From the NCBI GenBank assembly GCA_024401695.1, contig JAKSKN010000001.1:474666-538665 (forward strand): a stretch of 64,000 bases of DNA. Direction: 5' to 3'. Shown here in pieces: positions 1 through 64,000 of the stretch. Origin of the DNA: Bacteroidales bacterium. Lineage in GTDB: Bacteria; Bacteroidota; Bacteroidia; Bacteroidales; UBA932. Made by a program: the position numbers and the translations under genes. The notes beneath the pieces were generated by a model, which was not told where the DNA came from, made no database searches, and worked only from the letters and a program-made list of their open reading frames with translations. How positions within the stretch are numbered: position 1 is the stretch's first letter; every line of letters begins with the position of its first letter.

Positions 1-1394
1 CGCTTCTTCGATCCGTCGGCATCGGTATATTCAAGCTGGAACCTCTCAGGAAGGTTGTAATCAACCTGAATGGTGCCGAGCTGCCACTTGCGGCCGATTG
101 CATCCTTGACCATAAAGTCGAGCTTAGGACCGTAGAAAGCGGCCTCGCCAAGTTCAACGACGGTCTTGAGGCCCTTCTTCTCCGCGGCCTCAATGATTGC
201 CTTTTCGGCCTTGTCCCAATTCTCGTCGGTACCTATATATTTCTCGGTATTCTTCGGGTCACGAAGAGATATCTGAGCCATATAGTCGGTCATCTTGAGG
301 GTCTTGAACACGTAGAGGATGAGGTCGATAACCTTTTCGAATTCTTCCTGAAGCTGGTCAGGACGGCAGAAAAGATGTGCGTCGTCCTGTGTAAAGCCAC
401 GTACTCGGGTCAATCCGTGGAGCTCACCGCTCTGCTCGTAACGGTAAACCGTACCGAATTCGGCGAAACGGAGAGGAAGGTCACGGTATGAGCGCGGTGC
501 ACTGCGGAAAATCTCACAGTGGTGAGGGCAGTTCATCGGCTTGAGCATATACTCTTCGCCCTCCTGAGGTGTGTGGATAGGCTGGAAAGAGTCCTTGCCG
601 TATTTGGCATAGTGGCCGGAGGTCACATAGAGGTCCTTGGCACCGATGTGCGGGGTGACTACAGGGAGATATCCGAGTTCCGCCTGCTTCTTGCGGAGGA
701 AGTTCTCGAGGGTGTAGCGCATCTGCGCGCCGCGAGGAAGCCAGAGCGGAAGGCCAAGGCCTACACGGCTTGAGAAGGTGAAGAGTTCCATCTCCTTGCC
801 GAGTTTGCGGTGGTCGCGCTTCTTTGCCTCTTCGAGGACTGCAAGGTACTCGTCAAGCATGGACTTCTTAGGGAAGGTCACGCCATAGATACGGGTAAGC
901 TGCTCGCGGTTCTGGTCGCCTTTCCAGTAAGCGCCGGCGATGGCGGTGAGCTTGACTGCCTTGATGTCATCGACGTGCTTTACGTGAGGACCGCGGCAGA
1001 GATCGGTGAAATTGCCGTTCTTGTAGAAGGTGATTGTACCGTCCTCAAGGTCCTGGATAAGTTCACACTTGTACTTGTCACCCTTTTCGGTGAAGTACTT
1101 GAGAGCATCTGCCTTTGAAACCTCGGTGCGTTCGAATGTCTCCTTCGTCCTGGCGAGCTCAATCATCTTGTCTTCGATTTTCTTGAGGTCAGCGTCGCTG
1201 ATCTGGGTGTCGCCAAGGTCGACATCGTAATAGAATCCTGTTTCCACGGCAGGTCCTACGCCGAACTTGACGCCCGGATAAAGAGCTTCGAGAGCTTCGG
1301 CCATCAGGTGTGCGGAAGAATGCCAGAATATCCTTTTAGCCTCTTCTTCGTCCCAAGGGCGAATGGTTCCATCGGTAAATGCAATAGTCAACAT
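1..1394 (-). CDS. thrS: Threonyl-tRNA synthetase, 3' part outside the window
   Basis: Charges tRNA-Thr with threonine in the cytoplasm. Translating the minus strand gives family signatures: [12 protein letters not shown] near residue 25 (the editing domain), DLCRGPH further on, and [13 protein letters not shown] with [17 protein letters not shown] close to the window edge, so the frame is intact and the C-terminal part is cut off. I chose the ATG at 1394 because an in-frame TAA lies 19 codons upstream and a TATCTTTG promoter box lies about 27 bases upstream. The protein begins [10 protein letters not shown] and reaches the WHSSAHL segment after only about 24 residues, whereas most bacterial ThrRS have some 70 residues (a TGS domain and linker) before it. 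The TGS domain is therefore essentially missing. Identity is very secure; the exact start is less so. Confidence 0.95.
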
Positions 1395-1420
1395 ATCGTT
1401 TTTCGAGTTATTTTAGCTGA

Positions 1421-1428
1421 CAAAGATA
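1421..1428 (-). promoter_or_regulatory. Promoter -7 box for thrS
   Basis: On the minus strand this reads TATCTTTG, a match to the Bacteroidota TAnnTTTG element. It lies about 27 bases before the thrS ATG and back to back with the box for the gene on the plus strand. Confidence 0.7.
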
Positions 1429-1439
1429 CTAAATTTTTC

Positions 1440-1447
1440 TATCTTTG
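1440..1447 (+). promoter_or_regulatory. Promoter -7 box for the DUF4199 gene
   Basis: TATCTTTG on the plus strand ends 7 bases before the ATG at 1455. With the usual 5-8 base distance to the start point, the transcript would begin at or very near the start codon. This favours the ATG at 1455 over any earlier start. Confidence 0.7.
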
Positions 1448-1454
1448 TGTTGTT

Positions 1455-1991
1455 ATGACAGATAAGAAGATATTGTTTAATTCGGCAGGCATCGGTGGTC
1501 TGGTGCTCGGCGGCATCTCAATCGCATATTTTCTGGCCGGCATACTGATTTCCAAAGCCGGGGCCAGTGTTCTGCCCGCCCTTCTTTCCGGCCTTCTCTG
1601 GATCGTCAAGTTCGCAGGGTGCATCATGCTGATGAAATTTTTCATGAAGAAATACTCGGCCGCGGAACCCGGCGCCGGCAACTCCGAAGTATTCCGCTTC
1701 GGCCGGCTCGTGGCACTGTTCTCGGCGCTTCTGTTCGCCGCCTTCCTGCTTGCGTTTTCGACCTATATCAATCCCTCATATTTCGAAGACGCAATCCTCA
1801 CAGCCGCACAGGATAATCCGATGTTCAACGGGGAGATGATGGACATGCTCGAAGAGATGCTCCCAAAACTTCCAACGATAACCTTCTTCAGCCAGTTCAT
1901 CTACTGCTGGCTCTTTGGAACCGTTGTCGCAGCGATTTTCTCCCGCAACATCCCGTCCTCGAATCCGTTTGACAATATCGACGAACAGTAA
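1455..1991 (+). CDS. DUF4199-family membrane protein
   Basis: A 178-residue membrane protein of unknown biochemical role. Hydrophobic stretches lie at about residues 8-28, 33-55, 78-98 and 150-168, giving about four membrane spans, with a basic MKKYS segment after the second. The sequence and its position directly before a family 2 glycosyltransferase match the DUF4199 family, which in Bacteroidota usually sits in this place. The ATG at 1455 was chosen because the promoter box TATCTTTG ends just before it; upstream in-frame codons would overlap thrS. The next gene starts 6 bases after the stop, so the two are probably co-transcribed. A role as membrane partner of the glycosyltransferase is inference. 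Confidence 0.85.
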   Translation: MTDKKILFNSAGIGGLVLGGISIAYFLAGILISKAGASVLPALLSGLLWIVKFAGCIMLMKFFMKKYSAAEPGAGNSEVFRFGRLVALFSALLFAAFLLAFSTYINPSYFEDAILTAAQDNPMFNGEMMDMLEEMLPKLPTITFFSQFIYCWLFGTVVAAIFSRNIPSSNPFDNIDEQ

Positions 1992-1997
1992 TCAGCA

Positions 1998-2948
1998 ATG
2001 AACATTTCCGTAGTCATCCCTCTTTTCAACGAAAAGGAATCACTCCCGGAACTCACTTCCTGGATTGACAGAGTTATGAAGGCAAACGCCCTCACATACG
2101 AGATCATCCTTGTCAACGATGGCAGCACCGACGGTTCCTGGGACACCGTCAAGGAACTGGCAGAAAGCAACCGGAACATCCACGGCATCTCGTTCCGCCG
2201 CAATTACGGCAAGTCAGCCGCGCTGTACTGCGGTTTCGAGAAAGCTGTGGGCGACGTCGTCTTCACGATGGACGCCGACCTTCAGGACTCGCCCGATGAA
2301 ATTCCGGAAATGTACAGGATGATAGTTGAAGAAGGGTACGACCTCGTGTCAGGCTGGAAACAGCACCGCAAGGACAACGCCCTGACCAAGAACCTGCCCT
2401 CCAAGCTGTACAACGCCACCGCCCGCTGCATAACGGGCGTCAAGCTACACGATATGAACTGCGGCCTGAAGGCATACCGCCGCGAGGTGGTCAAGAGCAT
2501 CGAGGTTTATGGAGAGATGCACCGATACATCCCGTATCTTGCCAAGAATGCGGGGTTCACGGACATCGGAGAGAAACCTGTCCATCACGAGAAGCGCAAA
2601 TACGGCAAGAGCAAATTCGGTATGGACCGATTTGTCAACGGTTTCCTTGACCTGCAGAGTCTCTGGTTCCTCGCAACCTTCGGCAAGAAGCCTATGCATT
2701 TCTTCGGCTACAGCGGTATCCTGATGTTTCTTGTCGGATTCGTCATGACCGTATGGATCATCGTTGCCAAGCTTGTCGCACAGAGCAACGGGGCCAGGTT
2801 CCGTCCTGTCACAGACCAGCCGCTTTTCTACCTCGCACTTCTGGCGATCGTCATCGGAGTAATGTTCTTCCTTGCCGGATTCATAGGAGAACTGGTGGCC
2901 CGCAACGCTTCCGGCCGCAACGCTTACAACGTCAGAGAAGAATTCTAA
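1998..2948 (+). CDS. Family 2 glycosyltransferase, polyprenyl-phosphate type
   Basis: Predicted to move a sugar from a nucleotide donor to a lipid phosphate carrier on the inner side of the cytoplasmic membrane. The GT-A domain occupies roughly residues 1-225, with VNDGSTDGSW near 39-48 and the metal-binding D-A-D at 92-94 followed by LQDSPDEIP. Two hydrophobic segments close the protein (about 236-258 and 272-296), as in the GtrB/DPM1-like branch that makes polyprenyl-phosphate sugars. At 316 residues it has the normal length. It follows the DUF4199 gene by 6 bases. The sugar and the acceptor cannot be read from the sequence. Confidence 0.93.
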   Translation: MNISVVIPLFNEKESLPELTSWIDRVMKANALTYEIILVNDGSTDGSWDTVKELAESNRNIHGISFRRNYGKSAALYCGFEKAVGDVVFTMDADLQDSPDEIPEMYRMIVEEGYDLVSGWKQHRKDNALTKNLPSKLYNATARCITGVKLHDMNCGLKAYRREVVKSIEVYGEMHRYIPYLAKNAGFTDIGEKPVHHEKRKYGKSKFGMDRFVNGFLDLQSLWFLATFGKKPMHFFGYSGILMFLVGFVMTVWIIVAKLVAQSNGARFRPVTDQPLFYLALLAIVIGVMFFLAGFIGELVARNASGRNAYNVREEF

Positions 2949-2966
2949 CACCAAATATCAATACTG

Positions 2967-3872
2967 ATGAAAACAAAACTCCTGCTTTCAGCCATCGCCG
3001 CCTGCGCGATGCTTTCAGCCTGTTGTTCACAGGCCCCTGAAACCTACACCAAGAACCGCACGGTAGAGGACGGCGGCACCGGTGCCTATCCCGCCATAAT
3101 GGTAGAAGAGCCTTCCCTCGAAGCCCATACCATCCTCCGTCCGGCCGACCTCAAGCCTTTCGGCAAGAAGAATCTGCTCCCTGTCCTCGTGTGGGGCAAC
3201 GGAGCCTGCTCAAACTCACCTTGGGAGCATATTCACTTCCTCAGTGAAATCGCATCCCACGGATTCCTTGTAGTCGCCACCGGCTTCTGGCCAGAAGACG
3301 ACGACACCCCTTACCGCGGCGAGATGTCAACCGCAGAGCAGCAGATCGAAGGCATCGACTGGGTATTCAAGGTAAACGAAGACAAGGAAAGCCCGTACTA
3401 TCATAAGATCGACCTCGAGAACATTGCTCTCGCAGGTATGTCCTGCGGCGGTCTCCAGACACTCAGCAACTGCGCCGAGCCACGCATCAAGACCATTATG
3501 ATCTGCAACAGCGGCCTCTTCATCGACCCTCAGGGTGCAGTTCCCGGTATGCCTATGCCTTGGAAGGATGACCTCCAGAATATCCACACCCCTACCCTCT
3601 ACCTTCTCGGAGGCCCTACCGACATCGCCTACCAGAACGGAATGGATGACTTCTCACGCATCAACCACGTGCCTGTATTCGCAGCCAACTACCCTGTCGG
3701 CCACGGCGGCACCTACCGCCAGGAGCACGGCGGCGAGTTCAGCGTAGTCGCACTCGCCTGGCTCCAGTGGCAGCTCAAGGGCGACACCGAAGCAGCAGCG
3801 CTCTTCCAGGGCTCCCCTTGCGGCCTCGCTTCCCGCGAAGGTTGGACAACAGACAAGAAAAACATCGACTGA
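2967..3872 (+). CDS. Alpha/beta-hydrolase lipoprotein
   Basis: An exported hydrolase of unknown substrate. Residues 1-19 are a lipoprotein signal (LSAC with the acylated Cys at 19). The alpha/beta-hydrolase fold shows the nucleophile elbow GMSCGG at 157-162 with Ser159, an Asp candidate in GGPTDIAYQNG, and a His candidate in YPVGHGGTY, giving a complete triad. VLVWGNGACSNSP near 73-85 resembles the oxyanion region of the chlorophyllase or dienelactone-hydrolase-like group. The product is probably anchored to the inner or outer membrane. It lies 18 bases after the glycosyltransferase and 5 bases before the SPFH gene, so these genes may form one transcript. Esterase activity is likely; the substrate is not known. 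Confidence 0.85.
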   Translation: MKTKLLLSAIAACAMLSACCSQAPETYTKNRTVEDGGTGAYPAIMVEEPSLEAHTILRPADLKPFGKKNLLPVLVWGNGACSNSPWEHIHFLSEIASHGFLVVATGFWPEDDDTPYRGEMSTAEQQIEGIDWVFKVNEDKESPYYHKIDLENIALAGMSCGGLQTLSNCAEPRIKTIMICNSGLFIDPQGAVPGMPMPWKDDLQNIHTPTLYLLGGPTDIAYQNGMDDFSRINHVPVFAANYPVGHGGTYRQEHGGEFSVVALAWLQWQLKGDTEAAALFQGSPCGLASREGWTTDKKNID

Positions 3873-3877
3873 CGGCT

Positions 3878-4714
3878 ATGACTAAAACTGCAAAAATACT
3901 TTTCCGGATAGGCATAGGCCTGTGCCTCGCGCTCATACTCTCACTCTCCTGCTGCACAGTGGTGGACAACAGCGAGGTCGGCATCAAGTTCAAGAAGTTT
4001 TCCGTCACCGAACAGGGAAAGCTCAAGACCACTCCGGTGAGCGGCTTCACCTTCTACAATCCTATCACGACATCGGTGTACACTTATCCGGTATTCATCC
4101 AGCGCGTTGATTATCAACCGTTCAATGTCACCACCAAGGATGCGGCCGCCTTTACGATGGATCCTGTGCTTGCATACCAGATCAACCGCGATATGGCAAG
4201 CGAAATCTTCTCCAAATACAGAAAGCCGCTGCGTGACATCGAAGCCGGATATATGCGCACCTGCGTATATGACGCATACCGCATCACAGCCAACAACTAC
4301 ACCTCCGATGAGTTGATGGCTTCACGCGCAAAATTCGAATCCGAGGTCAGGACCATGCTGGACAGCTCTCTCGGGCAGGAAGGATTCATAGTCACCGAAT
4401 TCACATCCCAGATCACCCCACCAGAATCGCTTTCAGCAGCCATTGAGGCCAAGAACCAGGCCATCCAGGAGAGCTTGAAGGCCGAGAATCTTGTAAAGCA
4501 GGCCGAAGCCAATGCAAAGATTGCCATTGCAAAGGCGCAGGGCGAAGCCGAAGCCCTTCGCATCCAGGCCGACGGCGAGGCCTACTACAACCGCACGGTG
4601 GCAGCCTCTCTCAACGAACTCCTGGTCCGCCAGGATGCCATAGAGAAATGGGACGGAAAGCTGCCGGAATACAATGGCGGCGGAGCCCTTCCTTTCATCA
4701 ACCTAAAGCAATAG
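3878..4714 (+). CDS. SPFH/prohibitin-family protein
   Basis: A 278-residue membrane-anchored SPFH (stomatin/prohibitin) domain protein. The family forms ring or cage assemblies at membranes and often modulates proteases or membrane organisation. An N-terminal hydrophobic segment (about residues 8-26) ends in SLSCC, so it may be a lipoprotein rather than a simple anchored protein. The SPFH domain follows from about 30 to 185 (DNSEVGIKFKKF onward), then an Ala/Glu/Lys-rich coiled coil from about 185 to 250 (AKIAIAKAQGEAEALRIQA). I chose the ATG at 3878 because an earlier in-frame start would overlap the upstream gene by 100 bases. A strong terminator follows. Confidence 0.9.
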   Translation: MTKTAKILFRIGIGLCLALILSLSCCTVVDNSEVGIKFKKFSVTEQGKLKTTPVSGFTFYNPITTSVYTYPVFIQRVDYQPFNVTTKDAAAFTMDPVLAYQINRDMASEIFSKYRKPLRDIEAGYMRTCVYDAYRITANNYTSDELMASRAKFESEVRTMLDSSLGQEGFIVTEFTSQITPPESLSAAIEAKNQAIQESLKAENLVKQAEANAKIAIAKAQGEAEALRIQADGEAYYNRTVAASLNELLVRQDAIEKWDGKLPEYNGGGALPFINLKQ

Positions 4715-4767
4715 GCCGACTCCGGTCAATATGTTCTGTGGAAGTAACTGATATAACAATAATTACG

Positions 4768-4804
4768 CGAAATGACCCCTCTGAATTTCGTGGGGGTCAT
4801 TTCG
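4768..4804 (+). terminator. Terminator after the SPFH gene
   Basis: A perfect 12-base-pair stem (CGAAATGACCCC at 4768-4779 with GGGGTCATTTCG at 4793-4804) is followed by TTTATTTTATTG on the plus strand, typical of intrinsic termination. Confidence 0.75.
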
Positions 4805-4868
4805 TTTATTTTATTGAGTTATAGCAACTTGCTCAGAACGGTCTTTGTGCCGTCCTGAAAAAGAGAAA

Positions 4869-4918
4869 GAGGATGACCTCAAAGTCTCTAGTCTCTCTAG
4901 GACTTTGAGGTCATCCTC
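4869..4918 (-). terminator. Terminator after pnp
   Basis: A perfect 18-base-pair inverted repeat (4869-4886 with 4901-4918; 14-base loop) lies just beyond the pnp stop. On the minus strand it is followed by a pyrimidine run (TCTTTCTCTTTTTC), so it should end the pnp transcript. It sits back to back with the terminator of the convergent SPFH gene. Confidence 0.75.
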
Positions 4919-4936
4919 ATTCACTATTTGATTCTG

Positions 4937-7318
4937 TTAGAATGTCTCTTCTGCCGGCTCGCGGAAGTCATCCGCGGTTGGTGCAGGTGCATCGGTGCGA
5001 GGACCTGAGCGGCGTGGGCCACGGCGGTCATCACGGCCACCACGGCGATCATCGCGACGGTCACCGCCCTTGCGGTCATCACGGCCACCACGACGGTCGT
5101 CACGTCCACCGCGCTGTTCGCGAGGTTTGCGTTCAGGCTCCACGTAGCCCTCCGGCTTCTCAGTCAGAGCGCGCATGGAGAGACGCATCTTTCCGGTCTT
5201 GGCATCAATCTCGAGGAGTTTGACATCGACCTCGTCACCTACCTTGAGCACATCCTCAACCTTGTCGGTCTTGGTCCAGGCAATCTCGCTGACGTGAAGG
5301 AGACCTTCCTTGCCAGGGAGAATCTCGATGAATGCGCCGAACTCGAGGATGCTGACAACCTTTCCGTGATAAACGGTGCCTGCCTCAGGAACTGCGCAGA
5401 TACCCTTGATCCATTCAATCGCCTTGTCCATAGAGTCCTTGTCGGTGCTGAAGATATCGACAACGCCTTCGGTCTTGCCTGTGGTGTCGCCTGCGATCGG
5501 CTTCTCATCAATGGTGATGGTGGTGCCTGTCTCCTTCTGAATCTTCTGGATAACCTCACCACCCTTGCCGATGACTGCGCCTATGAACTCGGCAGCGATG
5601 CGGAGCTCGGTAACGCGAGGAACGAACGGCTTGTAGTCAGCGCGAGGCTCGGATATGGTCTTCATCATTTCGCCCATAATGTGGAGGCGGCCCTGACGTG
5701 CCTGCTCGAGAGCCTTCTCGAGAACGGTATAGCTGAGGCCGTCAACCTTGATATCCATCTGGGTAGCAGTTATACCATCCTTGGTACCGGTGACCTTGAA
5801 GTCCATATCGCCGAGGTGGTCTTCGTCTCCGAGGATATCGGTAAGGATTGCATAACGGTCGTTAGGACGCTCTGCATCGGTGATGAGACCCATCGCAACA
5901 CCTGCAACCGGCTTCTTGATCTGGACACCCGCATCCATAAGAGCGAGGCAGCCGCCACAAACGGAAGCCATTGAAGATGAGCCGTTGGACTCGAGGATAT
6001 CTGAAACGATGCGGACGGCATACGGATTTTCAGGAGCTACAGGGATAACCGGCTTGAGAGCACGGAGGGCGAGGTTGCCGTGGCCGATCTCACGACGGCC
6101 GACACCACGCTGTGACTTGGCCTCACCTGTTGCGAATGGAGGGAAGTTATAATGGAGAACAACCTGCTGGTCATCCTGGATGAGGACTTCGTCAGTCTCC
6201 TTCATATCCATCTTGGTGCCGAGGGTAACTGAAGCGAGGGACTGGGTCTCACCGCGTGTGAAGATTGCAGAACCGTGGGCGCAAGGAAGATAGCCGACCT
6301 CGCACCAGATCGGACGGACCTGGTTGCACACACGTCCGTCGAGGCGGATACCCTCGTCAAGGATCATGTTACGCATTGCCTCCTTCTCCTCAGCGTGATA
6401 GTAACGGCCGACGAGAGCAACCTTCTGTGCATATTCTTCTTTCTCCTCCGGAGTCTGAGGCTCAGGAAGGGTGGCGATGAATTCGTCCATTATGGCGGCG
6501 AAACCGTCCTCGCGCTCGTGCTTTGGCTTGGCGCTCTTTGCAAGGGCATAGCACTTGCTGTAGCAGAAGTCGTGAACAGCCTTCTTGAGCTCCTCGTCCT
6601 CAACGTCGTGAGGGTAGTCGCGCTTGTTGACGTCGGTGCCGAGTTCCTTCATAAGTTCCTTCTGAACCTGGCAGTGGCGCTTGATCTCTTCGTGGGCGAA
6701 CTTGATGGCGTCGAGCATCACGCTCTCAGGTACCTCCTTCATTTCGCCTTCAACCATCATGATATTCTCTTCAGTTGCAGCAACCATAAGCTCGAGGTCA
6801 GCCCTCTCCATTTCAGCGAAGGTAGGGTTGATGACGAACTGGCCGTCAATGCGGCATACGCGCACTTCTGAGATAGGGCCACCGAACGGAAGGTCGGATG
6901 TTGCAAGGGCGCAGGAAGCTGCGAGGCCTGCAAGTGCGTCAGGCTGGATATCCTTTTCTGCCGAAATCAGCGTTACGTTTACGAATACTTCGAGGTGGAA
7001 ATCATCCGGCCAGAGAGGACGGATAGGACGGTCGATGAGGCGGGAGATGAGAATCTCATAGTCAGAGGACTTGCCCTCTCTCTTCATGAATCCGCCCGGG
7101 AAACGACCTGCTGCGTAGAATTTTTCCTTGTAATCTACAGTGAGAGGCATGAAATCAGTGCCTTCCTTAACTTCTTTTGCTGCGCAGACGGTGGCGAGAA
7201 GCATAGTGCCGCCCATCTTGACAACAGCGCAACCGTCGGCCTGCTTGGCCAGTTTACCGGTCTCGATTTCAATCACGCGGCCATCCGCGAGTTTGATCTG
7301 TTTGTTGATAATGTTCAT
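4937..7318 (-). CDS. pnp: Polynucleotide phosphorylase with RG-rich tail
   Basis: A phosphorolytic 3'-5' exoribonuclease of RNA decay. The 793 residues contain two RNase PH-like domains (the first from [12 protein letters not shown], with [13 protein letters not shown]; the second with [16 protein letters not shown]), then a KH domain ([17 protein letters not shown]) and an S1 domain ([17 protein letters not shown]). After S1 comes a tail of about 60 residues made of repeated [10 protein letters not shown]-type units. Such Arg/Gly/Asp repeats usually bind RNA or aid assembly. The ATG at 7318 gives the standard N-terminus; an earlier one at 7381 lies inside the rpsO terminator and is rejected. 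It follows rpsO, the classic order. Confidence 0.97.
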
Positions 7319-7346
7319 CTTATTGTTTTCCTTAACGTCTTTCTTC

Positions 7347-7379
7347 AAAAAAGGGATGGCCCCGCCCGGGAACCATCCC
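7347..7379 (-). terminator. Terminator between rpsO and pnp
   Basis: On the minus strand GGGATGG and CCATCCC (7353-7359 with 7373-7379) flank a GC-rich 13-base loop and are followed at once by six T residues (A run at 7347-7352 on the plus strand). It may end part of the rpsO transcripts and so set the rpsO/pnp ratio. No separate pnp promoter box is evident between it and the pnp start. Confidence 0.7.
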
Positions 7380-7399
7380 ATTACTTCTTCCTATCGTGA

Positions 7400-7675
7400 T
7401 TATCGACGGAGACCGAGCTCCTTGACGATATTTCTGTATCTCTCGATGTCAATCTCCTGGAGGTAGTCCAGAATCTGACGACGCTTACCTACAAGGCGGA
7501 GAAGAGAACGACGGGTAACAACGTCCTTCTTGTTCTTCTTCACGTGCTCGGTAAGGTGAGCGATACGGTAGGAAAATAAAGCAACCTGACTCTCTGGTGA
7601 GCCGGTGTCCTTATTGGACTTTCCGTACTTCGCGAAAATCTCTTGCTTTTTCTCAGGCATCAAATATTCAGCCAT
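7400..7675 (-). CDS. rpsO: 30S ribosomal protein S15
   Basis: Binds 16S rRNA in the small-subunit platform. The 91-residue product has the complete family pattern: [20 protein letters not shown], then [29 protein letters not shown] and the ending [16 protein letters not shown]. The ATG at 7675 gives the family length; the frame runs on upstream to 7762 only because there is no stop. A promoter box lies about 57 bases upstream. Downstream lies an intrinsic terminator and then pnp. Confidence 0.97.
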
Positions 7676-7731
7676 CTTGCAAAAAATTAATTTGTTAGAC
7701 CTTTCCGGCCACCGTGGCCGAAAATGGTGCG

Positions 7732-7739
7732 CAAAGATA
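7732..7739 (-). promoter_or_regulatory. Promoter -7 box for rpsO
   Basis: TATCTTTG on the minus strand, about 57 bases before the rpsO ATG. Confidence 0.65.
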
Positions 7740-7766
7740 GGAACAATAATTCTAAAAACCAACCAT

Positions 7767-8372
7767 TTACCAACGGTTGTAGTGAATCTTCTCCGGTTTC
7801 CACTTGTCCTTCGGCTGTTCGTCGCCGGCAGGGAAGCCGATAGGGATTACGCAGAGAGGCTGGACAGTTCCGGTTATTCCAAGACAATCCTTTACGATTG
7901 CCGCCCGGTCGTCGGTAGCTGCAGTCCACACCGCACCAAGCCCGAGTGCCTCCGCGGCAAGCAGGATATTCTCGGTGGCGGCAGACGCATCGTGCTCCCA
8001 GAAGTTGTTCTCCACGACGGTGCCGTCCTTCAGGGTTATCATCGTCTCTGCACATACAACAATGGCAAGAGGCGCCTCGGCGAGCATCTTTGCGTGACGG
8101 AGGCCTCCGGCCAGCTTGTCCAAAGTGTCGCGGTCATTTATCACCACAAACTCCCAAGGCTGGCGGTTCATTGCTGTAGGAGCGGCCATACCGGCGCGGA
8201 GCAGAGTCTCCACCATCTCCTGAGGGACAGGTTCCGAAGTGTAGGAGCGCACACTCTTGCGAGACATTATGTTGTCGATTACAATCCTGGCCTTGTCGGC
8301 CTCTTCAGGTGCATTGCAGCACGATCCGGCAAAAATTCCCATACTCAAAAGCGCAATCAGTATTCTTTTCAT
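7767..8372 (-). CDS. Nitroreductase-family lipoprotein
   Basis: A 201-residue flavin-dependent nitroreductase-like protein carrying a lipoprotein signal (FAGSCCN, Cys about 17). The nitroreductase fold starts at about residue 27 with [16 protein letters not shown], the FMN-phosphate-binding Arg/Ser-Arg segment, followed by [19 protein letters not shown] and a C-terminal [16 protein letters not shown]. These are standard FMN-contact regions. An acylated, exported member is less common than cytosolic ones. It would need FMN outside the cytoplasm and an unknown electron donor. The ATG at 8372 starts exactly at the signal peptide (MKRILIALL). It is the last gene of a likely operon; the EF-hand gene ends 10 bases upstream. 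Confidence 0.88.
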
Positions 8373-8382
8373 GTAACAATGA

Positions 8383-10527
8383 TTATTTATTGAATGGAAG
8401 TCCGATGCAATCGAGCTTGCCCATAAAGAACAGTACGGCAAAGGCGACCACTGCGACTATCAGGACGACGCGCAGTATTTTCCACCAAAGCGGTGTCTTC
8501 TTCTGATAAGGGTCATCAAGCTTGAGATGAGGATATTCAGCCACGCTGGTAAGCGTCTTTCCGAAGATTGAATTGACGATGACCACAGAGTTGATGGCCC
8601 AGCCGTTGGCATTGAGTACCGGACCGAGGTTGCGGCGGCGGAGCTTGCGCCAGGCGATGAAGCAGGCCGGACCGGAAATCACCAGCATGATAGCAGCGAT
8701 TATTATGAAATACTTCCACCATACAAGTCCCTTCAAGCCATTGATGATAAGGCCGATGCCCGCGCCCAAGGCACCTACCGCCACGCCGATGGCGGCAAAT
8801 ATGCCGGCAAACTTGGCGATATCGAACGGCTGCTTCGGAGCGGCCGGGTCCGTCTTGTCCGCCGACGAAAGGAGATTTGCGGTTGCGGCCGAATCCTTGT
8901 CTGCCGCCGATTTGTCAAGCTTGTCGCTGATGAATTGGGCGAGTTTCTTGTATGGACGCCAGAATGCCTGTCTGACACTCAGAGGATTATCTACGATCTT
9001 GGTGATCACCGCATCCCAAGCCTGTCCGTCACGGCTGTAGAATATTGCATTCTTGCCCACATAAAGGCGCGAGACGTTGCCAGCGGTCATCACCGCCACG
9101 ATATTGATCTTCTCACCTTTCGTCTTGGAGACGCAGTCACAGTAAATCAGGAACATACCGCTCTTTGCAGCGATGTCGGCGTGCTGTCCCATATCTTCCA
9201 CGCGCACGCAGAGCTTGCAGCAGCGCTGGTCGATGTACAGCTCGCCGGCTTCGAAGACGGCAAGGTCTCCGGATTCAGGGGAGTAGAAATCCTTGAAGAG
9301 GACATAGTTCTTCAGGTACTTGTAGAAATCGCGGTAGAACAGCAGAAGCTTGTGCACGTCATCAATTGAAGCGGACTCGCCCTCAAGAGCCTTGTCGGAA
9401 GCGACAAGTTCCAGCAGGGCAGCCTTCTTGTCGGCCTTGAGAATGGCGCGGACCGCATCAAGGCCAAGTCCGTCAACCGCCAGGCCCTTGGCAGCGGCGA
9501 CCCAGGCGCGGTACGGCTCAAGCTTTGCGAGGATTTCATTCCATTCCGCTTCTGAAACGCCTTTCTTTCCCTTGCATTCAATGTCGAGCACGGCGGTCTT
9601 GAGAGCGGAGAATGCAGCCTGCCAGGCAGGGTTGATGCCTTCGAACGGCAGCACTGCCGATTTGTTCGGACGGGCAAGCGGATATGTCGAGATCTCTTCA
9701 GACTGGGTGGCAAGGTTCTTTTCGGTTATGGCGGCGAGCTTCTCCACAGACACATCGACAGCACCGCTGACGGCATCGTCGAAGGCTATGAGCTTGCAGC
9801 GCATATAATAGTCGGACACCTTGTCCTTGATGGCATCGACAGCTGAAAGCGCTGCGGCGGTGCCGTCACCGTAAGGAAGTATCGTGCCGGCATCTGATTC
9901 GGCTGCAGCCTTCCAGGCATCGTAGTCGGCAAGCTCCGCATAGAACTTCCCGATAAGTTCTTCGTTCACGCCCTGAAGGCCGCAACGGTCAGTGACGGAG
10001 CCTATAGTCTCCGAAATGGTGGTCACAAGTTTCTGGAGTTCCTCGTCCGAAGTGGATTTGACCGTGATCACGCCGTCGCCGTTGAATGCGGTCTCGGCAA
10101 ATATCTTTACGCTGTCGGAAGTGTCCTCGAGCGAGATTTCTTCTTTTTCCAGGCCAAGGTTCCCGAGTATCTGCCTTGCAGATTGGAGGAGGGCCTTGCC
10201 ACGCTCGTCATCAGTGTTGAACTGGCTGAACGGGAGGACGGAGGCTCCCTGGAGGATGGAGTCCTTGTCCTTGATGACGGACGTCAGCCAGTTGGCCGCA
10301 TCCACGACCTCGCCTATCTTGATGCGGCCGTCGCCGTCAGCATCAAGCAGGGCCAGGGTTTCCTGCGGGAACTCAAGATTTCTCGTAGGGCTGCTGAGAA
10401 CCGTCCAGAGTTTCTGGTCAAGTTCGCCGAGATGGGCAATGTCATCGCCTGAAGCGATATTCACACGAACCACTCCTCCGAGGGAGCAGTAGTTCCATTT
10501 GTAAGCGTTTGTGTTCTTGTCAAGCAT
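8383..10527 (-). CDS. Large membrane protein with an EF-hand, unknown function
   Basis: I do not recognise a named family. The product is about 714 residues. A canonical EF-hand loop sits at 62-73 (DADGDGRIKIGE, all ligand positions present) and a partial second one near 148-163 (FNGDGVITVKSTSDEE). A long, mostly helical, acidic and Ala-rich middle follows. Near the C-terminus come hydrophobic segments (IGVAVGALGAGIGLIINGL, KYFIIIAAIMLVISGP) and a last one at the very end (LRVVLIVAVVAFAVLFF), so a large soluble domain is tethered by about three spans. The ATG at 10527 was preferred to one 15 codons upstream, which would overlap the preceding gene. It lies directly downstream of a sigma factor and a membrane protein, which suggests shared control. 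Confidence 0.8.
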   Translation of the reverse strand: MLDKNTNAYKWNYCSLGGVVRVNIASGDDIAHLGELDQKLWTVLSSPTRNLEFPQETLALLDADGDGRIKIGEVVDAANWLTSVIKDKDSILQGASVLPFSQFNTDDERGKALLQSARQILGNLGLEKEEISLEDTSDSVKIFAETAFNGDGVITVKSTSDEELQKLVTTISETIGSVTDRCGLQGVNEELIGKFYAELADYDAWKAAAESDAGTILPYGDGTAAALSAVDAIKDKVSDYYMRCKLIAFDDAVSGAVDVSVEKLAAITEKNLATQSEEISTYPLARPNKSAVLPFEGINPAWQAAFSALKTAVLDIECKGKKGVSEAEWNEILAKLEPYRAWVAAAKGLAVDGLGLDAVRAILKADKKAALLELVASDKALEGESASIDDVHKLLLFYRDFYKYLKNYVLFKDFYSPESGDLAVFEAGELYIDQRCCKLCVRVEDMGQHADIAAKSGMFLIYCDCVSKTKGEKINIVAVMTAGNVSRLYVGKNAIFYSRDGQAWDAVITKIVDNPLSVRQAFWRPYKKLAQFISDKLDKSAADKDSAATANLLSSADKTDPAAPKQPFDIAKFAGIFAAIGVAVGALGAGIGLIINGLKGLVWWKYFIIIAAIMLVISGPACFIAWRKLRRRNLGPVLNANGWAINSVVIVNSIFGKTLTSVAEYPHLKLDDPYQKKTPLWWKILRVVLIVAVVAFAVLFFMGKLDCIGLPFNK

Positions 10528-10538
10528 ATGGTATGGTA

Positions 10539-11111
10539 TTAGTTGTCGATCTGGTCTATTATTTCGTCGCAATATCTTATGATCTTGCAGCGCTGCCGGT
10601 TTCCGATGATGCCGCCTATCATGCCCCCGATGAGCATTGACACGATTGCGCCTGTGGCGAGTTTATGATTCTCGGTGTGGATCCAGGTTTCGGCCACTAG
10701 CCAGCCCGCCCAGAACAGAATCATCGGGATTGCAATCCTGAGCCAGTTGGTCCATTTCTCGCGAAGTTCCTTCAGGTTGGCGCAGAACTCGCGGAGATTG
10801 ACGTCCATCGCATCAGCCGAAACGACCTTTTTGTTATAGCGGATGGTCATTATCAGACTGAAAGCCGCCATCAAGTCAGTTGCCCCTATGAAGTACCAGC
10901 TGGCATTGACAACGGGATTGTAATGGAACACCCACGGAGCGACAGCAATGACAAAAAAAGCACAGACATACTCCAGGACATTGATATGCCTGAGGCTGCC
11001 CACCCTTGTCCTCATTGTCTTGCGCAGAAGTTTGTCATTGACGATCTCCTGTTCCTCTAGTTTTCTCTTGAGGATATCATAATCCACCCTCAGTTGCTCA
11101 AGTTCATCCAT
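10539..11111 (-). CDS. Coiled-coil membrane protein next to an ECF sigma factor
   Basis: A 190-residue protein with an N-terminal charged coiled coil (residues 1-35, MDELEQLRVDYDILKRKLEE) and four hydrophobic spans (about 45-62, 68-88, 120-140, 150-172), the last containing SMLIGGMIGGIIG. It starts 4 bases after the sigma factor stop, so it is almost surely co-translated. By position it could be an anti-sigma or regulatory partner, but I see no zinc-binding anti-sigma motif or other named domain. Such a protein next to a small sigma factor recurs in Bacteroidales from memory; its function is not established here. Confidence 0.8.
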   Translation of the reverse strand: MDELEQLRVDYDILKRKLEEQEIVNDKLLRKTMRTRVGSLRHINVLEYVCAFFVIAVAPWVFHYNPVVNASWYFIGATDLMAAFSLIMTIRYNKKVVSADAMDVNLREFCANLKELREKWTNWLRIAIPMILFWAGWLVAETWIHTENHKLATGAIVSMLIGGMIGGIIGNRQRCKIIRYCDEIIDQIDN

Positions 11112-11115
11112 ACGA

Positions 11116-11589
11116 TTACATTTTTTTAAGTTGTTCCTTGATCCGGACCAGCTTGACGGAAACATTCTTGGGGCTTATGCCCACGATCTCACCGATTTCG
11201 TCATAACTCATCGCCTCCAGCCACATCAGGATGATGCTCCTGTCGACAAGCCCGAGCTTGTTGATGCGGTCGTACAGCTGGCGTATCTGCATGGCATCGG
11301 CATCCTTGTCTTCGTACGGGTCGATGTCGACGCTCAGAGGGACACGTTCGCCCGCCCTCTTCTTCTTGCGGTCCGCATCAAGGCAGGCATTCAGCGCCAC
11401 CCTGTATATCCAGGTCTTGGCACTGCTTTCACCCTTGAACGAGCCGAATCCCTTCCAGAGCTTTATGAGAATCTCCTGGAACAGGTCATTAACCTCGTCG
11501 GCATCTTTAGAGAACATATAGCACACCGTGTAGATGGTGGACTTATGCTCCCTGACCAATTGAGAAAATTCGAATTCGTTGTTTTCCAT
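11116..11589 (-). CDS. ECF-type RNA polymerase sigma factor
   Basis: A 157-residue sigma-70 family factor of the extracytoplasmic-function type that directs RNA polymerase to alternative promoters. Region 2 spans about 10-75 (ADEVNDLFQEILIKLWKGF and TWIYRVALNACLD). Region 4 spans about 100-155 and holds the helix-turn-helix MSYDEIGEIVGISPKNVSVK. There is no extra C-terminal domain. It is the first gene of a four-gene minus-strand run (sigma factor, coiled-coil membrane protein, EF-hand membrane protein, nitroreductase lipoprotein) with gaps of 4, 11 and 10 bases. A near-consensus CATATTTG lies about 30 bases upstream. The inducing signal is unknown. Confidence 0.92.
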   Translation of the reverse strand: MENNEFEFSQLVREHKSTIYTVCYMFSKDADEVNDLFQEILIKLWKGFGSFKGESSAKTWIYRVALNACLDADRKKKRAGERVPLSVDIDPYEDKDADAMQIRQLYDRINKLGLVDRSIILMWLEAMSYDEIGEIVGISPKNVSVKLVRIKEQLKKM

Positions 11590-11720
11590 CCTATGGATTC
11601 GGATATTTCATCCGTTAGACTACAAATATGGCAAAAAAACTACTAAAAAATTCATCAAGAATTCCTCTTGACTATTGTTTTTTCACAATTTTGATTAATT
11701 TTGCAGTCCCTTTTGGGAAA

Positions 11721-11805
11721 GGAGAGGTGGTAGAGTGGTCGATTACGGCAGTCTTGAAAACTGTTGAACTGAAAGGTTCCGGGGGTTCGAATCCCTCCCT
11801 CTCCG
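11721..11805 (+). tRNA. tRNA-Ser (anticodon TGA)
   Basis: A class II tRNA with a long variable arm. The acceptor stem GGAGAGG (11721-11727) pairs with CCTCTCC (11798-11804), with G as the discriminator. The anticodon arm has loop CTTGAAA with anticodon TGA, and the T arm contains GGTTCGAATCC. CCA is not encoded. The 3' end is repeated at 12017-12031, as expected if an element had inserted here. Confidence 0.95.
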
Positions 11806-11966
11806 CAAGATAAATAACTGAATATCAATGAATTAGCCTCGCAATAGCGAGGCTGATTCTGTTTACGGCCGGGCCCGTTGAAAGCTTGCTTTCATAAGGG
11901 TCTGGATGGAAACAGAATAGCGACAGATGTCGCGTAATTCATTGATAATCAACCGAACTATCTTGC
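11805..11966 (+). repeat. Cross-shaped inverted repeat abutting tRNA-Ser
   Basis: About 162 bases that fold on themselves, starting at the tRNA discriminator base. Outer arms: GCAAGATA 11805-11812 with TATCTTGC 11959-11966. Middle arms: ATCAATGAATTA 11824-11835 with TAATTCATTGAT 11935-11946. Inner arms: ATTCTGTTT 11856-11864 with AAACAGAAT 11910-11918. Two small hairpins face each other between the middle and inner arms: GCCTCGC-AATA-GCGAGGC (11836-11853) and GCGAC-AGAT-GTCGC (11920-11933 region). The apex contains GAAAGC-TT-GCTTTC. It may be a structured RNA co-transcribed with the tRNA or a recombinase recognition region. I know of no named family that matches. Confidence 0.7.
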
Positions 11967-12016
11967 AAGGGCCCCTCCGGCGAGGAGCAGGGAAAAGGCA
12001 CGGCGCAGCCGTGGCT

Positions 12017-12031
12017 AATCCCTCCCTCTCC
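12017..12031 (+). repeat. Second copy of the tRNA-Ser 3' tail (att-like)
   Basis: AATCCCTCCCTCTCC here exactly matches 11790-11804 inside the tRNA gene. The two copies are direct repeats about 227 bases apart. Exact repeats of a tRNA 3' end are typical scars of site-specific integration. No integrase gene is visible in the window. Confidence 0.6.
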
Positions 12032-12086
12032 ATAAGAAAATGGCTCTGAGTTACACCCTCAAATGGTTCAGCTATTTCGCGCTGCC

Positions 12087-12259
12087 CCTGGTCTGTCAGA
12101 GAACTGCGCCGCCAGATAGGAACGAACCTGCACATCCGCGTCGGGCTGAATCCGCAGGACGTTGTGACGGAATCCGACCTTGAAGACGCGCTCATCAACC
12201 ACCTGCAGGAGTTCCTCCTCGAATTCGGCCTAGGTTCAAGCACGAAACGCAATCGGTGA
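12087..12259 (+). pseudogene. Remnant of a DUF1016 (YhcG-type) nuclease gene
   Basis: Translation in the frame from about 12087 gives WSVRELRRQI, the usual end of the DUF1016 N-terminal domain, then after a deletion DVVTESDLEDALINHLQEFL and LEFG, the conserved start of the PDDEXK-nuclease half. The nuclease core is gone; the frame then runs into the dispersed repeat at 12234 and stops (TGA, 12257-12259). Upstream the frame is lost. DUF1016 proteins occur with restriction-modification and mobile elements. This is a decayed fragment, not a working gene. Confidence 0.6.
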
Positions 12260-12339
12260 GAAGAATTTGAGCCGGGCGGCTTTGCCGATTGTTTCTGACC
12301 GAAGATACAGTTTTTTTTCAGAAACTGGACTTTTTTCAT
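12234..12339 (+). repeat. Dispersed repeat, 5' unit, copy 1
   Basis: About 106 bases nearly identical to 58507-58611. It holds a stem AATCGG/CCGATT extended by AAAC/GTTT across a two-base bulge, which encloses AGCC-GGGC-GGCT, and a second stem TTTCTGA/TCAGAAA. It ends in CTGGACTTTTTTCAT, followed by a degenerate copy of the head motif (ATACGTTTTG). Confidence 0.8.
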
Positions 12340-12387
12340 TCCATATCCATATACGTTTTGCTCGGTTCTATTTCGTTGTTGGTCAAA

Positions 12388-12418
12388 AATGCGTAGATTT
12401 GTAAATCTATTACGCATT
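12388..12418 (+). promoter_or_regulatory. Promoter box inside a palindrome before the DUF4988 gene
   Basis: The -7 box TAGATTTG (12394-12401) lies within a long hairpin: AATGCGTAGATTT (12388-12400) pairs with AAATCT and TACGCATT (12403-12418) with a two-base bulge. TTG triplets about 15-18 bases upstream could be the -33 element. The ATG is at 12423. Such a palindrome over the box could be an operator or form a 5' hairpin in the transcript. Confidence 0.55.
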
Positions 12419-12422
12419 CATC

Positions 12423-13622
12423 ATGAAACGAATCTCACTCATCATCCTGGCCGTTGCGGCTATACTTGCCGGCAGCGTGTCCTGCCAGAAGGTCAATGAC
12501 CTTGACAAGAGACTTACCGAACTGGAACAGACCGTATCTGACCTTAAGGCTCAGGTCCTGGCCGGGGCCGTCATTACTTCTGTTGACAAGACTGCAGACG
12601 GATGCACTTTCATCCTTTCCAACGGACAGACCTATACCGTCACGAACGGCAAGGACGGCTCTGACGGAGAGGCAATCATAGCCGATGTCGAGATAGAGGA
12701 AAACTTCATAGTACTTACGTTGAAGAACGGTGAAACGCTCCGCATCTCCTATCAGAATCCGCTGTCAATGGTCACTCTGAGCATCGTTCCGGACTATGAT
12801 GACGGGACAGTTGGGAAACCGGAAACAGTAGAGGCAATGGGAATGAAGAGACACATTTTCTACCTCGACATATCAGCGACACCTGCGAAGTACACGGAAA
12901 TTCTGTCAGACACTGAAAGGTTCATCCACAAGGCCGTCTTCTCGCCTGTGCTGACCAAGAGCGGATTCGGCAACGCATTCACAGTCAGCCCGAAGAGTGT
13001 GACATATGCAGAAGGGGCTCCTATCCCTTTCCTGGAAGCATGCTTTGAGCTTGATGACGATACAGCTGCCCTGCTGCAGAACAAAAACACGCCTTATACA
13101 GTCTCATACTCCATCGAGGATAAGGACGGAGTGCACGGAGCTGCAACGGCATTCGTCGCCATCTCGCACGAAAAAGGCTCGGGTCAAGACAATCCCTCAG
13201 ATAAAATCATTCCACCGTATGCTACCAGTTACAGAGATTGGAAAAATTTAGATGCAGAAGCTGTCCGCGCAGCTAGAAGGTTTGATATAGAAAATATTAG
13301 AATCGTTGCAGTGGGTGATGACTCTAAATTCGATCTTGTTACAGAGGATATAGAGGGCTTCGAGTTGAAATCCCTGGCTTTGGACGGTACTTTCAAATTC
13401 GGATATAGAAGCGAGGATGGCTCGTACCATTATGCATACGGGTACGTAATAGAATGCCTCACATTAGATCATTATGACGCAAATGACATCTTTAGTGCTT
13501 CTTCAATGGTGCACGCAACAATTCTTAGAAGTCGTACTAATAGCTACGAGATAAATAACATCAAGGCTACTGTCCGTGCAATAACGTTGATGGCAACTAC
13601 TGACGATACCATAATGGAGTGA
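12423..13622 (+). CDS. DUF4988-type surface lipoprotein
   Basis: A 399-residue exported lipoprotein: signal to residue 20 (ILAGSVSC, Cys21), a heptad-rich coiled coil at about 24-50 (NDLDKRLTELEQTVSDLKAQ), then the DUF4988 pattern with alternating short strands (AVITSVDKTADGCTF, TYTVTNGKDGSDGE, FIVLTLKNGETL). This N-terminal module precedes varied ligand-binding or enzyme domains in Bacteroidota; here what follows is an unrecognised beta-rich region. From about residue 260 (DNA 13200 on) the sequence becomes visibly richer in A and T and in rarer codons than the first two thirds, which suggests a mosaic gene. It lies between a copy of the dispersed repeat and a terminator, as an isolated accessory gene. 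Function unknown. Confidence 0.8.
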   Translation: MKRISLIILAVAAILAGSVSCQKVNDLDKRLTELEQTVSDLKAQVLAGAVITSVDKTADGCTFILSNGQTYTVTNGKDGSDGEAIIADVEIEENFIVLTLKNGETLRISYQNPLSMVTLSIVPDYDDGTVGKPETVEAMGMKRHIFYLDISATPAKYTEILSDTERFIHKAVFSPVLTKSGFGNAFTVSPKSVTYAEGAPIPFLEACFELDDDTAALLQNKNTPYTVSYSIEDKDGVHGAATAFVAISHEKGSGQDNPSDKIIPPYATSYRDWKNLDAEAVRAARRFDIENIRIVAVGDDSKFDLVTEDIEGFELKSLALDGTFKFGYRSEDGSYHYAYGYVIECLTLDHYDANDIFSASSMVHATILRSRTNSYEINNIKATVRAITLMATTDDTIME

Positions 13623-13690
13623 TGTCCATATGTCTATGCACAATACCGTGATGTAGCTCAGCAAGCACAGAAGTTGACCAAATGAAAATC

Positions 13691-13736
13691 CTTGAAAGCC
13701 ATAGTCCAGCGCCCGCGGGGCGCTGGTCGGTTCAAG
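13691..13736 (+). repeat. Nested GC-rich hairpin
   Basis: CTTGAA (13691-13696) pairs with TTCAAG (13731-13736) around a perfect 9-base-pair inner stem, CCAGCGCCC-GCG-GGGCGCTGG (13706-13726). It sits between the lipoprotein gene and its apparent terminator. No T run follows, so it is not an obvious terminator. Confidence 0.6.
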
Positions 13737-13743
13737 AACTGAA

Positions 13744-13776
13744 AAAGCGGTCTCTGCCAACAGCAGGGACCGCTTT
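13744..13776 (+). terminator. Terminator after the DUF4988 gene
   Basis: AAAGCGGTCTCTG (13744-13756) pairs with CAGGGACCGCTTT (13764-13776) with one G-T pair and a 7-base loop, then TCTATTATCTAT. No other gene lies between it and the lipoprotein stop at 13622. Confidence 0.65.
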
Positions 13777-13927
13777 CTATTATCTATAACTTGGTGAATT
13801 TGTCACGCGTATAACCGTCTAACTTGTCACTGAGAACCATTGACTTCTGCAGGCCATCAAACGTACATGCTTAACGCCGTCAAAACAGCTGAAGACGAAA
13901 AGCAAACAGGATCTTTTGCATTCCATA

Positions 13928-14030
13928 CCGATGTACGTTTTGTCCGTGCAGATCAGCAGCGAAAGCTGAATTCAAGTTACGTGGATACGCTCCTCAGGTG
14001 CGTAGAATGGATATTGGCGTAACTTGAGGC
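13928..14030 (+). repeat. Dispersed structured repeat, main unit, copy A
   Basis: This 103-base unit differs at only two positions from 58619-58721. Visible structure: TGTACG/CGTGCA hairpin, CAGC-GAAA-GCTG tetraloop hairpin, a long-range stem CAAGTTACG (13973-13981) with CGTAACTTG (14018-14026) enclosing TACGC/GCGTA. It is preceded by CATTCCATA. It ends 37 bases before the start of the M28 peptidase gene, whose promoter box lies between. No open frame of note is conserved between copies. Confidence 0.85.
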
Positions 14031-14055
14031 TGTTGGCACAGCCGAAATAATAAGT

Positions 14056-14063
14056 TACCTTTG
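14056..14063 (+). promoter_or_regulatory. Promoter -7 box for the M28 peptidase gene
   Basis: TACCTTTG ends only 4 bases before the ATG at 14068, so transcription probably starts at the start codon itself (leaderless mRNA). Confidence 0.65.
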
Positions 14064-14067
14064 TGCT

Positions 14068-15627
14068 ATGAACACTATATATAAGTTTTTTCTCTGTCTG
14101 ACCGTTATGATCTCCGCTTCACTGCAATTGCAAGCGCAAGGCGTTCCGGACACATATTGCGATGATTTCAGAAACTGGGTCAGGACTATCGGCTCGGACG
14201 AATTCGGCGGGCGCAAGCCTATGACCCCATATGAAACGAAGACAATAGACTATATCGCCGGAGAGTTTCGTCTGCTGGGGCTCAAACCTGCATTCGGTGA
14301 AAGTTATTTCCAGACGGTCAAGGAAATTTCCACGACTGTACGTATCCCTGGCAATGAAATAAAAGTCAGGGCAAGCCGGGGATCGGTCAGCCTTTCAATG
14401 CTGGAGGATGTGATGGTCTGGACGACGAGAGCTGTGGACAAAGTAAGGTTCAAGGATGTGGAATTCGTATTCTGCGGCTTCGGTATAGACGCTCCAGAGT
14501 ATGACTGGAATGATTTTGAAGGGACGGATGTCAGAGGAAAGATACTGATTGTAATGGTGAATGACCCTGGATTTTGTGACAAATCCCTTTTCCGTGGCAG
14601 GAATATGACCTATTATGGAAGATGGATATATAAGCTTGAGCAGGCTCAGAGGCTCGGGGCTGCCGGTTGTCTTATCATTCACAACGAGGCGGCTGCCGGA
14701 TATGGCTGGCACGTGTGTGTCAACGGGCATCAGGAAGGCAATCTGTCGCTATTCGACGAGGCGACCGGAAATATGGATGAACTCGGAATACGCGGGTGGC
14801 TGAATGAGAAGGCGTGCAGGAGGTTGTTTGAAGCGTCCGGCCTCGATTACGACAATGCTCTTGCTTCTGCAAAAAAGCCGGGATTCAAGGCCATTCCTTT
14901 GAAGGCGAGGAGTACGTTCTCTATGGAAGTCGAATATGAAATAGGGGAGACTTGCAATGTGGGGGCCGTCCTCCCGGGAACAGACTTGAAAGATGAATGT
15001 GTGGTATTCAGCGCCCATTGGGACCATTTCGGTGCAGGCAAACCGGACGAAAAGGGAGATGCAATCTATAACGGAGCATCCGACAATGGCTCGGGGCTTG
15101 CAGCAATCCTGATGATTGCCAAAAAGATGCAAAGACTTCCCGCACCGCGACGCTCCATACTGTTCCTTGCTCCGACATCGGAGGAGAGCGGACTGTTCGG
15201 TTCCCAATATTATTGCGATCATCCTGTATTTCCTATGGACAAGACCATTACCTGCATCAACTTTGACTGTATCGCTCCCGCTTCACTCACAAGGGATATA
15301 ACAATACTCGGAGGTGGTGAAAGCAGTCTGGACAGCCACATTATGTCGGCCGCTGCCGCACAGGGCCGTTATGTGGTTTTTGACGATGATAATTCCGATG
15401 GCTGGTTTTTCCGTTCTGACCACTGGAACTTCGTCAGGAGAGGAGTGGACGCGGTCGTAATGGAGGCGGGGAATGACTTGGTGAATCCGGATAAACCCAA
15501 TAAATATCCGCAAGCATCCTGGTATCACAAATCGAACGATGAATACCGGGAGGACTGGGATATCGATGGCACGATTGCCAATATAAATCTTATGTTCTCT
15601 GTCGGCTTGAGCCTCGCCAATCTTTGA
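14068..15627 (+). CDS. M28-family zinc aminopeptidase, exported
   Basis: A 519-residue peptidase with a signal peptide (residues 1-23, ending LQAQG) and no lipobox. The two-zinc M28 site is complete: SAHWDHFG (His and Asp), SDNGSGLAA (bridging Asp), PTSEESGLFGS (catalytic Glu and metal Glu), INFDC (Asp) and WYHKSNDEY (last His). A protease-associated-like insert lies upstream of it (about 130-260: VEFVFCGFGIDAPEYDW to AAGCLIIHNEAAAGYG). It probably trims peptides in the periplasm. Gene order places it inside the tRNA-Ser island, between the structured repeat and an amidohydrolase, each with its own promoter. Confidence 0.93.
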   Translation: MNTIYKFFLCLTVMISASLQLQAQGVPDTYCDDFRNWVRTIGSDEFGGRKPMTPYETKTIDYIAGEFRLLGLKPAFGESYFQTVKEISTTVRIPGNEIKVRASRGSVSLSMLEDVMVWTTRAVDKVRFKDVEFVFCGFGIDAPEYDWNDFEGTDVRGKILIVMVNDPGFCDKSLFRGRNMTYYGRWIYKLEQAQRLGAAGCLIIHNEAAAGYGWHVCVNGHQEGNLSLFDEATGNMDELGIRGWLNEKACRRLFEASGLDYDNALASAKKPGFKAIPLKARSTFSMEVEYEIGETCNVGAVLPGTDLKDECVVFSAHWDHFGAGKPDEKGDAIYNGASDNGSGLAAILMIAKKMQRLPAPRRSILFLAPTSEESGLFGSQYYCDHPVFPMDKTITCINFDCIAPASLTRDITILGGGESSLDSHIMSAAAAQGRYVVFDDDNSDGWFFRSDHWNFVRRGVDAVVMEAGNDLVNPDKPNKYPQASWYHKSNDEYREDWDIDGTIANINLMFSVGLSLANL

Positions 15628-15694
15628 TATTCCCTTTCGCCATTGTTGTGTTTATCCGTCCATACATATGAATGAGAAATACGAACGTAATCTA

Positions 15695-15720
15695 AAACAT
15701 TCCATACCGATGTACGTTTT
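15695..15720 (+). repeat. Head-only relic of the dispersed repeat
   Basis: CATTCCATACCGATGTACGT (15697-15716) and the following TTTT match the head of copy A (13918 onward); after that only short scraps such as GCGTAAATT remain recognisable. It lies about 70 bases before the amidohydrolase gene. The rest of 15628-15789 holds nothing else I can name. Confidence 0.6.
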
Positions 15721-15789
15721 CTATGGCTATGTCGTGAAATCTGCGTAAATTCACAGAACTAATCATCTGCGATTTTTATATATAATTGA

Positions 15790-17541
15790 ATGAAAAATAC
15801 AATTCTGATTTATTCCGCAATTATAGTATGCTCATTGCTCAGCAGTTGCACTGTCTATGACAAGCAGAACCCCGATGAGGATGTACGTATCCTCTATGGA
15901 AATGTCATTACCATGAAGGCCGAGGAAGACCGTGCCGAGGCCGTCGTGTGCAAAGATGGGCAGATAATTTTTGTGGGCACAAGAAGTGCGGCGGAGAAAT
16001 ATGTGACGCCTTCTTCAAAGGTGCTTGATTATGGCGACAACTATATCTATCCCGGTTTTATGGATGCCCACGTGCATGGAATGGGCGTGGCCGTCAAAAC
16101 TGGAGGCTGCAGCATGATAGAGGTTGCAATAAAGGAAAATTTCACTCTGGATGATTATGCCAAACGGATGAAAGAATTCATCGATGAAGACTTCGAGAAA
16201 AACAAAAAGTACAGGACTTACTACAAGGGGTCCGCAATGGTTCTTAATCCCGATATGGAGCCGCACAGGTCAATCCTCGACAAATACATACCTGACGTGC
16301 CGGTCATCATCGAGACAATTGACGGCCATTCGGTGTGGGTGAACACCAAGACTATCGAAGTATATAATATCAAGGACTGGACAAAGCGTTTCCCCGATGG
16401 TGACGAGCTCCGAGTCGATGCAGATGGGTATCCGACAGGCTATATATCAGAGAAGCCCGCCCTTGAACTCGGAGGGCTTACGGTGCCGACCAAGGATGAA
16501 ATAAAACCGGGCCTCCTGGAATGGCAGGAATTTGCTTTCTCGAAAGGGCTCACGGCGGTCTCCGAGGCGTTGGTTTCTGCCGGTACGGTGGATCCTGACT
16601 GCTACATCGAGTTGGCGGAGAAGGGATTGTGGAAACTTCGCACCTATGCCTCTTATATCATCGATGAAAATACACCGGATGATAAAACCAGCATAGATGA
16701 TAAATTTACGGAAATTCTCAATTATAAGAAGGAAGACAGCGAATATTTCAAGATAATTGGTGTCAAATTGTTTATGGACGGTGTTATTGAAGCCCATACG
16801 GGCTGGCTCAAGGAAGAATACGCTGACTTGGAAGGTTATTACGGACTGAAGCGCATTACGAACAAAGACCGTATGAAATACATTGTCAGAACAGCAAACA
16901 GCAACGGTATGAACGTTCACTGTCATTCTATCGGCGACGGAGCTACGTCATTTGCGTTGGATTGCCTCAGCGACGGACAAAAGGAGGCAGGTGTCACCGA
17001 TGCCCGCAACACCTTGGCCCACCTTCACATCGTCGATCCGGGGGATATTCAAAGATTTGCAGACAATAATATCATTGCTGTCGTAGCCCCCTTGTGGGTT
17101 CCTAAGGAAGTGGGTGTCTTTGAGCAGACGTGCAATTATATCGGTAAAGACAGGGCAGAGAAGCAATACCCCATCAATTCATTCCTGAAAGCCGGTGCCC
17201 ATATTTCTTTCCATTCAGACTACCCGGTATCCTTGAATTTCAGCATACCTTTAACATTCTATGCAGCCGTAACACGTACTTTCCCGGAGTTGGGCGAGGC
17301 AGGTGTCTGCGGAAAGGAAGAAGCAATTTCCAGATATGAGGCTTTGCAGGCGCTTACGACAGGCTGCGCATACTCTTTCAAGGAGGAAAAGCGGCTGGGA
17401 AGCATCGAGGTAGGCAAGATTGCCAATTTTACCGTTCTGAATCAAGACCTCATGCATGAACAAATCAGCGAAATTCCGAAAGTTCAGGTCGTTGCTACAA
17501 TCATCGACGAGGATGTGGTGTGGCCGAAGAAAGCAAAATAG
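15790..17541 (+). CDS. Amidohydrolase (YtcJ-like) lipoprotein
   Basis: A 583-residue amidohydrolase of the YtcJ-like (Amidohydro_3) group with a lipoprotein signal (CSLLSSC, Cys about 20). The small beta domain begins at VRILYGNVITMKA. Metal-binding residues: DAHVHG near residue 93, VHCHSIGDGA near 377, AHLHIVDP near 412, and the Asp of FHSDYPVS near 476. The protein ends in the usual LGSIEVGKIANFTVL. It should hydrolyse a C-N bond in an unknown amide or formyl substrate outside the cytoplasm. The island location and lipoprotein signal suggest nutrient scavenging. It follows the M28 peptidase by 160 bases with its own upstream region. Confidence 0.9.
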   Translation: MKNTILIYSAIIVCSLLSSCTVYDKQNPDEDVRILYGNVITMKAEEDRAEAVVCKDGQIIFVGTRSAAEKYVTPSSKVLDYGDNYIYPGFMDAHVHGMGVAVKTGGCSMIEVAIKENFTLDDYAKRMKEFIDEDFEKNKKYRTYYKGSAMVLNPDMEPHRSILDKYIPDVPVIIETIDGHSVWVNTKTIEVYNIKDWTKRFPDGDELRVDADGYPTGYISEKPALELGGLTVPTKDEIKPGLLEWQEFAFSKGLTAVSEALVSAGTVDPDCYIELAEKGLWKLRTYASYIIDENTPDDKTSIDDKFTEILNYKKEDSEYFKIIGVKLFMDGVIEAHTGWLKEEYADLEGYYGLKRITNKDRMKYIVRTANSNGMNVHCHSIGDGATSFALDCLSDGQKEAGVTDARNTLAHLHIVDPGDIQRFADNNIIAVVAPLWVPKEVGVFEQTCNYIGKDRAEKQYPINSFLKAGAHISFHSDYPVSLNFSIPLTFYAAVTRTFPELGEAGVCGKEEAISRYEALQALTTGCAYSFKEEKRLGSIEVGKIANFTVLNQDLMHEQISEIPKVQVVATIIDEDVVWPKKAK

Positions 17542-17609
17542 CATTGATGCGGATAAACCAGGGAACCTATGCTTTATCATTCAAATATCTATGCTGGTTT
17601 CGTCAATAG

Positions 17610-17689
17610 GCGATTATTGTAAAAAAGTCTTGAAAAGCGGTAAAATTGACGGAATACCACCGATTTTGAGTATCTTTGAAGATAATCGC
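17610..17689 (+). promoter_or_regulatory. Promoter region flanked by an inverted repeat
   Basis: The -7 box TATCTTTG (17671-17678) with TTGAC about 20 bases upstream (17646-17650) lies inside the arms GCGATTAT (17610-17617) and ATAATCGC (17682-17689). It precedes the glycosidase-like gene by 30 bases. The flanking arms could be an operator or form a hairpin; which is unknown. Confidence 0.5.
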
Positions 17690-17707
17690 TTGTAATCAAA
17701 GAATAAA

Positions 17708-19189
17708 ATGAAAAGAACCGTTTCAATCATTTCCTCCACAATAATCGGACTAGCCGTTACCATAATTGCGGCCGGACTGACTTCATGTAGTAAGATAGAT
17801 GACCCTGACACTCCGGATCCTTCTTCCGGCCCGAACATAGGAACATATCTCTGGGGAGAGGAACTCTACCCTATGGGTGCCGACGGTGCTAAAACCCTGG
17901 CAGAGATGTATTCCAAGACCAATATCAAAACCTTGTATCTGCTCGTTAAAGGAACAAACGGCCGCGTGGGATTTCTGGCAAATCCCGCCGGAGAGTATGA
18001 ACCTGCCAGAACGGACAGAGATCTTCTTCAAGAAGTTACAACGGCCATGCACGACAAGAATATCAAAGTCTATGCTTGGATATACGCTAGTGAGGATTCT
18101 TGTTATGCAAAGAAGTTCCCGGCAGAAGCGTGCCATCACTTCCGTTCCGGGCCGCATAACAAGCATATTGACCTGAACAGCACAGCTTTCAGCGATTATC
18201 TTGCAAGAATGATCAATGTAATCAGAGAGAATTATAAAGTGGACGGCATTATGTTCGACCATCTCCGCTATAATGGTTTGTACTTTGGTTGGAGCGATAA
18301 GGATTTCAAATCAATGACTACAGATCCGGAGATAGGTATGACCCTTGACGAATACAACGAAGCAGTTCGTCTTATGGCTGCCACATACAACTATCCCATT
18401 GCCAAGAACTCGGACGGACGATATGTCTATAATGCCGAAAATCCGGAGATACATGAAAATATTCCCAACGCAATTTTTGATGCTGCGGAAAAGCGGAATG
18501 CGGCTGTGTTAAAATTGATGAAATACCGGGAATTGACAGTTGACAGGATTTCGACCGCTCTGCTCTCTGCCTGCAAAGGCATACCGACAATGTATGCATC
18601 AATGCCTGAAGTCGTTACAGCTCCGCCAGCTGCCACTCTTTCGTATGGAACCACCATCAATGACACGTATTTGTTCACCTATGTCTCCCCGATGCTCTAT
18701 TCGGCGGATTATGGAGAAGATGCTGAATGGGTGAAGAAAGGGTGCAATTTCCTGCTCAGTCACAAATATGATTGTGTCCCTTCTCTCCAGGCTTACAGAC
18801 CCGGCACTACAGAATCTCTAACTGTGGATGTTGCTGCCGCAAAGTCCACCGGATGCAAGAATTACAATCTTTTCAGGTCGCTTACCTATGATATCGCACG
18901 CGTTGCTGTTCCGAAGGCGAACAATATCAACCTTACATATTTCAAGGGGACGAATTCCCCTGTCGGCACTGTCAAGATAAAGTTTTCCGATGCGTCAAAA
19001 ATTCAGAACATTACCCTCGGCGGTGCATTCTCGGGTGTACAATACACTTTGAACGGCAACGTACTTACAATATCAGGGGATAACTTCCATTCGATAGGAG
19101 AAGAGGGCGTCATTACCTTCGAGTTGTCTGACAAGATAAGCGTTACCGGTGTTGAATCCGACCGTATCGTTTGGATGGATATCGATTGA
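17708..19189 (+). CDS. Glycoside-hydrolase-like lipoprotein (family-10-like TIM barrel)
   Basis: A 493-residue lipoprotein (signal ending GLTSC, Cys about 27). The central region resembles the GHL10/DUF187-type TIM barrel: IGTYLWGEELYPMG, IKVYAWIYASEDS and KVDGIMFDHLRYN, the last matching the barrel strand that usually carries an acidic residue (D of MFDHLRY). The last 90 residues form a beta-sandwich-like tail (FKGTNSPVGTVKIKFSDAS). It may act on polysaccharide or peptidoglycan outside the cell, but the active-site residues are not certain. It sits alone behind its own promoter in the island, downstream of the amidohydrolase. Confidence 0.7.
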   Translation: MKRTVSIISSTIIGLAVTIIAAGLTSCSKIDDPDTPDPSSGPNIGTYLWGEELYPMGADGAKTLAEMYSKTNIKTLYLLVKGTNGRVGFLANPAGEYEPARTDRDLLQEVTTAMHDKNIKVYAWIYASEDSCYAKKFPAEACHHFRSGPHNKHIDLNSTAFSDYLARMINVIRENYKVDGIMFDHLRYNGLYFGWSDKDFKSMTTDPEIGMTLDEYNEAVRLMAATYNYPIAKNSDGRYVYNAENPEIHENIPNAIFDAAEKRNAAVLKLMKYRELTVDRISTALLSACKGIPTMYASMPEVVTAPPAATLSYGTTINDTYLFTYVSPMLYSADYGEDAEWVKKGCNFLLSHKYDCVPSLQAYRPGTTESLTVDVAAAKSTGCKNYNLFRSLTYDIARVAVPKANNINLTYFKGTNSPVGTVKIKFSDASKIQNITLGGAFSGVQYTLNGNVLTISGDNFHSIGEEGVITFELSDKISVTGVESDRIVWMDID

Positions 19190-19248
19190 TGAGGCTGGCT
19201 CCAGAGCAAAAAATTCGACAAAGGATATAAAACTTCAAAAAAGTTGAA

Positions 19249-20301
19249 CTACTTTTGCTGAAAAACCTCTGTAATCTTCGGGATAAAATCCTTTTTCCTT
19301 GACATCATCCCTTGAACTCTGATACGATTGTTTGAGGATTGTCCGAAGGCAGATTCTGCGGCAGCCTTTGCACCTTCGCCGTAATACAGAATATCTGTAT
19401 ATTCATCCTGAACATTAATCACAATAGCAAATACCATATCACGGCCATTATCAGTGAGGATTTGTGGCATTACAGCAAGCATTCTAGTACAAATATCGTT
19501 ATGGTTGTCGGTTCTGCTGTTTACACAAGTCACACCAATATTGTATCCGGATATATCGCTGTAGTCCTTGTAGTCCGAAAGGAAGATTTCCACATCGTTC
19601 ATTCCGAAGTATGAGGAGGCGGCATCCTGCATATTCTGATAATATAAATCTATGTTACTTATACCGGAAAGAGTCAACAATTCCTGATATGCAATTCTGT
19701 CCAACTCGGTTGTAGTACTGGAAGTCATATTCTTTGTGTCGGAGAGTAATGCAGACAGCATAAGACCTGCATAGGGCGGAATGAGTTCCACCTGATAATC
19801 CTTAAAAGAATAATATATAACCGTACAAGTTGATCCGACAGGCATAGTCTTAATAAACAAAGGATTAGCTTCTACAATACTACCCAGACCATGATGATCG
19901 ATAATCTGCAAAATCCTGGCTTCTTCTATTCCGTTGACCGCCTGCACTGCTTCCGAATGGTCAGTCAGAATTATTCTTTTCCCACTGGCATCATTCATAA
20001 TTTCAGGGGTTTCGGTATTAAACCAGTCAAGAACGAATGCTGTTTCATTGTTGACCTCTCCTGGAACACGTGCTTCGACATTATAGCCGAGCTGACGCAT
20101 CAGATACGCATAACAGATTGCAGAACAAGTTGCATCCGTATCTGGGTTTTTATGTCCTATGGTAAAGGTCGTTCCTTCTCCCCAGTCCAATGATGCCAAC
20201 GCCTGGATGTCATAATCATTTATCCTATCCGGTGTCTCTTTTGAGCACGCGAGAAAAAAGATTAAAGAGAACGATAAAAGCAGCTTTAGTTTTAGTTTCA
20301 T
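19249..20301 (-). CDS. Family II (DHH/DHHA2) inorganic pyrophosphatase as a lipoprotein
   Basis: Family II pyrophosphatases are Mn-dependent and normally soluble in the cytoplasm. All signatures are present: GHKNPDTDA at 49-57, TDHSE at 113-117, the DHH motif IIDHHG at 133-138, LLSDTKN at 185-191, and the DHHA2 phosphate-binding SRKKDFIPK at 333-341. The odd part is the N-terminus: residues 1-18 are a signal peptide ending FFLAC with a lipobox Cys at 19. This should place the enzyme in the periplasm or on the cell surface. At 350 residues it is about 40 longer than usual, mostly from the signal and linker. It points against its island neighbours. The substrate outside the cell could be pyrophosphate or another phosphoanhydride. 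Confidence 0.87.
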   Translation of the reverse strand: MKLKLKLLLSFSLIFFLACSKETPDRINDYDIQALASLDWGEGTTFTIGHKNPDTDATCSAICYAYLMRQLGYNVEARVPGEVNNETAFVLDWFNTETPEIMNDASGKRIILTDHSEAVQAVNGIEEARILQIIDHHGLGSIVEANPLFIKTMPVGSTCTVIYYSFKDYQVELIPPYAGLMLSALLSDTKNMTSSTTTELDRIAYQELLTLSGISNIDLYYQNMQDAASSYFGMNDVEIFLSDYKDYSDISGYNIGVTCVNSRTDNHNDICTRMLAVMPQILTDNGRDMVFAIVINVQDEYTDILYYGEGAKAAAESAFGQSSNNRIRVQGMMSRKKDFIPKITEVFQQK

Positions 20302-20401
20302 TTTCGCTATAGAGTTATTTGCCGAATTTAATTTGACAGTGCAACAGCACTATCGGGTGTAAAGTTATACATTTTTTTGGGTCACCTGGACAAAAAGTAG
20401 G

Positions 20402-20704
20402 ATGACGGGCATGTTCATCTATCCCGACGATTATAACTCGGAAGAAGTGGGAGAGCAGCAGTTTACCTGGCAGGAAATCAATGATGCCGGTATTGTCTTC
20501 CTTCCATCCATCGGATATCGCGAAAAATACAATGTGTATAGATTGAATAATCCATTAGGCGGGTACTGGTCATCGACAACCGTCGAGAGTGACGTCAATG
20601 CAGCGCGCTGTGTAATATTTAACGGTGATGGTGAAATGAACATTACTGACGAGAAACGCAGCATAGCCCATTGTATACGCCTTGTCTGCGATTGTAATAA
20701 TTAA
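20402..20704 (+). pseudogene. C-terminal fragment of a FISUMP/DUF1566-type surface protein
   Basis: The 100 residues match the end of Bacteroidota surface domains that read FLP..GYR, then YWSST, then a final VRLV: here INDAGIVFLPSIGYR, GGYWSSTTVESDVNAARC and CIRLVCDC. The N-terminal part that such proteins need (signal and repeats) is missing; an in-frame TAA lies about 14 codons before the first ATG. No promoter box is clear. It is most likely a remnant left by deletion at the edge of the island. Confidence 0.65.
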
Positions 20705-20980
20705 TTATCGGCTACCCCATAATAGGTGGACTACCGCTATCTCCCACCAGCCGAAAAGCACCCAAAGGATGTTGAACCCGGCAGAAAGACATCCGGCATC
20801 TGCCATTATTTCCACACCCCTGCCGAACGGCAGCAGTGCAACACCGGCGATCTTCATCAACTGCACTCCGAATGGAATGCCGATGATTGTGCAGCATATG
20901 ACAAGACCGGCGACAAAATACAATATCGCCACCACAATGCCGCCAAGCAGCATCCAAAGAATATTTCCTATCGTACTCAT
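20705..20980 (-). CDS. YccF-family inner-membrane protein
   Basis: A 91-residue membrane protein of the YccF family: NILWMLLGGIVVAILYFVAG, IIGIPFGVQLMKIA and LLPFGRGVEI, with three hydrophobic segments. Function is unknown in any species. Two ATG codons are adjacent (20983 and 20980); the promoter box ends just before them, so both are near the transcript 5' end. I use the second, which gives the usual M-S-T-I-G-N start. The stop abuts the FISUMP remnant on the other strand. Confidence 0.88.
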   Translation of the reverse strand: MSTIGNILWMLLGGIVVAILYFVAGLVICCTIIGIPFGVQLMKIAGVALLPFGRGVEIMADAGCLSAGFNILWVLFGWWEIAVVHLLWGSR

Positions 20981-20986
20981 CATTAA

Positions 20987-20994
20987 CAAAGGTA
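20987..20994 (-). promoter_or_regulatory. Promoter -7 box for the yccF-like gene
   Basis: TACCTTTG on the minus strand, ending 3 bases before the first ATG (20983). It rules out translation from the upstream TTG, which lies in the box. Confidence 0.65.
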
Positions 20995-21016
20995 ATGAAT
21001 ATTTCGACTATTAGCG

Positions 21017-21024
21017 TATATTTG
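21017..21024 (+). promoter_or_regulatory. Promoter -7 box for the AGCS symporter
   Basis: TATATTTG is followed by TATGGATATG. The first ATG (21026) is one base after the box, before the expected start point; the second (21032) is the better start. Confidence 0.65.
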
Positions 21025-21031
21025 TATGGAT

Positions 21032-22420
21032 ATGGAGAAGATTGTCCAGACAATATACGATATAGTGTGGAGCCCGGCGCTGATTGTGCTGCTGGTTTCT
21101 GCCGGATTGTATTTCACCATCAGGACCCGGTGCGTACAGGTTCGCCGTCTTCCAGAAATGGCCAGGCTTCTTTTCGGCAACTTGAGTTCGAGGAAAGGAA
21201 GCAGCGGCATCACATCGTTCGAAGCCTTCTGCATCTCCCTGTCCGGTCGTGTCGGCACAGGCAATGTCGTGGGAGTGGCGACGGCCATTGCCCTTGGCGG
21301 TCCGGGATCTGTTTTCTGGATGTGGATGATAGCATTCATTGGGGCCTCGACAGCATTTGTAGAGGCAACCCTGGCTCAGAAATACAAGAGTCTGCACGAC
21401 GGGCAGTATCGCGGAGGCCCTTTCAGTTACATTGAACATTCACTGCATCAGAAATGGCTGGCAGTCGTTTTTTCTCTTTTCTGCATCATCGGCTATGGCG
21501 CGCTCCTGGCAGCAGTGCAGTCGAACAGCGTCGCATCCGCCTTTGACAATGCATTCCACATCGATCCGGTAGTGACTGCCGCTGTAGTCGTGGTGCTGCT
21601 GGCGCTCGTGGTAATCGGCGGAGTGAAGCGTATCGCAAAGTTTGCTTCCGTGGTCACCCCGTTCATGGCGCTCGGATACATCGGCATTTCCCTTGTCATC
21701 GTCGCGATGAACTGGAGGGTGGTTCCGGACGTGCTGGCACTGATTTTCAAAAGCGCCTTCGGCTTTGGCCCCGCGTTCGGCGGAATGCTTGGCAGCGCAA
21801 TCTCAATGGGAGTCAAGCGCGGACTTTTCTCGAACGAAGCCGGCCAGGGCGGCGGTGCGATCGTCGCCGCAAGTGCGGATACGGAGCATCCCGCACAACA
21901 GGGACTTGCACAAGCTTTTTCCGTGTATATCGACACCCTTCTGGTATGTACTGCTACGGCGTTGATGATCCTTTGCTCCGGAAATTATAATGTCTTCGAC
22001 AAGGCCGGCAATGCAATCGTAATGAACGCGCCGGAACTCGGAGCGAACTACGTCGCCTTTACACAGGCTTCGATCGATTCGGTCCTGCACGGGGTGGGCG
22101 GCCCTTTCGTCAGCATCGCGCTGGCTTTCTTCGTGTTCACGACCCTGGTCGCCTATTATCTCTATGCGGAATCCAGCATATTCTATCTTTTCAAGAAGAA
22201 CAGAAGCAGCAAGTTCAAGAAAGTGGTCATCTGGGTATACCGTCTGGTATTCTTCGCCATGATCATCCTTGGTTCCGGCCTTACAGCTGACTATGTCTGG
22301 ACCCTTGGCGACATAGGCGTGGGCCTCACGACGTTGGTGAACATAATCGCTCTTCTGATAATCTGTCCCGAGGCCATCAAGTGCCTCAAGGATTACGAGG
22401 CCGTCCTGAAAACGGACTGA
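21032..22420 (+). CDS. Alanine/glycine:cation symporter (AGCS family)
   Basis: A sodium- or proton-coupled importer of alanine or glycine in the inner membrane. The 462 residues contain about 11 membrane spans and family signatures: GNVVGVATAIALGGPGSVFW early, and MGVKRGLFSNEAGQGGGAIV with ASADTEHPAQQG in the middle. I start at the ATG at 21032 because the one at 21026 is too close to the promoter box to be transcribed. It is a single-gene unit, divergent from yccF. The amino acid transported is by family analogy. Confidence 0.94.
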   Translation: MEKIVQTIYDIVWSPALIVLLVSAGLYFTIRTRCVQVRRLPEMARLLFGNLSSRKGSSGITSFEAFCISLSGRVGTGNVVGVATAIALGGPGSVFWMWMIAFIGASTAFVEATLAQKYKSLHDGQYRGGPFSYIEHSLHQKWLAVVFSLFCIIGYGALLAAVQSNSVASAFDNAFHIDPVVTAAVVVVLLALVVIGGVKRIAKFASVVTPFMALGYIGISLVIVAMNWRVVPDVLALIFKSAFGFGPAFGGMLGSAISMGVKRGLFSNEAGQGGGAIVAASADTEHPAQQGLAQAFSVYIDTLLVCTATALMILCSGNYNVFDKAGNAIVMNAPELGANYVAFTQASIDSVLHGVGGPFVSIALAFFVFTTLVAYYLYAESSIFYLFKKNRSSKFKKVVIWVYRLVFFAMIILGSGLTADYVWTLGDIGVGLTTLVNIIALLIICPEAIKCLKDYEAVLKTD

Positions 22421-22433
22421 AGCTTCTTTTCCC

Positions 22434-24809
22434 CTACAACCTGCTCTTGGCGGAATCTCCTGCGCCGGTGCCCTTGTATTTGCTGGAGGCGCTGTTGAAG
22501 CGGTAGGAGATGCGCAGGATGATGCTGGGGTTGTAGTTGTCGCTCGACTGGTTTATGATGTAGCGCCCGAAATCGACGCGCGCATATTCGACGGAAGAGT
22601 TGAAGATGTCCGACCAGGTGAGACGGAAGGTCAGGGCGTCATCCTTCAGGAATGATTTCTGAATGCTCAGCGATGCGTGCTGGATGGGCCTGCAAGTCTC
22701 CACGTTCGCCTGATTCAGCTTGCTGATATACTGATATCCTGCCTCCAGCAGCCAGCTGTGCTTGAAACGGAATGAGTTGTCCAGTTGAACCACATACATC
22801 GGTCTGTTGAAGGAAGCGGTGCGGTGTCCGCCTTCCGCTGTCGGGTCGTCAAGGGTCAGCGTCAGGAATTGCTTGTCCATTCCTACGGTAAATCGGGGAT
22901 TCCAGATCCCGACTGTCGGCGCGCCGGTGAGATAGAAACTCATCTTGCGAAGCGGGGTGTCCAGATTGTCGCTTTTAATCAGCACCACGCCTTCGTCGTT
23001 GTAGGGCGTGGCCCATTGCACGAAGAAGTTGTCTATGCGCTCGTAATTCCCGCTGAGGGTGAGCCATTTCCAGTTTGCGTTGATCGAGCCGGTGAGGTGC
23101 CTTTCACTGAGTAGCAAAGGATTTCCGCTCTGGTAGTTGAAACGGTTGTTGTATGTCATCTCAGAGGACATTCTGTTGAAATCGGGACGCCTGGTCTTGC
23201 CGGTGAATGACAGGGAGAGCCCTACCGGCCCCGCTTTTGTGGCGAAGCTGAACGACGGGAACCAGTTGTTGTAGACCTTTTCAAGGGAATTCCCGTTGTG
23301 GAGATGGTCGGAATATGAGAAATTGTCGTGCTCGAAGCGCAGGCCGGCGCTTAGCTGACCGAAGGGCAGCGTGGCGGCATACTCGGCAAAGCCTGCGATA
23401 TTGTTTTCAGTAAGGGCTGCATCCGTTGAAGGAATGCCTGCAAACGTGATGTTATAGGTCTGTCCGGCGCTGACGTAGATCTCTTCGACGCCGATCTGGA
23501 GCTTGCCCTTCCATACGGGGTAGGAGAGGACCATTTTGCCGGCACCCAGGAATGTCGAGGACTTCTGCTCGGAGGACAGCTCGGCCGGGGAGATCCAGCT
23601 GGATTCTTTCATCTCGGTTGCGGTGTCGTTCCTGCCGCTAAGGAAATCTGCGTTGAAATTGATGTTCAGGTCGCCTATGTTGCCGTCATAATAGAGGTTG
23701 CCGGACCACTGGTTGTTGGTCGGGATCTTGGCGTCATTGATTGTATAGAGCTGGTCCTCCTGCGCATCGTCCAGGAAGGTCCCCGCATCCACGATAAGCC
23801 TGCTGGAGCCGAACAACCCCTGGTCGCGGTTGATCTTGAAGCCGAGGGAGTGGTTCTCGTTGATCTGCCAGTTGGCGCCGCCGAGGAACTGCAGGCCGCT
23901 GAAATGGCTGCGGTAGTCGAGGGATCCGTTTTCCCGGAACTGATGACCCCCGTCCGTCCGCTGGATGTAGGTTGATGCATCAAGGTCGCTGATCTGGTAG
24001 TTGCGGTTGTTCCAGTAGACGAGCTTGCCGAAGAAGTCCCATCCTTTCACACGGTAGTTCAGGTCGAGCACCGACCAGGACGGCTCGAAGTCACTGCAGG
24101 TGTAGATATGCTGCTTGGCCTGGCTGGTCAGGGCGAAGCTGAAGCCGTCGCCCTGACGCTTGACGGTGCGGATGCGCACCACGCTGCTGACGTCACCCCC
24201 GTAGAGCGCTCCAGGATTGCTCACGACCTCGACCGACCTTATGTCCTCGGACATCAGGTCGCGCAGCTCGGAATTGTCGGTGACCCTGCGGCCATTGATA
24301 TAATAAAGAGGGGCGCCGCGGCCGATGACTTCGAGCTCGCCGCCGCGGCTGATCATTCCCGGCACCTTGCCGAGCACGTCGAGGGCGTTGCCCGTATGCT
24401 CCAGCACGGATCCTGTAATATTCGTTACGACAGCATCGCCTTTTATCTCGGTCTTTGGCAGTGTGGCACTGACTGCCGCCCCTTCCAGCATCAGGTTGTC
24501 GGGGACAAGCCTGACGGTCCGGATGCCGGAGAATTCCGATACGGGAAGCCCTGCGGTATGGTATCCTATCATACTTACCTGCACGAGCGAGGCCTTTTCC
24601 GGCAGGGCGGTCTCGTAAAGGCCTCCAGCATCCGTCACCCCTCCGCAAAGGACGGTCGAATCCGGAAGCGAGAGTACCGCGACGGTCGCGAATTCCATCG
24701 GGTCCTCATTCTCATCAAGGACCAGGAGGTGGATTGCGCCGGGATTCTGGGCGCAGAGGGTGATGCAAAATAAAAATGTTGCAACGGATGACATCAAAAT
24801 CTTTTTCAT
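22434..24809 (-). CDS. TonB-dependent outer-membrane receptor
   Basis: A 791-residue outer-membrane receptor of the smaller beta-barrel type, not SusC-like. Signal peptide 1-20 (ending LCAQ), an N-terminal carboxypeptidase-regulatory-like domain (about 25-105: IHLLVLDENEDPMEFATVA), then a plug domain (VTNITGSVLEHTGNALDVL, YYINGRRVTDNSELRDL, VVSNPGALYGGDVSS), then the barrel to the end (ILRISYRFN). No SusD-like partner, sigma or anti-sigma gene, or TonB gene is nearby, so its ligand cannot be guessed. A promoter box TACATTTG lies 50 bases upstream. Confidence 0.93.
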   Translation of the reverse strand: MKKILMSSVATFLFCITLCAQNPGAIHLLVLDENEDPMEFATVAVLSLPDSTVLCGGVTDAGGLYETALPEKASLVQVSMIGYHTAGLPVSEFSGIRTVRLVPDNLMLEGAAVSATLPKTEIKGDAVVTNITGSVLEHTGNALDVLGKVPGMISRGGELEVIGRGAPLYYINGRRVTDNSELRDLMSEDIRSVEVVSNPGALYGGDVSSVVRIRTVKRQGDGFSFALTSQAKQHIYTCSDFEPSWSVLDLNYRVKGWDFFGKLVYWNNRNYQISDLDASTYIQRTDGGHQFRENGSLDYRSHFSGLQFLGGANWQINENHSLGFKINRDQGLFGSSRLIVDAGTFLDDAQEDQLYTINDAKIPTNNQWSGNLYYDGNIGDLNINFNADFLSGRNDTATEMKESSWISPAELSSEQKSSTFLGAGKMVLSYPVWKGKLQIGVEEIYVSAGQTYNITFAGIPSTDAALTENNIAGFAEYAATLPFGQLSAGLRFEHDNFSYSDHLHNGNSLEKVYNNWFPSFSFATKAGPVGLSLSFTGKTRRPDFNRMSSEMTYNNRFNYQSGNPLLLSERHLTGSINANWKWLTLSGNYERIDNFFVQWATPYNDEGVVLIKSDNLDTPLRKMSFYLTGAPTVGIWNPRFTVGMDKQFLTLTLDDPTAEGGHRTASFNRPMYVVQLDNSFRFKHSWLLEAGYQYISKLNQANVETCRPIQHASLSIQKSFLKDDALTFRLTWSDIFNSSVEYARVDFGRYIINQSSDNYNPSIILRISYRFNSASSKYKGTGAGDSAKSRL

Positions 24810-24858
24810 ATTTCAAATTCGGGGGACAGATTAATTGTTTTTAACCGAAAGACGGTGG

Positions 24859-24866
24859 CAAATGTA
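24859..24866 (-). promoter_or_regulatory. Promoter -7 box for the TonB-dependent receptor
   Basis: TACATTTG on the minus strand, 50 bases before the ATG at 24809. The rest of 24867-25078 holds a 12-base tandem duplication containing GCAATATGG (about 24884-24906) and no convincing gene. Confidence 0.6.
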
Positions 24867-25078
24867 TTTTATTAACGGAAATGTTGCAATATGGGTTGCA
24901 ATATGGAGGGATATTCGGAGTTGACGCAGGGATAGACATTTGTCACCGCGCCTTTATGGTGAACACCCGCTTCATCACCCACGTGGACGGCAACTCAGCC
25001 GCCTGCCATGCGGGGTGCCGGATGGCGCGTTTCTCCTTGTCTGCCCGGCAAAAGCATGATAATGTCGCGAAAATAACT

Positions 25079-25086
25079 TAACTTTG
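25079..25086 (+). promoter_or_regulatory. Promoter -7 box for the DUF3943 gene
   Basis: TAACTTTG, 12 bases before the ATG at 25099. It overlaps an in-frame upstream TTG (25084), which can therefore be dismissed as a start. Confidence 0.65.
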
Positions 25087-25098
25087 AGTTTGTTGAAA

Positions 25099-26445
25099 AT
25101 GAAAACACGCTTTCTGTCAATTATCTGTTTCTTGTTCATCTCCACAGGGATGAATGCTCAGTTTGCGGACACCCTGCACATAAGCTACGGTCTGCCGCAA
25201 ATCAGGACGGAGTCGTGGAGCACCGGGAAGAAGATCGGGCTGGCATTCCTTGAGGGGCAGGCATTCAATGCCGCCTTCCAGAGCTTTGACAGATTCATAC
25301 TGAAGGCGGATTACGCCCAGGGAACCATAGAAGACATAAAACGCAATCTCAAGTTCGGGACCGGATGGGACAATGATGCCGTGGGCATCAATATGATCGG
25401 ACATCCGGCCCAGGGTGCCGTATATCATATAATCAACAGATTGAATGGAATCAGTTTCTGGGGCTCCTTTCCACTGACGTTCGTGGATTCTGCCATCTGG
25501 GAGCTGTTCTGCGAAAGCGAGCCGCCGTCGCCAAATGACTTTTTCACGACATCGTGGAACGGTATGATTTTGGGTGAAGTTCTCTGGCGCCTGGGGAATT
25601 ATGCATTCTGCAAACCTGCGCGTAAGGGCGTGGACCTGAAATTGAGAGCCGGGCTGGGGGTCAGAGCCGTCACAGAACTCTCCCATTCCATCAGCCACCC
25701 GGCAAATTCGCCTGCAGTGGGAATCGGCGCTTCCTTTACCCTCGATGCCACCTACGGCGACAGGATGTGCGTCAAGGACAATGCTCCGGTCAATTTCTTC
25801 GACCTGCATCTGACGGCCTCGGTTGGCAACGGGCAGTCCCCTATCGGGGAATTCACATTGCTGAGCAGGCTTTGGGGAATGGAGCTTGAGCCCAAAAAGG
25901 GAGAAGCCATATTCGGGATATACGACCATATGAGCACCTTCCTGTCCGAAAGCTGGACCCGGAACCGCGCCCCATACAGATGCTCCGAAGGCGTGTCCGT
26001 CGGCCCCGGCATCTTCTATTCGCACAACGGATTCACAACAGGAGCGTTTGTGGCCGCGACACTTATCGGCGCAGCCACTACCGATTTCTACGATGTCTAT
26101 GACCGTGATTATAACTTCGGCAGCGGTTACAGCATAAAAAGCCTCAACACATACAGGCCGTCGGACGTATTTTCGCTTTCACTCAATTTCAGGCATTACC
26201 AGCTGTTCACATTCTGGGGAGACAAACCGACCGACATAGAAGACAGGCACTATGTCAATTCGATGGGCGACAACGGGACGACTCTTACAGAGGTGCTGAA
26301 CCTGAGGACAACAATTTCTCCCCTCAGGCATTTTGACATAGAATTGAGCGCATTCCTGATCCACCGCAATTCCTTATACAAGATACATCCTCATACCAAG
26401 GCCTCGCACCTTACTGCGGAGATAGGTCTGAAATACTCACTTTGA
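25099..26445 (+). CDS. DUF3943 protein, likely outer-membrane
   Basis: A 448-residue exported protein with a signal peptide (1-20, ending GMNAQ). It matches DUF3943 in its first half: GWDNDAVGINMIGHPAQGAV, YHIINRLNGISFWGSF, and TSWNGMILGEVLWRLGNY. The second half has alternating aromatic strands (LSLNFRHYQLFTFWGD and a C-terminal LTAEIGLKYSL) and ends in Leu, so a beta-barrel in the outer membrane is likely. The biochemical role is unknown. The ATG at 25099 is fixed by the promoter box just upstream. Its end overlaps the end of the convergent symporter gene by 9 bases. Confidence 0.85.
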   Translation: MKTRFLSIICFLFISTGMNAQFADTLHISYGLPQIRTESWSTGKKIGLAFLEGQAFNAAFQSFDRFILKADYAQGTIEDIKRNLKFGTGWDNDAVGINMIGHPAQGAVYHIINRLNGISFWGSFPLTFVDSAIWELFCESEPPSPNDFFTTSWNGMILGEVLWRLGNYAFCKPARKGVDLKLRAGLGVRAVTELSHSISHPANSPAVGIGASFTLDATYGDRMCVKDNAPVNFFDLHLTASVGNGQSPIGEFTLLSRLWGMELEPKKGEAIFGIYDHMSTFLSESWTRNRAPYRCSEGVSVGPGIFYSHNGFTTGAFVAATLIGAATTDFYDVYDRDYNFGSGYSIKSLNTYRPSDVFSLSLNFRHYQLFTFWGDKPTDIEDRHYVNSMGDNGTTLTEVLNLRTTISPLRHFDIELSAFLIHRNSLYKIHPHTKASHLTAEIGLKYSL

Positions 26446-27387
26446 CACATCATTCAATCTGCTGAAGAGACGCGCGACAAGCGCTCCTGATATATTGTGC
26501 CAGACGCTGAAAACGGCACCGGGGACGGATGCCATGGCAAGTGCCTGGAATTGCGACGAAGCCAGACTGCAGGCCAGTCCTGAATTCTGCATACCCACCT
26601 CCACACTCACCGCCGTAGTTTTCTTCGAAGGCAGACGGAACAGTTTTGCCACGCCGAAGCCCAGGGCATAGCCCAGAATATTGTGAAGGATCACCACGCA
26701 AGCCACAACAAGTCCGCACTCGTGCAACCTGGCCGCGTTGGCAGACACCACCGCTACGACAATCATCGTTATGGCCAGCGTCGAGAAAGCCGGCAGGATT
26801 GAAGCCACGGACCGTGCCGCAGACGGCAGGAATCTTTTGAATAGAAGCCCGATGCATATCGGGGCGATGATGACTTCCGCAATCGAAAGGAACATACCCC
26901 AGAAATCCACAGGCACCACTGCACCGATGCATATCTTCACCAGCAGCGGCGTCATCACAGGAGCCAGCAGAGTCGATACACAGGTCATCCCCACGGAAAG
27001 GGGCACGTCACCGTGCGAAAGGAAAGTGATGACATTGGAACTTGTACCTCCGGGGCAGCATCCCACAAGGACCACACCCAGCGCCAGTTCCGGCGTGAGT
27101 CCGAACACCCTGCTCAACACCACGGCCAGGCCCGGCATCACGGTAATCTGGCACACGAAGCCCAGAAGCAGTTCCTTCGGGTGCGAGAACACCGACCTGA
27201 ATTCTCCGAATTCCATCGTCAAACCCATCCCGAACATCACGCAGCCCAGCAGCGGAGTGACCCAGGACACCCGCACGACACCCGTTGCAGATGGCCAGAA
27301 GAAAGCGCACACGGCTGCTACAAGAACCAGCAATGCCATATTTCTGACGATAAAATCACCGATTTTCTTCAAAAGTCCGGATTTCAT
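26437..27387 (-). CDS. Bile-acid:sodium symporter family protein
   Basis: A 316-residue inner-membrane transporter with about nine or ten spans. The BASS/ASBT family signature ELALGVVLVGCCPGGTSSNV is present, with crossover-type segments GMGLTMEFGEF and EVGMQNSGLACSLA. Bacterial members move organic anions with sodium; actual bile-acid transport is not implied. The ATG at 27387 gives MKSGLLKKIGDF; an upstream one at 27441 would overlap the opposite promoter and is rejected. It has a near-consensus box TATATTTC on its own strand. It converges on the DUF3943 gene with a 9-base overlap. Confidence 0.92.
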   Translation of the reverse strand: MKSGLLKKIGDFIVRNMALLVLVAAVCAFFWPSATGVVRVSWVTPLLGCVMFGMGLTMEFGEFRSVFSHPKELLLGFVCQITVMPGLAVVLSRVFGLTPELALGVVLVGCCPGGTSSNVITFLSHGDVPLSVGMTCVSTLLAPVMTPLLVKICIGAVVPVDFWGMFLSIAEVIIAPICIGLLFKRFLPSAARSVASILPAFSTLAITMIVVAVVSANAARLHECGLVVACVVILHNILGYALGFGVAKLFRLPSKKTTAVSVEVGMQNSGLACSLASSQFQALAMASVPGAVFSVWHNISGALVARLFSRLNDVSK

Positions 27388-27428
27388 ACAGCATATATCA
27401 ATAGTGATATGAAATATACGAAAAAGAT

Positions 27429-27436
27429 TATCTTTG
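27429..27436 (+). promoter_or_regulatory. Promoter -7 box for the TfoX-like gene
   Basis: TATCTTTG, 24 bases before the ATG at 27461. Confidence 0.6.
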
Positions 27437-27460
27437 TGCAAAACAGCTTCCGAATATACA

Positions 27461-27847
27461 ATGGCAACGAATAGAGACTACGCCGACTTCATCCAGGACA
27501 AATTCGCACGTCTGGACGTCGTGACCATCCGCCCCATGATGGGCGAATATGTCATCCATATGGCTGGCAAGGTACTGGGGTTCATCGGAGACGACCAGCT
27601 GCTGCTCGAGCCGGGGCCGACCATAGAACGCATTCTTCCGAATGCGGAAAAACGGGAGCTCTTCCCCGGGAGCAAACTATTCTACATCATTCCGGACGGG
27701 ATGTCCGCAGGCGAACTGTGCGGCATAGCGGAAGCAATCTACGACGACCTGCCTGTCAGCAAGCCGCGCAAGTCAAAGAAACAGAAGGAAAGCAAGGAGA
27801 CTAAAGCGTTTCAGCTTTTCTCATCCTTCAAGAAGAATTTCCACTGA
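27461..27847 (+). CDS. TfoX N-terminal-domain protein
   Basis: A 128-residue protein with the TfoX/Sxy N-terminal domain only (about 5-105: RPMMGEYVIHMAGKVLGFIG and LFPGSKLFYIIPD). The DNA-uptake regulators TfoX/Sxy have a second domain that is absent here; short forms are widespread and their role is unknown. The tail is very basic (SKPRKSKKQKESKETK). The last 37 bases overlap the end of the convergent lspA. Confidence 0.85.
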   Translation: MATNRDYADFIQDKFARLDVVTIRPMMGEYVIHMAGKVLGFIGDDQLLLEPGPTIERILPNAEKRELFPGSKLFYIIPDGMSAGELCGIAEAIYDDLPVSKPRKSKKQKESKETKAFQLFSSFKKNFH

Positions 27848-28359
27848 AACAGAATGAGGTAGATCGTGCCGACGGTCACACAGGAATCAGCGAAATTGAA
27901 TACCGGACTGAAGAAGATCACCTTCTCTGCGGTACGGATGATCGGGAACCAGAACATATCCACGACACGGCCGAACATCAGCGGCGCGTAATCCCAGATG
28001 ATGCCGTAGAAAAAGCAGTCTATGATATTGCCGATCGCACCTGCCGTAATCAAGCTCAGTCCCACAAGGGCTCCGGTCGGAGTTGTGGGTTTCCTGTCAA
28101 GCGAACGTATCCACCATATGAGGAAGCCCGACAGCACGACGCGGAAAAGGGAAAGGCAGAACTTGCCGATCTTTCCTCCGAAAGCCATTCCGAAGGCCAT
28201 CCCCTCGTTCTCAACGAAACATAGCTGGCACCACTGGCCGATAAGAGGTATCCGCTCGCCAAGAGACATATTCGTCTTGACCAGGACCTTGATGACCTGG
28301 TCAATGACGACAAGAATGATACCCAGAACTATAAGCCTGCTTCCCCGGGAGATTTTCAT
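27811..28359 (-). CDS. lspA: Lipoprotein signal peptidase
   Basis: Cleaves the signal from prolipoproteins in the inner membrane. Four spans and the aspartyl-protease signatures are present: ENEGMAFG at 50-57, GAIGNIIDC with catalytic Asp114, and VFNFADS with catalytic Asp158. At 182 residues it is a little longer than the enteric enzymes, as usual in the phylum. It starts 3 bases after the dksA/traR-like gene, in the usual Bacteroidota ileS-traR-lspA order. Several lipoproteins in this window depend on it. Confidence 0.96.
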   Translation of the reverse strand: MKISRGSRLIVLGIILVVIDQVIKVLVKTNMSLGERIPLIGQWCQLCFVENEGMAFGMAFGGKIGKFCLSLFRVVLSGFLIWWIRSLDRKPTTPTGALVGLSLITAGAIGNIIDCFFYGIIWDYAPLMFGRVVDMFWFPIIRTAEKVIFFSPVFNFADSCVTVGTIYLILFQWKFFLKDEKS

Positions 28360-28362
28360 ATT

Positions 28363-28758
28363 TTAATTTTTACCGGACTTGGCAAGAGCCTCCTTTGCCT
28401 CGACGGTGAGGGTGGCGTGAGGTACGAGACGAAGCCTTTCCTTAGGGATAAGCTTGCCTGTCACGCGACAGATGCCATAGGTTTTGTTCTCGATGCGGAC
28501 GAGGGCAGCCTCAAGATTCTGGATGAACTTGTACTGGCGCTGGGCCATCTGGCTTGCCTCTTCCTTTGAGAGCTGGTTTGCACCATCATCTTCGACGGTC
28601 TTGAAGGACGGAGAAGTATCCTCGATGTCGTTGGTGCCATTGTGCATCACAACTTCGCGGAGAGTGTTATACTCTTTCTTGGCTTTGTCGAGCATATCGA
28701 CAATGATGACACGGAACTCCTCGAGTTCAGCATCAGAGTAACGCAGTTTCTCTGCCAT
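28363..28758 (-). CDS. TraR/DksA-family regulator
   Basis: A 131-residue helical hairpin plus degenerate zinc-finger protein of the TraR/DksA family, which acts through the RNA polymerase secondary channel. The N-terminal coiled coil runs to about 100; the C-terminal segment reads YGICRVTGKLIPKERLRLVP, keeping only one of the four zinc-binding Cys. From memory this Cys-poor form is the standard Bacteroidota one. It lies between ileS (2 bases) and lspA (3 bases), clearly one transcript. A regulatory target cannot be deduced. Confidence 0.9.
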   Translation of the reverse strand: MAEKLRYSDAELEEFRVIIVDMLDKAKKEYNTLREVVMHNGTNDIEDTSPSFKTVEDDGANQLSKEEASQMAQRQYKFIQNLEAALVRIENKTYGICRVTGKLIPKERLRLVPHATLTVEAKEALAKSGKN

Positions 28759-28760
28759 AG

Positions 28761-31700
28761 TTAAATAATTTTTCGGGTTACTGTAATCTTTATTTCATCC
28801 TCGTCCCATTCAACGGAAACAGCGTTCCCGCCGGCCTCGCCGAGCGGCTTGAATCCGACACTGCAGGCTAAAGTCTGGGATGCGAGATAGGTTTCGTAAG
28901 AAGCAAGGGATGCCGAGATCTCCTCTGCGGCGCTGCCGTCAGCGAATATCAGCACATCCACTTTGTCAGTGACATCAAATCCGCTGTCCTTGCGGATATT
29001 CTGGATCCTGTTGACAAGTTCGCGCGCAACGCCTTCGGCCCTGAGCGCGTCATTGACCTCGATGTCGAGGGCGATGGTAAGGGCACCCTCCGATGCGACA
29101 AGCCAGCCCGGCATATCCTCGGAGATGATTTCATAATCCTCAGGCTCCAGTGTGACGGCTGCTCCGTTGATGTCCAACGTATAAGTGCCGGCCGACTGGA
29201 TATCGCCGATGGTCTTCTGGTCGAAAGTGCCGAAAGCAGCGGCTATGCCCTTCATCTGAGCGCCATATTTCTTGCCGAGGGTGCGGAAATTAGGCTTGAT
29301 CTTCTTTGTGATGATGCCGGTGGTGTCGGAGATGAACTCCGCTTCCTTTACATTGACTTCGGCAAGGAGGATATCCTTGACAGCCTCAAGCTGCCTGCGG
29401 ACCTCGTCGGAAAGTACAGGAACGACAAGTTTGGAGAGAGGCTGGCGGACCTTGATGTTCACCTTGCGGCGGAGCGCAAGCACCATTGAAGTTGCCTTCT
29501 GAGCCAGTTCCATCCGTTCCTCCAGATCCTTGTCGATAAGCCCGGCATTCGCCTCCGGCATCGATTCGAAGTGGACGGACTCAGCCTTCGGGCAGAGGTC
29601 CAGCCACAACTGGTCCATAAAGAACGGAGCGATAGGAGCCGCAAGGACTGCCACTTTCCGGAGGACCTCAAGGAGAGTCTGGTAAGCGGCAAGCTTGTCG
29701 CCGGTGAGGCCGCCGCCCCAGAAGCGCTTGCGGTTCAGGCGCACATACCAGTTGGACACGTGGTCGCAGACGAAATCCTGGATAAGACGCCCCGCAAGGG
29801 TTATGTCATAATCCTCGTATGCGGCACGCACATCCTTGACAAGGCTGTTGAGAAGCGATATTATCCATCGGTCGATCTCAGGGCGCTCCGCATACGGAAC
29901 GGCAGCCGCTTCAGGGTCGAAGCCGTCGACGTTCGCATAAAGCGCAAAGAAGGAGTATGTGTTGTAAAGGGTTCCGAAGAATTTGCGGCGGATCTCATCA
30001 ACGCCCGCCTCGTCGAAACGGAGGTTGTCCCAAGGCTGGGCATTTGTGAGCATATACCAGCGGAGGGCGTCGGCGCCGTAAGTATCAAGGGCCTTGAACG
30101 GATCGACCGCATTTCCAAGGCGCTTGCTCATCTTGTCACCGTTCTTGTCGAGGACAAGGCCGTTGGAGATGACCCGCTTGAATGCAGGAGTGCCGCTGAC
30201 CATGGTATGGATTGCGTGGAGGGTGTAGAACCATCCGCGTGTCTGGTCAACGCCTTCGGCGATGAAATCGGCAGTGCTGCCGAAATCAGGGGTATTCTTG
30301 CCACGAAGGCCTGTCTGGGCATAAGGCATTGCGCCAGAATCGAACCATACATCGATAAGGTCGGTCTCACGCACCATCTTCCTGCCGTTCGGGCTGACAA
30401 GGAAGATATTGTCCACGTATGGACGGTGTATGTCGATCTTGTCGTAGTTCTCCTTCGACATATCGTCAGGATCGAATCCGGCGGCCTTGAAAGGATTCTC
30501 CTTCATGAAACCGGCAGAAACGGCTTTCTCAATCTCGCCGTAGAGTTCCTTGATAGAGCCTATGCAGATTTCTTCCTTGCCGTCTTCCGTACGCCAGATA
30601 GGGAGCGGGGTGCCCCAATAGCGGCTTCGGCTGAGATTCCAGTCCTGTATGTTCTCAAGCCATTTGCCGAAACGGCCCGTACCGGTAGCCTCCGGCTTCC
30701 AGGTGATGCCCTCGTTGAGAGCCATCATCTTTTCACGGACGGCAGTGGCCTTGATGAACCACGAATTGAGAGGATAATAGAGCACCGGCTTGTCAGTACG
30801 CCAGCAATGAGGATATGTATGTGTATGTTTCTCTATGCGGAATGCCTTGTTCCCGGCCTTGAGCATCACACAGATGTCGATGTCGAGGGTAGGTGCATCG
30901 GCGGCAAGGCTGCTGTCGTAGGCATTCTTCACATATCGTCCCGCCCATTCGGAGTAGCTTGGGTCCACACGCTCCGCGACATATGCGGCATCGAGGTCTT
31001 CCAGACGGTAGAAGCGTCCTTGAGGGTCAACCTGAGCCTGCGGGGCTCCATCCTTGTCGGTCACATAAAGGCCCGGCACGCCGGCGATCTTAGCAACCTT
31101 TGCATCGTCAGCACCGAAGGTAGGCGCAATGTGCACGATACCCGTACCATCCTCCGTGGTGACATAGTCACCGAGGATGACCTTGAAGGCGCCCTCATCC
31201 GGACGGAACCAGGAGATGAGCTGCTCATATTTCATACCGGCGAGTTCGGTACCCTTGAAAGTGCCCGGAAGCACCTCGTAAGGGATCTTGTCGTTGAACC
31301 ACGCGCCGACGAGGGCCTGGGCGAGGATGTATGTTGCAGGCTTGCCTGTATATGGATTGGCGCTGCGCACCTTGACGTAGTCGATGTTCGGGCCTACGCA
31401 AAGGGCTGTGTTGGACGGAAGAGTCCACGGAGTGGTGGTCCAGGCGAGGAAGTAAAGGTCCTCTTCTCCGACAACCTTGAACTGGGCGCAGCAGGTAGTG
31501 TCCTTGACATCGCGGTAGCAGCCAGGCTGATTGAGCTCGTGGGAGCTGAGACCCGTTCCGGCGGCAGGGCTGTACGGCTGGATCGACTTCCCCTTGTAGA
31601 GATAGCCCTTGCCATATATGTCCTTGAGGAGGTACCAGAGTGTCTCGATATACCTGTTGTCGTAGGTGATATACGGATCATCCATATCCACCCAATAACC

Positions 31701-32114
31701 GATACGTTCGGTAAGGGTGCGCCATTCGGCGGTATATTTCATAACCTCGGAACGGCAGGTCCTGTTGTATTCCTCGACCGAAATGGTCTTGCCGATATCC
31801 TCCTTGGTTATGCCAAGTTTCTTTTCAACACCGAGCTCGACCGGAAGGCCGTGGGTGTCCCATCCGGCGCGGCGACGGACTTTGAAGCCGGTCTGGGTCT
31901 TGTAGCGGCAGATTGCGTCCTTGATGGAGCGGGCCATGACGTGATGGATGCCCGGCATGCCGTTGGCACTCGGCGGTCCTTCAAAGAAAATGAATTCCGG
32001 AGCGCCGTCACGGAGCTCGAGAGATTTTTCGAACGCACTCATCTTCTTCCACCTCTTGAGCACTTCATTTCCCACGCTCACCAGGTCAAGTCCATTATAC
32101 TCTTTGAAAGTCAT
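28761..32114 (-). CDS. ileS: Isoleucyl-tRNA synthetase with a GXHH-type signature
   Basis: Charges tRNA-Ile. The 1117-residue enzyme has the class I core, the CP1 editing domain (LAWTTTPWTLPSNTALCVGP), KMSKRLGNAVDPF as the second signature, and a long C-terminal anticodon-binding part. The first signature, HXGH in most class I enzymes, reads GIHH at residues 55-58 (within ANGMPGIHHVMA). This swapped form is known from a subset of type-2 IleRS enzymes and was reported to go with very high mupirocin resistance. The whole protein is of the eukaryote-like type 2. A promoter box TACTTTTG lies 36 bases upstream. Confidence 0.96.
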   Translation of the reverse strand: MTFKEYNGLDLVSVGNEVLKRWKKMSAFEKSLELRDGAPEFIFFEGPPSANGMPGIHHVMARSIKDAICRYKTQTGFKVRRRAGWDTHGLPVELGVEKKLGITKEDIGKTISVEEYNRTCRSEVMKYTAEWRTLTERIGYWVDMDDPYITYDNRYIETLWYLLKDIYGKGYLYKGKSIQPYSPAAGTGLSSHELNQPGCYRDVKDTTCCAQFKVVGEEDLYFLAWTTTPWTLPSNTALCVGPNIDYVKVRSANPYTGKPATYILAQALVGAWFNDKIPYEVLPGTFKGTELAGMKYEQLISWFRPDEGAFKVILGDYVTTEDGTGIVHIAPTFGADDAKVAKIAGVPGLYVTDKDGAPQAQVDPQGRFYRLEDLDAAYVAERVDPSYSEWAGRYVKNAYDSSLAADAPTLDIDICVMLKAGNKAFRIEKHTHTYPHCWRTDKPVLYYPLNSWFIKATAVREKMMALNEGITWKPEATGTGRFGKWLENIQDWNLSRSRYWGTPLPIWRTEDGKEEICIGSIKELYGEIEKAVSAGFMKENPFKAAGFDPDDMSKENYDKIDIHRPYVDNIFLVSPNGRKMVRETDLIDVWFDSGAMPYAQTGLRGKNTPDFGSTADFIAEGVDQTRGWFYTLHAIHTMVSGTPAFKRVISNGLVLDKNGDKMSKRLGNAVDPFKALDTYGADALRWYMLTNAQPWDNLRFDEAGVDEIRRKFFGTLYNTYSFFALYANVDGFDPEAAAVPYAERPEIDRWIISLLNSLVKDVRAAYEDYDITLAGRLIQDFVCDHVSNWYVRLNRKRFWGGGLTGDKLAAYQTLLEVLRKVAVLAAPIAPFFMDQLWLDLCPKAESVHFESMPEANAGLIDKDLEERMELAQKATSMVLALRRKVNIKVRQPLSKLVVPVLSDEVRRQLEAVKDILLAEVNVKEAEFISDTTGIITKKIKPNFRTLGKKYGAQMKGIAAAFGTFDQKTIGDIQSAGTYTLDINGAAVTLEPEDYEIISEDMPGWLVASEGALTIALDIEVNDALRAEGVARELVNRIQNIRKDSGFDVTDKVDVLIFADGSAAEEISASLASYETYLASQTLACSVGFKPLGEAGGNAVSVEWDEDEIKITVTRKII

Positions 32115-32124
32115 CTTTTTTCGC

Positions 32125-32132
32125 TAAATTTG
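32125..32132 (+). promoter_or_regulatory. Promoter -7 box for cvpA-tsaB
   Basis: TAAATTTG, 47 bases before the cvpA-like ATG. It overlaps the 5' leader of the divergent ileS transcript. Confidence 0.6.
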
Positions 32133-32149
32133 CCCTTGTTATCAATTCA

Positions 32150-32157
32150 CAAAAGTA
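32150..32157 (-). promoter_or_regulatory. Promoter -7 box for ileS
   Basis: TACTTTTG on the minus strand, 35 bases before the ileS ATG. The two divergent boxes are about 17 bases apart with crossing leaders. Confidence 0.6.
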
Positions 32158-32179
32158 AACAATTCCAAGCGTTTTTACA

Positions 32180-32737
32180 ATGGGCATTCTGGATATTATT
32201 CTTCTCTGCTGCTTTATCCCGGCAATCGTGCAGGGTATCTCCAAGGGCTTTGTAAGCCAGGTCATCTCCATCCTCTCCCTCATTCTTGGAGTGTGGGCAG
32301 CCTTCAAGTTTTCCAAGCTTATGAGCGGATGGCTCGCCAATTATGTCCATCTCGACCCGAAAGTCCTGAACATCGTATCGTTCATCGCCGTTGCCGTACT
32401 GGTGATCCTTCTCCTCTATTTCGTAGGCAGACTCATCACCAAGGCATTCGACGCTGCGTCCATAACCTGGCTCAACCGATTTCTCGGCTTTGTCTTCGCC
32501 ATCGCAAAGACAGTCATCATCCTCGGACTTCTCATTATGGTTTTCGAGGCCCTCAACGCCAAGTTCGGTCTCGTAAAGCCTGAGAAACTCGACGGTGCGG
32601 TGGTTTACGACCTTCTGAAGCGATGCGGCGAATTCATCTTCCCATACCTGAAGAACCTGGTTTCCGAAGCCGGCGACCTGCTTGACAACGCAGCATCGGC
32701 AATTGAGGGAGCCGTTTCCACAATGACCAATGCCTAA
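32180..32737 (+). CDS. CvpA-family membrane protein
   Basis: A 185-residue inner-membrane protein of the CvpA family (named for colicin V production). Four spans lie at about 1-20, 26-45, 65-85 and 105-130. Family hallmarks include ILDIILLCCFIPAIVQGISK and TWLNRFLGFVFAIAKTVIIL. It is needed for colicin V export in E. coli, but its general role is unclear. The stop overlaps the start of tsaB by 8 bases, so the two are translationally coupled. The start gives the usual M-G-I-L-D-I. Confidence 0.9.
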   Translation: MGILDIILLCCFIPAIVQGISKGFVSQVISILSLILGVWAAFKFSKLMSGWLANYVHLDPKVLNIVSFIAVAVLVILLLYFVGRLITKAFDAASITWLNRFLGFVFAIAKTVIILGLLIMVFEALNAKFGLVKPEKLDGAVVYDLLKRCGEFIFPYLKNLVSEAGDLLDNAASAIEGAVSTMTNA

Positions 32738-33422
32738 GATAATCCTGATAGAAACATCCACCTCGCTATGCTCCGCCGCCCTCGCCATTGACGGGAAGAT
32801 CGTGAGCCGCCGCGAGAGCAGCGAGCCGCGCGCACACGCAGCGATGACCGCACCCTATGTTGCAGAAGTACTGCAGGAGCAAGGCTTGAAAGTATCAGAT
32901 TGCGACGCCGTCTGCGTCAGCGCGGGTCCCGGTTCGTACACCGGCCTCCGCGTCGGTTCCTCAACCGCCAAAGGCCTATGTTTCGCAGCCGGCATCCCGC
33001 TCCTGGCCGTAGGCACTCTTGACATCCTCGTATGGCAAGCCATCGAAGGAGGCCTTTTGCCGGAAGGCTGCAGGTATATCATCCCGATGATCGACGCCCG
33101 CAGGATGGAGGTTTACAGCGCCGTCTACAGCGCTGCCGGCGAGCGGCTGACCGAGATTGCGCCAAGCGTGATCGACGGAAGCAGCTTCGCGAAAGAAAGG
33201 GCCGGAGGCCCCGTCCTCTTCATTGGCGACGGTGCCGGGAAATGCGCGGATATCCTTGCCGCCGAAGGCTCTTCATTCGTGCAGGCCTGTCCACGCGCCG
33301 ACGCAATGCTCACCCCGGCACTGAGGGAATACAACGAAAAAAGGTTCAAAGACACAGCGTACTTCGAACCTTTCTATCTCAAGGATTTCGTTGCTACCGT
33401 CAGCAGCAAGAAATTATTTTAG
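32730..33422 (+). CDS. tsaB: tRNA t6A biosynthesis protein TsaB
   Basis: The inactive-homologue partner of TsaD in making the t6A37 modification. The 230-residue protein has the ASKHA fold: [14 protein letters not shown] at the start, [10 protein letters not shown], and [20 protein letters not shown], the best known signature of the family. It overlaps cvpA by 8 bases and ends in a 9-base overlap with the convergent redoxin gene. Confidence 0.95.
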
Positions 33423-34511
33423 CAGTTTTCCGAGCTCTTTCCTCAAGCCGTCGGCACCCTGGAAATCATTGGTGTCGATCTCACCGTCAGCAATCAGCAG
33501 CGATGTCGGGAGGCCTTCAATGTTATAAAGGGCCAGGCTGGATGAAGAAGAGCCGAGTCCATCGTTCACATTGATCCAAGGAAGGTTCTGGGACTTGATG
33601 ACTCCGGCCCATCTAGCCTTGTCCGGGTCTATGCCGACAGCATAGATCTCAAAGCCCCTGTCGTGGAATTCCTTATAGAGAGGGATGAGGTACTCGAGGC
33701 TGAGCATCTTCTGATCATCTGATGCCGAGGTCCAGAAATGCAGGAGGATCACCTTCGCATCAACCTCGCTGAGACGCACCTTTTTTCCATTGATGTCGGC
33801 CATATTCAGGTCAGGGAAGTTGTTGATCCGGGCGGCGGAAAGCCGGGTCTGCACACCAAGCACCTGCTCGCGTGAAGCAGCCTCCTTTTCAAGGGCCTGG
33901 ACATAACGGGATTCAGGATAGACGGTCTTGAGCGAATCGGCTACCTGACGGAAGATGATGGCGTCGGTATGCTGCGCGAATACAGGCGAACCGGCACTGA
34001 CCTCCTGATAGAGAACCGGAATGGATGTGAGTGACTTGGGGTTCGAAAGGACATACTTGACGCAATTGCGGTAGTAGTCGATGTATATCCTGCTCATTTC
34101 CTTCGTGTCCGGGGCATTGTAGATCCTGGTGAGGAAATCCGCATATCTCTGTTCGACTTCCGCGAGTTTGGCGGAGCCTTCGGAACCGACGACCTGATAT
34201 TTGCCGAGGGTGTCCGTAGTCACGCCTGCCGTCTCGCCCGCCTCAAGAAGAAGCGATGCAATCTTGGTATCGCCGTAAAAGAGATAGATGAACTCAGGCT
34301 GTCCATCCTTGACATCAAGCTTATAGGAAAAACTGCCGTCTGCCTTTGTCTTGATCGTGTCGAGGACATTGTACTGGTTCATATCGAGTTTGCGGACTAC
34401 GATCTGACTGTCGGCGGCGCCGTCCACGGTGCCGTTGATTCTTGCCTGCTTTGCGCAGGATGCGATGCCCAACGCTGCGAGCGCGAGCAGGATTAGCTTA
34501 TAATTTTTCAT
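33414..34511 (-). CDS. DUF4369/TlpA-like lipoprotein without redox cysteines
   Basis: A 365-residue lipoprotein (Cys19 in GIASC) with an N-terminal DUF4369-like beta domain (about 24-120) and a C-terminal thioredoxin fold (about 240-365: LHFWTSASDDQKML, FEIYAVGIDPDKARW, cis-Pro at GLPTSLL). At 260-266 the usual WCxxC is replaced by WTSASDD, so both catalytic Cys are missing. It cannot act as a dithiol oxidoreductase and may bind or scaffold instead. The ATG at 34511 begins exactly at the signal peptide and overlaps the HIT gene by 14 bases; upstream in-frame codons are inside that gene. Confidence 0.88.
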   Translation of the reverse strand: MKNYKLILLALAALGIASCAKQARINGTVDGAADSQIVVRKLDMNQYNVLDTIKTKADGSFSYKLDVKDGQPEFIYLFYGDTKIASLLLEAGETAGVTTDTLGKYQVVGSEGSAKLAEVEQRYADFLTRIYNAPDTKEMSRIYIDYYRNCVKYVLSNPKSLTSIPVLYQEVSAGSPVFAQHTDAIIFRQVADSLKTVYPESRYVQALEKEAASREQVLGVQTRLSAARINNFPDLNMADINGKKVRLSEVDAKVILLHFWTSASDDQKMLSLEYLIPLYKEFHDRGFEIYAVGIDPDKARWAGVIKSQNLPWINVNDGLGSSSSSLALYNIEGLPTSLLIADGEIDTNDFQGADGLRKELGKLLK

Positions 34512-34902
34512 ATTCTGCAAGGATTGCAGCGGCCGTCTGTGCCATCTGCTCTTTTTCGATGTTCGGTCTGGTCTTGCGAAAATCAAGATCCCCTTCGGTC
34601 TGGAGAGGGACAAGGTGGATGTGCGTGTGAGGCACTTCCATTCCGAGTACGGCCACGCCTACCCTCTTGCAGGGTACTGCAGCCTTGAGAGCCACGGCTA
34701 CCTTGCGGGCGAACGCCCAGAGCCCTTCGTAGGTCTTCCCGTCAAGATTGAAGATATAGTCATCCTCGACATTCTTCGGAATGACGAGGGTATGGCCGAG
34801 CGCCAGCGGGCTGATGTCCAAAAAGGCGTAGAACTCGTCGTTCTCCGCCACTTTGTATGAAGGAATCTCGCCCTTTGCGATTTTTGTGAATATTGTTGCC
34901 AT
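34498..34902 (-). CDS. HIT-family nucleotide hydrolase
   Basis: A 134-residue histidine-triad protein of the HINT branch, which hydrolyses nucleoside phosphoramidates or AMP derivatives. It starts MATIFTKIAKGEIPSYKV and carries the triad HTHIHLVP near 91-98. It starts 3 bases after greA and overlaps the redoxin-like gene by 14 bases. Confidence 0.94.
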   Translation of the reverse strand: MATIFTKIAKGEIPSYKVAENDEFYAFLDISPLALGHTLVIPKNVEDDYIFNLDGKTYEGLWAFARKVAVALKAAVPCKRVGVAVLGMEVPHTHIHLVPLQTEGDLDFRKTRPNIEKEQMAQTAAAILAEYEKL

Positions 34903-34905
34903 TGA

Positions 34906-35376
34906 TTAGAAAGTAATGTCGAGGATCTTGAATTTCAGGACACCTGATGGGACCTTCGCCTCAACGACCTCACCCTTGGAGTGGCCGAGGAGCGCCTTTG
35001 CGATAGGAGTGGTCGCAGCGAGCTTGCCGGCGGCAAAATCGGCTTCGCTCTCGCCCACGATGGTGAATTCCATCTCTCTGTGAGCAAGCATATTCTCAAC
35101 GCGGACCTTGTTGAGCATCTGCACCTTGTCGGTGCTAAGCTGGGAGTTGTCGAGAACCTTGGCGTTCGCCACCATATTCTGGAGGTTTGATATCTTGAGC
35201 TCAAGCAGACCCTGCGCCTCACGCGCCGACTCGTATTCCGCATTCTCTGAAAGGTCGCCCTTCTCCCGGGCCTCTGCAATGGCTGCGGCAATAACCGGCC
35301 TCTGTGCAAGGGCGTCGGCCAGCTCCTTCTTCATCTTATCGAGCCCTTCCTGGCTCATATAATGTACTTCTGCCAT
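34906..35376 (-). CDS. greA: Transcription elongation factor GreA
   Basis: Rescues backtracked RNA polymerase by stimulating transcript cleavage. The 156 residues show the N-terminal coiled coil (YMSQEGLDKMKKELADAL, with DLSENAEYESAREAQ holding the acidic tip residues) and the C-terminal FKBP-like domain (ATTPIAKALLGHSKGEVVEA). Upstream, a promoter box and a terminator-like hairpin precede the start (see those entries). It leads the greA-HIT-redoxin run. Confidence 0.96.
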   Translation of the reverse strand: MAEVHYMSQEGLDKMKKELADALAQRPVIAAAIAEAREKGDLSENAEYESAREAQGLLELKISNLQNMVANAKVLDNSQLSTDKVQMLNKVRVENMLAHREMEFTIVGESEADFAAGKLAATTPIAKALLGHSKGEVVEAKVPSGVLKFKILDITF

Positions 35377-35400
35377 ATGAAATTATACTATAGTGTCAAT

Positions 35401-35436
35401 TAAAAAGGAGTCCTGCCACGATGGCAGAACCCTCTT
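35401..35436 (-). terminator. Terminator hairpin, possible greA attenuator
   Basis: On the minus strand a stem of about 15 pairs (core CTGCCA/TGGCAG around TCG, with a few G-T pairs) is followed by TTTTTAATTG. It serves the upstream ribF-like gene as terminator, but it lies downstream of the greA promoter box, so it may also control greA. Confidence 0.65.
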
Positions 35437-35444
35437 GTTTCTTT

Positions 35445-35452
35445 GCAAATAT
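35445..35452 (-). promoter_or_regulatory. Promoter -7 box before greA
   Basis: TATATTTG on the minus strand, 68 bases before the greA ATG and just upstream of the hairpin at 35401-35436. Confidence 0.55.
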
Positions 35453-35472
35453 ACTAATTTTCGGATTACCCG

Positions 35473-35994
35473 TCAACTTTTTTGCGAAAGCTTGCGTCCA
35501 AGCATAAGTTCGGCATCGTCAAACCGACCCTCTTCGACCGCCTTCCTTATCCTGGTTGACGAAATGTCGCCTGCAGCCCCGCATTGTATCACGTCGAGCC
35601 CAAGCCCCACCGCAACCTCGCGGACACCGTCCGTCGTCAGGTGGTCACTGCCTATTCTGTTGTCGTAGCCAAGGACCACCGCCGTGCCGCCATATCTGCC
35701 GATCACTATGTCCCGGAGGTAGTCGGCGGCAGAGAGTGCCGCCAGTTCAAGAGTGAAGTCCAGCACCTCCACCCGGTCCACGCCAAGCGCCTTGATCAGC
35801 CCGACCCTTTCATCAAGGGTCGTCAGCAGGCGGAGCCTGGATGCATCCTGTCCGAGAACGGTACGCGGATGCTGGGCGAAGGTTATGACCACCGCCTCCT
35901 CGTCGCGCTCCCGCGCCGAGGAGACGAGGGTCTCTATCACCTTTCGGTGCCCAAGATGGACACCGTCGAAAAAACCTGTCGCTACTACAGCCAT
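35473..35994 (-). CDS. FAD synthetase domain protein, without riboflavin kinase
   Basis: A 173-residue FMN adenylyltransferase-type protein. The nucleotide-binding GFFDGVHLGH sits at about 7-16 and DISSTRIRKAVEEG near 143-156. The usual bifunctional RibF is about 300 residues with a C-terminal riboflavin kinase; here the protein stops right at the domain border, and no kinase sequence follows before the terminator. It could make FAD from FMN or act on another nucleotide. The N-terminus is complete. It overlaps the phosphorylase gene by 10 bases, so it is the last gene of the glycogen operon. A full RibF may exist elsewhere. Confidence 0.82.
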   Translation of the reverse strand: MAVVATGFFDGVHLGHRKVIETLVSSARERDEEAVVITFAQHPRTVLGQDASRLRLLTTLDERVGLIKALGVDRVEVLDFTLELAALSAADYLRDIVIGRYGGTAVVLGYDNRIGSDHLTTDGVREVAVGLGLDVIQCGAAGDISSTRIRKAVEEGRFDDAELMLGRKLSQKS

Positions 35995-38543
35995 TTAACG
36001 AACGGAAGGTCCTGTCGGTGAGGCAGCATCGGATTCTTCGGGAAGATACGGGTGCCTACCTGGTACATACCGGTACGTTGAGGGAGTATGGAGACGAAAT
36101 ATGTGGCTATGCCATTCTCATATTTGTTGAGGCTGAGCTCGCAGACCTCCTGGATATGGAAGACGCCCTTGTCATCCACGGTGGTGAAGAGGATCTCCAC
36201 ACCGACATCCTCCGGCTTCAGACGGCCGAGGTCGAGTTCGACAACGGTCTGGAACGGATCGTCAGGAGAAAGTACGTAGGATGAATCCGGAACAGTGGAC
36301 GTGATAACGCGGATGTTGTTCCACTCCGCGCGCATCAGACCCTTCCAGGCTGAAATCTCGCGGGCAACCTTTCCGCCATCGGCTGCAAGTACGCTATAAC
36401 GGACCATCTGAGGCTCGTAGTACTGCCTGCAGTAATCGATAAGCATCCTGTTGGTGGTGAAATTGCTCGCCACCTTGGCAATGGTGTTCTTGATATATGC
36501 AATCCACTCCTTTGAACGGCCTGTGGACTTGTCGGTCTTGTAGTATGTAGGAGCAATCTCGTTCTCGATCGTTGCATAGATTGTCGCTGAATCGAGTTCG
36601 TTCTGATAGTTATGGTCGTCATACGTACTCTCGAGAGGAAGGGCCCAGCCTGAATCCTCACGGTAGCCTTCAACCCACCATCCGTCAAGGACGGAGAAGT
36701 GCATCACACCGTTCATTGCAGCCTTTTCTCCTGACGTGCCGGAAGCCTCCTGCGGGCGGGTAGGGTTGTTCAGCCATACATCCACGCCCTGGACAAGTCT
36801 CTTGGCAAGAGTTATGTCATAGCCCGGAACAAAGATGATCTTGCCGAGGAAGCGGTCCTGCTTGCTGATTTCAACGATCTGCTTGATGAGGTCCTGGCCC
36901 ATCCCGTCTGCAGGGTGAGCCTTGCCGGCGAATATGAACTGAACCGGATGCTCCGGATTGTTGACGATGGCGTCAAGACGGTCAAGGTCGCTGAAAAGCA
37001 GTGTGGCGCGCTTGTAAGTGGCGAAACGGCGTGCGAAACCGATGGTGAGCACATCGTCGCGGAAGCGCTCCGCAATGGTCACGATCTGGCTTGGCGTATA
37101 GTGCGCACATACGGAAGGATTGTGAAGACGCTCGAGTATGGAGTCCCTGAGATCCTTCTTGAGAGTCTTGCGGGTCTCCCACACCTCTTCGTCAGACACG
37201 CTGTATATGCCGTCGAAGCAGGACTTGTCGTAGTGGCTCGACTTGAATTCCTCTCCGAACACGCGCTCATAGATTTTCTTCCACTCCTTGGCGGCCCAGG
37301 TTGGATAATGGACGCCGTTGGTGACATAGCTGATATAGAGTTCTTCAGGAAGATAACCCGGGTACAAGTTTGCGAATATCTCCTGGCTGACCTTTCCGTG
37401 GAGCATCGAAACGCCGTTGACGTTCTGCGACATATTGGCGGCAAGAATGCTCATACTGAACTTCTCGTCGCGGTTGTCCGCATCGATCTTTCCGAGATTC
37501 ATAAGTGTGCGCCAGTCGATGCCCATACGCTGCGGATAGTGGCCGAGGTACTTTCCGATGATGTCCTCCGTAAAGGCATCGTGCCCTGCAGGCACAGGTG
37601 TATGGGTGGTGAAAACGCTGGATGCGCGCACGAGTTCAAGCCCTTCGAAGAAGCTGAAGCCACCGTTCTGCATATACTCACGGAGTCTCTCAAGGCCTGC
37701 GAATGCAGCGTGGCCTTCGTTGTAGTGGTATATTGTCGGATTGAGGCCGAGGGCACGGAGGGCACGCACGCCACCGATGCCAAGCAGAATCTCCTGCTTC
37801 ATACGGTTCTCCCAGTCGCCGCCATAGAGGTGATGGGTGACCTGACGGTCTTCTGGTGAATTTGCCTCGAAGTCGGTATCAAGAAGATAAAGGTCCGTGC
37901 GGCCTACGGCAACCTTCCAGATACGGGCGGTCATCGTACGGCCCGGCATAGCCATTGTCACGGTCTTCCAGGCTCCGTTCTCATCGAAAACGGGCTCCGC
38001 AGGGATCTTGAGGAAATCCTGAGGCACATAGTCTGCGACCTGATTGCCCTGAGGGGTGAGGCGCTGGTTGAAATAACCGTAACGGTAGAGAAGTCCGACA
38101 GCCACGAGATTGACATTCATATCGGAAGTTTCCTTCAGATAATCTCCGGCAAGGATGCCGAGGCCGCCGGAATAAATCTTGAGAGAAGTGTCAAGACCGT
38201 ATTCCATACAGAAGTATCCGATGGATGGCTCCGCCCTTTCCGCCTTCTTTGCCATATAGGCATTGAAATTGTCCATTACTGCCGCCAGGCGGGAGAGGAA
38301 GTCCTTGTCTTCTGCAAGCTGGTTGTATCTCTTAAGGCTGACTTTATCAAGAATCTCCATAGGGTTGTGACCTGACTTGTGCCAGAGGTCTGAATCGATG
38401 GACTTGAAAAGAGCCTTTGCGTCATCGTTCCAGCACCACCACAGGTTCTTGCACAGGGTTTCAAGGCCGGAAAGCGAGGCGGGAAGGTGTCTTGTCACCA
38501 TCACACTCCTCCAGATTGGAGATTCACTTTGATTCTTATACAT
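35985..38543 (-). CDS. glgP: Alpha-glucan (glycogen) phosphorylase
   Basis: Releases glucose-1-phosphate from alpha-1,4-glucans using pyridoxal phosphate. The 852-residue enzyme belongs to the shorter bacterial/archaeal alpha-glucan phosphorylase group (start LPASLSGLETLCKNLWWCW; middle YCMEYGLDTSLKIYSGGLG). The cofactor-bearing Lys lies in ASGTSGEKAAMNG, followed by LDGWWVEGY. It has family length. It is downstream of the GH57 gene by 10 bases and overlaps the FAD-synthetase-like gene, in the packed alpha-glucan operon. Confidence 0.94.
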   Translation of the reverse strand: MYKNQSESPIWRSVMVTRHLPASLSGLETLCKNLWWCWNDDAKALFKSIDSDLWHKSGHNPMEILDKVSLKRYNQLAEDKDFLSRLAAVMDNFNAYMAKKAERAEPSIGYFCMEYGLDTSLKIYSGGLGILAGDYLKETSDMNVNLVAVGLLYRYGYFNQRLTPQGNQVADYVPQDFLKIPAEPVFDENGAWKTVTMAMPGRTMTARIWKVAVGRTDLYLLDTDFEANSPEDRQVTHHLYGGDWENRMKQEILLGIGGVRALRALGLNPTIYHYNEGHAAFAGLERLREYMQNGGFSFFEGLELVRASSVFTTHTPVPAGHDAFTEDIIGKYLGHYPQRMGIDWRTLMNLGKIDADNRDEKFSMSILAANMSQNVNGVSMLHGKVSQEIFANLYPGYLPEELYISYVTNGVHYPTWAAKEWKKIYERVFGEEFKSSHYDKSCFDGIYSVSDEEVWETRKTLKKDLRDSILERLHNPSVCAHYTPSQIVTIAERFRDDVLTIGFARRFATYKRATLLFSDLDRLDAIVNNPEHPVQFIFAGKAHPADGMGQDLIKQIVEISKQDRFLGKIIFVPGYDITLAKRLVQGVDVWLNNPTRPQEASGTSGEKAAMNGVMHFSVLDGWWVEGYREDSGWALPLESTYDDHNYQNELDSATIYATIENEIAPTYYKTDKSTGRSKEWIAYIKNTIAKVASNFTTNRMLIDYCRQYYEPQMVRYSVLAADGGKVAREISAWKGLMRAEWNNIRVITSTVPDSSYVLSPDDPFQTVVELDLGRLKPEDVGVEILFTTVDDKGVFHIQEVCELSLNKYENGIATYFVSILPQRTGMYQVGTRIFPKNPMLPHRQDLPFVKWL

Positions 38544-38553
38544 AATTCAGATA

Positions 38554-39747
38554 TTATTTTTCCGCTATTGCGTTGTTAACTCTTATAATGAAATCACTGA
38601 GGACATTCATATAATTGATGAAAGCCTCGTATGGCGTACTGTATGGGTTGAAACGCTGATGGATCTCTCCGTCAGAGAAGAATTTGGTGCACATATAGTA
38701 CAGGTGGTCACTTTCCTGAAGGTGTCCGAAGTCGGCCCAGAGGCTAGGGTCGTTCAGGATGGAAAGTTTTTCCTCAAGACGGTAGAGCTTGTTGAACGCA
38801 TCCTGCTGGAGGTCATTTCCCAGCCAGGCGGTAAGGTCGCGCTCTTCATCCGCCCAGGAAATAGGCTGCATCACCGACAGGTCACCGACGCTCTCGAGCT
38901 TCTGCGCCGCCTCTGCAGGTGTGACGAACTGAAGCGCACCGTCCTTGGATCCAAGGCTTGCGAACGCCTTCATGAAATCAAAGATACCGCAGGTACCCGG
39001 CTGATGCTCGCCGAAGGTCTCATAGTCCATGAAAAGATTGACGATGTCACCCTCCGACGCCTTGATCCAGGAGATATATTTCTCGGCTGTGAGCGGCCAC
39101 TCCTGCCAGTTCTGGTCAGAGAAACGGAAAGCGATGTCGTCGCTGAGCTGGTAATTGCGCAGAAGGAGCTTGAGGTCGCTCTTGAAATCATTGTTGTAGA
39201 TGAAGTTCGGGCTCTTCCAGGCCATGATATGGCGGGCTCCTTCGGTGAGCATCGTGGTGAAGCCCAGTTCACGGACCTCCGCTCCTATCGCATCGGAATA
39301 GATGAGCTCGGTGTTGCGGAAGGTCTTCGGGGTCACTCCGAAGTAATGTTCTATGGCCTGTTTGTGCATCTGGACCTGATGCTCGAATTCCTGTGTCGAG
39401 GCAAGAGATGAAAGCGAGTGGTAATATGTCTCGCTGAGAAACTCGACGCAGCCGGTATCGGCAAGGGCACGGAAACTGTCAAGGACTTCCGGAGCATAAC
39501 GGTCGAACTGCTCCATAGCTGAGCCGGAGATGGAGAAGGCAACCTTGAACTTGCCCTTGTTTGCCTTGATGGCCTGCAGAAGAAGTTCGTTCATAGGAAG
39601 GTAGCACTTCTGTGCCACCCTCTTGAGGATAGTTCTATTGGCATAATCATCGTAATAATGCGAATCCTTGCCGATATCAAAGAATCTGTACAGACGGAGT
39701 CTGGTTGGTTGATGGACCTGGAAATAAAGGCAGATTGACTTCTTCAT
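38554..39747 (-). CDS. GH57-family alpha-glucan-acting enzyme
   Basis: A 397-residue glycoside hydrolase family 57 protein. The start CLYFQVHQPTRLRLYRFFD carries the conserved HxP region, KVAFSISGSAMEQ the second, and MDYETFGEHQPG the motif with acidic residues near 223-232. Family 57 includes alpha-amylases, 4-alpha-glucanotransferases and branching enzymes; a GH13 branching enzyme is already in the operon, so amylase or transferase is more likely. It lies 2 bases after the GT4 gene and 10 before glgP. Confidence 0.9.
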   Translation of the reverse strand: MKKSICLYFQVHQPTRLRLYRFFDIGKDSHYYDDYANRTILKRVAQKCYLPMNELLLQAIKANKGKFKVAFSISGSAMEQFDRYAPEVLDSFRALADTGCVEFLSETYYHSLSSLASTQEFEHQVQMHKQAIEHYFGVTPKTFRNTELIYSDAIGAEVRELGFTTMLTEGARHIMAWKSPNFIYNNDFKSDLKLLLRNYQLSDDIAFRFSDQNWQEWPLTAEKYISWIKASEGDIVNLFMDYETFGEHQPGTCGIFDFMKAFASLGSKDGALQFVTPAEAAQKLESVGDLSVMQPISWADEERDLTAWLGNDLQQDAFNKLYRLEEKLSILNDPSLWADFGHLQESDHLYYMCTKFFSDGEIHQRFNPYSTPYEAFINYMNVLSDFIIRVNNAIAEK

Positions 39748-39749
39748 AT

Positions 39750-41042
39750 CTATTTGTTGACTACTGATTCATAAACTGCTTTGAGCTTTGCGGTAGCGTT
39801 GTTCCACTTGAGCTCGTTGACTTCATCAAAACCCTGCTTTGTCGCGAATTCCGCAAGGGCGGGATACTGGAGGAGGGCGTAAATATCATCCGCCATGGCA
39901 TCTACATCCCAGAAATCGACCTTCAGCGCATACTTGAGCACTTCGGCCGCACCTGACTGGTGAGAAATGATTGACGGAACGTTGGAGCGCATCGCCTCCA
40001 GAGGAGAGATGCCGAAAGGTTCCGATACGGACGGCATTATGTAGACGTCGCTCAAGGCGAACATCTTCTGGACTTCCTGTCCGCGGAGGAATCCGGTGAA
40101 ATGGAACCTGTCAGAGATGCCGAGGCGCGCCACCTGACGGATTGCACGGTTCATCATATCACCGCTGCCGGCCATTACAAAACGCACATTGGAGGTCCTC
40201 TTGAGAACCTTGGCGGCCGCTTCTATGAAATATTCCGGACCTTTCTGGAAAGTGATGCGACCGAGGAATGTGACAACCTTGTCCCTGATTCCCCTCTCGA
40301 CCTCGATGTCCTCACGTCCGCTGAAATCCACCGCATTGTGCACGGTCACGACCTTGGACGGGTCTATTCCATATTTGTTGATGACAATATTCCTGGTAAG
40401 GTCACTGACTGTGACGACGCGGTCGGCACATTCCATTCCGCGCTTCTCGATTGCAAGCACGCGCGAATCCATATGCTTCTCGTCGCCGCGGTCATAGGAC
40501 GTGGCGTGGACGTGGACGACGAGAGGCTTGCCGGTCAGTTCCTTGGCGGCTATGCCGGCGAGGTAGGTAAGCCAGTCGTGGGCGTGTATCACGTCGAATT
40601 CATCCTTGTGCTGCACGGCTATCGTACCACCGACCTGGGCATAACGCGATACCTCTTCCATCAGGTTTGCCCCATATTTGCCGGAGAACTTGAATTTCTG
40701 GCCGAAGCCAACCAGGGTTTCGTGCACCTGCTCATTCTTCATCTTTTCGATGGCTTCGAAATATTCGTCCGGATTGACATAAGGGACGATGTTGGAATCC
40801 ACCTGAAGGAATTTGACCTTGTTGAGGAATTCATCGACAGAGTCGCTGACATTCATCACAGCCACGTCGCTGGCATCGAGAATGGTGGTGGCGGACTGGT
40901 CTTCGTCGCCACTTGCCGCCGGCATCACGAACAGAGTCTCGACACCATTATGGGCCAGTCCCTTGACTATGCCCTCGCAGGCGGTTCCAAGTCCGCCGGC
41001 GATATGTGGAGGGAACTCCCAGCCGAACATCAGTACTTTCAT
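39750..41042 (-). CDS. GT4 glycosyltransferase, glycogen-synthase-like
   Basis: A 430-residue GT-B enzyme in glycosyltransferase family 4. N-terminal MKVLMFGWEFPPHIAGGLGT contains the donor-loop pattern (GGLG), and the C-terminal half has TFLGRITFQKGPEYFIEAA and MPSVSEPFGISPLEAM, the nucleotide-sugar site. The position between the debranching and GH57 genes makes it the probable chain-extending enzyme; whether it uses UDP- or ADP-glucose is not visible. No ADP-glucose pyrophosphorylase is in the window. It overlaps the debranching gene by 4 bases. Confidence 0.92.
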   Translation of the reverse strand: MKVLMFGWEFPPHIAGGLGTACEGIVKGLAHNGVETLFVMPAASGDEDQSATTILDASDVAVMNVSDSVDEFLNKVKFLQVDSNIVPYVNPDEYFEAIEKMKNEQVHETLVGFGQKFKFSGKYGANLMEEVSRYAQVGGTIAVQHKDEFDVIHAHDWLTYLAGIAAKELTGKPLVVHVHATSYDRGDEKHMDSRVLAIEKRGMECADRVVTVSDLTRNIVINKYGIDPSKVVTVHNAVDFSGREDIEVERGIRDKVVTFLGRITFQKGPEYFIEAAAKVLKRTSNVRFVMAGSGDMMNRAIRQVARLGISDRFHFTGFLRGQEVQKMFALSDVYIMPSVSEPFGISPLEAMRSNVPSIISHQSGAAEVLKYALKVDFWDVDAMADDIYALLQYPALAEFATKQGFDEVNELKWNNATAKLKAVYESVVNK

Positions 41043-42982
41043 TTCTTATCCTCCTTATATTTGTCCAACATATACTCTACAGAAAGCAGGGCGGCAGTGC
41101 TGAGCGCCGATGAAATGGCTCCGTGCGGTTCGTGAGGTGGATCTCCGTCATAGAGTTCGGAGAAGGCGCCGACACCGTGCTTGTTGAGATCTTCGTAGAA
41201 TCCTTCTGCAAGCCATTCTGCCTTCTTCCAGAAGGACTGTCCCTTGATGCGGAAGGAAACCTCGGTATAAGGCTCAAGAAGGAACGGTCGCGTGCAACCC
41301 TGATGATAGGCAAGGTCACGTTCGAGCTGCGTACCTTCGTAGACGCCCTTGTATTTGATATCACGTGGAGACAGGGTGCGGATGCCCCTTGAGGTCACGA
41401 GTTCGTTATCAACCACACGGAGGATCAATGGAGCGAGCTCTTCATCCACCGGTGAATACTTGACGCTGATGGAATACAGCTGATTCGGGCGGATGTCCTG
41501 ATTCTGGCCATTGTTGTCGACATAGTCGGCAAGGCAGCTGTGCGATGCGTTCCAGAAGGTCTTCTGATAATTCATCCTTACGAGACCGCGTATCTCTTCC
41601 CACTTCTTGACGAACTGGCCGTTCCTTGTCCCGTATTTGCCTTCCATTTCCAATGCGAAGCAGATGGCATTATACCAGAAGGCATTCGTTTCCACCTGAT
41701 ATCCGGCACGTTCGGTGACGGCACGTCCGTCAATGTATGCATTCATCCAGCTTAAGGCCACCCCGTCCATCTGAGCCCACAAGAGCCCGTTAGGGTGCAT
41801 CGACACCTCGCGGCGTTCACCCGGGAGATAGCTTTCGATCACGCCCTTGAGAGTCGTGCCGTATTTCTTCCAGACTTTCTCCTCGTCCGCGCCATAGTCG
41901 ATGTACTTCTGAAGCACAAGGGCCAGGCGCAGTGGCGCTTCCACCTGAGTGGTGCGGCGGAAAAGGCGCTCCTGCTCATCGGTGATGAGGTTGTCAAGGA
42001 TCTCCTCGAACTGCGCAGGGTCATCAAGGCCATAGAGGGCCAGACCCGGCAGGGCCTGGAGGGTTTCGCGAAGGAGGCCAGTATACATCCAGGAGAAGCC
42101 CGCATTGATCTTCTTCCTGTTGTTATGATCGATTATGAGTCGGTTCGCGCAGCGGCGGAGCTGGTCGCGATAATCGGCGGCGCTGCCTTTCTTCTTGAGG
42201 CCCGAATTGAATTTCTTGACGAATTCAGCCGGGTCTTCCTCACTGAGGGAGGCAGACACCACGGCCGAGCGTCCAGGTGAAAGCCTGAGTTCGAAATATC
42301 CGGGCACGAAGAGGTCCTCGCGGCAGTCGAAACCGCGGCGGTACTCATCAGAATATGTGATACCGAGGTTCCAGCTGTTGGTCTTCGTGAACTTCGCCTT
42401 CGAATCGCTGACCTGAATGTTCAGTGACGGGAAGTTCGGATAGAGACGATAAGCCATACCGTTCTTGATTTCAGTGCCGTCGGTCTGCGCATCGGCGTTC
42501 TGGTGAGTCAGGGCATGCACATTGCGGAAAGCCAGGAACGGGCTGAACTGGAGGACAACCGGAAGAGAGGACTCCAGAAGCTCGTATTTGATCAGCACCT
42601 GGTCCTTGTCGGAAGCCAGCAGAAGGCTCTTGCGGAAAACGGCCTCGCCAACCTTGAAGGTGATTCTCGGCACCGGATTGGCCTCGAAGTCCACAATATA
42701 CTTGTGTCCCCTCGGCTCATAGATGTCACCATAGCAGTGAATTCCGAGATTGAAGCGTTTGCCGCCGATGATAAGGGTCTCATCGAGTGCGGAAAGGAGC
42801 AGGAATCTGTCTCCTCCGAAACGGTCGAGAGTGACAGCCAGCAGACCGTGATACCGGCGGGTGTTGCAGCCGATGATCGAAGTGTTGCAGTAGGCTCCGG
42901 TCTTGTTGGACCCGAGGACCTCCCTCTTCAGTGAATAGGAGAGGTTGACCAGTTCAGACTTGTTGAATTTCAGAAAAGCCAT
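41039..42982 (-). CDS. Glycogen debranching enzyme (amylo-alpha-1,6-glucosidase)
   Basis: A 647-residue protein with an N-terminal beta domain (about 1-260: NTSIIGCNTRRYHGLLAVTL) and a C-terminal six-hairpin GDE domain (about 290-640: NAGFSWMYTGLLRETLQALP, LLWAQMDGVALSWM, AFWYNAICFALEM). It should remove alpha-1,6-linked glucose from limit dextrins. It lies 6 bases after glgB and overlaps the GT4 gene by 4 bases. Together with the branching enzyme it sets the branching pattern of the polymer. Confidence 0.94.
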   Translation of the reverse strand: MAFLKFNKSELVNLSYSLKREVLGSNKTGAYCNTSIIGCNTRRYHGLLAVTLDRFGGDRFLLLSALDETLIIGGKRFNLGIHCYGDIYEPRGHKYIVDFEANPVPRITFKVGEAVFRKSLLLASDKDQVLIKYELLESSLPVVLQFSPFLAFRNVHALTHQNADAQTDGTEIKNGMAYRLYPNFPSLNIQVSDSKAKFTKTNSWNLGITYSDEYRRGFDCREDLFVPGYFELRLSPGRSAVVSASLSEEDPAEFVKKFNSGLKKKGSAADYRDQLRRCANRLIIDHNNRKKINAGFSWMYTGLLRETLQALPGLALYGLDDPAQFEEILDNLITDEQERLFRRTTQVEAPLRLALVLQKYIDYGADEEKVWKKYGTTLKGVIESYLPGERREVSMHPNGLLWAQMDGVALSWMNAYIDGRAVTERAGYQVETNAFWYNAICFALEMEGKYGTRNGQFVKKWEEIRGLVRMNYQKTFWNASHSCLADYVDNNGQNQDIRPNQLYSISVKYSPVDEELAPLILRVVDNELVTSRGIRTLSPRDIKYKGVYEGTQLERDLAYHQGCTRPFLLEPYTEVSFRIKGQSFWKKAEWLAEGFYEDLNKHGVGAFSELYDGDPPHEPHGAISSALSTAALLSVEYMLDKYKEDKK

Positions 42983-42988
42983 TTCGCT

Positions 42989-44950
42989 TTATATTTTTTT
43001 TAAAACCAAAACACACCTACAAGGGAGATAGAGTGATAGTCTTCCGTCCAATGTGGTGTGTTTCTCGTTGGCCTGGAGGCGTGAGAATCCATCAAATTTA
43101 CGCTCGTCGGAATTGAACGCCATGGCGTATTTTCCGTCCGGTGCAAAAAAGCAAAAATTCTCGAATGACGCAACCGGGTTGAAATTGAATGCAAAGATAC
43201 TGTTTCCGCGCTTGAAAATCAAAACTTTTCTCTCCTCATCGACATACAGCTGCTGAGGCTCATCGGCGAGGATGTTTTCTTTCTTGAAATAGTTTATCAT
43301 CTGCGCGTCAAAAGCCATCAGCGCCTTATAGCGGAGAAGGTTGTTGTCGGCAAGGGACCATTGGCGGCGGGCATACTTGTATGACCAGCCGTTCCCCTCA
43401 CGGGGGAAGTCGATCCATTCAGGATGGCCGAACTCATTGCCCATGAAGTTGAGATAGCCTCCGCCGCAGGTGGCGAGAGTGACGAGACGTATCATCTTGT
43501 GCAGGGCGACACCGCGCTCTACGAGCAGATTCTGCGAGTCGAGATTCATCCCCCAGTACATTTCCTTGTCAATGAGGCGGAAAATAAGCGTCTTGTCCCC
43601 GACCAGCGCCTGGTCGTGACATTCGGCATACGAGATGGTCCTCTCATCGGCCCTTTTATTGGTGAGCTCCCACCAGATTCCGCCCATGCTCCACTCTTCA
43701 TCTGGAAGTTCCTTGATCCACTTTATCCAGTGATCGGCGATGCCCATTGCCATACGGTAGTCGAATCCGACGCCGCCGGCTTCAAACGGGGCGGCCAGTC
43801 CAGCCATTCCGCTGACGTCCTCCGCGATGGTGATTGCATTCGGATTTATCTCGTGGATGAGCATATTGGCGAGGGCAAGGTAGCTGACAGCACTTTCATC
43901 GACGCCATCATTGAAATACAGGTCATATGAGCCGAAATCCACGCCGAGGCCGTGATTCCAGTAGATCATACTGGTCACGCCGTCAAAGCGGAAGCCGTCA
44001 AGCCTGAACTCCTCCATCCAGTACTTGCAGTTGGAGAGAAGGAAATATTTGACCTCGTCCTTGCCGTAGTCAAAACAGCGCGACCCCCAGGCCGGATGGT
44101 GCCCTTGCGGTCCCCCGTAAAAATACAGGTCGTCGTGTCCGTCAAGGCACGACAGGCCTTCAGCCTCATTCTCGACGGCGTGCGAATGGACGATATCCAT
44201 TATGACGGCTATGCCGAGGGCGTGGGCCTCATCGACCAGTTCCTTGAATTCTTCAGGAGTGCCGAACCTGGAACTCAGAGCGAAGAAATTGGAGACCTGA
44301 TAGCCGAATGACCCATAGTACGGATGCTCCTGCAGCGCCATTATCTGAAGGACATTGTAGCCAAGCCTGTGCACCCGGGGCAGGACCTCGTTCTTGAATC
44401 CGACAAAACTCGCCACTTCCTCCTTTTCGGAGCTCATACCGATGTGGCATTCGTATATCAGAGGGTTCTCTACCTTTCCCGGAGAGGCGTTTTTCCACTC
44501 ATACGGCTCAGGGTCCCATACCTGGGCACAGAAGACCTTGGTTTCTGCATCCTGAACGACACGAGTGACATATGCCGGCAGGCGTTCGGCCGCACCTCCG
44601 GGCCACTCTATCCACAGTTTGTAGAGGTCGCAATGGTGAAGCATCATTTCTGGAAGCTCAAGTTCCCAGTTGCCGCCGCCGACAGGCGTGAAAGCATACG
44701 ATTTCGCACGCTGCCAATTGTTGAAATCGCCAATGAGATAAATGCGTGTCGCATTCGGGGCCCATTCGCGGATCACCCACTTCCCATCTTCACGATGAAG
44801 CGGGTAATAGATGTGGTTGTTGACGGCAAGCGAGATGTCCTGACCGCCCGCAAGTTTTTCCTTGTCGGCAAGTATCCGCGCGTGGCGTGCATCAATTGCA
44901 TCCCTGTTCGGCTTCAGCCACGGATCCGTTTCATAAATCTTCCTGATCAT
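42989..44950 (-). CDS. glgB: 1,4-alpha-glucan branching enzyme (GH13)
   Basis: Forms alpha-1,6 branches in glycogen. The 653-residue protein has an N-terminal CBM48-like domain (IREWAPNATRIYLIGDFNNW near 62-81), the GH13 barrel with DGFRFDGVTSMIY (nucleophile Asp) and ITIAEDVSGM (acid/base Glu), MGNEFGHPEWIDFPREGN, and a C-terminal beta domain. The layout is of the eukaryote-like GH13_8 type, common in Bacteroidota. Its start codon overlaps the xseB stop by 4 bases, so translation is coupled to the exonuclease genes. Confidence 0.95.
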   Translation of the reverse strand: MIRKIYETDPWLKPNRDAIDARHARILADKEKLAGGQDISLAVNNHIYYPLHREDGKWVIREWAPNATRIYLIGDFNNWQRAKSYAFTPVGGGNWELELPEMMLHHCDLYKLWIEWPGGAAERLPAYVTRVVQDAETKVFCAQVWDPEPYEWKNASPGKVENPLIYECHIGMSSEKEEVASFVGFKNEVLPRVHRLGYNVLQIMALQEHPYYGSFGYQVSNFFALSSRFGTPEEFKELVDEAHALGIAVIMDIVHSHAVENEAEGLSCLDGHDDLYFYGGPQGHHPAWGSRCFDYGKDEVKYFLLSNCKYWMEEFRLDGFRFDGVTSMIYWNHGLGVDFGSYDLYFNDGVDESAVSYLALANMLIHEINPNAITIAEDVSGMAGLAAPFEAGGVGFDYRMAMGIADHWIKWIKELPDEEWSMGGIWWELTNKRADERTISYAECHDQALVGDKTLIFRLIDKEMYWGMNLDSQNLLVERGVALHKMIRLVTLATCGGGYLNFMGNEFGHPEWIDFPREGNGWSYKYARRQWSLADNNLLRYKALMAFDAQMINYFKKENILADEPQQLYVDEERKVLIFKRGNSIFAFNFNPVASFENFCFFAPDGKYAMAFNSDERKFDGFSRLQANEKHTTLDGRLSLYLPCRCVLVLKKI

Positions 44951-45126
44951 AGGGCTTCAAGTTTTTCTCTGGCGGTTCTGAGGTATTCGCGGCATCCGGC
45001 AACCAGTTCATCTGACCGCCTGATCAATCTGTCTATGTCGTCAATACCTGTGGAAGGGTCTTCCACCTTCACCACAATATTTTCCAGCTCCTTCAGAGCT
45101 TCAGCATAATCAAATTTTTCCATCAT
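44947..45126 (-). CDS. xseB: Exodeoxyribonuclease VII small subunit
   Basis: A 59-residue helical protein that joins XseA in exonuclease VII. The pattern EALKELENIVVKVEDPSTGI followed by DDIDRLIRRSDELVAGCREYL is characteristic. Two adjacent ATGs (45126 and 45123) overlap the xseA TGA; I use the first. A longer upstream reading inside xseA is rejected. It overlaps glgB by 4 bases. Confidence 0.93.
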   Translation of the reverse strand: MMEKFDYAEALKELENIVVKVEDPSTGIDDIDRLIRRSDELVAGCREYLRTAREKLEAL

Positions 45127-46217
45127 AGGACCTTGACTTTGATTTCCCCGTCGGAGAAATAGATTTTGAGCGTATCTCCAGCCTTTATCCCCCTGCACTC
45201 CTTGCATACAACGCCATTCCCATCGGTCACAAGGGAATAGCCACGGTCCAGTATCTTGCGTGGATCAGCGGAATGAATGCGGTTTTGAAGCACGTCAAGA
45301 GCTGACGACATAGCCGAAAGCTTGCCCTGCAGGGCCAGCCGGAGACGGGTGGCGAAGGAGGTTATGCGTTCGTCCTCGGAGGCTGCGGCATCGATGAACA
45401 CATCTGCCAGCGCCGTAGGCGTCTTGACAAAATCGAATGCAACCATATCGGCGACGTGGTGGTCCCTGTCGTGGCCGATAGCCGTCAGGACGGGAATGCC
45501 CGCATTCGCTATGCTGGAACAGAGCTCATAGTCATCGAAGCAGACAAGATCGAGTGCGGATCCGCCGCCGCGGAGTATCAGGGCGGCATCAAAGCGGCTG
45601 TCGGAATCCTGTATGCGTTTCAGGGCGCCGATTATGGATTCCGGGGCGGACTGTCCCTGCATCGTAGCCTCGAAGAGCTGGACATCGAACGCAAATCCAT
45701 ACTCATTTTCAAGAAGATGACGCCTGAAATCCCCGAATCCGGCGGCATCCCTTGCAGAAATCACCGCAAGATGGTACGGCAGATCCGTCATCTCAAGCTG
45801 CTTCTGCCTGTCAAGCAGTCCTTCAGCCTCAAGTCTCTCTATGGTCTGCCTGCGTTTCAGCTCCGCTTCCCCGAGAGTGGCGGCCGGATCGATATCCTCA
45901 ATTACGAGAGAAATGCCATAGAGCTCGCTGTAGTTCACCTGCGCGAGCGCGAGTACAGATATACCCGCGCGTAGGTCAGCGCCCGTTTCATTCCTGAAAT
46001 ACTGGGAGAGAGGGAAATACTGGTTTTTCCAGATAATCGCCTTGGCCTTTGCGACAACGCCCCTGCCAGAATCCTGACACAGTTCAAGATAGCAATGACC
46101 ATTGGCTTTCAGTTGCATAGATGCTATCTCCGCCTTCACCCAGACACGATCAGGGAAGAGATCCTCGATCCCTTCCTTAAGGAGTCTTTGCAGTGTAAGC
46201 AGATCTATGGCATCCAT
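45123..46217 (-). CDS. xseA: Exodeoxyribonuclease VII large subunit
   Basis: Catalytic subunit of the single-strand-specific exonuclease VII. The order is an N-terminal OB fold (VWVKAEIASMQLKANGHCYL), the catalytic domain (HLAVISARDAAGFGDF, LILRGGGSALDLVCFDDYEL, PVLTAIGHDRDHHVADMVA) and a short C-terminus (ILDRGYSLVTDGNGVV). It is about 364 residues, shorter than the E. coli protein because the coiled-coil part is reduced. I prefer the ATG at 46217 (M-D-A-I-D-L) over one four codons upstream. It is the first gene of the xseA-xseB-glgB run. Confidence 0.95.
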   Translation of the reverse strand: MDAIDLLTLQRLLKEGIEDLFPDRVWVKAEIASMQLKANGHCYLELCQDSGRGVVAKAKAIIWKNQYFPLSQYFRNETGADLRAGISVLALAQVNYSELYGISLVIEDIDPAATLGEAELKRRQTIERLEAEGLLDRQKQLEMTDLPYHLAVISARDAAGFGDFRRHLLENEYGFAFDVQLFEATMQGQSAPESIIGALKRIQDSDSRFDAALILRGGGSALDLVCFDDYELCSSIANAGIPVLTAIGHDRDHHVADMVAFDFVKTPTALADVFIDAAASEDERITSFATRLRLALQGKLSAMSSALDVLQNRIHSADPRKILDRGYSLVTDGNGVVCKECRGIKAGDTLKIYFSDGEIKVKVL

Positions 46218-46269
46218 GGCCCCGGGCAATTTTTAAATATTCTGAAAAACAAAAATAAGAATAAAATTT

Positions 46270-46304
46270 GAAAAAAAATCGGCCCCGCAGTCAGCGGGGC
46301 CGAT
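46270..46304 (-). terminator. Terminator after lysA
   Basis: On the minus strand ATCGGCCCCGC/GCGGGGCCGAT (46278-46288 with 46294-46304) with a 5-base loop is followed by eight T residues. A textbook intrinsic terminator. Confidence 0.9.
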
Positions 46305-46322
46305 TGATTGTTCATAGTTCAT

Positions 46323-47480
46323 CTATAACTCATCGCTGTAGACCGAGCGGGGCAGGTCGTGAAGGTTGTACCTCGACGACATCGACTGCCCGTAGGCGCC
46401 CGTGGACTTGATTGTGAGGAGATCGCCGCGTCTGGTCTCCGGGAGAGCCAGGCTCTCGTTGAATACGTCCGTAGACTCGCAGGCCGTGCCCACTATCGTA
46501 TAGCGCTCCTTCTTGTCAGAAGTCGATGTGATGTTCTCGATGCTGTGATATGCTCCGTAGAGAGCAGGCCGGATGAGTTCCGTCATACTGGAATCCACGA
46601 TGACAAGCTTGCGGCCCGTTGCCGTGGTCTTGTTGAAGAGCACGCGGGTGATAAGTTCACCGCATTCACCCACAATTGCGCGCCCGAATTCGAAATGAAC
46701 CTCGCGGGAGCCCACTTTCAGGTGGGAATTGATGATGGCGAAAACGGAAGCGAAGTTAGGGACAGGCTCGTTCTCAGGCATATCATAATTGATTCCGAGT
46801 CCGCCTCCCACATCGACATAATCAAGCTTGAATCCGAGGTTCACGAGGTTCTCCACGATGACGTTCACCTTGTCGCAGAGGTACTCGAAGACGTGCAGCT
46901 CACGGATCTGCGATCCGATATGAAGATGCATACCCTTCACATTGAGATTCTTGAGCGATTTGATATCCTCGGCACGCGCGAGTATCTCCTCGTAGGAGAT
47001 GCCGAACTTGCTGTCGGCCTGGCCGGTGTCGATGCAATGGTTTGTCATAGGGTCGATGTCCGGATTCACACGAAGGCCCACATCGACGGTCCTGCCTGCC
47101 GCAGCGGCAAAATCGTTAAGGACATAGAGTTCCTCTATGGATTCGCAGTTGATTGCGTAAAGGCCCTTCTCGATGGCATATTTCATCTCGTGGTCACGCT
47201 TGCCCACACCTGCATACACTATCTTCTTCGGATCGAAGCCGGCCTCTATCGCACAGGCCACCTCATTCCCGCTGGCGCAGTCGATACCGAAGCCGTACTC
47301 CTTTATCAAAGCCAGGACGCGCGGGTCATAATTAGCCTTGATTGCATAGTGGAGGACGTAGCCATATCGTGCGGCCATACTTACCGCACTCTCGAGAGTG
47401 AGGCGGAGAAGGTCCATATCATAAAGATAAAACGGGGTCTGGAGCGATTCCAGCTTTTTGGAAACTTTCTTGCTAAGCAT
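46323..47480 (-). CDS. lysA: Diaminopimelate decarboxylase
   Basis: Last step of lysine synthesis: decarboxylates meso-diaminopimelate with pyridoxal phosphate. The 385 residues show the cofactor Lys in LHYAIKANYDP, then GIDCASGNEVACAIEAGF, HLHIGSQI, DVGGGLGINYD, and the C-terminal ESTDVF and GAYGQSMSSRYN. The ATG at 47480 gives the family N-terminus and lies 21 bases after a promoter box; an earlier codon at 47504 lies within the box and is rejected. Monocistronic, with a strong terminator. Confidence 0.95.
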   Translation of the reverse strand: MLSKKVSKKLESLQTPFYLYDMDLLRLTLESAVSMAARYGYVLHYAIKANYDPRVLALIKEYGFGIDCASGNEVACAIEAGFDPKKIVYAGVGKRDHEMKYAIEKGLYAINCESIEELYVLNDFAAAAGRTVDVGLRVNPDIDPMTNHCIDTGQADSKFGISYEEILARAEDIKSLKNLNVKGMHLHIGSQIRELHVFEYLCDKVNVIVENLVNLGFKLDYVDVGGGLGINYDMPENEPVPNFASVFAIINSHLKVGSREVHFEFGRAIVGECGELITRVLFNKTTATGRKLVIVDSSMTELIRPALYGAYHSIENITSTSDKKERYTIVGTACESTDVFNESLALPETRRGDLLTIKSTGAYGQSMSSRYNLHDLPRSVYSDEL

Positions 47481-47501
47481 AATTTTTACTACTAACCGTT
47501 G

Positions 47502-47509
47502 CAAATATA
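47502..47509 (-). promoter_or_regulatory. Promoter -7 box for lysA
   Basis: TATATTTG on the minus strand, 21 bases before the lysA ATG. It fixes the start against the upstream codon at 47504. Confidence 0.65.
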
Positions 47510-47534
47510 GGCAAATAAAACAAAATAAAATAGT

Positions 47535-47542
47535 TATCTTTG
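47535..47542 (+). promoter_or_regulatory. Promoter -7 box for engB
   Basis: TATCTTTG, 28 bases before the engB ATG; divergent from the lysA box. Confidence 0.65.
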
Positions 47543-47570
47543 TGCGTTATTTAAAGTAGTAGTTTTCCCG

Positions 47571-48167
47571 ATGAAAATCTCCGAGGCCAAATTCGCAGGC
47601 AGCAGCACCCGCGTATCGCAGAAGCCGAAGAGGACCTTGCCGGAATTCGCGTTCATAGGGCGGTCTAACGTAGGCAAGTCATCGCTGATCAACAAGTTGT
47701 GCAACAACGGCAAGCTCGCGATGACATCGTCCACCCCAGGCAAGACGAAGGTTGTCAACCACTTTCTGATCAATGACGAGTGGTATCTTGTGGATCTCCC
47801 GGGATACGGCTATGCCAAGATGGGGCAGAAAGGGAGAGACGAGTTGGCTGAAGTCATAAAGGATTTCATTATGAATTCCAAGGAGCTCATTCAGCTCTTT
47901 GTCCTGATTGACTCCCGTCACAACATCGGTCGCATCGACACCGACTTCATCGCCGAACTGGGCGAGCACGGCATACCGTTTGCGCTGATCTTCACGAAAT
48001 GCGACAAACAGGGGCCGAATGTCCTCGCCGCACAGATCGAGCGTGACAAGGAGATACTTCTGCAGCAATGGGAGGAACTCCCGCCGATGTTCTGCAGTTC
48101 AGCCCAGTCCGGGAAGGGCAAGGAAGAAATTCTCGGATACATTGAGAATATACTTAACAACTTATAA
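47571..48167 (+). CDS. engB: Ribosome biogenesis GTPase YihA/YsxC (EngB)
   Basis: A 198-residue GTPase of late large-subunit assembly. G1 is GRSNVGKSS (about 25-33), G2/T follows in SSTPGKTKVVNHF, G3 is DLPGYGYAKMG, G4 is FTKCDK, and G5 lies in MFCSSAQSGKG. First gene of a plus-strand run with prs, a small membrane protein and der. Confidence 0.96.
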   Translation: MKISEAKFAGSSTRVSQKPKRTLPEFAFIGRSNVGKSSLINKLCNNGKLAMTSSTPGKTKVVNHFLINDEWYLVDLPGYGYAKMGQKGRDELAEVIKDFIMNSKELIQLFVLIDSRHNIGRIDTDFIAELGEHGIPFALIFTKCDKQGPNVLAAQIERDKEILLQQWEELPPMFCSSAQSGKGKEEILGYIENILNNL

Positions 48168-48173
48168 AATACG

Positions 48174-49145
48174 ATGTTACACTCCCATAGAATGGAATTG
48201 TTCGCCTGTAGGGCCTCACAGGACTTTGCAAGCAAAGTAATCGAACACCTGAACGCACACAGGCCTGCCGACCAGCCGGAGATCAAGCTTGGAAACCTCG
48301 CGGTCTCTCAGTTCAGCGACGGAGAATTTCAGCCCCAGTTCCTCGACAGTGTCCGAGGTGCAACCGTCTATCTTCTCCAGTCGACCGTGCCGCCCGCAGA
48401 CAACATTATGGAACTTCTCCTCTGCATCGACGCCGCCAAGAGAGCTTCTGCCGACAAGGTCATCGCTGTCATCCCTTATTTCGGATGGGCCCGTCAGGAC
48501 CGCAAGGACCGTCCGCGCGTAGCCATCGGCGCCAAACTCGCAGCCAATCTGCTCCGCGCAGCAGGCGCTGACCGCGTGATGACCTGCGACCTCCACGCCG
48601 ACCAGATCCAGGGATTCTTCGACATCCCGGTTGACCACGTGTACGCAAGCAAGGTGTTCATCCCTTACATCCGCAAGCGCAAGTTCTCCGATCTCGCGAT
48701 CGCAGCTCCCGATATGGGCGGAGCCAAGAGAGCCAATGCATACGCCAAGGATCTCAGCGCAAGCGTAATCATCTGTCACAAGACACGCGCAAGAGCCAAT
48801 GTGGTTGATTCCATCACCGCCATCGGTGAGGTCGAGGGCAAGAACATCATCATCGTGGACGATATGATTGACACCGCCGGCACGCTTTGCAAGGCAGCTG
48901 AGGTTCTGATGAGCAAGGGAGCCGCTTCCGTCCGCGCCTGCGCGACGCACGGACTTCTCTCCGGGGGAGCCGTGGAGCGCATCCACAACTCCGCCCTCGC
49001 CGAGGTGCTCATCACCGACACCGTACCGCACCCGGAGCTTGAAAATGATTCCAAGATCACAATCGTATCAATGACTGAAGTGTTCGCAAGCATCATCAAC
49101 AAGGTGTACAACTACGAATCCATCAGCAACGATTTTATTTTTTAA
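48174..49145 (+). CDS. prs: Ribose-phosphate pyrophosphokinase
   Basis: Makes PRPP from ribose-5-phosphate and ATP. The 323-residue enzyme shows the flexible-loop and phosphate motifs: FSDGEFQPQFLDSVRG, YFGWARQDRKDRPR, TCDLHADQIQGFFDIPVDHV, and the PRPP-binding IIIVDDMIDTAGTL. It follows engB by 6 bases. The start may be at residue 7 (MELFACRAS) instead; the difference is six codons. Confidence 0.96.
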   Translation: MLHSHRMELFACRASQDFASKVIEHLNAHRPADQPEIKLGNLAVSQFSDGEFQPQFLDSVRGATVYLLQSTVPPADNIMELLLCIDAAKRASADKVIAVIPYFGWARQDRKDRPRVAIGAKLAANLLRAAGADRVMTCDLHADQIQGFFDIPVDHVYASKVFIPYIRKRKFSDLAIAAPDMGGAKRANAYAKDLSASVIICHKTRARANVVDSITAIGEVEGKNIIIVDDMIDTAGTLCKAAEVLMSKGAASVRACATHGLLSGGAVERIHNSALAEVLITDTVPHPELENDSKITIVSMTEVFASIINKVYNYESISNDFIF

Positions 49146-49376
49146 ATGAAAGTTTTCCTCGCAGCCCTCGTCCTTATCGGAATCTGCGTGCTGGGGATGT
49201 GCTTCAACATCATCTTCCGCAAGAAGGATTTTCCGAAATACGACGTGGGCTCCAATGAGGAGATGCGCAAGCGCGGCATCCGCTGCTACAAGGACGAAGA
49301 TGCCGCCCTCCACGCACGCAAGTGCACAGGCAATTACAGCGAGGCCTGCAAGGAATGCAGCCTCTTCAACAAATAG
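49146..49376 (+). CDS. Small Cys-rich membrane-anchored protein, unknown
   Basis: A 76-residue protein with one hydrophobic segment (about 3-24) and a soluble tail containing four Cys after it: RCYKDED, ARKCTG, and CKECSLF. The final CxxC and the spaced Cys suggest metal binding. It starts directly after the prs stop and ends 3 bases before der, so it is part of that operon. Similar short proteins next to der occur in Bacteroidales from memory; its role is not known. Confidence 0.8.
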   Translation: MKVFLAALVLIGICVLGMCFNIIFRKKDFPKYDVGSNEEMRKRGIRCYKDEDAALHARKCTGNYSEACKECSLFNK

Positions 49377-49379
49377 ATT

Positions 49380-50687
49380 ATGGCATTACTGGCAATTGTA
49401 GGACGTCCGAACGTCGGCAAATCAACACTTTTCAACCGCCTTGTTGGAATGAGGCAGGCAATAGTCGATGACACGGCTGGCGTCACCCGCGACCGTCACT
49501 ACGGTCGCTGCGAATGGTGCGGTCGCGAATTCTCTGTCGTTGACACAGGCGGTTACACCACCAATTCCGACGACGTCTTCGAGAGCGCCATCCGCTCTCA
49601 GGTCCAGATTGCCATCGACGAGGCTGACGCAATACTCTTTATGGTCGAAGCCGGCACGGGCATCACCGACTACGACTCCGAAATCGCCGACGTGCTCCGC
49701 CGTTCCAGGAAGCCGGTCATCCTCTGTGTCAACAAGGTCGACTCCGGCGAAAAGATGTTCGACACCTATCAGTTCTACTCTCTCGGCCTCGGAGACGTCT
49801 ATGCCATCTCCTCAGCCAACGGGGCCGGCACCGGAGACCTCCTCGATGCCATTGCAAGGATACTCCCCGAAGAGAAAGAGGTCGAAGACCCGTATGCCGG
49901 CCTGCCGCGCATCACGATCATAGGCAAGCCTAATGTCGGAAAATCCAGCCTCACCAACGCCCTGCTCGGCCAGGAGCGCAACATAGTCACCCCTGTCGCC
50001 GGCACCACACGCGACGCAATCGAGACCCATTACAATCAGTTCGGCCACGAGTTCATGCTCGTCGACACCGCCGGAATCCGCAGGAAGACCAAGGTTCACG
50101 AAGACCTGGAGTTCTACTCCGTGATGCGTTCGATCCGCGCCATCGAACACTCAGACGTCTGCATTATGATGATAGACGCCACCACGGGAATGGAGTCCCA
50201 GGATATGAACATCTTCAACCTCATCCTGAAGAACCGCAAGGCCTGCGTCCTGGTAGTCAACAAATGGGACCTTTTCGTCAAGGACAACAACACGCTCCGC
50301 GACTATGAGGCAAATCTTCGCCAGCGCATAGCCCCGTTCGACGATGTGCCCATCATCTTCACCTCCGTAGTCAAGATGCAGCGCATCCAGAACGTTCTCG
50401 ACGCTGCAGCAGAAGTATATGCAAACTACAGCCGGAAGATCCCTACCGCACGCCTCAACGAGGCCCTTCTCCCAATCATCGAGGAGACCCCGCCACCTGC
50501 CTGGAAAGGCAAATATGTAAAAGTGAAATACGTCACCCAGCTGCCTACGAAATTCCCGGCATTTGCATTCTTCTGCAATCTGCCGCAGTACATAAAGGAT
50601 CCGTACAAGAGGTTCCTGGAGAACAAGCTGCGCGAGAACTTCAACCTGACCGGATGTCCGGTCCAGATCTACTGCCGCCAGAAATAG
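49380..50687 (+). CDS. der: GTPase Der
   Basis: A 435-residue double-GTPase required for 50S assembly. First G domain: GRPNVGKST at 7-15, DTGGYT, NKVD. Second: GKPNVGKSS near 182-190, [22 protein letters not shown]-like C-terminal domain follows ([14 protein letters not shown] to [15 protein letters not shown]). Normal length. It closes the engB-prs-der run and converges with the DUF4783 gene. Confidence 0.97.
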
Positions 50688-50696
50688 TCTGCCGGA

Positions 50697-51104
50697 TTAC
50701 ATCGCCCTTTCAATCTTGAATTGCTGTATGCGATAGCCGTCTTCACCTTTCGAACAGGCGAATATGGTCACCATGAACATTTCGCCGCCGGCATTCATAA
50801 AGGCGAGCGCATATTTCATATTGGCACGGCCCGCAGTGTGGGTTATGCTGAACGAGCGTGGCGTATAATTCTCAAAAAAGGCCTTCACTATCTGCCTGGC
50901 CTGGGCACGGCTGGCATCAGCGGTATTCGTAAGGATGGATATCTCCAGATTGTCGGCGAACCATTTCGACAGCGCGTCGGCGTCGCCCTTCATTATATAT
51001 TTTCCTATCGGGGAGAAGACGTCATAACCCTCCGGCTGGGCCTTGGCGCCCAGACAGATTGTCATCGCCACCGCGACAAACGCTATTTTCAGGAATCTCT
51101 TCAT
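50697..51104 (-). CDS. DUF4783 protein, exported
   Basis: A 135-residue protein with a signal peptide (1-22, ending GAKAQ) and a compact NTF2-like alpha/beta domain in the DUF4783 family (IGKYIMKGDADALSKWFADN, FFENYTPRSFSITHT, YRIQQFKIERAM). Function unknown. It overlaps the end of the histidine kinase by 4 bases, so it belongs to the same transcript. Confidence 0.85.
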   Translation of the reverse strand: MKRFLKIAFVAVAMTICLGAKAQPEGYDVFSPIGKYIMKGDADALSKWFADNLEISILTNTADASRAQARQIVKAFFENYTPRSFSITHTAGRANMKYALAFMNAGGEMFMVTIFACSKGEDGYRIQQFKIERAM

Positions 51105-54100
51105 ACTTGCTTGGGATATTGGATGGTGAAGCAGGCTCCGCCCAGCGTGAATGACCTGTTGTAGAATATGGTGGCGCCACAGCGCTCGAGAATGCTCCGG
51201 CTGATGGCCAGACCGAGTCCGGACCCGCCGTTCTTGGTTGTAAAATTAGGCGTGAAGAGCTTCTCCACATTCTCGTCGGACACACCCGGACCATTGTCTT
51301 CCACGACAATGTCAAAGAAGCCGTCCCGCGACGAATTGCGCAACGCAACCACCACGCGTGCATCTTCCTTTTCGCCCACAGCCTGCACGGCATTGTTGAT
51401 CAGGTTGACGAAGACACGCGTCAGCTGAGGCTTCGGTCCCATCACCATTGTTCCCGGGAAGCCGTAATAGTCGAACTTCACGTGCCCCTTGTTGTCAAAC
51501 ATCGCAATCTCTTCCTGAAGCACCTTGTCCAGATCGATTTCGGTGTGCTCTTCCGTATAGAGCTTTGCGAAGGTTGAGAATTCATTCGCCGTGTCGGTCA
51601 GAATATCAATGTGATCGAGAAGGACGGTGGTGACTTCGTCGAACTTGTCCTGCCATCCGGCATCCCCTTTGGCTTTCAGCCGCATTATCCGCTGGAGCTG
51701 GAGTTTCATAGGGGTGAGAGGATTCTTGATTTCGTGGGCTACCTGGCGGGCCATTCCGCTCCAGGCCTTGTCGCGCTCTGCCTGGGCAAGTTTCTTGGAA
51801 CTTTCCGAAAGTTCGGTGACCATCAGATTGTATGCATCAACGAGGGACGATACCTCATCTTCGCGATCATAATGGATATGTTCAAGCTTGTCGAGACTGG
51901 TGTCCGTCATCTTCCGTCCCACCTCGCTCAGAGGCTTGAACATCCTGTCGATGATGGTGGATGCAGAGAACCTTGCAAGCAGCAGCAGCAAAAGGAATAC
52001 AGCGATGATGGTCATCGAGTGGTTGACCGCGTCTTTCTCAAAGTCATAGCTCTCATCGGTATATGGCGAGCAAAGTATGCCTATTACGTTTCCGCTTGCG
52101 CTCTTGAGAGGGGCATACATATTATAGTACTTGACAGAGCCGCTCTTCTCCCGCTTGATGAAGTACCTTCGGGAATTGCGCACGATATTCTTGTAAGCAT
52201 CGCCATCGATGCGCGAGCCGAGGTTCGCACGCTCCAGCGCCATAGGGTTTGTGGAGGTCACCACCCTCCCCGAAGGTCCATAGATCGTGATGTCGGAACT
52301 GGTGTTGATGCTGACCCGGTGCAGAAGCTCATTGAATTCCGGAGTCAGGATGTCCCGTATGGAATTCACCGGTTTCGTGCCCGCCTCGATCATTGAACAT
52401 ATCGAGCTGATCTTATCGGATATGATGGTCTGAAGGTTGCTCTCGTTTCTGCTGTTCACGAAAAGCACGCTGGCAAGTGCCATTGCCACGAGTGTCAGGG
52501 TCAGCGAAGTGAGAAGGACCGCGGAGATGCGGGACTTGTAATAGCTTCTCTCCCTGGAATCTTCCTCCTGCTTTCGCGGATATGAAAGCAGCGAAAGCAT
52601 CAGGAAAAACAGGATTGCGAGCAGGACACCGGCCACAAGATAATTCACGATGCTGTATGTCTGGCGTGAGATTATGACGGTTTCGTCGTTGCCGAGTGTG
52701 AAGATGAAATGAGTGTACCCGCCCGCAGTCAGCTTGGATACCTGGTCTTCGTGGATACGGCGGTTCATCTCCCCGTCAAGCTCGGTCGGGAACGCATAGT
52801 CGCCCTTGAACACCTGCAGCCTGCCCTCGTCATACCGGGCATAGGAATATTCAGCAGGAAGCACGATCTTGCCCGGAGGCGTTATTCCGAAGATAGACGA
52901 GTAGCCCTTGATGTCGTTGATGTTTCGCGGTTCGATCGTGATGAGGACGGTGGATGCCCCGACGTTTTCGTTGGAATAAAGGAATATACCCGCGTAGTAT
53001 GAATGACTGCCGTTAGGGTTTACGTAGAGGAAACGGGAGTTCTCCGACAAAGGGATGCCGCCCCGCACGTGCGAATTGAAGACCTCGAAATTACGTTGTG
53101 TGTTGCTGTAGCTGTTCAGCACATACACCGAGACGTCATAGCCCTGGTCGATGCGGAACATATGCTCATTTGCAAGGCGGTTTTCGATGGTCTGGGCGGT
53201 GTTGTCAAAGGCCGAAAGCGCTGAAATCACGGCATCGTCGGCAATCTGCTGCTCAATCCTTTCCAGCCTCATTTCAAGACGTATGTCGCGGTCGAATGCC
53301 AGACGGTACGCCCACATCTCGGCACGGCTCTGCTCTTTTCGGAATCCAAGCACCGAGGTGATTATGACAAGATAAAGGGCAATGAAGATAGAGAAACACA
53401 GCCGGCTCAGATGGGAGAGCGAATCTGCCTGGACACCGTACTTTTCCTTCGCGAAAGGCAGCAGGAGCTGCAGCAGAAGAGGGATGCTCAGAAGCATTGT
53501 CAGGAAGGAAAGGTAAACCAGCCCCGTGAACGCCGACATCTCACTGAGCTTGTAAAGTTCAAGGGAGATGCTTGAGTTCAGGACTATGCTCTTGAGTGCG
53601 ATATGCGAATAAAAGAGGATAAGCAGGACCGCCGCGAGCGTCGCGACGAAAATCCCGGTCTTCCCTTTCCTGTCCGAGAACCTCGCGACTATGCTTGTGC
53701 GTGCCAGATAAGTACTGACGGACATCAGCAGGATCGCGAAATTGATGATTATCACGGCGCCGAGCGAATAGAGGAAGGCGCCTCCGGCGAACAATGTAGG
53801 TGAGAAAAGGCTGAGCTCCCATTGGGCGGAACGTCCCCAGAAATATATCAGCACTGCAACCAGGAGCAGGCCCGAAATCACGATGCAGTATCTGCGGAGC
53901 GTGTTCCTGCTTGTCTGGAACAGCATTCCGCTGGCTACAAGCAGGACTATGGCTATGCCCACCATCAGAGGATCGGCGCTCGCCTTGCCGGCAAGGGATT
54001 CATATACGATCTTGAACTGTGGTTGTCTGTCCACATAGACGGCGGAGCCACCATTGTCTGAAAGAGGACGGACAGAATATTTTTCGTTCACCCAGAGATG

Positions 54101-54613
54101 AGGGTTCACTCCGTTATAGCCGCCGGACTGGCTGTCAACGATCTCAAGGGCGGAAATGACCTTCACATTGCCTTTTGATGCAGCTTTGACAAGGTACCAT
54201 TTCGAGCCGAAACTCATATACGAAACCGAATCGCGGACTTGCAGAAGAGGAGACTGCGGATTGCCGCGGAGTGTTATGATGTCGCTGAATTCCGGGCGGG
54301 GCTTGATGTCGTCGTTTATCTGCGGGAACTTGTTCACCCACGATTCGAGGGTGTCGGAACAATACCGGTATATGACCATATCTTCCGGTACGCGGCCCAG
54401 GTCGAGCCAGTCCGAAGGGTCCTGGGCAAGAGCCTTTGCCGATAGCGATTCGAGCGTGGCCATCCTGGATGCAATCCTGCGCTGTGCCCTCCGGGCCGCC
54501 GCGGCAGTGTCACCCGGCGTACGGGGCGTGCTGAATGCCAGCACGAACGCGAGGACGCCCAGAATCAGGAGTCCCGCGGATACTATGTCGCTTATTTTTT
54601 TCGGCCTTTTCAT
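51101..54613 (-). CDS. Large NtrY-like sensor histidine kinase
   Basis: A 1170-residue membrane kinase. Residues 1-420 hold a signal/anchor, an extracytoplasmic domain and a row of hydrophobic spans (roughly 210-420), then a second extracytoplasmic sensor region (about 430-660), a span, a further sensor region (about 710-850), another span, and a HAMP-like linker (FSASTIIDRMFKPLSEVGRK). The dimerisation His is in QVAHEIKNPLTPMK around residue 950, then the catalytic domain with NLINNAVQAVG, VVEDNGPGVS, and NGGSGLGLAI. The H-box HEIKNPLTP and the large multi-span front are as in NtrY. The response regulator at 57325 is a likely partner. It overlaps rlmH and DUF4783 by 4 bases each. Confidence 0.9.
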   Translation of the reverse strand: MKRPKKISDIVSAGLLILGVLAFVLAFSTPRTPGDTAAAARRAQRRIASRMATLESLSAKALAQDPSDWLDLGRVPEDMVIYRYCSDTLESWVNKFPQINDDIKPRPEFSDIITLRGNPQSPLLQVRDSVSYMSFGSKWYLVKAASKGNVKVISALEIVDSQSGGYNGVNPHLWVNEKYSVRPLSDNGGSAVYVDRQPQFKIVYESLAGKASADPLMVGIAIVLLVASGMLFQTSRNTLRRYCIVISGLLLVAVLIYFWGRSAQWELSLFSPTLFAGGAFLYSLGAVIIINFAILLMSVSTYLARTSIVARFSDRKGKTGIFVATLAAVLLILFYSHIALKSIVLNSSISLELYKLSEMSAFTGLVYLSFLTMLLSIPLLLQLLLPFAKEKYGVQADSLSHLSRLCFSIFIALYLVIITSVLGFRKEQSRAEMWAYRLAFDRDIRLEMRLERIEQQIADDAVISALSAFDNTAQTIENRLANEHMFRIDQGYDVSVYVLNSYSNTQRNFEVFNSHVRGGIPLSENSRFLYVNPNGSHSYYAGIFLYSNENVGASTVLITIEPRNINDIKGYSSIFGITPPGKIVLPAEYSYARYDEGRLQVFKGDYAFPTELDGEMNRRIHEDQVSKLTAGGYTHFIFTLGNDETVIISRQTYSIVNYLVAGVLLAILFFLMLSLLSYPRKQEEDSRERSYYKSRISAVLLTSLTLTLVAMALASVLFVNSRNESNLQTIISDKISSICSMIEAGTKPVNSIRDILTPEFNELLHRVSINTSSDITIYGPSGRVVTSTNPMALERANLGSRIDGDAYKNIVRNSRRYFIKREKSGSVKYYNMYAPLKSASGNVIGILCSPYTDESYDFEKDAVNHSMTIIAVFLLLLLLARFSASTIIDRMFKPLSEVGRKMTDTSLDKLEHIHYDREDEVSSLVDAYNLMVTELSESSKKLAQAERDKAWSGMARQVAHEIKNPLTPMKLQLQRIMRLKAKGDAGWQDKFDEVTTVLLDHIDILTDTANEFSTFAKLYTEEHTEIDLDKVLQEEIAMFDNKGHVKFDYYGFPGTMVMGPKPQLTRVFVNLINNAVQAVGEKEDARVVVALRNSSRDGFFDIVVEDNGPGVSDENVEKLFTPNFTTKNGGSGLGLAISRSILERCGATIFYNRSFTLGGACFTIQYPKQV

Positions 54614-55083
54614 TCGTGGTGGTACGGCTCCCCTTTCATTATTGTGAAAGCCCGGTATAGCTGCTCTGCAAAAATCGTTCTCACAAGCTGATGGGAGTAG
54701 GTCATTTTCGAGAGGGACAGCTTGCCGTCCGCTCTCTGATATACGGCATCGCTGAAACCGTATGCCCCTCCAATCACGAAAACGAGGTCTTTCCCTCCAC
54801 GGGAAATCTTATCCTCAAGGACTTTGGCAAACTCAACCGAGCGGAATTCCCTGCCGTGTTCATCAAGAAGCATCACATCGTCAGACGGTTTGAGGTTCTT
54901 GAGGATGAGTTCTCCCTCCCTTACCTTGATCTGTTCCCTGGAAAGCGCGGACACGTTTTTCAGTTCCGGGATTTCCAGGATGTCGAACGGGATATAATGT
55001 TTCAGCCTGGATGCATAAACACCCAGGCCTTCACATACCCATTTCACGTCGGTCCTGCCGACTGTCAGAAGTGTAATTTTCGT
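54610..55083 (-). CDS. rlmH: 23S rRNA m3-pseudouridine-1915 methyltransferase, non-AUG start
   Basis: Methylates pseudouridine 1915 of 23S rRNA as a SPOUT-fold dimer. Family features: FVIGGAYGFSDAVYQRADG, SLSKMTYSHQLVRTIFAEQLYRA. The first 12 residues of the fold (KITLLTVGRTDV) lie upstream of the first GTG and are encoded in frame, directly after the efp stop. With them the protein is about 157 residues, matching the family. The codon in the expected ATG place is ACG (55083-55081), giving TAA-C-ACG-AAA-ATT. Neither an ATG nor a standard alternative is available there, so initiation at ACG or ATT, or a sequence error, must be assumed. Starting at the GTG at 55047 would delete the first strand of the fold. 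Confidence 0.85.
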   Translation of the reverse strand, partial: TKITLLTVGRTDVKWVCEGLGVYASRLKHYIPFDILEIPELKNVSALSREQIKVREGELILKNLKPSDDVMLLDEHGREFRSVEFAKVLEDKISRGGKDLVFVIGGAYGFSDAVYQRADGKLSLSKMTYSHQLVRTIFAEQLYRAFTIMKGEPYHHE

Positions 55084-55084
55084 G

Positions 55085-55648
55085 TTATACTCGCTGACCG
55101 TAGCTGCGGTCTGTTGTGTTTACAGTAATCTTCTCACCGGTCTCGATGAAGAGAGGCACCATAATCTTGGCACCGGTCTCGAGGGTGACTTCCTTGAGTG
55201 CGGAGGTAGAGGCGGTATTGCCCTTTACGGCCGGCTCGCTATAGGTAACCTCGAGAGTCACATATGTAGGAAGCTCACAGGTAAGGCACTTCTCCTCACC
55301 TACAACGAACATCATCTCAACGTGCTGTCCCTCTTTCATAAGGTCTGCGTTCTCAACGACTGCCTTAGGGAGAAGGATCTGCTCGTATGTCTCCTCGTGC
55401 ATGAAGTTGAAGCCATCCTCTTCTGCATAGAGGAACTGGTATGGACGGCGCTCAACCTCGATGGTCTCGATCTTTGCACCGGCGGTGAAAGTATTCTCGA
55501 GGATGCGACCGTTCTCAAGGTTGCGCAGCTTGGTCTTCACGAAAGCCGGGCCTTTGCCTGGCTTGACGTGCTGGAACCAAACGATCATACAAGGCTTGTC
55601 GTTGAATTTGAGATAAAGTCCGTTTTTAAAATCAGCTGTTGTTGCCAT
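55085..55648 (-). CDS. efp: Elongation factor P
   Basis: Relieves ribosome stalling at polyproline. The 187 residues have the three barrel domains; the modification loop reads VKPGKGPAFVK with the Lys at its tip, and the C-terminus contains the conserved TGAKIMVPLFIETGEKI. It starts MATTADFKNGLYLKF. A promoter box TAACTTTG lies 46 bases upstream. The stop is only one base before the rlmH coding sequence. Confidence 0.96.
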   Translation of the reverse strand: MATTADFKNGLYLKFNDKPCMIVWFQHVKPGKGPAFVKTKLRNLENGRILENTFTAGAKIETIEVERRPYQFLYAEEDGFNFMHEETYEQILLPKAVVENADLMKEGQHVEMMFVVGEEKCLTCELPTYVTLEVTYSEPAVKGNTASTSALKEVTLETGAKIMVPLFIETGEKITVNTTDRSYGQRV

Positions 55649-55693
55649 AAATTGATATATCTTAATTGTTTATTGATTCTCTCTATAGTTCAG

Positions 55694-55701
55694 CAAAGTT
55701 A
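55694..55701 (-). promoter_or_regulatory. Promoter -7 box for efp
   Basis: TAACTTTG on the minus strand, 45 bases before the efp ATG. Confidence 0.6.
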
Positions 55702-55715
55702 ACTGAATTCCATTA

Positions 55716-56570
55716 CTATTGCAAATTTTCAATAGCCGACGCCACTTTTTCAAGAAGCCATTTAGGCGTTGAAGTCGCACCGCTCACACCTACGAAGTCG
55801 CCGGGCCTGAACCATTCGGGCTTGATATCCTCTATGGCGCTGACCCTCCAGGTGCGCGGATTTTCCGATTTGCAGAGGTCGTACAGGACTTTTCCGTTGG
55901 AGCTGTGGCTGCCGGACACGAAGATGACGGCATCGTGTTCGCGGGCGAATGTCGACAGTTCACCATGACGCGAAGCGACCTGCTTGCAGATGGTATTGTG
56001 TATGTTTGATCCGGGAACCACTCTGGAGATGATGTCGCAGGCCCTTTTGTACTGGACAGGGCTCATTGTGGTCTGGGAAAAGACATCAAGCGGCTCTTCA
56101 GGATTGATTTCCGCCAGAGCATCCTCGAGCTGTTCAAGACTGTCGAAAACCTTTGCGCGGCTGTTCTGTCCGACCAGGCCGAGGACCTCAGGATGCCCGT
56201 GCTTGCCGAAAATCAGGACCTGACCGGCGCTCCTGCGTATCTGCTTCTGGATATTCAGCACAACAGGGCAGGTGCAGTCGATGATCTCGAAGCCCTTCAG
56301 ACGAAGTTTTTCGTAGATTTCGGGGGCAACTCCATGGGCGCGGATAAGGATTGTTTCCACACCATACATCACGACATCGTCGATTTCATCTCCAGCAAGG
56401 GCGACAAGGCCTTTTGCGCCAAGGCGCTCGAGCTCCTCCTCGTTGTGCACTATCGCACCCAGAGAGAAAAGACGTCCGTCACGCTCCCAGAGAAAACGCT
56501 CAGCCGTGTCGATCGCCCGAATCACACCGCCGCAGAATCCGGAATTGCTGTCTATTTCAACCTTTATCAT
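55716..56570 (-). CDS. ispH: 4-hydroxy-3-methylbut-2-enyl diphosphate reductase
   Basis: Last enzyme of the MEP isoprenoid pathway, with an iron-sulfur cluster. The 284 residues carry the three cluster Cys in SGFCGGVIRA, IDCTCPVV and a third in HNTICKQVASRHGE, and the substrate-binding SGSHSSNGKVLYDLC and GVSGATSTPKWL. Its start overlaps the end of cmk by 4 bases, so they are translationally coupled. Confidence 0.96.
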   Translation of the reverse strand: MIKVEIDSNSGFCGGVIRAIDTAERFLWERDGRLFSLGAIVHNEEELERLGAKGLVALAGDEIDDVVMYGVETILIRAHGVAPEIYEKLRLKGFEIIDCTCPVVLNIQKQIRRSAGQVLIFGKHGHPEVLGLVGQNSRAKVFDSLEQLEDALAEINPEEPLDVFSQTTMSPVQYKRACDIISRVVPGSNIHNTICKQVASRHGELSTFAREHDAVIFVSGSHSSNGKVLYDLCKSENPRTWRVSAIEDIKPEWFRPGDFVGVSGATSTPKWLLEKVASAIENLQ

Positions 56571-57250
56571 AATACGTTGAATTTTCCCTGAAGCACACCG
56601 ATGGCCCAGGCCAGTTCTTCGCCGAAAGTCATTTCGGAATTGTCGAGCTCAAAAGCATCGGCCGCCCTGCACAGGGGATGGGTTTCACGATGCGAATCGA
56701 TGTAATCACGCTCTCGCAGGTTTGCAAGGACATCTTCGATCTTCGGATTTTCGCCCTTGGACACGAGTTCATCGAAACGGCGCTGCGCACGCACCTCCTC
56801 GCTGGCGGTCATAAAGATTTTGAATTCCGCATCCGGGAACACCGCAGTGCCTATGTCACGGCCATCCATCACCACCCGCCCGTGGGCGGCAAATGCGTGA
56901 AGCCTGGCATCCACGAATTCGCGCACATACGCAAGCGCAGAAATCGGGCTTACCTGCGAAGACACTTCCATAGACCTGATCTCCTTCTCGACGCAGCGGT
57001 CCCCGATGCAGGTTCTGCCCTGTCCGTCGAAATGCAGGTCAAGTTCAGACAATCTGCCCCTGAGGCAGTCTGATATGGCATTATCTTTGGATATGAGTCC
57101 TTGTTCCTGCGCAAAAAGGGTCACGCCCCTGTAAAGAGCGCCCGAATCAAGGTACAGGAAGGAAAGCTTGCCGGCAAGAAGTTTCGCGAACGAGCTTTTA
57201 CCCGTGGATGAGCAGCCGTCAATGGCGATTATGATATCCGGTATTTTCAT
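56567..57250 (-). CDS. cmk: Cytidylate kinase
   Basis: Phosphorylates CMP and dCMP. The 227-residue protein has the P-loop IAIDGCSSTGKSSFAKLLAG, then LYLDSGALYRGVTLF, and VVMDGRDIGTAVFPDAEFKI, all standard for the family. A promoter box TATCTTTG is 20 bases upstream. It is first in a cmk-ispH pair. Confidence 0.96.
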   Translation of the reverse strand: MKIPDIIIAIDGCSSTGKSSFAKLLAGKLSFLYLDSGALYRGVTLFAQEQGLISKDNAISDCLRGRLSELDLHFDGQGRTCIGDRCVEKEIRSMEVSSQVSPISALAYVREFVDARLHAFAAHGRVVMDGRDIGTAVFPDAEFKIFMTASEEVRAQRRFDELVSKGENPKIEDVLANLRERDYIDSHRETHPLCRAADAFELDNSEMTFGEELAWAIGVLQGKFNVL

Positions 57251-57270
57251 ATAGGTCTTAGTTTCGCAAA

Positions 57271-57278
57271 CAAAGATA
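57271..57278 (-). promoter_or_regulatory. Promoter -7 box for cmk
   Basis: TATCTTTG on the minus strand, 20 bases before the cmk ATG. On the other strand a weak GATATTTG lies shortly before the response-regulator start. Confidence 0.6.
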
Positions 57279-57324
57279 ATAAAAATACCTATTTGTCACG
57301 AATTTTGCAGATATTTGCATTGAT

Positions 57325-58470
57325 ATGAAAGTCCTTATTGTTGATGATGAGCGGGCTATCCGCAATTCCCTCGGTGAGATCCTCTCCGACGAAGGTTACG
57401 AAGTTGAATCCGCAGAAGACGGGGCATCCGCTCTGGCTCTTGTTGCAAAGGGAAAATACGATGTGATTTTCTGCGACATCAAGATGCCGGGGATGGACGG
57501 GATAGAAGTGCTTGACAAGCTCGTCGCCGATGGCTGCGATGCCGCGATAGTGATGATTTCCGGCCACGGCGACATCGACACCGCCGTAGAGAGCATCAAG
57601 AAAGGCGCCTTTGACTTCATCCAGAAGCCTCTCGACCTCAACCGCATCCTCATAACCATCAAGAATGCCACCGAGAAAGTATCGCTGGTCAACGAGACCA
57701 GGATACTGAAGAAGAAAGTCTTCGGCGGAAGCGATATGATCGGCGAATCCGAGCCTATGAAGCACATCCGCGCCATCATTGACAAGGTCGCACCAACCGA
57801 TGCCCGGGTGCTGATAGAAGGTCCGAACGGCTCCGGCAAGGAGCTTGTCGCCCGCAGCCTGCACCGGCAGAGCGACCGCAGTGCGATGCCTTTCGTCGAG
57901 GTCAACTGTGCCGCCATTCCGGGCGAGCTCATAGAAAGCGAGCTTTTCGGCCACGAAAAGGGTTCCTTCACATCTGCCATAAAGCAGCACAAGGGCAAAT
58001 TCGAGCAGGCCGACGGAGGCACCCTCTTCCTTGATGAAATCGGTGATATGAGCCTTGCAGCCCAGGCGAAGGTGCTGCGCGTCCTCCAGGAGCACAAGCT
58101 TTCACGCATCGGCTCCGACAAGGACATCGATGTCAACGTGCGCGTCGTGGCCGCCACCAACAAGAACCTTGCAGAAGAAATAAAGGCAGGCAACTTCCGC
58201 GAAGACCTGTATCACCGTCTCAGCGTCATAGTGATCAAAGTTCCGTCCCTCGACGAGCGCAGGGACGACATCCCGATGCTTATCGAGCATTTCAAGGACA
58301 AATACACTGAAGGAGGCAAGCCGCGTTCCTTCTCCGCCGAAGCGGTCAAGCTCCTTCAGGAAAAGCACTGGCCGGGAAACATCCGCGAACTCGACAATGT
58401 GGTGGACCGCCTGCTCATCCTCGGCGATCCCGAGATCTCAGCACAGAACGTACGGGACTATGTCCTTTAG
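57325..58470 (+). CDS. NtrC-like response regulator without DNA-binding domain
   Basis: A 381-residue response regulator: receiver domain 1-120 (ILIVDDERAIRN-like start, phospho-Asp in IFCDIKMPGMDG), then a sigma-54-type AAA+ domain (about 140-370) with Walker A GPNGSGKE, GHEKGSFTSAIKQHKGKF in place of the sigma-54-contact motif GAFTGA, Walker B GGTLFLDEIGD, and the Arg finger region. It ends at ISAQNVRDYVL with no Fis-type helix-turn-helix. From memory this short form and the altered loop are usual in Bacteroidota. It may regulate without specific DNA binding or with a partner protein. The NtrY-like kinase 3 kb away is the likely sensor. The dispersed repeat starts 37 bases after the stop. 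Confidence 0.9.
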   Translation: MKVLIVDDERAIRNSLGEILSDEGYEVESAEDGASALALVAKGKYDVIFCDIKMPGMDGIEVLDKLVADGCDAAIVMISGHGDIDTAVESIKKGAFDFIQKPLDLNRILITIKNATEKVSLVNETRILKKKVFGGSDMIGESEPMKHIRAIIDKVAPTDARVLIEGPNGSGKELVARSLHRQSDRSAMPFVEVNCAAIPGELIESELFGHEKGSFTSAIKQHKGKFEQADGGTLFLDEIGDMSLAAQAKVLRVLQEHKLSRIGSDKDIDVNVRVVAATNKNLAEEIKAGNFREDLYHRLSVIVIKVPSLDERRDDIPMLIEHFKDKYTEGGKPRSFSAEAVKLLQEKHWPGNIRELDNVVDRLLILGDPEISAQNVRDYVL

Positions 58471-58506
58471 GTTGACGTTCTGGAATTATTGAAAATAGTG
58501 TCCTGA

Positions 58507-58611
58507 GTTCAAGCACGAAACGCAATCGGTGAGAAGAATTTGAGCCGGGCGGCTTTGCCGATTGTTTCTGACACGAAGATACAGTTTTTTCAGAAACTGG
58601 ACTTTTTTCAT
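58507..58611 (+). repeat. Dispersed repeat, 5' unit, copy 2
   Basis: Nearly identical to 12234-12339, differing by small indels near GTTTCTGA and in a T run. Same two hairpins. Here it leads directly into the main unit (58619-58721); at 12234 it is followed only by a degenerate head. Confidence 0.8.
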
Positions 58612-58618
58612 CCAAATA

Positions 58619-58721
58619 CCGATGTACGTTTTATCCGTGCAGATCAGCAGCGAAAGCTGAATTCAAGTTACGTGGATACGCTCCTCAGGTGCGTAGAATG
58701 GATATTGGCGTAAATTGAGGC
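58619..58721 (+). repeat. Dispersed structured repeat, main unit, copy B
   Basis: Two differences from copy A in 103 bases. Hairpins: TGTACG/CGTGCA (58623-58641), CAGC-GAAA-GCTG (58648-58659), TACGC/GCGTA (58677-58695). CGTAAATTGAGGC at 58709-58721 can pair either with CAAGTTACG at 58664-58672 (one mismatch) or with GCCTCAAGTTACG at 58732-58744. Past that, 58745-58884 contains no recognised gene; AAAAAGTCCAG at 58840-58850 is an inverted copy of a stretch at 58597-58607. Confidence 0.85.
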
Positions 58722-58884
58722 TTTATTTTCGGCCTCAAGTTACGCGGAAAGCGTCTGGAAGTGCCTGGAAGCAGGGTTCCCGTTACTTGATTTTTATTTA
58801 CCGACTTCTCAGCGGCAAAAACAATAAGTTTTGATACATAAAAAGTCCAGAACCGTATGGAACCGGGCTTCATTGATCTCGATA

Positions 58885-58901
58885 AAATGGAGAATCCATT
58901 T
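58885..58901 (-). terminator. Possible terminator of the 58.9-63.5 kb operon
   Basis: A perfect stem AAATGGA/TCCATTT (loop of 3) right after the last stop of the minus-strand run, followed by TTTATC. Short stem, so only moderately supported. Confidence 0.45.
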
Positions 58902-58903
58902 CG

Positions 58904-59083
58904 TTATTTCTTGCCTAATGTGTAAGCCTGCACATAATAGACCGCTATCATAGCAACCATCAGGACAATAACCAAGCCTTTGAACTCAAACCCAAGCTCC
59001 GCCAGGCAGCCTGTCAAAGCAGCAAGAACCAAAAACAGCATGAATGTTGACGCGCGCAAGTACTTGACGTCGTAATTATCCAT
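58904..59083 (-). CDS. 59-residue membrane protein, unknown
   Basis: The minus strand encodes MDNYDVKYLRASTFMLFLVL and continues with a second hydrophobic stretch (LVIVLMVAMIAVYYV) to a C-terminal TLGKK. Two spans with a short loop containing Glu and Lys. It lies 27 bases after the CPBP protease gene in the same direction, and a hairpin follows its stop. Length and composition would suit an immunity or small regulatory protein; there is no direct evidence of function. Confidence 0.55.
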   Translation of the reverse strand: MDNYDVKYLRASTFMLFLVLAALTGCLAELGFEFKGLVIVLMVAMIAVYYVQAYTLGKK

Positions 59084-59110
59084 CTACAAAGAGATCATAA
59101 TTATGTGGAA

Positions 59111-59944
59111 TTACAAGGTGTCCATATCAATATCGCAGGGCAACTTCTGTTCATTTTCAAATAATGAGTGTTCTACCCTGTGGGGCAACCCCATTCGTTT
59201 CAGTTCCGCTGCTGCCAGATACACGCATGCAGCACACAGTATTATAGATAATAACAATACCAACCAATATACTGCCGGTGACTGGAACAAATCGTAAAAT
59301 GATTCGGCATCATTGTTTGTCGGGATGAAATTGGCAAGACAGGCAATCATGTTGTTCGTCATATGCACCACTATTCCAGGGAGCAAGCTGCCTGTCCTAT
59401 GACAAAGCCATCCGGTAAACACTCCCATGGCAAATGCACCAAGCATCTGATCAGGATTCATGTGGAACAGAGAAAACAGTAGAGCCGAAATCATGACAGC
59501 GAGCCATGGGCGTGATTCAGTCCAGCGCTCCCGGAGCAGTGAGCGCAAAATTACACCCCTGAACAAGACTTCTTCTGCCAAGGGGGCCATAATGCCTGCT
59601 GCAAGGATCCCAGCCAGCGGCACGCTCATAAAATCAAAATCATCGCATATTTCATCAAAGCTCAAGACAGATATCAGTTCGCGTTCCGGCATTATGAAGA
59701 AAAGTGTCGCAAAAAAACAAATCAGCAGAAGCGGCCAAGGCTTACTATTGAGGAAGCCTGTACGGATGTCCGTCTTCCCCTTAGCGAGGACGTACCAGAC
59801 GAACAGTGCATTGCCCATCAGAAGTCCAAGGATGATATACAATGACTTGCCAAAACCGTCAATCAAGAACAACGGAGCAAGTAAGGCCATCGAAAAGAAT
59901 TCGAGGCCGAAGAAGAACAGAATGTACTTGAATGAGCGAAGCAT
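59111..59944 (-). CDS. CPBP-family intramembrane protease
   Basis: A 277-residue membrane protein of the CPBP (Abi/Rce1-like) family. The catalytic signature is APLAEEVLFRGVILRSL in the middle, followed by FSLFHMNPDQ and GIVVHMTNNM with the conserved His and Asn. About eight spans. Bacterial members include bacteriocin-immunity and maturation proteins; the target here is unknown. It is 2 bases from the preceding unknown gene. The neighbours form an ABC transporter module. Confidence 0.9.
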   Translation of the reverse strand: MLRSFKYILFFFGLEFFSMALLAPLFLIDGFGKSLYIILGLLMGNALFVWYVLAKGKTDIRTGFLNSKPWPLLLICFFATLFFIMPERELISVLSFDEICDDFDFMSVPLAGILAAGIMAPLAEEVLFRGVILRSLLRERWTESRPWLAVMISALLFSLFHMNPDQMLGAFAMGVFTGWLCHRTGSLLPGIVVHMTNNMIACLANFIPTNNDAESFYDLFQSPAVYWLVLLLSIILCAACVYLAAAELKRMGLPHRVEHSLFENEQKLPCDIDMDTL

Positions 59945-59946
59945 GG

Positions 59947-60846
59947 CTATGCGTTAGTAATCTTCAATATCGTCACCCGTTTGAGATGGCAGCTTATCTC
60001 GGAAGAATTCTCCTCGCAGAAGAAATACAGGTCAATGTAGTCAAACAGATCCTCGGCGGCGGAGTCCATGAGGGACGTGTAGTCATCGGCAGAGAATGTC
60101 AAGGAGAAGTATCCTGATCCCCAGGTATCCACTCTAAGCTTCCTGTATTCCGTATCATAGACACGCAGACTGCCGATGAGCGGCTTGAATTCAAGATGTA
60201 TCCTGTCACCGGGCCTGAGCTTCTTCACGGTATCAAGAATCGCTTTCTTCGTCATCGTGCCGTCCCTGCGGTAGTCGGGATCGGTGTCAGCTTCAGGTTC
60301 AGGTTCCTCAATGCTCCCCTGCCCCGCAATCTCATCGACATACTTGCAGGCATCTTCCACACTCATGCCCGTCTCCGACACCAGATATCCTATGGCTTGA
60401 CTTCGCCCGGTGTTCTCCAGTCTTGAATAGAACTCTGCCAGTTCTTCGCTTCTTAGAACGTCAGCGGATTCTTCAACATGTTCCGCCTGATTGCCATGCG
60501 GGGCTTGTCCCTCCTCGCTGAGGCATCCCTGAACCGCGTCACCGGAGATGTCGCCAAGCTGCGCAATGAACGCCACGGCATCCTCGCGGCTGGCATTTAT
60601 CTTGACTGCAGATGCACTCTTGAATGCCACAACGACGCCGTCTTCCTCCTGGCTGAAAGAAGAAATACTTTCAAGCTCGTGCACATTGGCCTTCAGCAGG
60701 TCTCGCCCGATGAAAACCTGTCCGGACTGACTGTCAACGGCAAACAGTACACCGTCGGCCGTCTTGAAGAACTCACCGAAAGTGAAGCCTGTCTGCCTCT
60801 GGAACATGGCCAGCTCGGTCTCGTTGAAGATGGATGTGATATTCAT
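59947..60846 (-). CDS. Protein of unknown function, 299 residues
   Basis: I do not recognise a family. It has no signal or membrane segment, so it is probably cytosolic. The first 90 residues look like a compact alpha/beta domain (FGEFFKTADGVLFAVDSQSG). A helical part follows with a conserved-looking LENTGRSQAIGYLVSETGM, then an acidic linker (EEPEPEADTDPDYRRD) and a C-terminal beta-rich domain (KLRPGDRIHLEFKPLIGSLR). It lies 12 bases after the ABC ATPase and 2 bases before the CPBP protease, in the same operon. Confidence 0.7.
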   Translation of the reverse strand: MNITSIFNETELAMFQRQTGFTFGEFFKTADGVLFAVDSQSGQVFIGRDLLKANVHELESISSFSQEEDGVVVAFKSASAVKINASREDAVAFIAQLGDISGDAVQGCLSEEGQAPHGNQAEHVEESADVLRSEELAEFYSRLENTGRSQAIGYLVSETGMSVEDACKYVDEIAGQGSIEEPEPEADTDPDYRRDGTMTKKAILDTVKKLRPGDRIHLEFKPLIGSLRVYDTEYRKLRVDTWGSGYFSLTFSADDYTSLMDSAAEDLFDYIDLYFFCEENSSEISCHLKRVTILKITNA

Positions 60847-60858
60847 AAAGTATGCGGG

Positions 60859-61569
60859 TTATTTGACTGCATCGAGGAAGTAATCTTCCAGCTCCTGATC
60901 TGTGCTGCCGGGGACGTGGGGCTTGTCCATCAGCACACGACCCTTGTCAAGAAGGAGAATGCGGTCGCATATATCGTTTATTGAATTCAGGTTATGGCTG
61001 GAGACCACAACGGTGGTGCCCAGGTCTCGCTTCATCTTCCTGATGAGTTTGGCCACGACAATCTGCGAGCTTGGATCAAGATAGTTGAACGGCTCGTCCA
61101 AAATCAGCAATTGCGGATTGACAAGCATAGCAGCGATGATTCCTATCTTCTGCCTGTTGCCGTTGGAGAAATCGTGAATCAGTTTGCCGGTCCCGAGGAT
61201 TTCCCCGTTCATAAGAGTCTCATACTCCTGCAGCCGCAGTTTGAGGTCCTGCTCGGAGATATCATAAGCCTCCGCCACAAAGCCGAAGAACTCCTCTGGA
61301 GTATAGATGTCGATAAGGAAAGTCGAATCCAGATAGGACCCTGTCACTGACTTCCACGAAGGATCCTCTGCAACGTTCATGGTGTCTACAGTAACACTTC
61401 CTGAAGTTGCCTTTATCAGATCCAACATCAGACGCATCATCGTAGTCTTGCCGGCACCATTGTTACCCACAAGTCCAACCAGTTCCCCACTGCCGATGGC
61501 CAGGGTAGGAACGTCCAGCACAACATTTGAATTGTACTGTTTCTTGAGATTGTTGAGCTCTATTTTCAT
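60859..61569 (-). CDS. ABC transporter ATP-binding protein
   Basis: A 236-residue ABC ATPase. Walker A GNNGAGKTT near 37-45, Q-loop, the signature region in degenerate form FSNGNRQKIGI, Walker B LLILDEPFNYLDPSS, and the switch His in VSSHNLN. It powers the permease encoded just upstream, which it overlaps by 4 bases. Export or immunity is more likely than import because no binding-protein gene is present. Confidence 0.94.
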   Translation of the reverse strand: MKIELNNLKKQYNSNVVLDVPTLAIGSGELVGLVGNNGAGKTTMMRLMLDLIKATSGSVTVDTMNVAEDPSWKSVTGSYLDSTFLIDIYTPEEFFGFVAEAYDISEQDLKLRLQEYETLMNGEILGTGKLIHDFSNGNRQKIGIIAAMLVNPQLLILDEPFNYLDPSSQIVVAKLIRKMKRDLGTTVVVSSHNLNSINDICDRILLLDKGRVLMDKPHVPGSTDQELEDYFLDAVK

Positions 61570-62783
61570 TTTGAAGTGTATTTTTCCATATACTTATATC
61601 TGTTCCTCATGAAACGCCTTACAACCCACCTGAAGAACGGCTTGTATGCAATGACGCCACCCAGCCCCAATGCCGAGAGAATGACCTGCGACTTCCAGCC
61701 AGGCAACAGGTGCAGGCATGCAAGTCCAACACCCATTATGGCGAATGTCACGATGATTGTGGCTCCTTTGTATGTCGAAGAACTGCCTTGATTATTGAAG
61801 AAGGCCTTGCCGAACATATCGAACGGAACACAGTTGTAGGCGTCCATCAGCATGAGCAGGTTGCAGAAGCAGCTGCAGTACAGAACGGAAGCGATAATAT
61901 CGAATGGAGACAGCGATTCACTCCATATGCACAGAGGGAGGCACAGCAGACCTCCGACAGAACCGCAAAGCAGACCGAAGCGGTACTTGTTGGCGAGTAA
62001 TCTCTCAATTGCTATGGGACGGGTCCATATACCACCGAAGAAGTTTGCCTCCACGGCAAATCCCCACTGCGGCATGGAGCAGGAGAGAAAGCATATGAAC
62101 AAAAAGACAGAGACTATCCCGAATATCGGTCTGGTGTCATCAAGAGAATAGATAATTGAATATACGTAAAAGAATACCGAGAAATATATCATTGTGGTCT
62201 TCAGCCTCTTGGAACGCAGGAAGCTCCTGAACTGTATACCCGAGATATAATTGCCTCTTGCCGACTTCACAGATTTGGAGAGATAGCTTTTCACAGCCTT
62301 TTCCGGCTGGTAGTTGCCGCGGTGCTTCACCGCCATCACGATGTAGCCACCGAGAACAGAAGCCAGGTAGAGGGCAACAAAAAGTATCAGACCACCGATT
62401 GGAGGTATGAACAGGAAGCATGCCGGGAGCAGCGCCAAAGGCATCACAAGATTCGATTCGTTCCAGAACTGTGACAGAGCGAGGAAATCCGCCCATCGGC
62501 TCTGAGACAGAGGACGAGTCTTCAGGAAGGCGTCCATCACCGTGTTGTCACGCTCAAGGACGAACTTCAATATCAAGTCGGGGATTGTAAAGCCTATAGC
62601 GACAAGAGCAACGGCAATAGGTGGGACAGTCGTTCCGTCCTCCCTCAGCAGGAAGAACACCACAAACTCTATGATCCAGAAATATACTACGCCGAATATA
62701 TCTCCATAAAGCCTTCCTTTGGACTTGTTCCTGGAAAGCTGCCGAAACTGCAATTTCGCAAGGGTTTTCAGTTTGAGCGCCAT
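61566..62783 (-). CDS. ABC transporter permease (DUF5687-like)
   Basis: A 405-residue membrane protein with about ten hydrophobic spans, resembling the DUF5687 family of ABC-2-like permeases in Bacteroidota (MALKLKTLAKLQFRQLSRNK, FGGIWTRPIAIERLLANKYR, FGKAFFNNQGSSSTYKGATI). Its partner ATPase follows with a 4-base overlap. The ATG at 62783 gives the N-terminus typical of the family; an earlier start would overlap the HTH gene. The HTH gene ends 5 bases upstream. Confidence 0.85.
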   Translation of the reverse strand: MALKLKTLAKLQFRQLSRNKSKGRLYGDIFGVVYFWIIEFVVFFLLREDGTTVPPIAVALVAIGFTIPDLILKFVLERDNTVMDAFLKTRPLSQSRWADFLALSQFWNESNLVMPLALLPACFLFIPPIGGLILFVALYLASVLGGYIVMAVKHRGNYQPEKAVKSYLSKSVKSARGNYISGIQFRSFLRSKRLKTTMIYFSVFFYVYSIIYSLDDTRPIFGIVSVFLFICFLSCSMPQWGFAVEANFFGGIWTRPIAIERLLANKYRFGLLCGSVGGLLCLPLCIWSESLSPFDIIASVLYCSCFCNLLMLMDAYNCVPFDMFGKAFFNNQGSSSTYKGATIIVTFAIMGVGLACLHLLPGWKSQVILSALGLGGVIAYKPFFRWVVRRFMRNRYKYMEKYTSK

Positions 62784-62788
62784 ATATA

Positions 62789-63007
62789 CTATTCTGATTC
62801 TTGATCTCCCGGTCGGTACTCCAGGATGTCTCCTGGCGTGCAGTCCAGTATGCGGCATATCGAATCGAGCGTGCTGATCCGTAGGGCACGGACCTTTCCG
62901 GTCTTCAGGATCGACATGTTGGACAAGGTGATGCCAACCTGATCGGAGAGCTCGCTCAATGTCATCTTGCGCTTGGCAAGCATTACGTCGAGATTGATGA
63001 CTATCAT
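62789..63007 (-). CDS. Small HTH regulator (Cro/CI-like)
   Basis: A 72-residue DNA-binding protein of the YozG-like HTH group: MLAKRKMTLSELSDQVGITL and LSNMSILKTGKVRALRISTL cover the recognition helix, and CTPGDILEYRPGD the end. In many bacteria such small regulators are paired with a DUF2975 membrane protein, as here (4-base gap). It may sense membrane state through that partner and control the operon. Confidence 0.93.
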   Translation of the reverse strand: MIVINLDVMLAKRKMTLSELSDQVGITLSNMSILKTGKVRALRISTLDSICRILDCTPGDILEYRPGDQESE

Positions 63008-63011
63008 AGCT

Positions 63012-63518
63012 CTATACCATGAATTCCTGGTCCTCCTTGATGTTGCGGGCCAGTTCGAATATGTATGACACGATTATGAAGCCCACGCCGCAGCAGACAG
63101 AGGAGCACATGGGGCCAATAAGATAGATGTTCATGCAGATGGACAGTATCCAGCCACACACATAGATCACGACCATTGCTATGCCGACATGGCGGATTCG
63201 CCATTCCAGCAATTCGGAAAACACTTCACCTTTCTTGACTGAAGCCATTATCCCAATGAAGTTGATCCACAGGCGGAAGAACGCAATTACAATAGGTACA
63301 ACCATGAACGCGCCAAAACCTTGTGCGAATGTGAGGGGCAATGAGCCGTCTGCAGCAGCGCGACCAGCTTCATACCCTGAGCGATACGCATCAGATCCGG
63401 CAGGGTCTGAGTTGTTCATGAACCAGATTACTTTTGATAGTATGTCGGCAGTGATGCCAAGCACCGTCACAGCAATCAGCACTATGCTGAAGAGGTTGAT
63501 TTTCTTTGCAGTGGTCAT
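63012..63518 (-). CDS. DUF2975 membrane protein
   Basis: A 168-residue membrane protein with four hydrophobic segments, matching DUF2975 (NLFSIVLIAVTVLGITADIL, and the tail GFIIVSYIFELARNIKEDQEF). In known cases DUF2975 sits next to a YozG-like regulator, and this holds here. The ATG at 63518 follows a promoter box by 32 bases. It is the first gene of the module. Confidence 0.87.
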   Translation of the reverse strand: MTTAKKINLFSIVLIAVTVLGITADILSKVIWFMNNSDPAGSDAYRSGYEAGRAAADGSLPLTFAQGFGAFMVVPIVIAFFRLWINFIGIMASVKKGEVFSELLEWRIRHVGIAMVVIYVCGWILSICMNIYLIGPMCSSVCCGVGFIIVSYIFELARNIKEDQEFMV

Positions 63519-63550
63519 AATTTCTAATGAATAATTTGGATGTGTCACTG

Positions 63551-63558
63551 CAAATATA
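63551..63558 (-). promoter_or_regulatory. Promoter -7 box for the DUF2975 operon
   Basis: TATATTTG on the minus strand, 32 bases before the ATG at 63518. Confidence 0.65.
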
Positions 63559-63701
63559 AACACAAATTGCTGAATCGCAAGAATAATTTATTAAATTTTA
63601 ATAAACATTAACTAAAAATCAGCAACATAATACAACATGGGTATTACTGGAACATCTTGGCAACAACGAAATTCCGTATTATGCAAAACACGCATTTGGC
63701 C

Positions 63702-63724
63702 TACTTTTGTATTTTACAAAATAC
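63702..63724 (+). promoter_or_regulatory. Plus-strand promoter box with adjoining palindrome
   Basis: TACTTTTG (63702-63709) overlaps GTATTTT-AC-AAAATAC (63709-63724). No gene of note follows on the plus strand before the window end, only the dispersed repeat from 63939. 63559-63938 otherwise holds nothing I can name. Confidence 0.4.
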
Positions 63725-63938
63725 AGAGACAGCGCCATTGGCAAAAGACAACTCAGTTAAGCCCAAAGGGAAACTGGAAACTCGGAGAGTTCGAGGTTTG
63801 TTTTCAATAAAGATTCTTTCTTTCAGTTGCTAGAAACTTACATGTGTAGGCGGCTTAAGTATATCTGTCTTGAGATGGTAAGGGCAGACAAAACGTAGTT
63901 CATTTCGCCGCCAAAAGAGCTGAAGACATAATTCATAA

Positions 63939-64000
63939 CATCCAAATACCGATGTACGTTTTATCCGTGCAGATCAGCAGCGAAAGCTGAATTCAAGTTA
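63939..64000 (+). repeat. Dispersed structured repeat, copy C, cut by the window end
   Basis: All 62 bases match 58609-58670 exactly, including the TGTACG/CGTGCA and CAGC-GAAA-GCTG hairpins. It is a direct repeat of copy B, 5330 bases away, with the DUF2975-to-CPBP operon in between. Confidence 0.85.

Follow-up and report, generated by a model that had tools for sequence, protein, structure and literature searches.

Toxin-antitoxin and defence cassettes form part of the cargo of integrons, while REP sequences are dispersed intergenic dyads that occur with RAYT transposases. In the accessible portions of the published accounts, the dif modules (pdif) of Acinetobacter plasmids are described as genes, including toxin-antitoxin genes, which lie between sites of about 28 bp and are moved by XerC/XerD (PMC13141974, PMC12907356, PMC6449649). 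Within the Bacteroidales, integrase-less Microvirus proviruses at dif-like sites are thought to use the host XerC/XerD (PMC3091885, in part), and the invertible promoters of Bacteroides are served by the Mpi serine invertase, which acts on short inverted repeats in intergenic DNA (PMC12632263, in part). No description of a cassette system such as that considered below was found in the accessible text of the open-access literature.

The DNA analyzed here, termed the window, is a stretch of 64,000 nucleotides from a Bacteroidales bacterium of the UBA932 lineage. Its repeats are interpreted as belonging to a gene-cassette system of the Bacteroidales, in which they would serve as junction sites or as small passengers, with integron-like or dif-module-like recombination sites, a reading given an even chance. 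The preliminary description had regarded the repeats as dispersed, non-coding and, from their near-identity, probably recently spread, and in these respects it was sound: the main unit at 13925-14031 is 98% identical to 58616-58722 over 107 nt, and the 5' unit (U5) at 12229-12299 is 97% identical to 58502-58572 over 71 nt. The third copy reported at 63939 is present, with 100% identity over 62 nt up to the end of the sequence (63939-64000), but contig C1 stops at position 64000, so that the copy is cut by the assembly. All copies share one strand in the window, as had been claimed, but not genome-wide, where minus-strand copies occur at C1:286 kb, C44:4905, C44:6348 and C71:16577. The features are listed in Table 1.

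Table 1. Repeats, putative sites and intervening genes in the window
Feature	Position	Strand	Remarks
U5, gene-less passenger running into degenerate HEAD	12229..12336	+	match to 58502-58572; 5 genome copies of ~100 nt or more
Degenerate HEAD junction CATTCCATATCCATATACGTTTT	12337..12359	+	site-profile match 12319-12365, E 2.3e-4
Lone gene between sites: lipoprotein-like, DUF4988 (PF16378)	12423..13622	+	
Site, left module CAAACGTAC...ACGCCGTC + ...AGGATCTTTTG + HEAD (13919-13941)	13858..13941	+	profile match 13903-13954, E 1.8e-9; dyad absent
Body1, truncated copy (main unit of the preliminary description)	13942..14031	+	
Lone gene between sites: peptidase family M28	14068..15627	+	
Site, imperfect dyad (15651-15672) + HEAD (15698-15720)	15651..15720	+	profile E 3e-14; ~25 nt past M28 stop codon
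Body2, short non-coding leader	15721..15779	+	comparison with L128; also 3' of HEAD at C12:111 kb
Lone gene between sites: amidohydrolase (PF07969)	15790..17541	+	
Degenerate site, 6 nt past amidohydrolase stop codon	17547..17605	+	profile match E 2.9e-7; no recognisable dyad
U5 passenger, second copy	58502..58608	+	identity to 12229-12299
HEAD junction CATCCAAATACCGATGTACGTTTT	58609..58632	+	site profile
Body1, longer copy, breaks off at CTTCTCAGCGGC	58633..58817	+	
Site, left module + HEAD (63939-63962)	63887..63962	+	profile match 63928-63975, E 9.3e-5
Body1, start only, contig end	63963..64000	+	

The 103-nt unit, which had been taken as the whole element, is the start of body1, a gene-less passenger of about 245 nt whose full copies extend some 150 nt further to a tail ...GCCGCAAACGTATATAC. 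A search of the genome gave 20 matches with E values from 9e-133 to 4e-3, far past chance, and a fuller query gave 33 at E<=1. Body1 is found at 12 places in the genome, two of them cut by contig ends; contig C12 ends inside the repeat, and C4 and C54 start inside it. A phage or plasmid origin was rejected: body1 was unmatched in plasmids or phages. At the start of C54, an IS110 transposase adjoins a broken body1 tail; a bridge-RNA/IS110 element was considered and rejected, this being one event only.

Directly before body1 stands a junction of about 23 nt, CATTCCATACCGATGTACGTTTT, here called HEAD. Motifs of this kind are present at 12337 (degenerate), 13919, 15698, 58609 and 63939, the first and third of which correspond to the head-only remnants placed earlier near 12339 and 15697. 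HEAD forms the right-hand portion of a larger site in intergenic DNA. On its left, this site has a 22-bp dyad, TTCATCCGYN-CA-KRCGGATGAA; after the dyad, with its central CA, come RACGTAYGCTTTTGCATTCC and then ATACCGATGTACGTTTT, HEAD comprising the end of the second part together with the third, and half copies are frequent. The dyad pattern occurs in 16 of 400 genomes of the genus, 13 of which have the central CA, compared with none of the 400 for a backward control. CA is the centre in 25 of 28 pattern matches (the exceptions being G003, G189 and G349), while its invariance among the 22 dyads of the alignment, which were lined up by hand on CA and from which one guessed dyad (window 17540-17561) was left out, is not independent evidence. 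A profile of the site was run against three sets of DNA: 330.7 kb of the organism's own DNA (the window plus stretches mostly picked for sites or recombinases) gave 32 matches at E<=0.002, 102.6 kb of site-bearing stretches of other genomes gave 32 at the same threshold, and 296.9 kb from other genomes of the genus, in stretches not picked for sites, gave none at E<=1. The HEAD pattern had six matches in GTDB, of which L110, L111 and L113 were examined, and those in Pantoea, Hyphomonadaceae and Pseudobacteriovorax were set aside as chance on their names alone. Two matches in viral contigs were rejected, their flanks differing by eye from the site, and neither the dyad nor the body1 core was matched in viral contigs.

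Of 31 own sites (the 32 profile matches without L125, some sharing one upstream gene), crude gene calls place 27 after a co-directional gene, and correction by eye leaves 25, the crude calls having missed ParD (L023:16392-16634) and set aside a gene overlapping L128:5041, both on the opposite strand; among intergenic controls, the figure is 72 of 162. The gap to the upstream gene is 60 nt or less at 11 sites, and the genes or pairs thus separated include HigBA, ParDE, Fic, Bro-N, an AAA ATPase and a lipoprotein. In these features the locus is akin to integrons and CALINs, with single genes that mostly point the same way, each bearing a 3' species-typical repeat, a toxin-antitoxin and defence cargo, and a gene order which varies between relatives. 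A gene that is exchanged together with its 3' site, both in one orientation, is likewise found here (25-27 of 31 sites; the Bro gene with genome G035), yet the groups are small, many and scattered rather than gathered in one array, and a gene-less passenger recurs throughout the genome.

A position often directly past stop codons and ahead of the next gene, combined with a 22-bp dyad, would also suit a regulatory or RNA element, i.e. a 3'-UTR or leader structure (processing, attenuation, operator) that travels with the genes, but this is regarded as highly improbable. The earlier proposal of an RNA-like element held by conserved pairing was not borne out: the fold of the 103-nt unit is weak (z -1.28, 25 of 200 shuffles as good), that of the 303-nt element is slightly better than its shuffles (z -2.18, 3 of 100 as good), and the body1 copies are near-identical, with too few changes to bear on pairing. 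Covariation of the dyad as RNA was rejected, its pairing being equalled by 248 of 500 shuffles of letters. Since the dyad pairs no better than shuffles, a two-fold protein-binding site fits it at least as well as base-paired RNA. Comparison with Rfam matched tRNA alone, plus two sub-threshold hits, and gave no match to the repeats, in agreement with the preliminary description, which had matched them to no named family. The genes adjacent to the sites are functionally mixed, and an RNA element would leave unexplained the homology blocks and contigs which end at sites. The repeats are genome-wide and real, yet an RNA family is not the best reading of them.

The structure of body1 brings mobile elements into consideration. 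It is bounded by the inverted sequences ATRTACGTTT / AAACGTAYAT, of only about 10 bp, and nearly identical copies are dispersed on both strands, so that body1, U5 and the site with its terminal inverted ends could be non-autonomous, MITE-like transposons mobilized by a transposase in trans, the genes being bystanders. Such an origin appears unlikely. HEAD precedes body1 in nine of ten aligned copies, the tenth (L016) retaining GTTTT alone; the sites lie mostly 3' of co-directional genes; and HEAD also stands before a gene leader without body1, an arrangement kept in another species (a toxin leader 3' of HEAD variants is common to this genome and G293). The flanks of body1 are themselves site modules with no readable target duplication, and the DNA examined showed no autonomous partner. 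The one Y1 transposase is half of an IS200/605-like pair, its neighbour being a 380-aa ORF judged by eye to be TnpB-like, and the pair has other hairpin ends. REP/RAYT and IS200/605 elements were rejected: the dispersed intergenic dyads recall REP sequences, but the ends of the one Y1 element are unlike the repeats.

Several of the genes between the sites recur in other species, one of them in Alistipes equi, in changed order, and a 5.5-kb contig of G035 carries four stretches which match four separated places of this genome (C14, C44, C12:255 kb and C12:111 kb). Thirteen blocks of at least 120 nt and at least 80% identity are shared between genomes; of their 51 ends, 12 come no further than 10 nt from a site, against a random mean of 0.97 and with that number reached in none of 5000 randomizations. 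The loci were chosen because they bear sites, and three of the blocks contain the Bro gene, so that the blocks are not independent; the remaining 39 ends are away from any site. The outer-membrane-like gene is 98.8% identical to that of G236 over 562 nt, UvrB of G236 being 86% identical. Just one end of this block falls at HEAD, at the 5' side of a gene on the opposite strand. The Bro gene is shared with G035 together with its 3' site, up to CATKCC. Bro-N as a general carrier of the site was rejected, the site being confined to the group of at least 92% identity (3 of 30 loci) and missing beside the homologues of 48-79% identity (27 of 30). No clean empty site was found after uvrB, Fic and the sites being absent in all 17 relatives over the 0.6-1.5 kb covered; the genes which follow uvrB differ among them.

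Homologous recombination would account for such exchange without a dedicated enzyme, if repeats common to accessory islands allowed RecA to swap genes after DNA uptake. The gene-flanking repeats reach about 300 nt, and in 6 of the 36 sources scanned a tRNA gene, a usual island position, is no further than about 520 nt from a site. Between species, however, mostly the divergent site of about 75 nt is shared, a length short for RecA, yet several junctions fall inside HEAD; the CA centre of the dyad is also left unexplained. This alternative is considered quite unlikely.

Under the favored cassette interpretation, the site lies 3' of a gene, often no more than 60 nt past the stop codon, and HEAD would form the junction between the 3' end of one cassette and the 5' end of the next passenger. 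Passengers are single genes or pairs (toxin-antitoxin, Fic, Bro-N, AAA ATPase, lipoprotein, outer-membrane-like protein) or gene-less (U5, body1 and body2), and in this genome body1 has spread. Their movement between loci, species and apparently genera would be due to site-specific recombination, at HEAD, at the dyad or at both, a recombinase presumably cutting at the site, with crossover there.

No recombinase could be linked to the sites. Integron or CALIN membership failed on both integrase and attC boxes: the best TIGR02249 scores, 77.6 bits when taken by stretch and 133.1 for a complete protein against a cut-off of 265, fall on ordinary tyrosine recombinases, and RYYYAAC...GTTRRRY boxes occur in none of 22 dyad-anchored sites. 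As far as the accessible descriptions extend, pdif modules are similar in their discrete genes, including toxin-antitoxin genes, between sites, and the genome codes for XerC-like and XerD-like enzymes, yet here the setting is chromosomal and in Bacteroidales, with sites of up to about 100 nt, mostly in direct orientation. The Microvirus proviruses share the bacterial order, but are, in the available account, phage genomes at dif-like sites rather than cassettes at HEAD. The XerC-like protein scores 236.7 bits (cut-off 335), and the XerD-like protein 307.2 bits (cut-off 330) on 273 of 328 aa, above the general tyrosine-recombinase cut-off NF001399. Xer/dif was provisionally set aside: HEAD is divisible 11-6-11 but unlike the dif sequences of E. 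coli, B. subtilis and F. alni in the accessible part of PMC3025954, and three dif-like strings in the fetched DNA include none at a site, the chromosomal dif not being located there. A serine recombinase, to which the CA centre had pointed, was also rejected; the only two matches in this genome are partial (covering 61 and 30 of 145 positions) and none is intact, and matches turn up in 7 of the 13 genomes with the dyad and in 10 of 14 others, i.e. with no link. HEAD may resemble the Mpi repeat. The Mpi promoters, as partially accessible, share short intergenic inverted repeats with the locus, which differs in the single orientation of all ten aligned body1 copies and in its merely partial serine-recombinase matches. 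Our guess for the candidate enzyme is one of the host's seven tyrosine recombinases, XerC/XerD-like or otherwise.

A more specific proposal, put forward tentatively as possible rather than probable, is an integron-independent cassette capture system of Bacteroidales, in which the CA-centred dyad plus HEAD is the putative recombination site of a recombinase to be named, and single toxin-antitoxin, candidate anti-phage and surface genes are exchanged between gut species and genera. If true, a major gut-bacterial order would own a cassette system that swaps phage-defence and toxin-antitoxin genes and would escape IntI and attC searches. The dyad and HEAD would provide a simple sequence handle for finding new single-gene defence candidates. 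Such a system could also partly explain patchy single-gene defence and breaks in MAG assemblies at such loci. Among 24 of the 28 dyads (G183 and the three without central CA left out), 20 are at most 800 nt away from a contig end, compared with 3.67 expected; the exact dyad of this genome lies 32.5 kb from one.

Junction sites of this Bacteroidales genome constitute a real, clade-restricted family, and the chance that they form a cassette system, in which passengers (a single gene, a gene pair or a gene-less piece) are swapped at the sites by recombination, appears evenly balanced. The dispersed repeats of the preliminary description proved real when the window sequence was re-examined. In the 2.65-Mb assembly (71 contigs, the window being the final 64 kb of contig C1), window positions 58502-58760 gave 20 matches as a query, and a fuller element gave 33. 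Twelve starts of the ~245-nt gene-less passenger, body1, are present; a contig end truncates two of these copies, and contigs C4 and C54 both open with the body1 tail. Full copies of body1 are almost identical, with nearly the same internal deletion in three and a different one in one copy, and recent spread within this genome is therefore probable. MITE-like elements represent a rival account of the sites.

Comparison of loci shows that the ~23-nt junction HEAD closes, on the right, an intergenic site built of modules: in order, a left module (..AAACnnAGTTCGTTTACGCCGTCTAACCAATCCTGT), a 22-bp dyad, RACGTAYGCTTTTGCATTCC and ATACCGATGTACGTTTT. Parts are missing from many copies. Of 400 genomes of the genus, 16 contain the exact dyad pattern, with 28 matches in all; its backward control has 0. 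CA occupies the exact centre in 25 of the 28 (13 genomes); 24 of these fit YNCAKR, the remaining one, in G293, reads CACAAA, and the three matches lacking the central CA are in G003, G189 and G349. Searched with a profile built from 19 sites, this genome's own DNA and the site-bearing stretches taken from other genomes yielded 32 hits each at E<=0.002. In a further 296.9 kb of stretches from the genus, some from dyad-bearing genomes, not one hit reached E<=1. The exact HEAD pattern matched GTDB genomes six times; the two site-like matches belong to the Bacteroidales Candidatus Cryptobacteroides fimicaballi and Candidatus Alistipes equi, which suggests Cryptobacteroides as the genus of this genome. 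Another rival account invokes RNA or regulatory elements. In a set of 22 dyads, 20 of them distinct, pairing holds for 80% of cells versus 28-44% when slid, with no excess over shuffled letters (248/500 shuffles as good); the dyad is conserved, and compensatory change is not detected. In G316, dyads lie within other repeated modules (CCTAGG preceding, GGGGCGTTAAC following, for example), which suggests that this species has sites of a second style. A short recurrent module like GTTTGTGGGCACCTTACTGT adjoins sites in this genome, with a variant in G126.

By crude gene calls, a co-directional gene lies upstream of 27 of 31 own sites (control 72/162), corrected to 25/31 since L023:16682 and L128:5041 really adjoin an opposite-strand gene missed or set aside by those calls; one upstream gene is common to some of the 31. 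The gap to the upstream stop is within 60 nt at 11 sites by the crude calls. Of the 36 sources scanned, 6 have a tRNA gene at most about 520 nt from a site, as if such neighbourhoods were landing spots.

Features at or near sites, and their locations (C, contig of this assembly; L, examined DNA stretch)
Feature	Location	Remark
Lipoprotein gene	window 12423-13622	then site, then body1 piece
M28 peptidase gene	window 14068-15627	next site 25 nt on, then body2 (short non-coding leader)
Amidohydrolase gene	window 15790-17541	next site 6 nt on
Bro-N gene, GNAT gene, MqsA-like antitoxin, AAA ATPase	C1:42-50 kb	site beside each
HigB, ParDE, Phd/YefM, Fic, DUF2442 gene, acyltransferase, CAT-family acetyltransferase		own sites elsewhere
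tRNA genes	window 11721-11806; L024 6942-7026; L180 2067-2140; L113 1030-1103; L181 833-906; L191 411-493	near sites
Gene fragment of G035 contig	C14	
Bro-N and its 3' site of G035 contig	C44	
HTH antitoxin of G035 contig	C12:255 kb	
Lipoprotein of G035 contig	C12:111 kb	
CAT-family acetyltransferase gene (PF00302)	L117 (C71:80000-94149) 2948-4418	between two dyads; tyrosine recombinase near
Tyrosine recombinase, 321 aa	L117 5592-6557 (C71:86 kb)	1.2 kb beyond these dyads
Body1 tail, IS110-family transposase	L126 (C54 start) 1-1700	
Fold-back, ~260 nt	L126 1660-1925	
Dyads in other modules (G316)	L187-L190	
GTTTGTGGGCACCTTACTGT-like module	L016; L023 (about 14320); L124 (about 7550); L197	
Direct repeat, 227 nt, 99%	L022 1982-2208 and 9470-9696	no connection to sites seen
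Two large tandem lipoprotein-like ORFs, first 60 residues the same	L124 7774-12177	no connection to sites seen

Several passengers are shared and reordered between species. One 5.5-kb contig of G035 matches four separated places of this genome; A. equi also has the HTH antitoxin 3' end with HEAD (84% over 133 nt), then a different gene; and C. fimicaballi joins HEAD, the lipoprotein remnant of C14 (73% over 130 nt) and the YefM antitoxin of C44. An outer-membrane-like gene (PF13505 match below the family cut-off) is 98.8% identical to that of G236 over 562 nt, UvrB being 86% identical, and only one of the two ends of the homologous stretch coincides with HEAD. By eye, six junctions lie inside or at HEAD, and a seventh where the dyad ends. 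In 13 homology blocks (>=120 nt, >=80%), a site is no more than 10 nt away from 12 of the 51 ends, versus a random mean of 0.97 (0/5000 randomisations as many), for loci chosen for carrying sites and with Bro-N in 3 of the 13. RecA exchange is a further rival account of the sites. Against the cassette reading stand the 39 of 51 block ends away from sites, the commonness of half sites, the 27 of 30 Bro-N loci (48-79% identity) that have no site, and the want of a clean empty site: none was found at uvrB, and Fic and sites are both absent in 17 relatives with uvrB (0.6-1.5 kb seen), but the neighbours differ.

Assembly contigs stop where a sequence has several neighbours, through repetition or strain differences. 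For the 24 dyads on contigs of known length, a contig end is at most 200 nt away in 11 cases (expectation 0.92) and at most 800 nt away in 20 (expectation 3.67), whereas the dyad of this genome lies 32.5 kb from one. Both causes are compatible with movable passengers, and neither is proof.

Against PADLOC, 7 of 19 site-adjoining proteins exceeded 100 bits (Bro-N as PDC-S13 twice, AAA ATPase as PDC-S27 twice, SoFic, and HigB as PD-Lambda-2_A twice), which is not an unbiased rate because the proteins were hand-chosen, partly for looks. An antitoxin beside a site scored 59.3 bits against PD-Lambda-2_B, an HTH antitoxin had weak hits only, and ten, including all three window passengers, had no hit. 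Ten other window genes gave 0 at 100 bits, with hits in two (best 59.2 bits).

The family cannot be filed as an integron, but may be of the dif-module kind. No integron integrase is above cut-off in this genome; serine recombinases gave only partial matches, and one IS200/605-like element is present. There are seven tyrosine recombinases (XerC-like, XerD-like and five others), of which that on C71 provides the closest, though only suggestive, recombinase-site link. IS110 elements target palindromic intergenic sites. At the start of C54, a body1 tail broken at CAAACGTATAT adjoins an IS110-family transposase, near which lies the fold-back, its arms resembling ACTTTACGGTTCTTCGTCAAATTCGTTG by eye.
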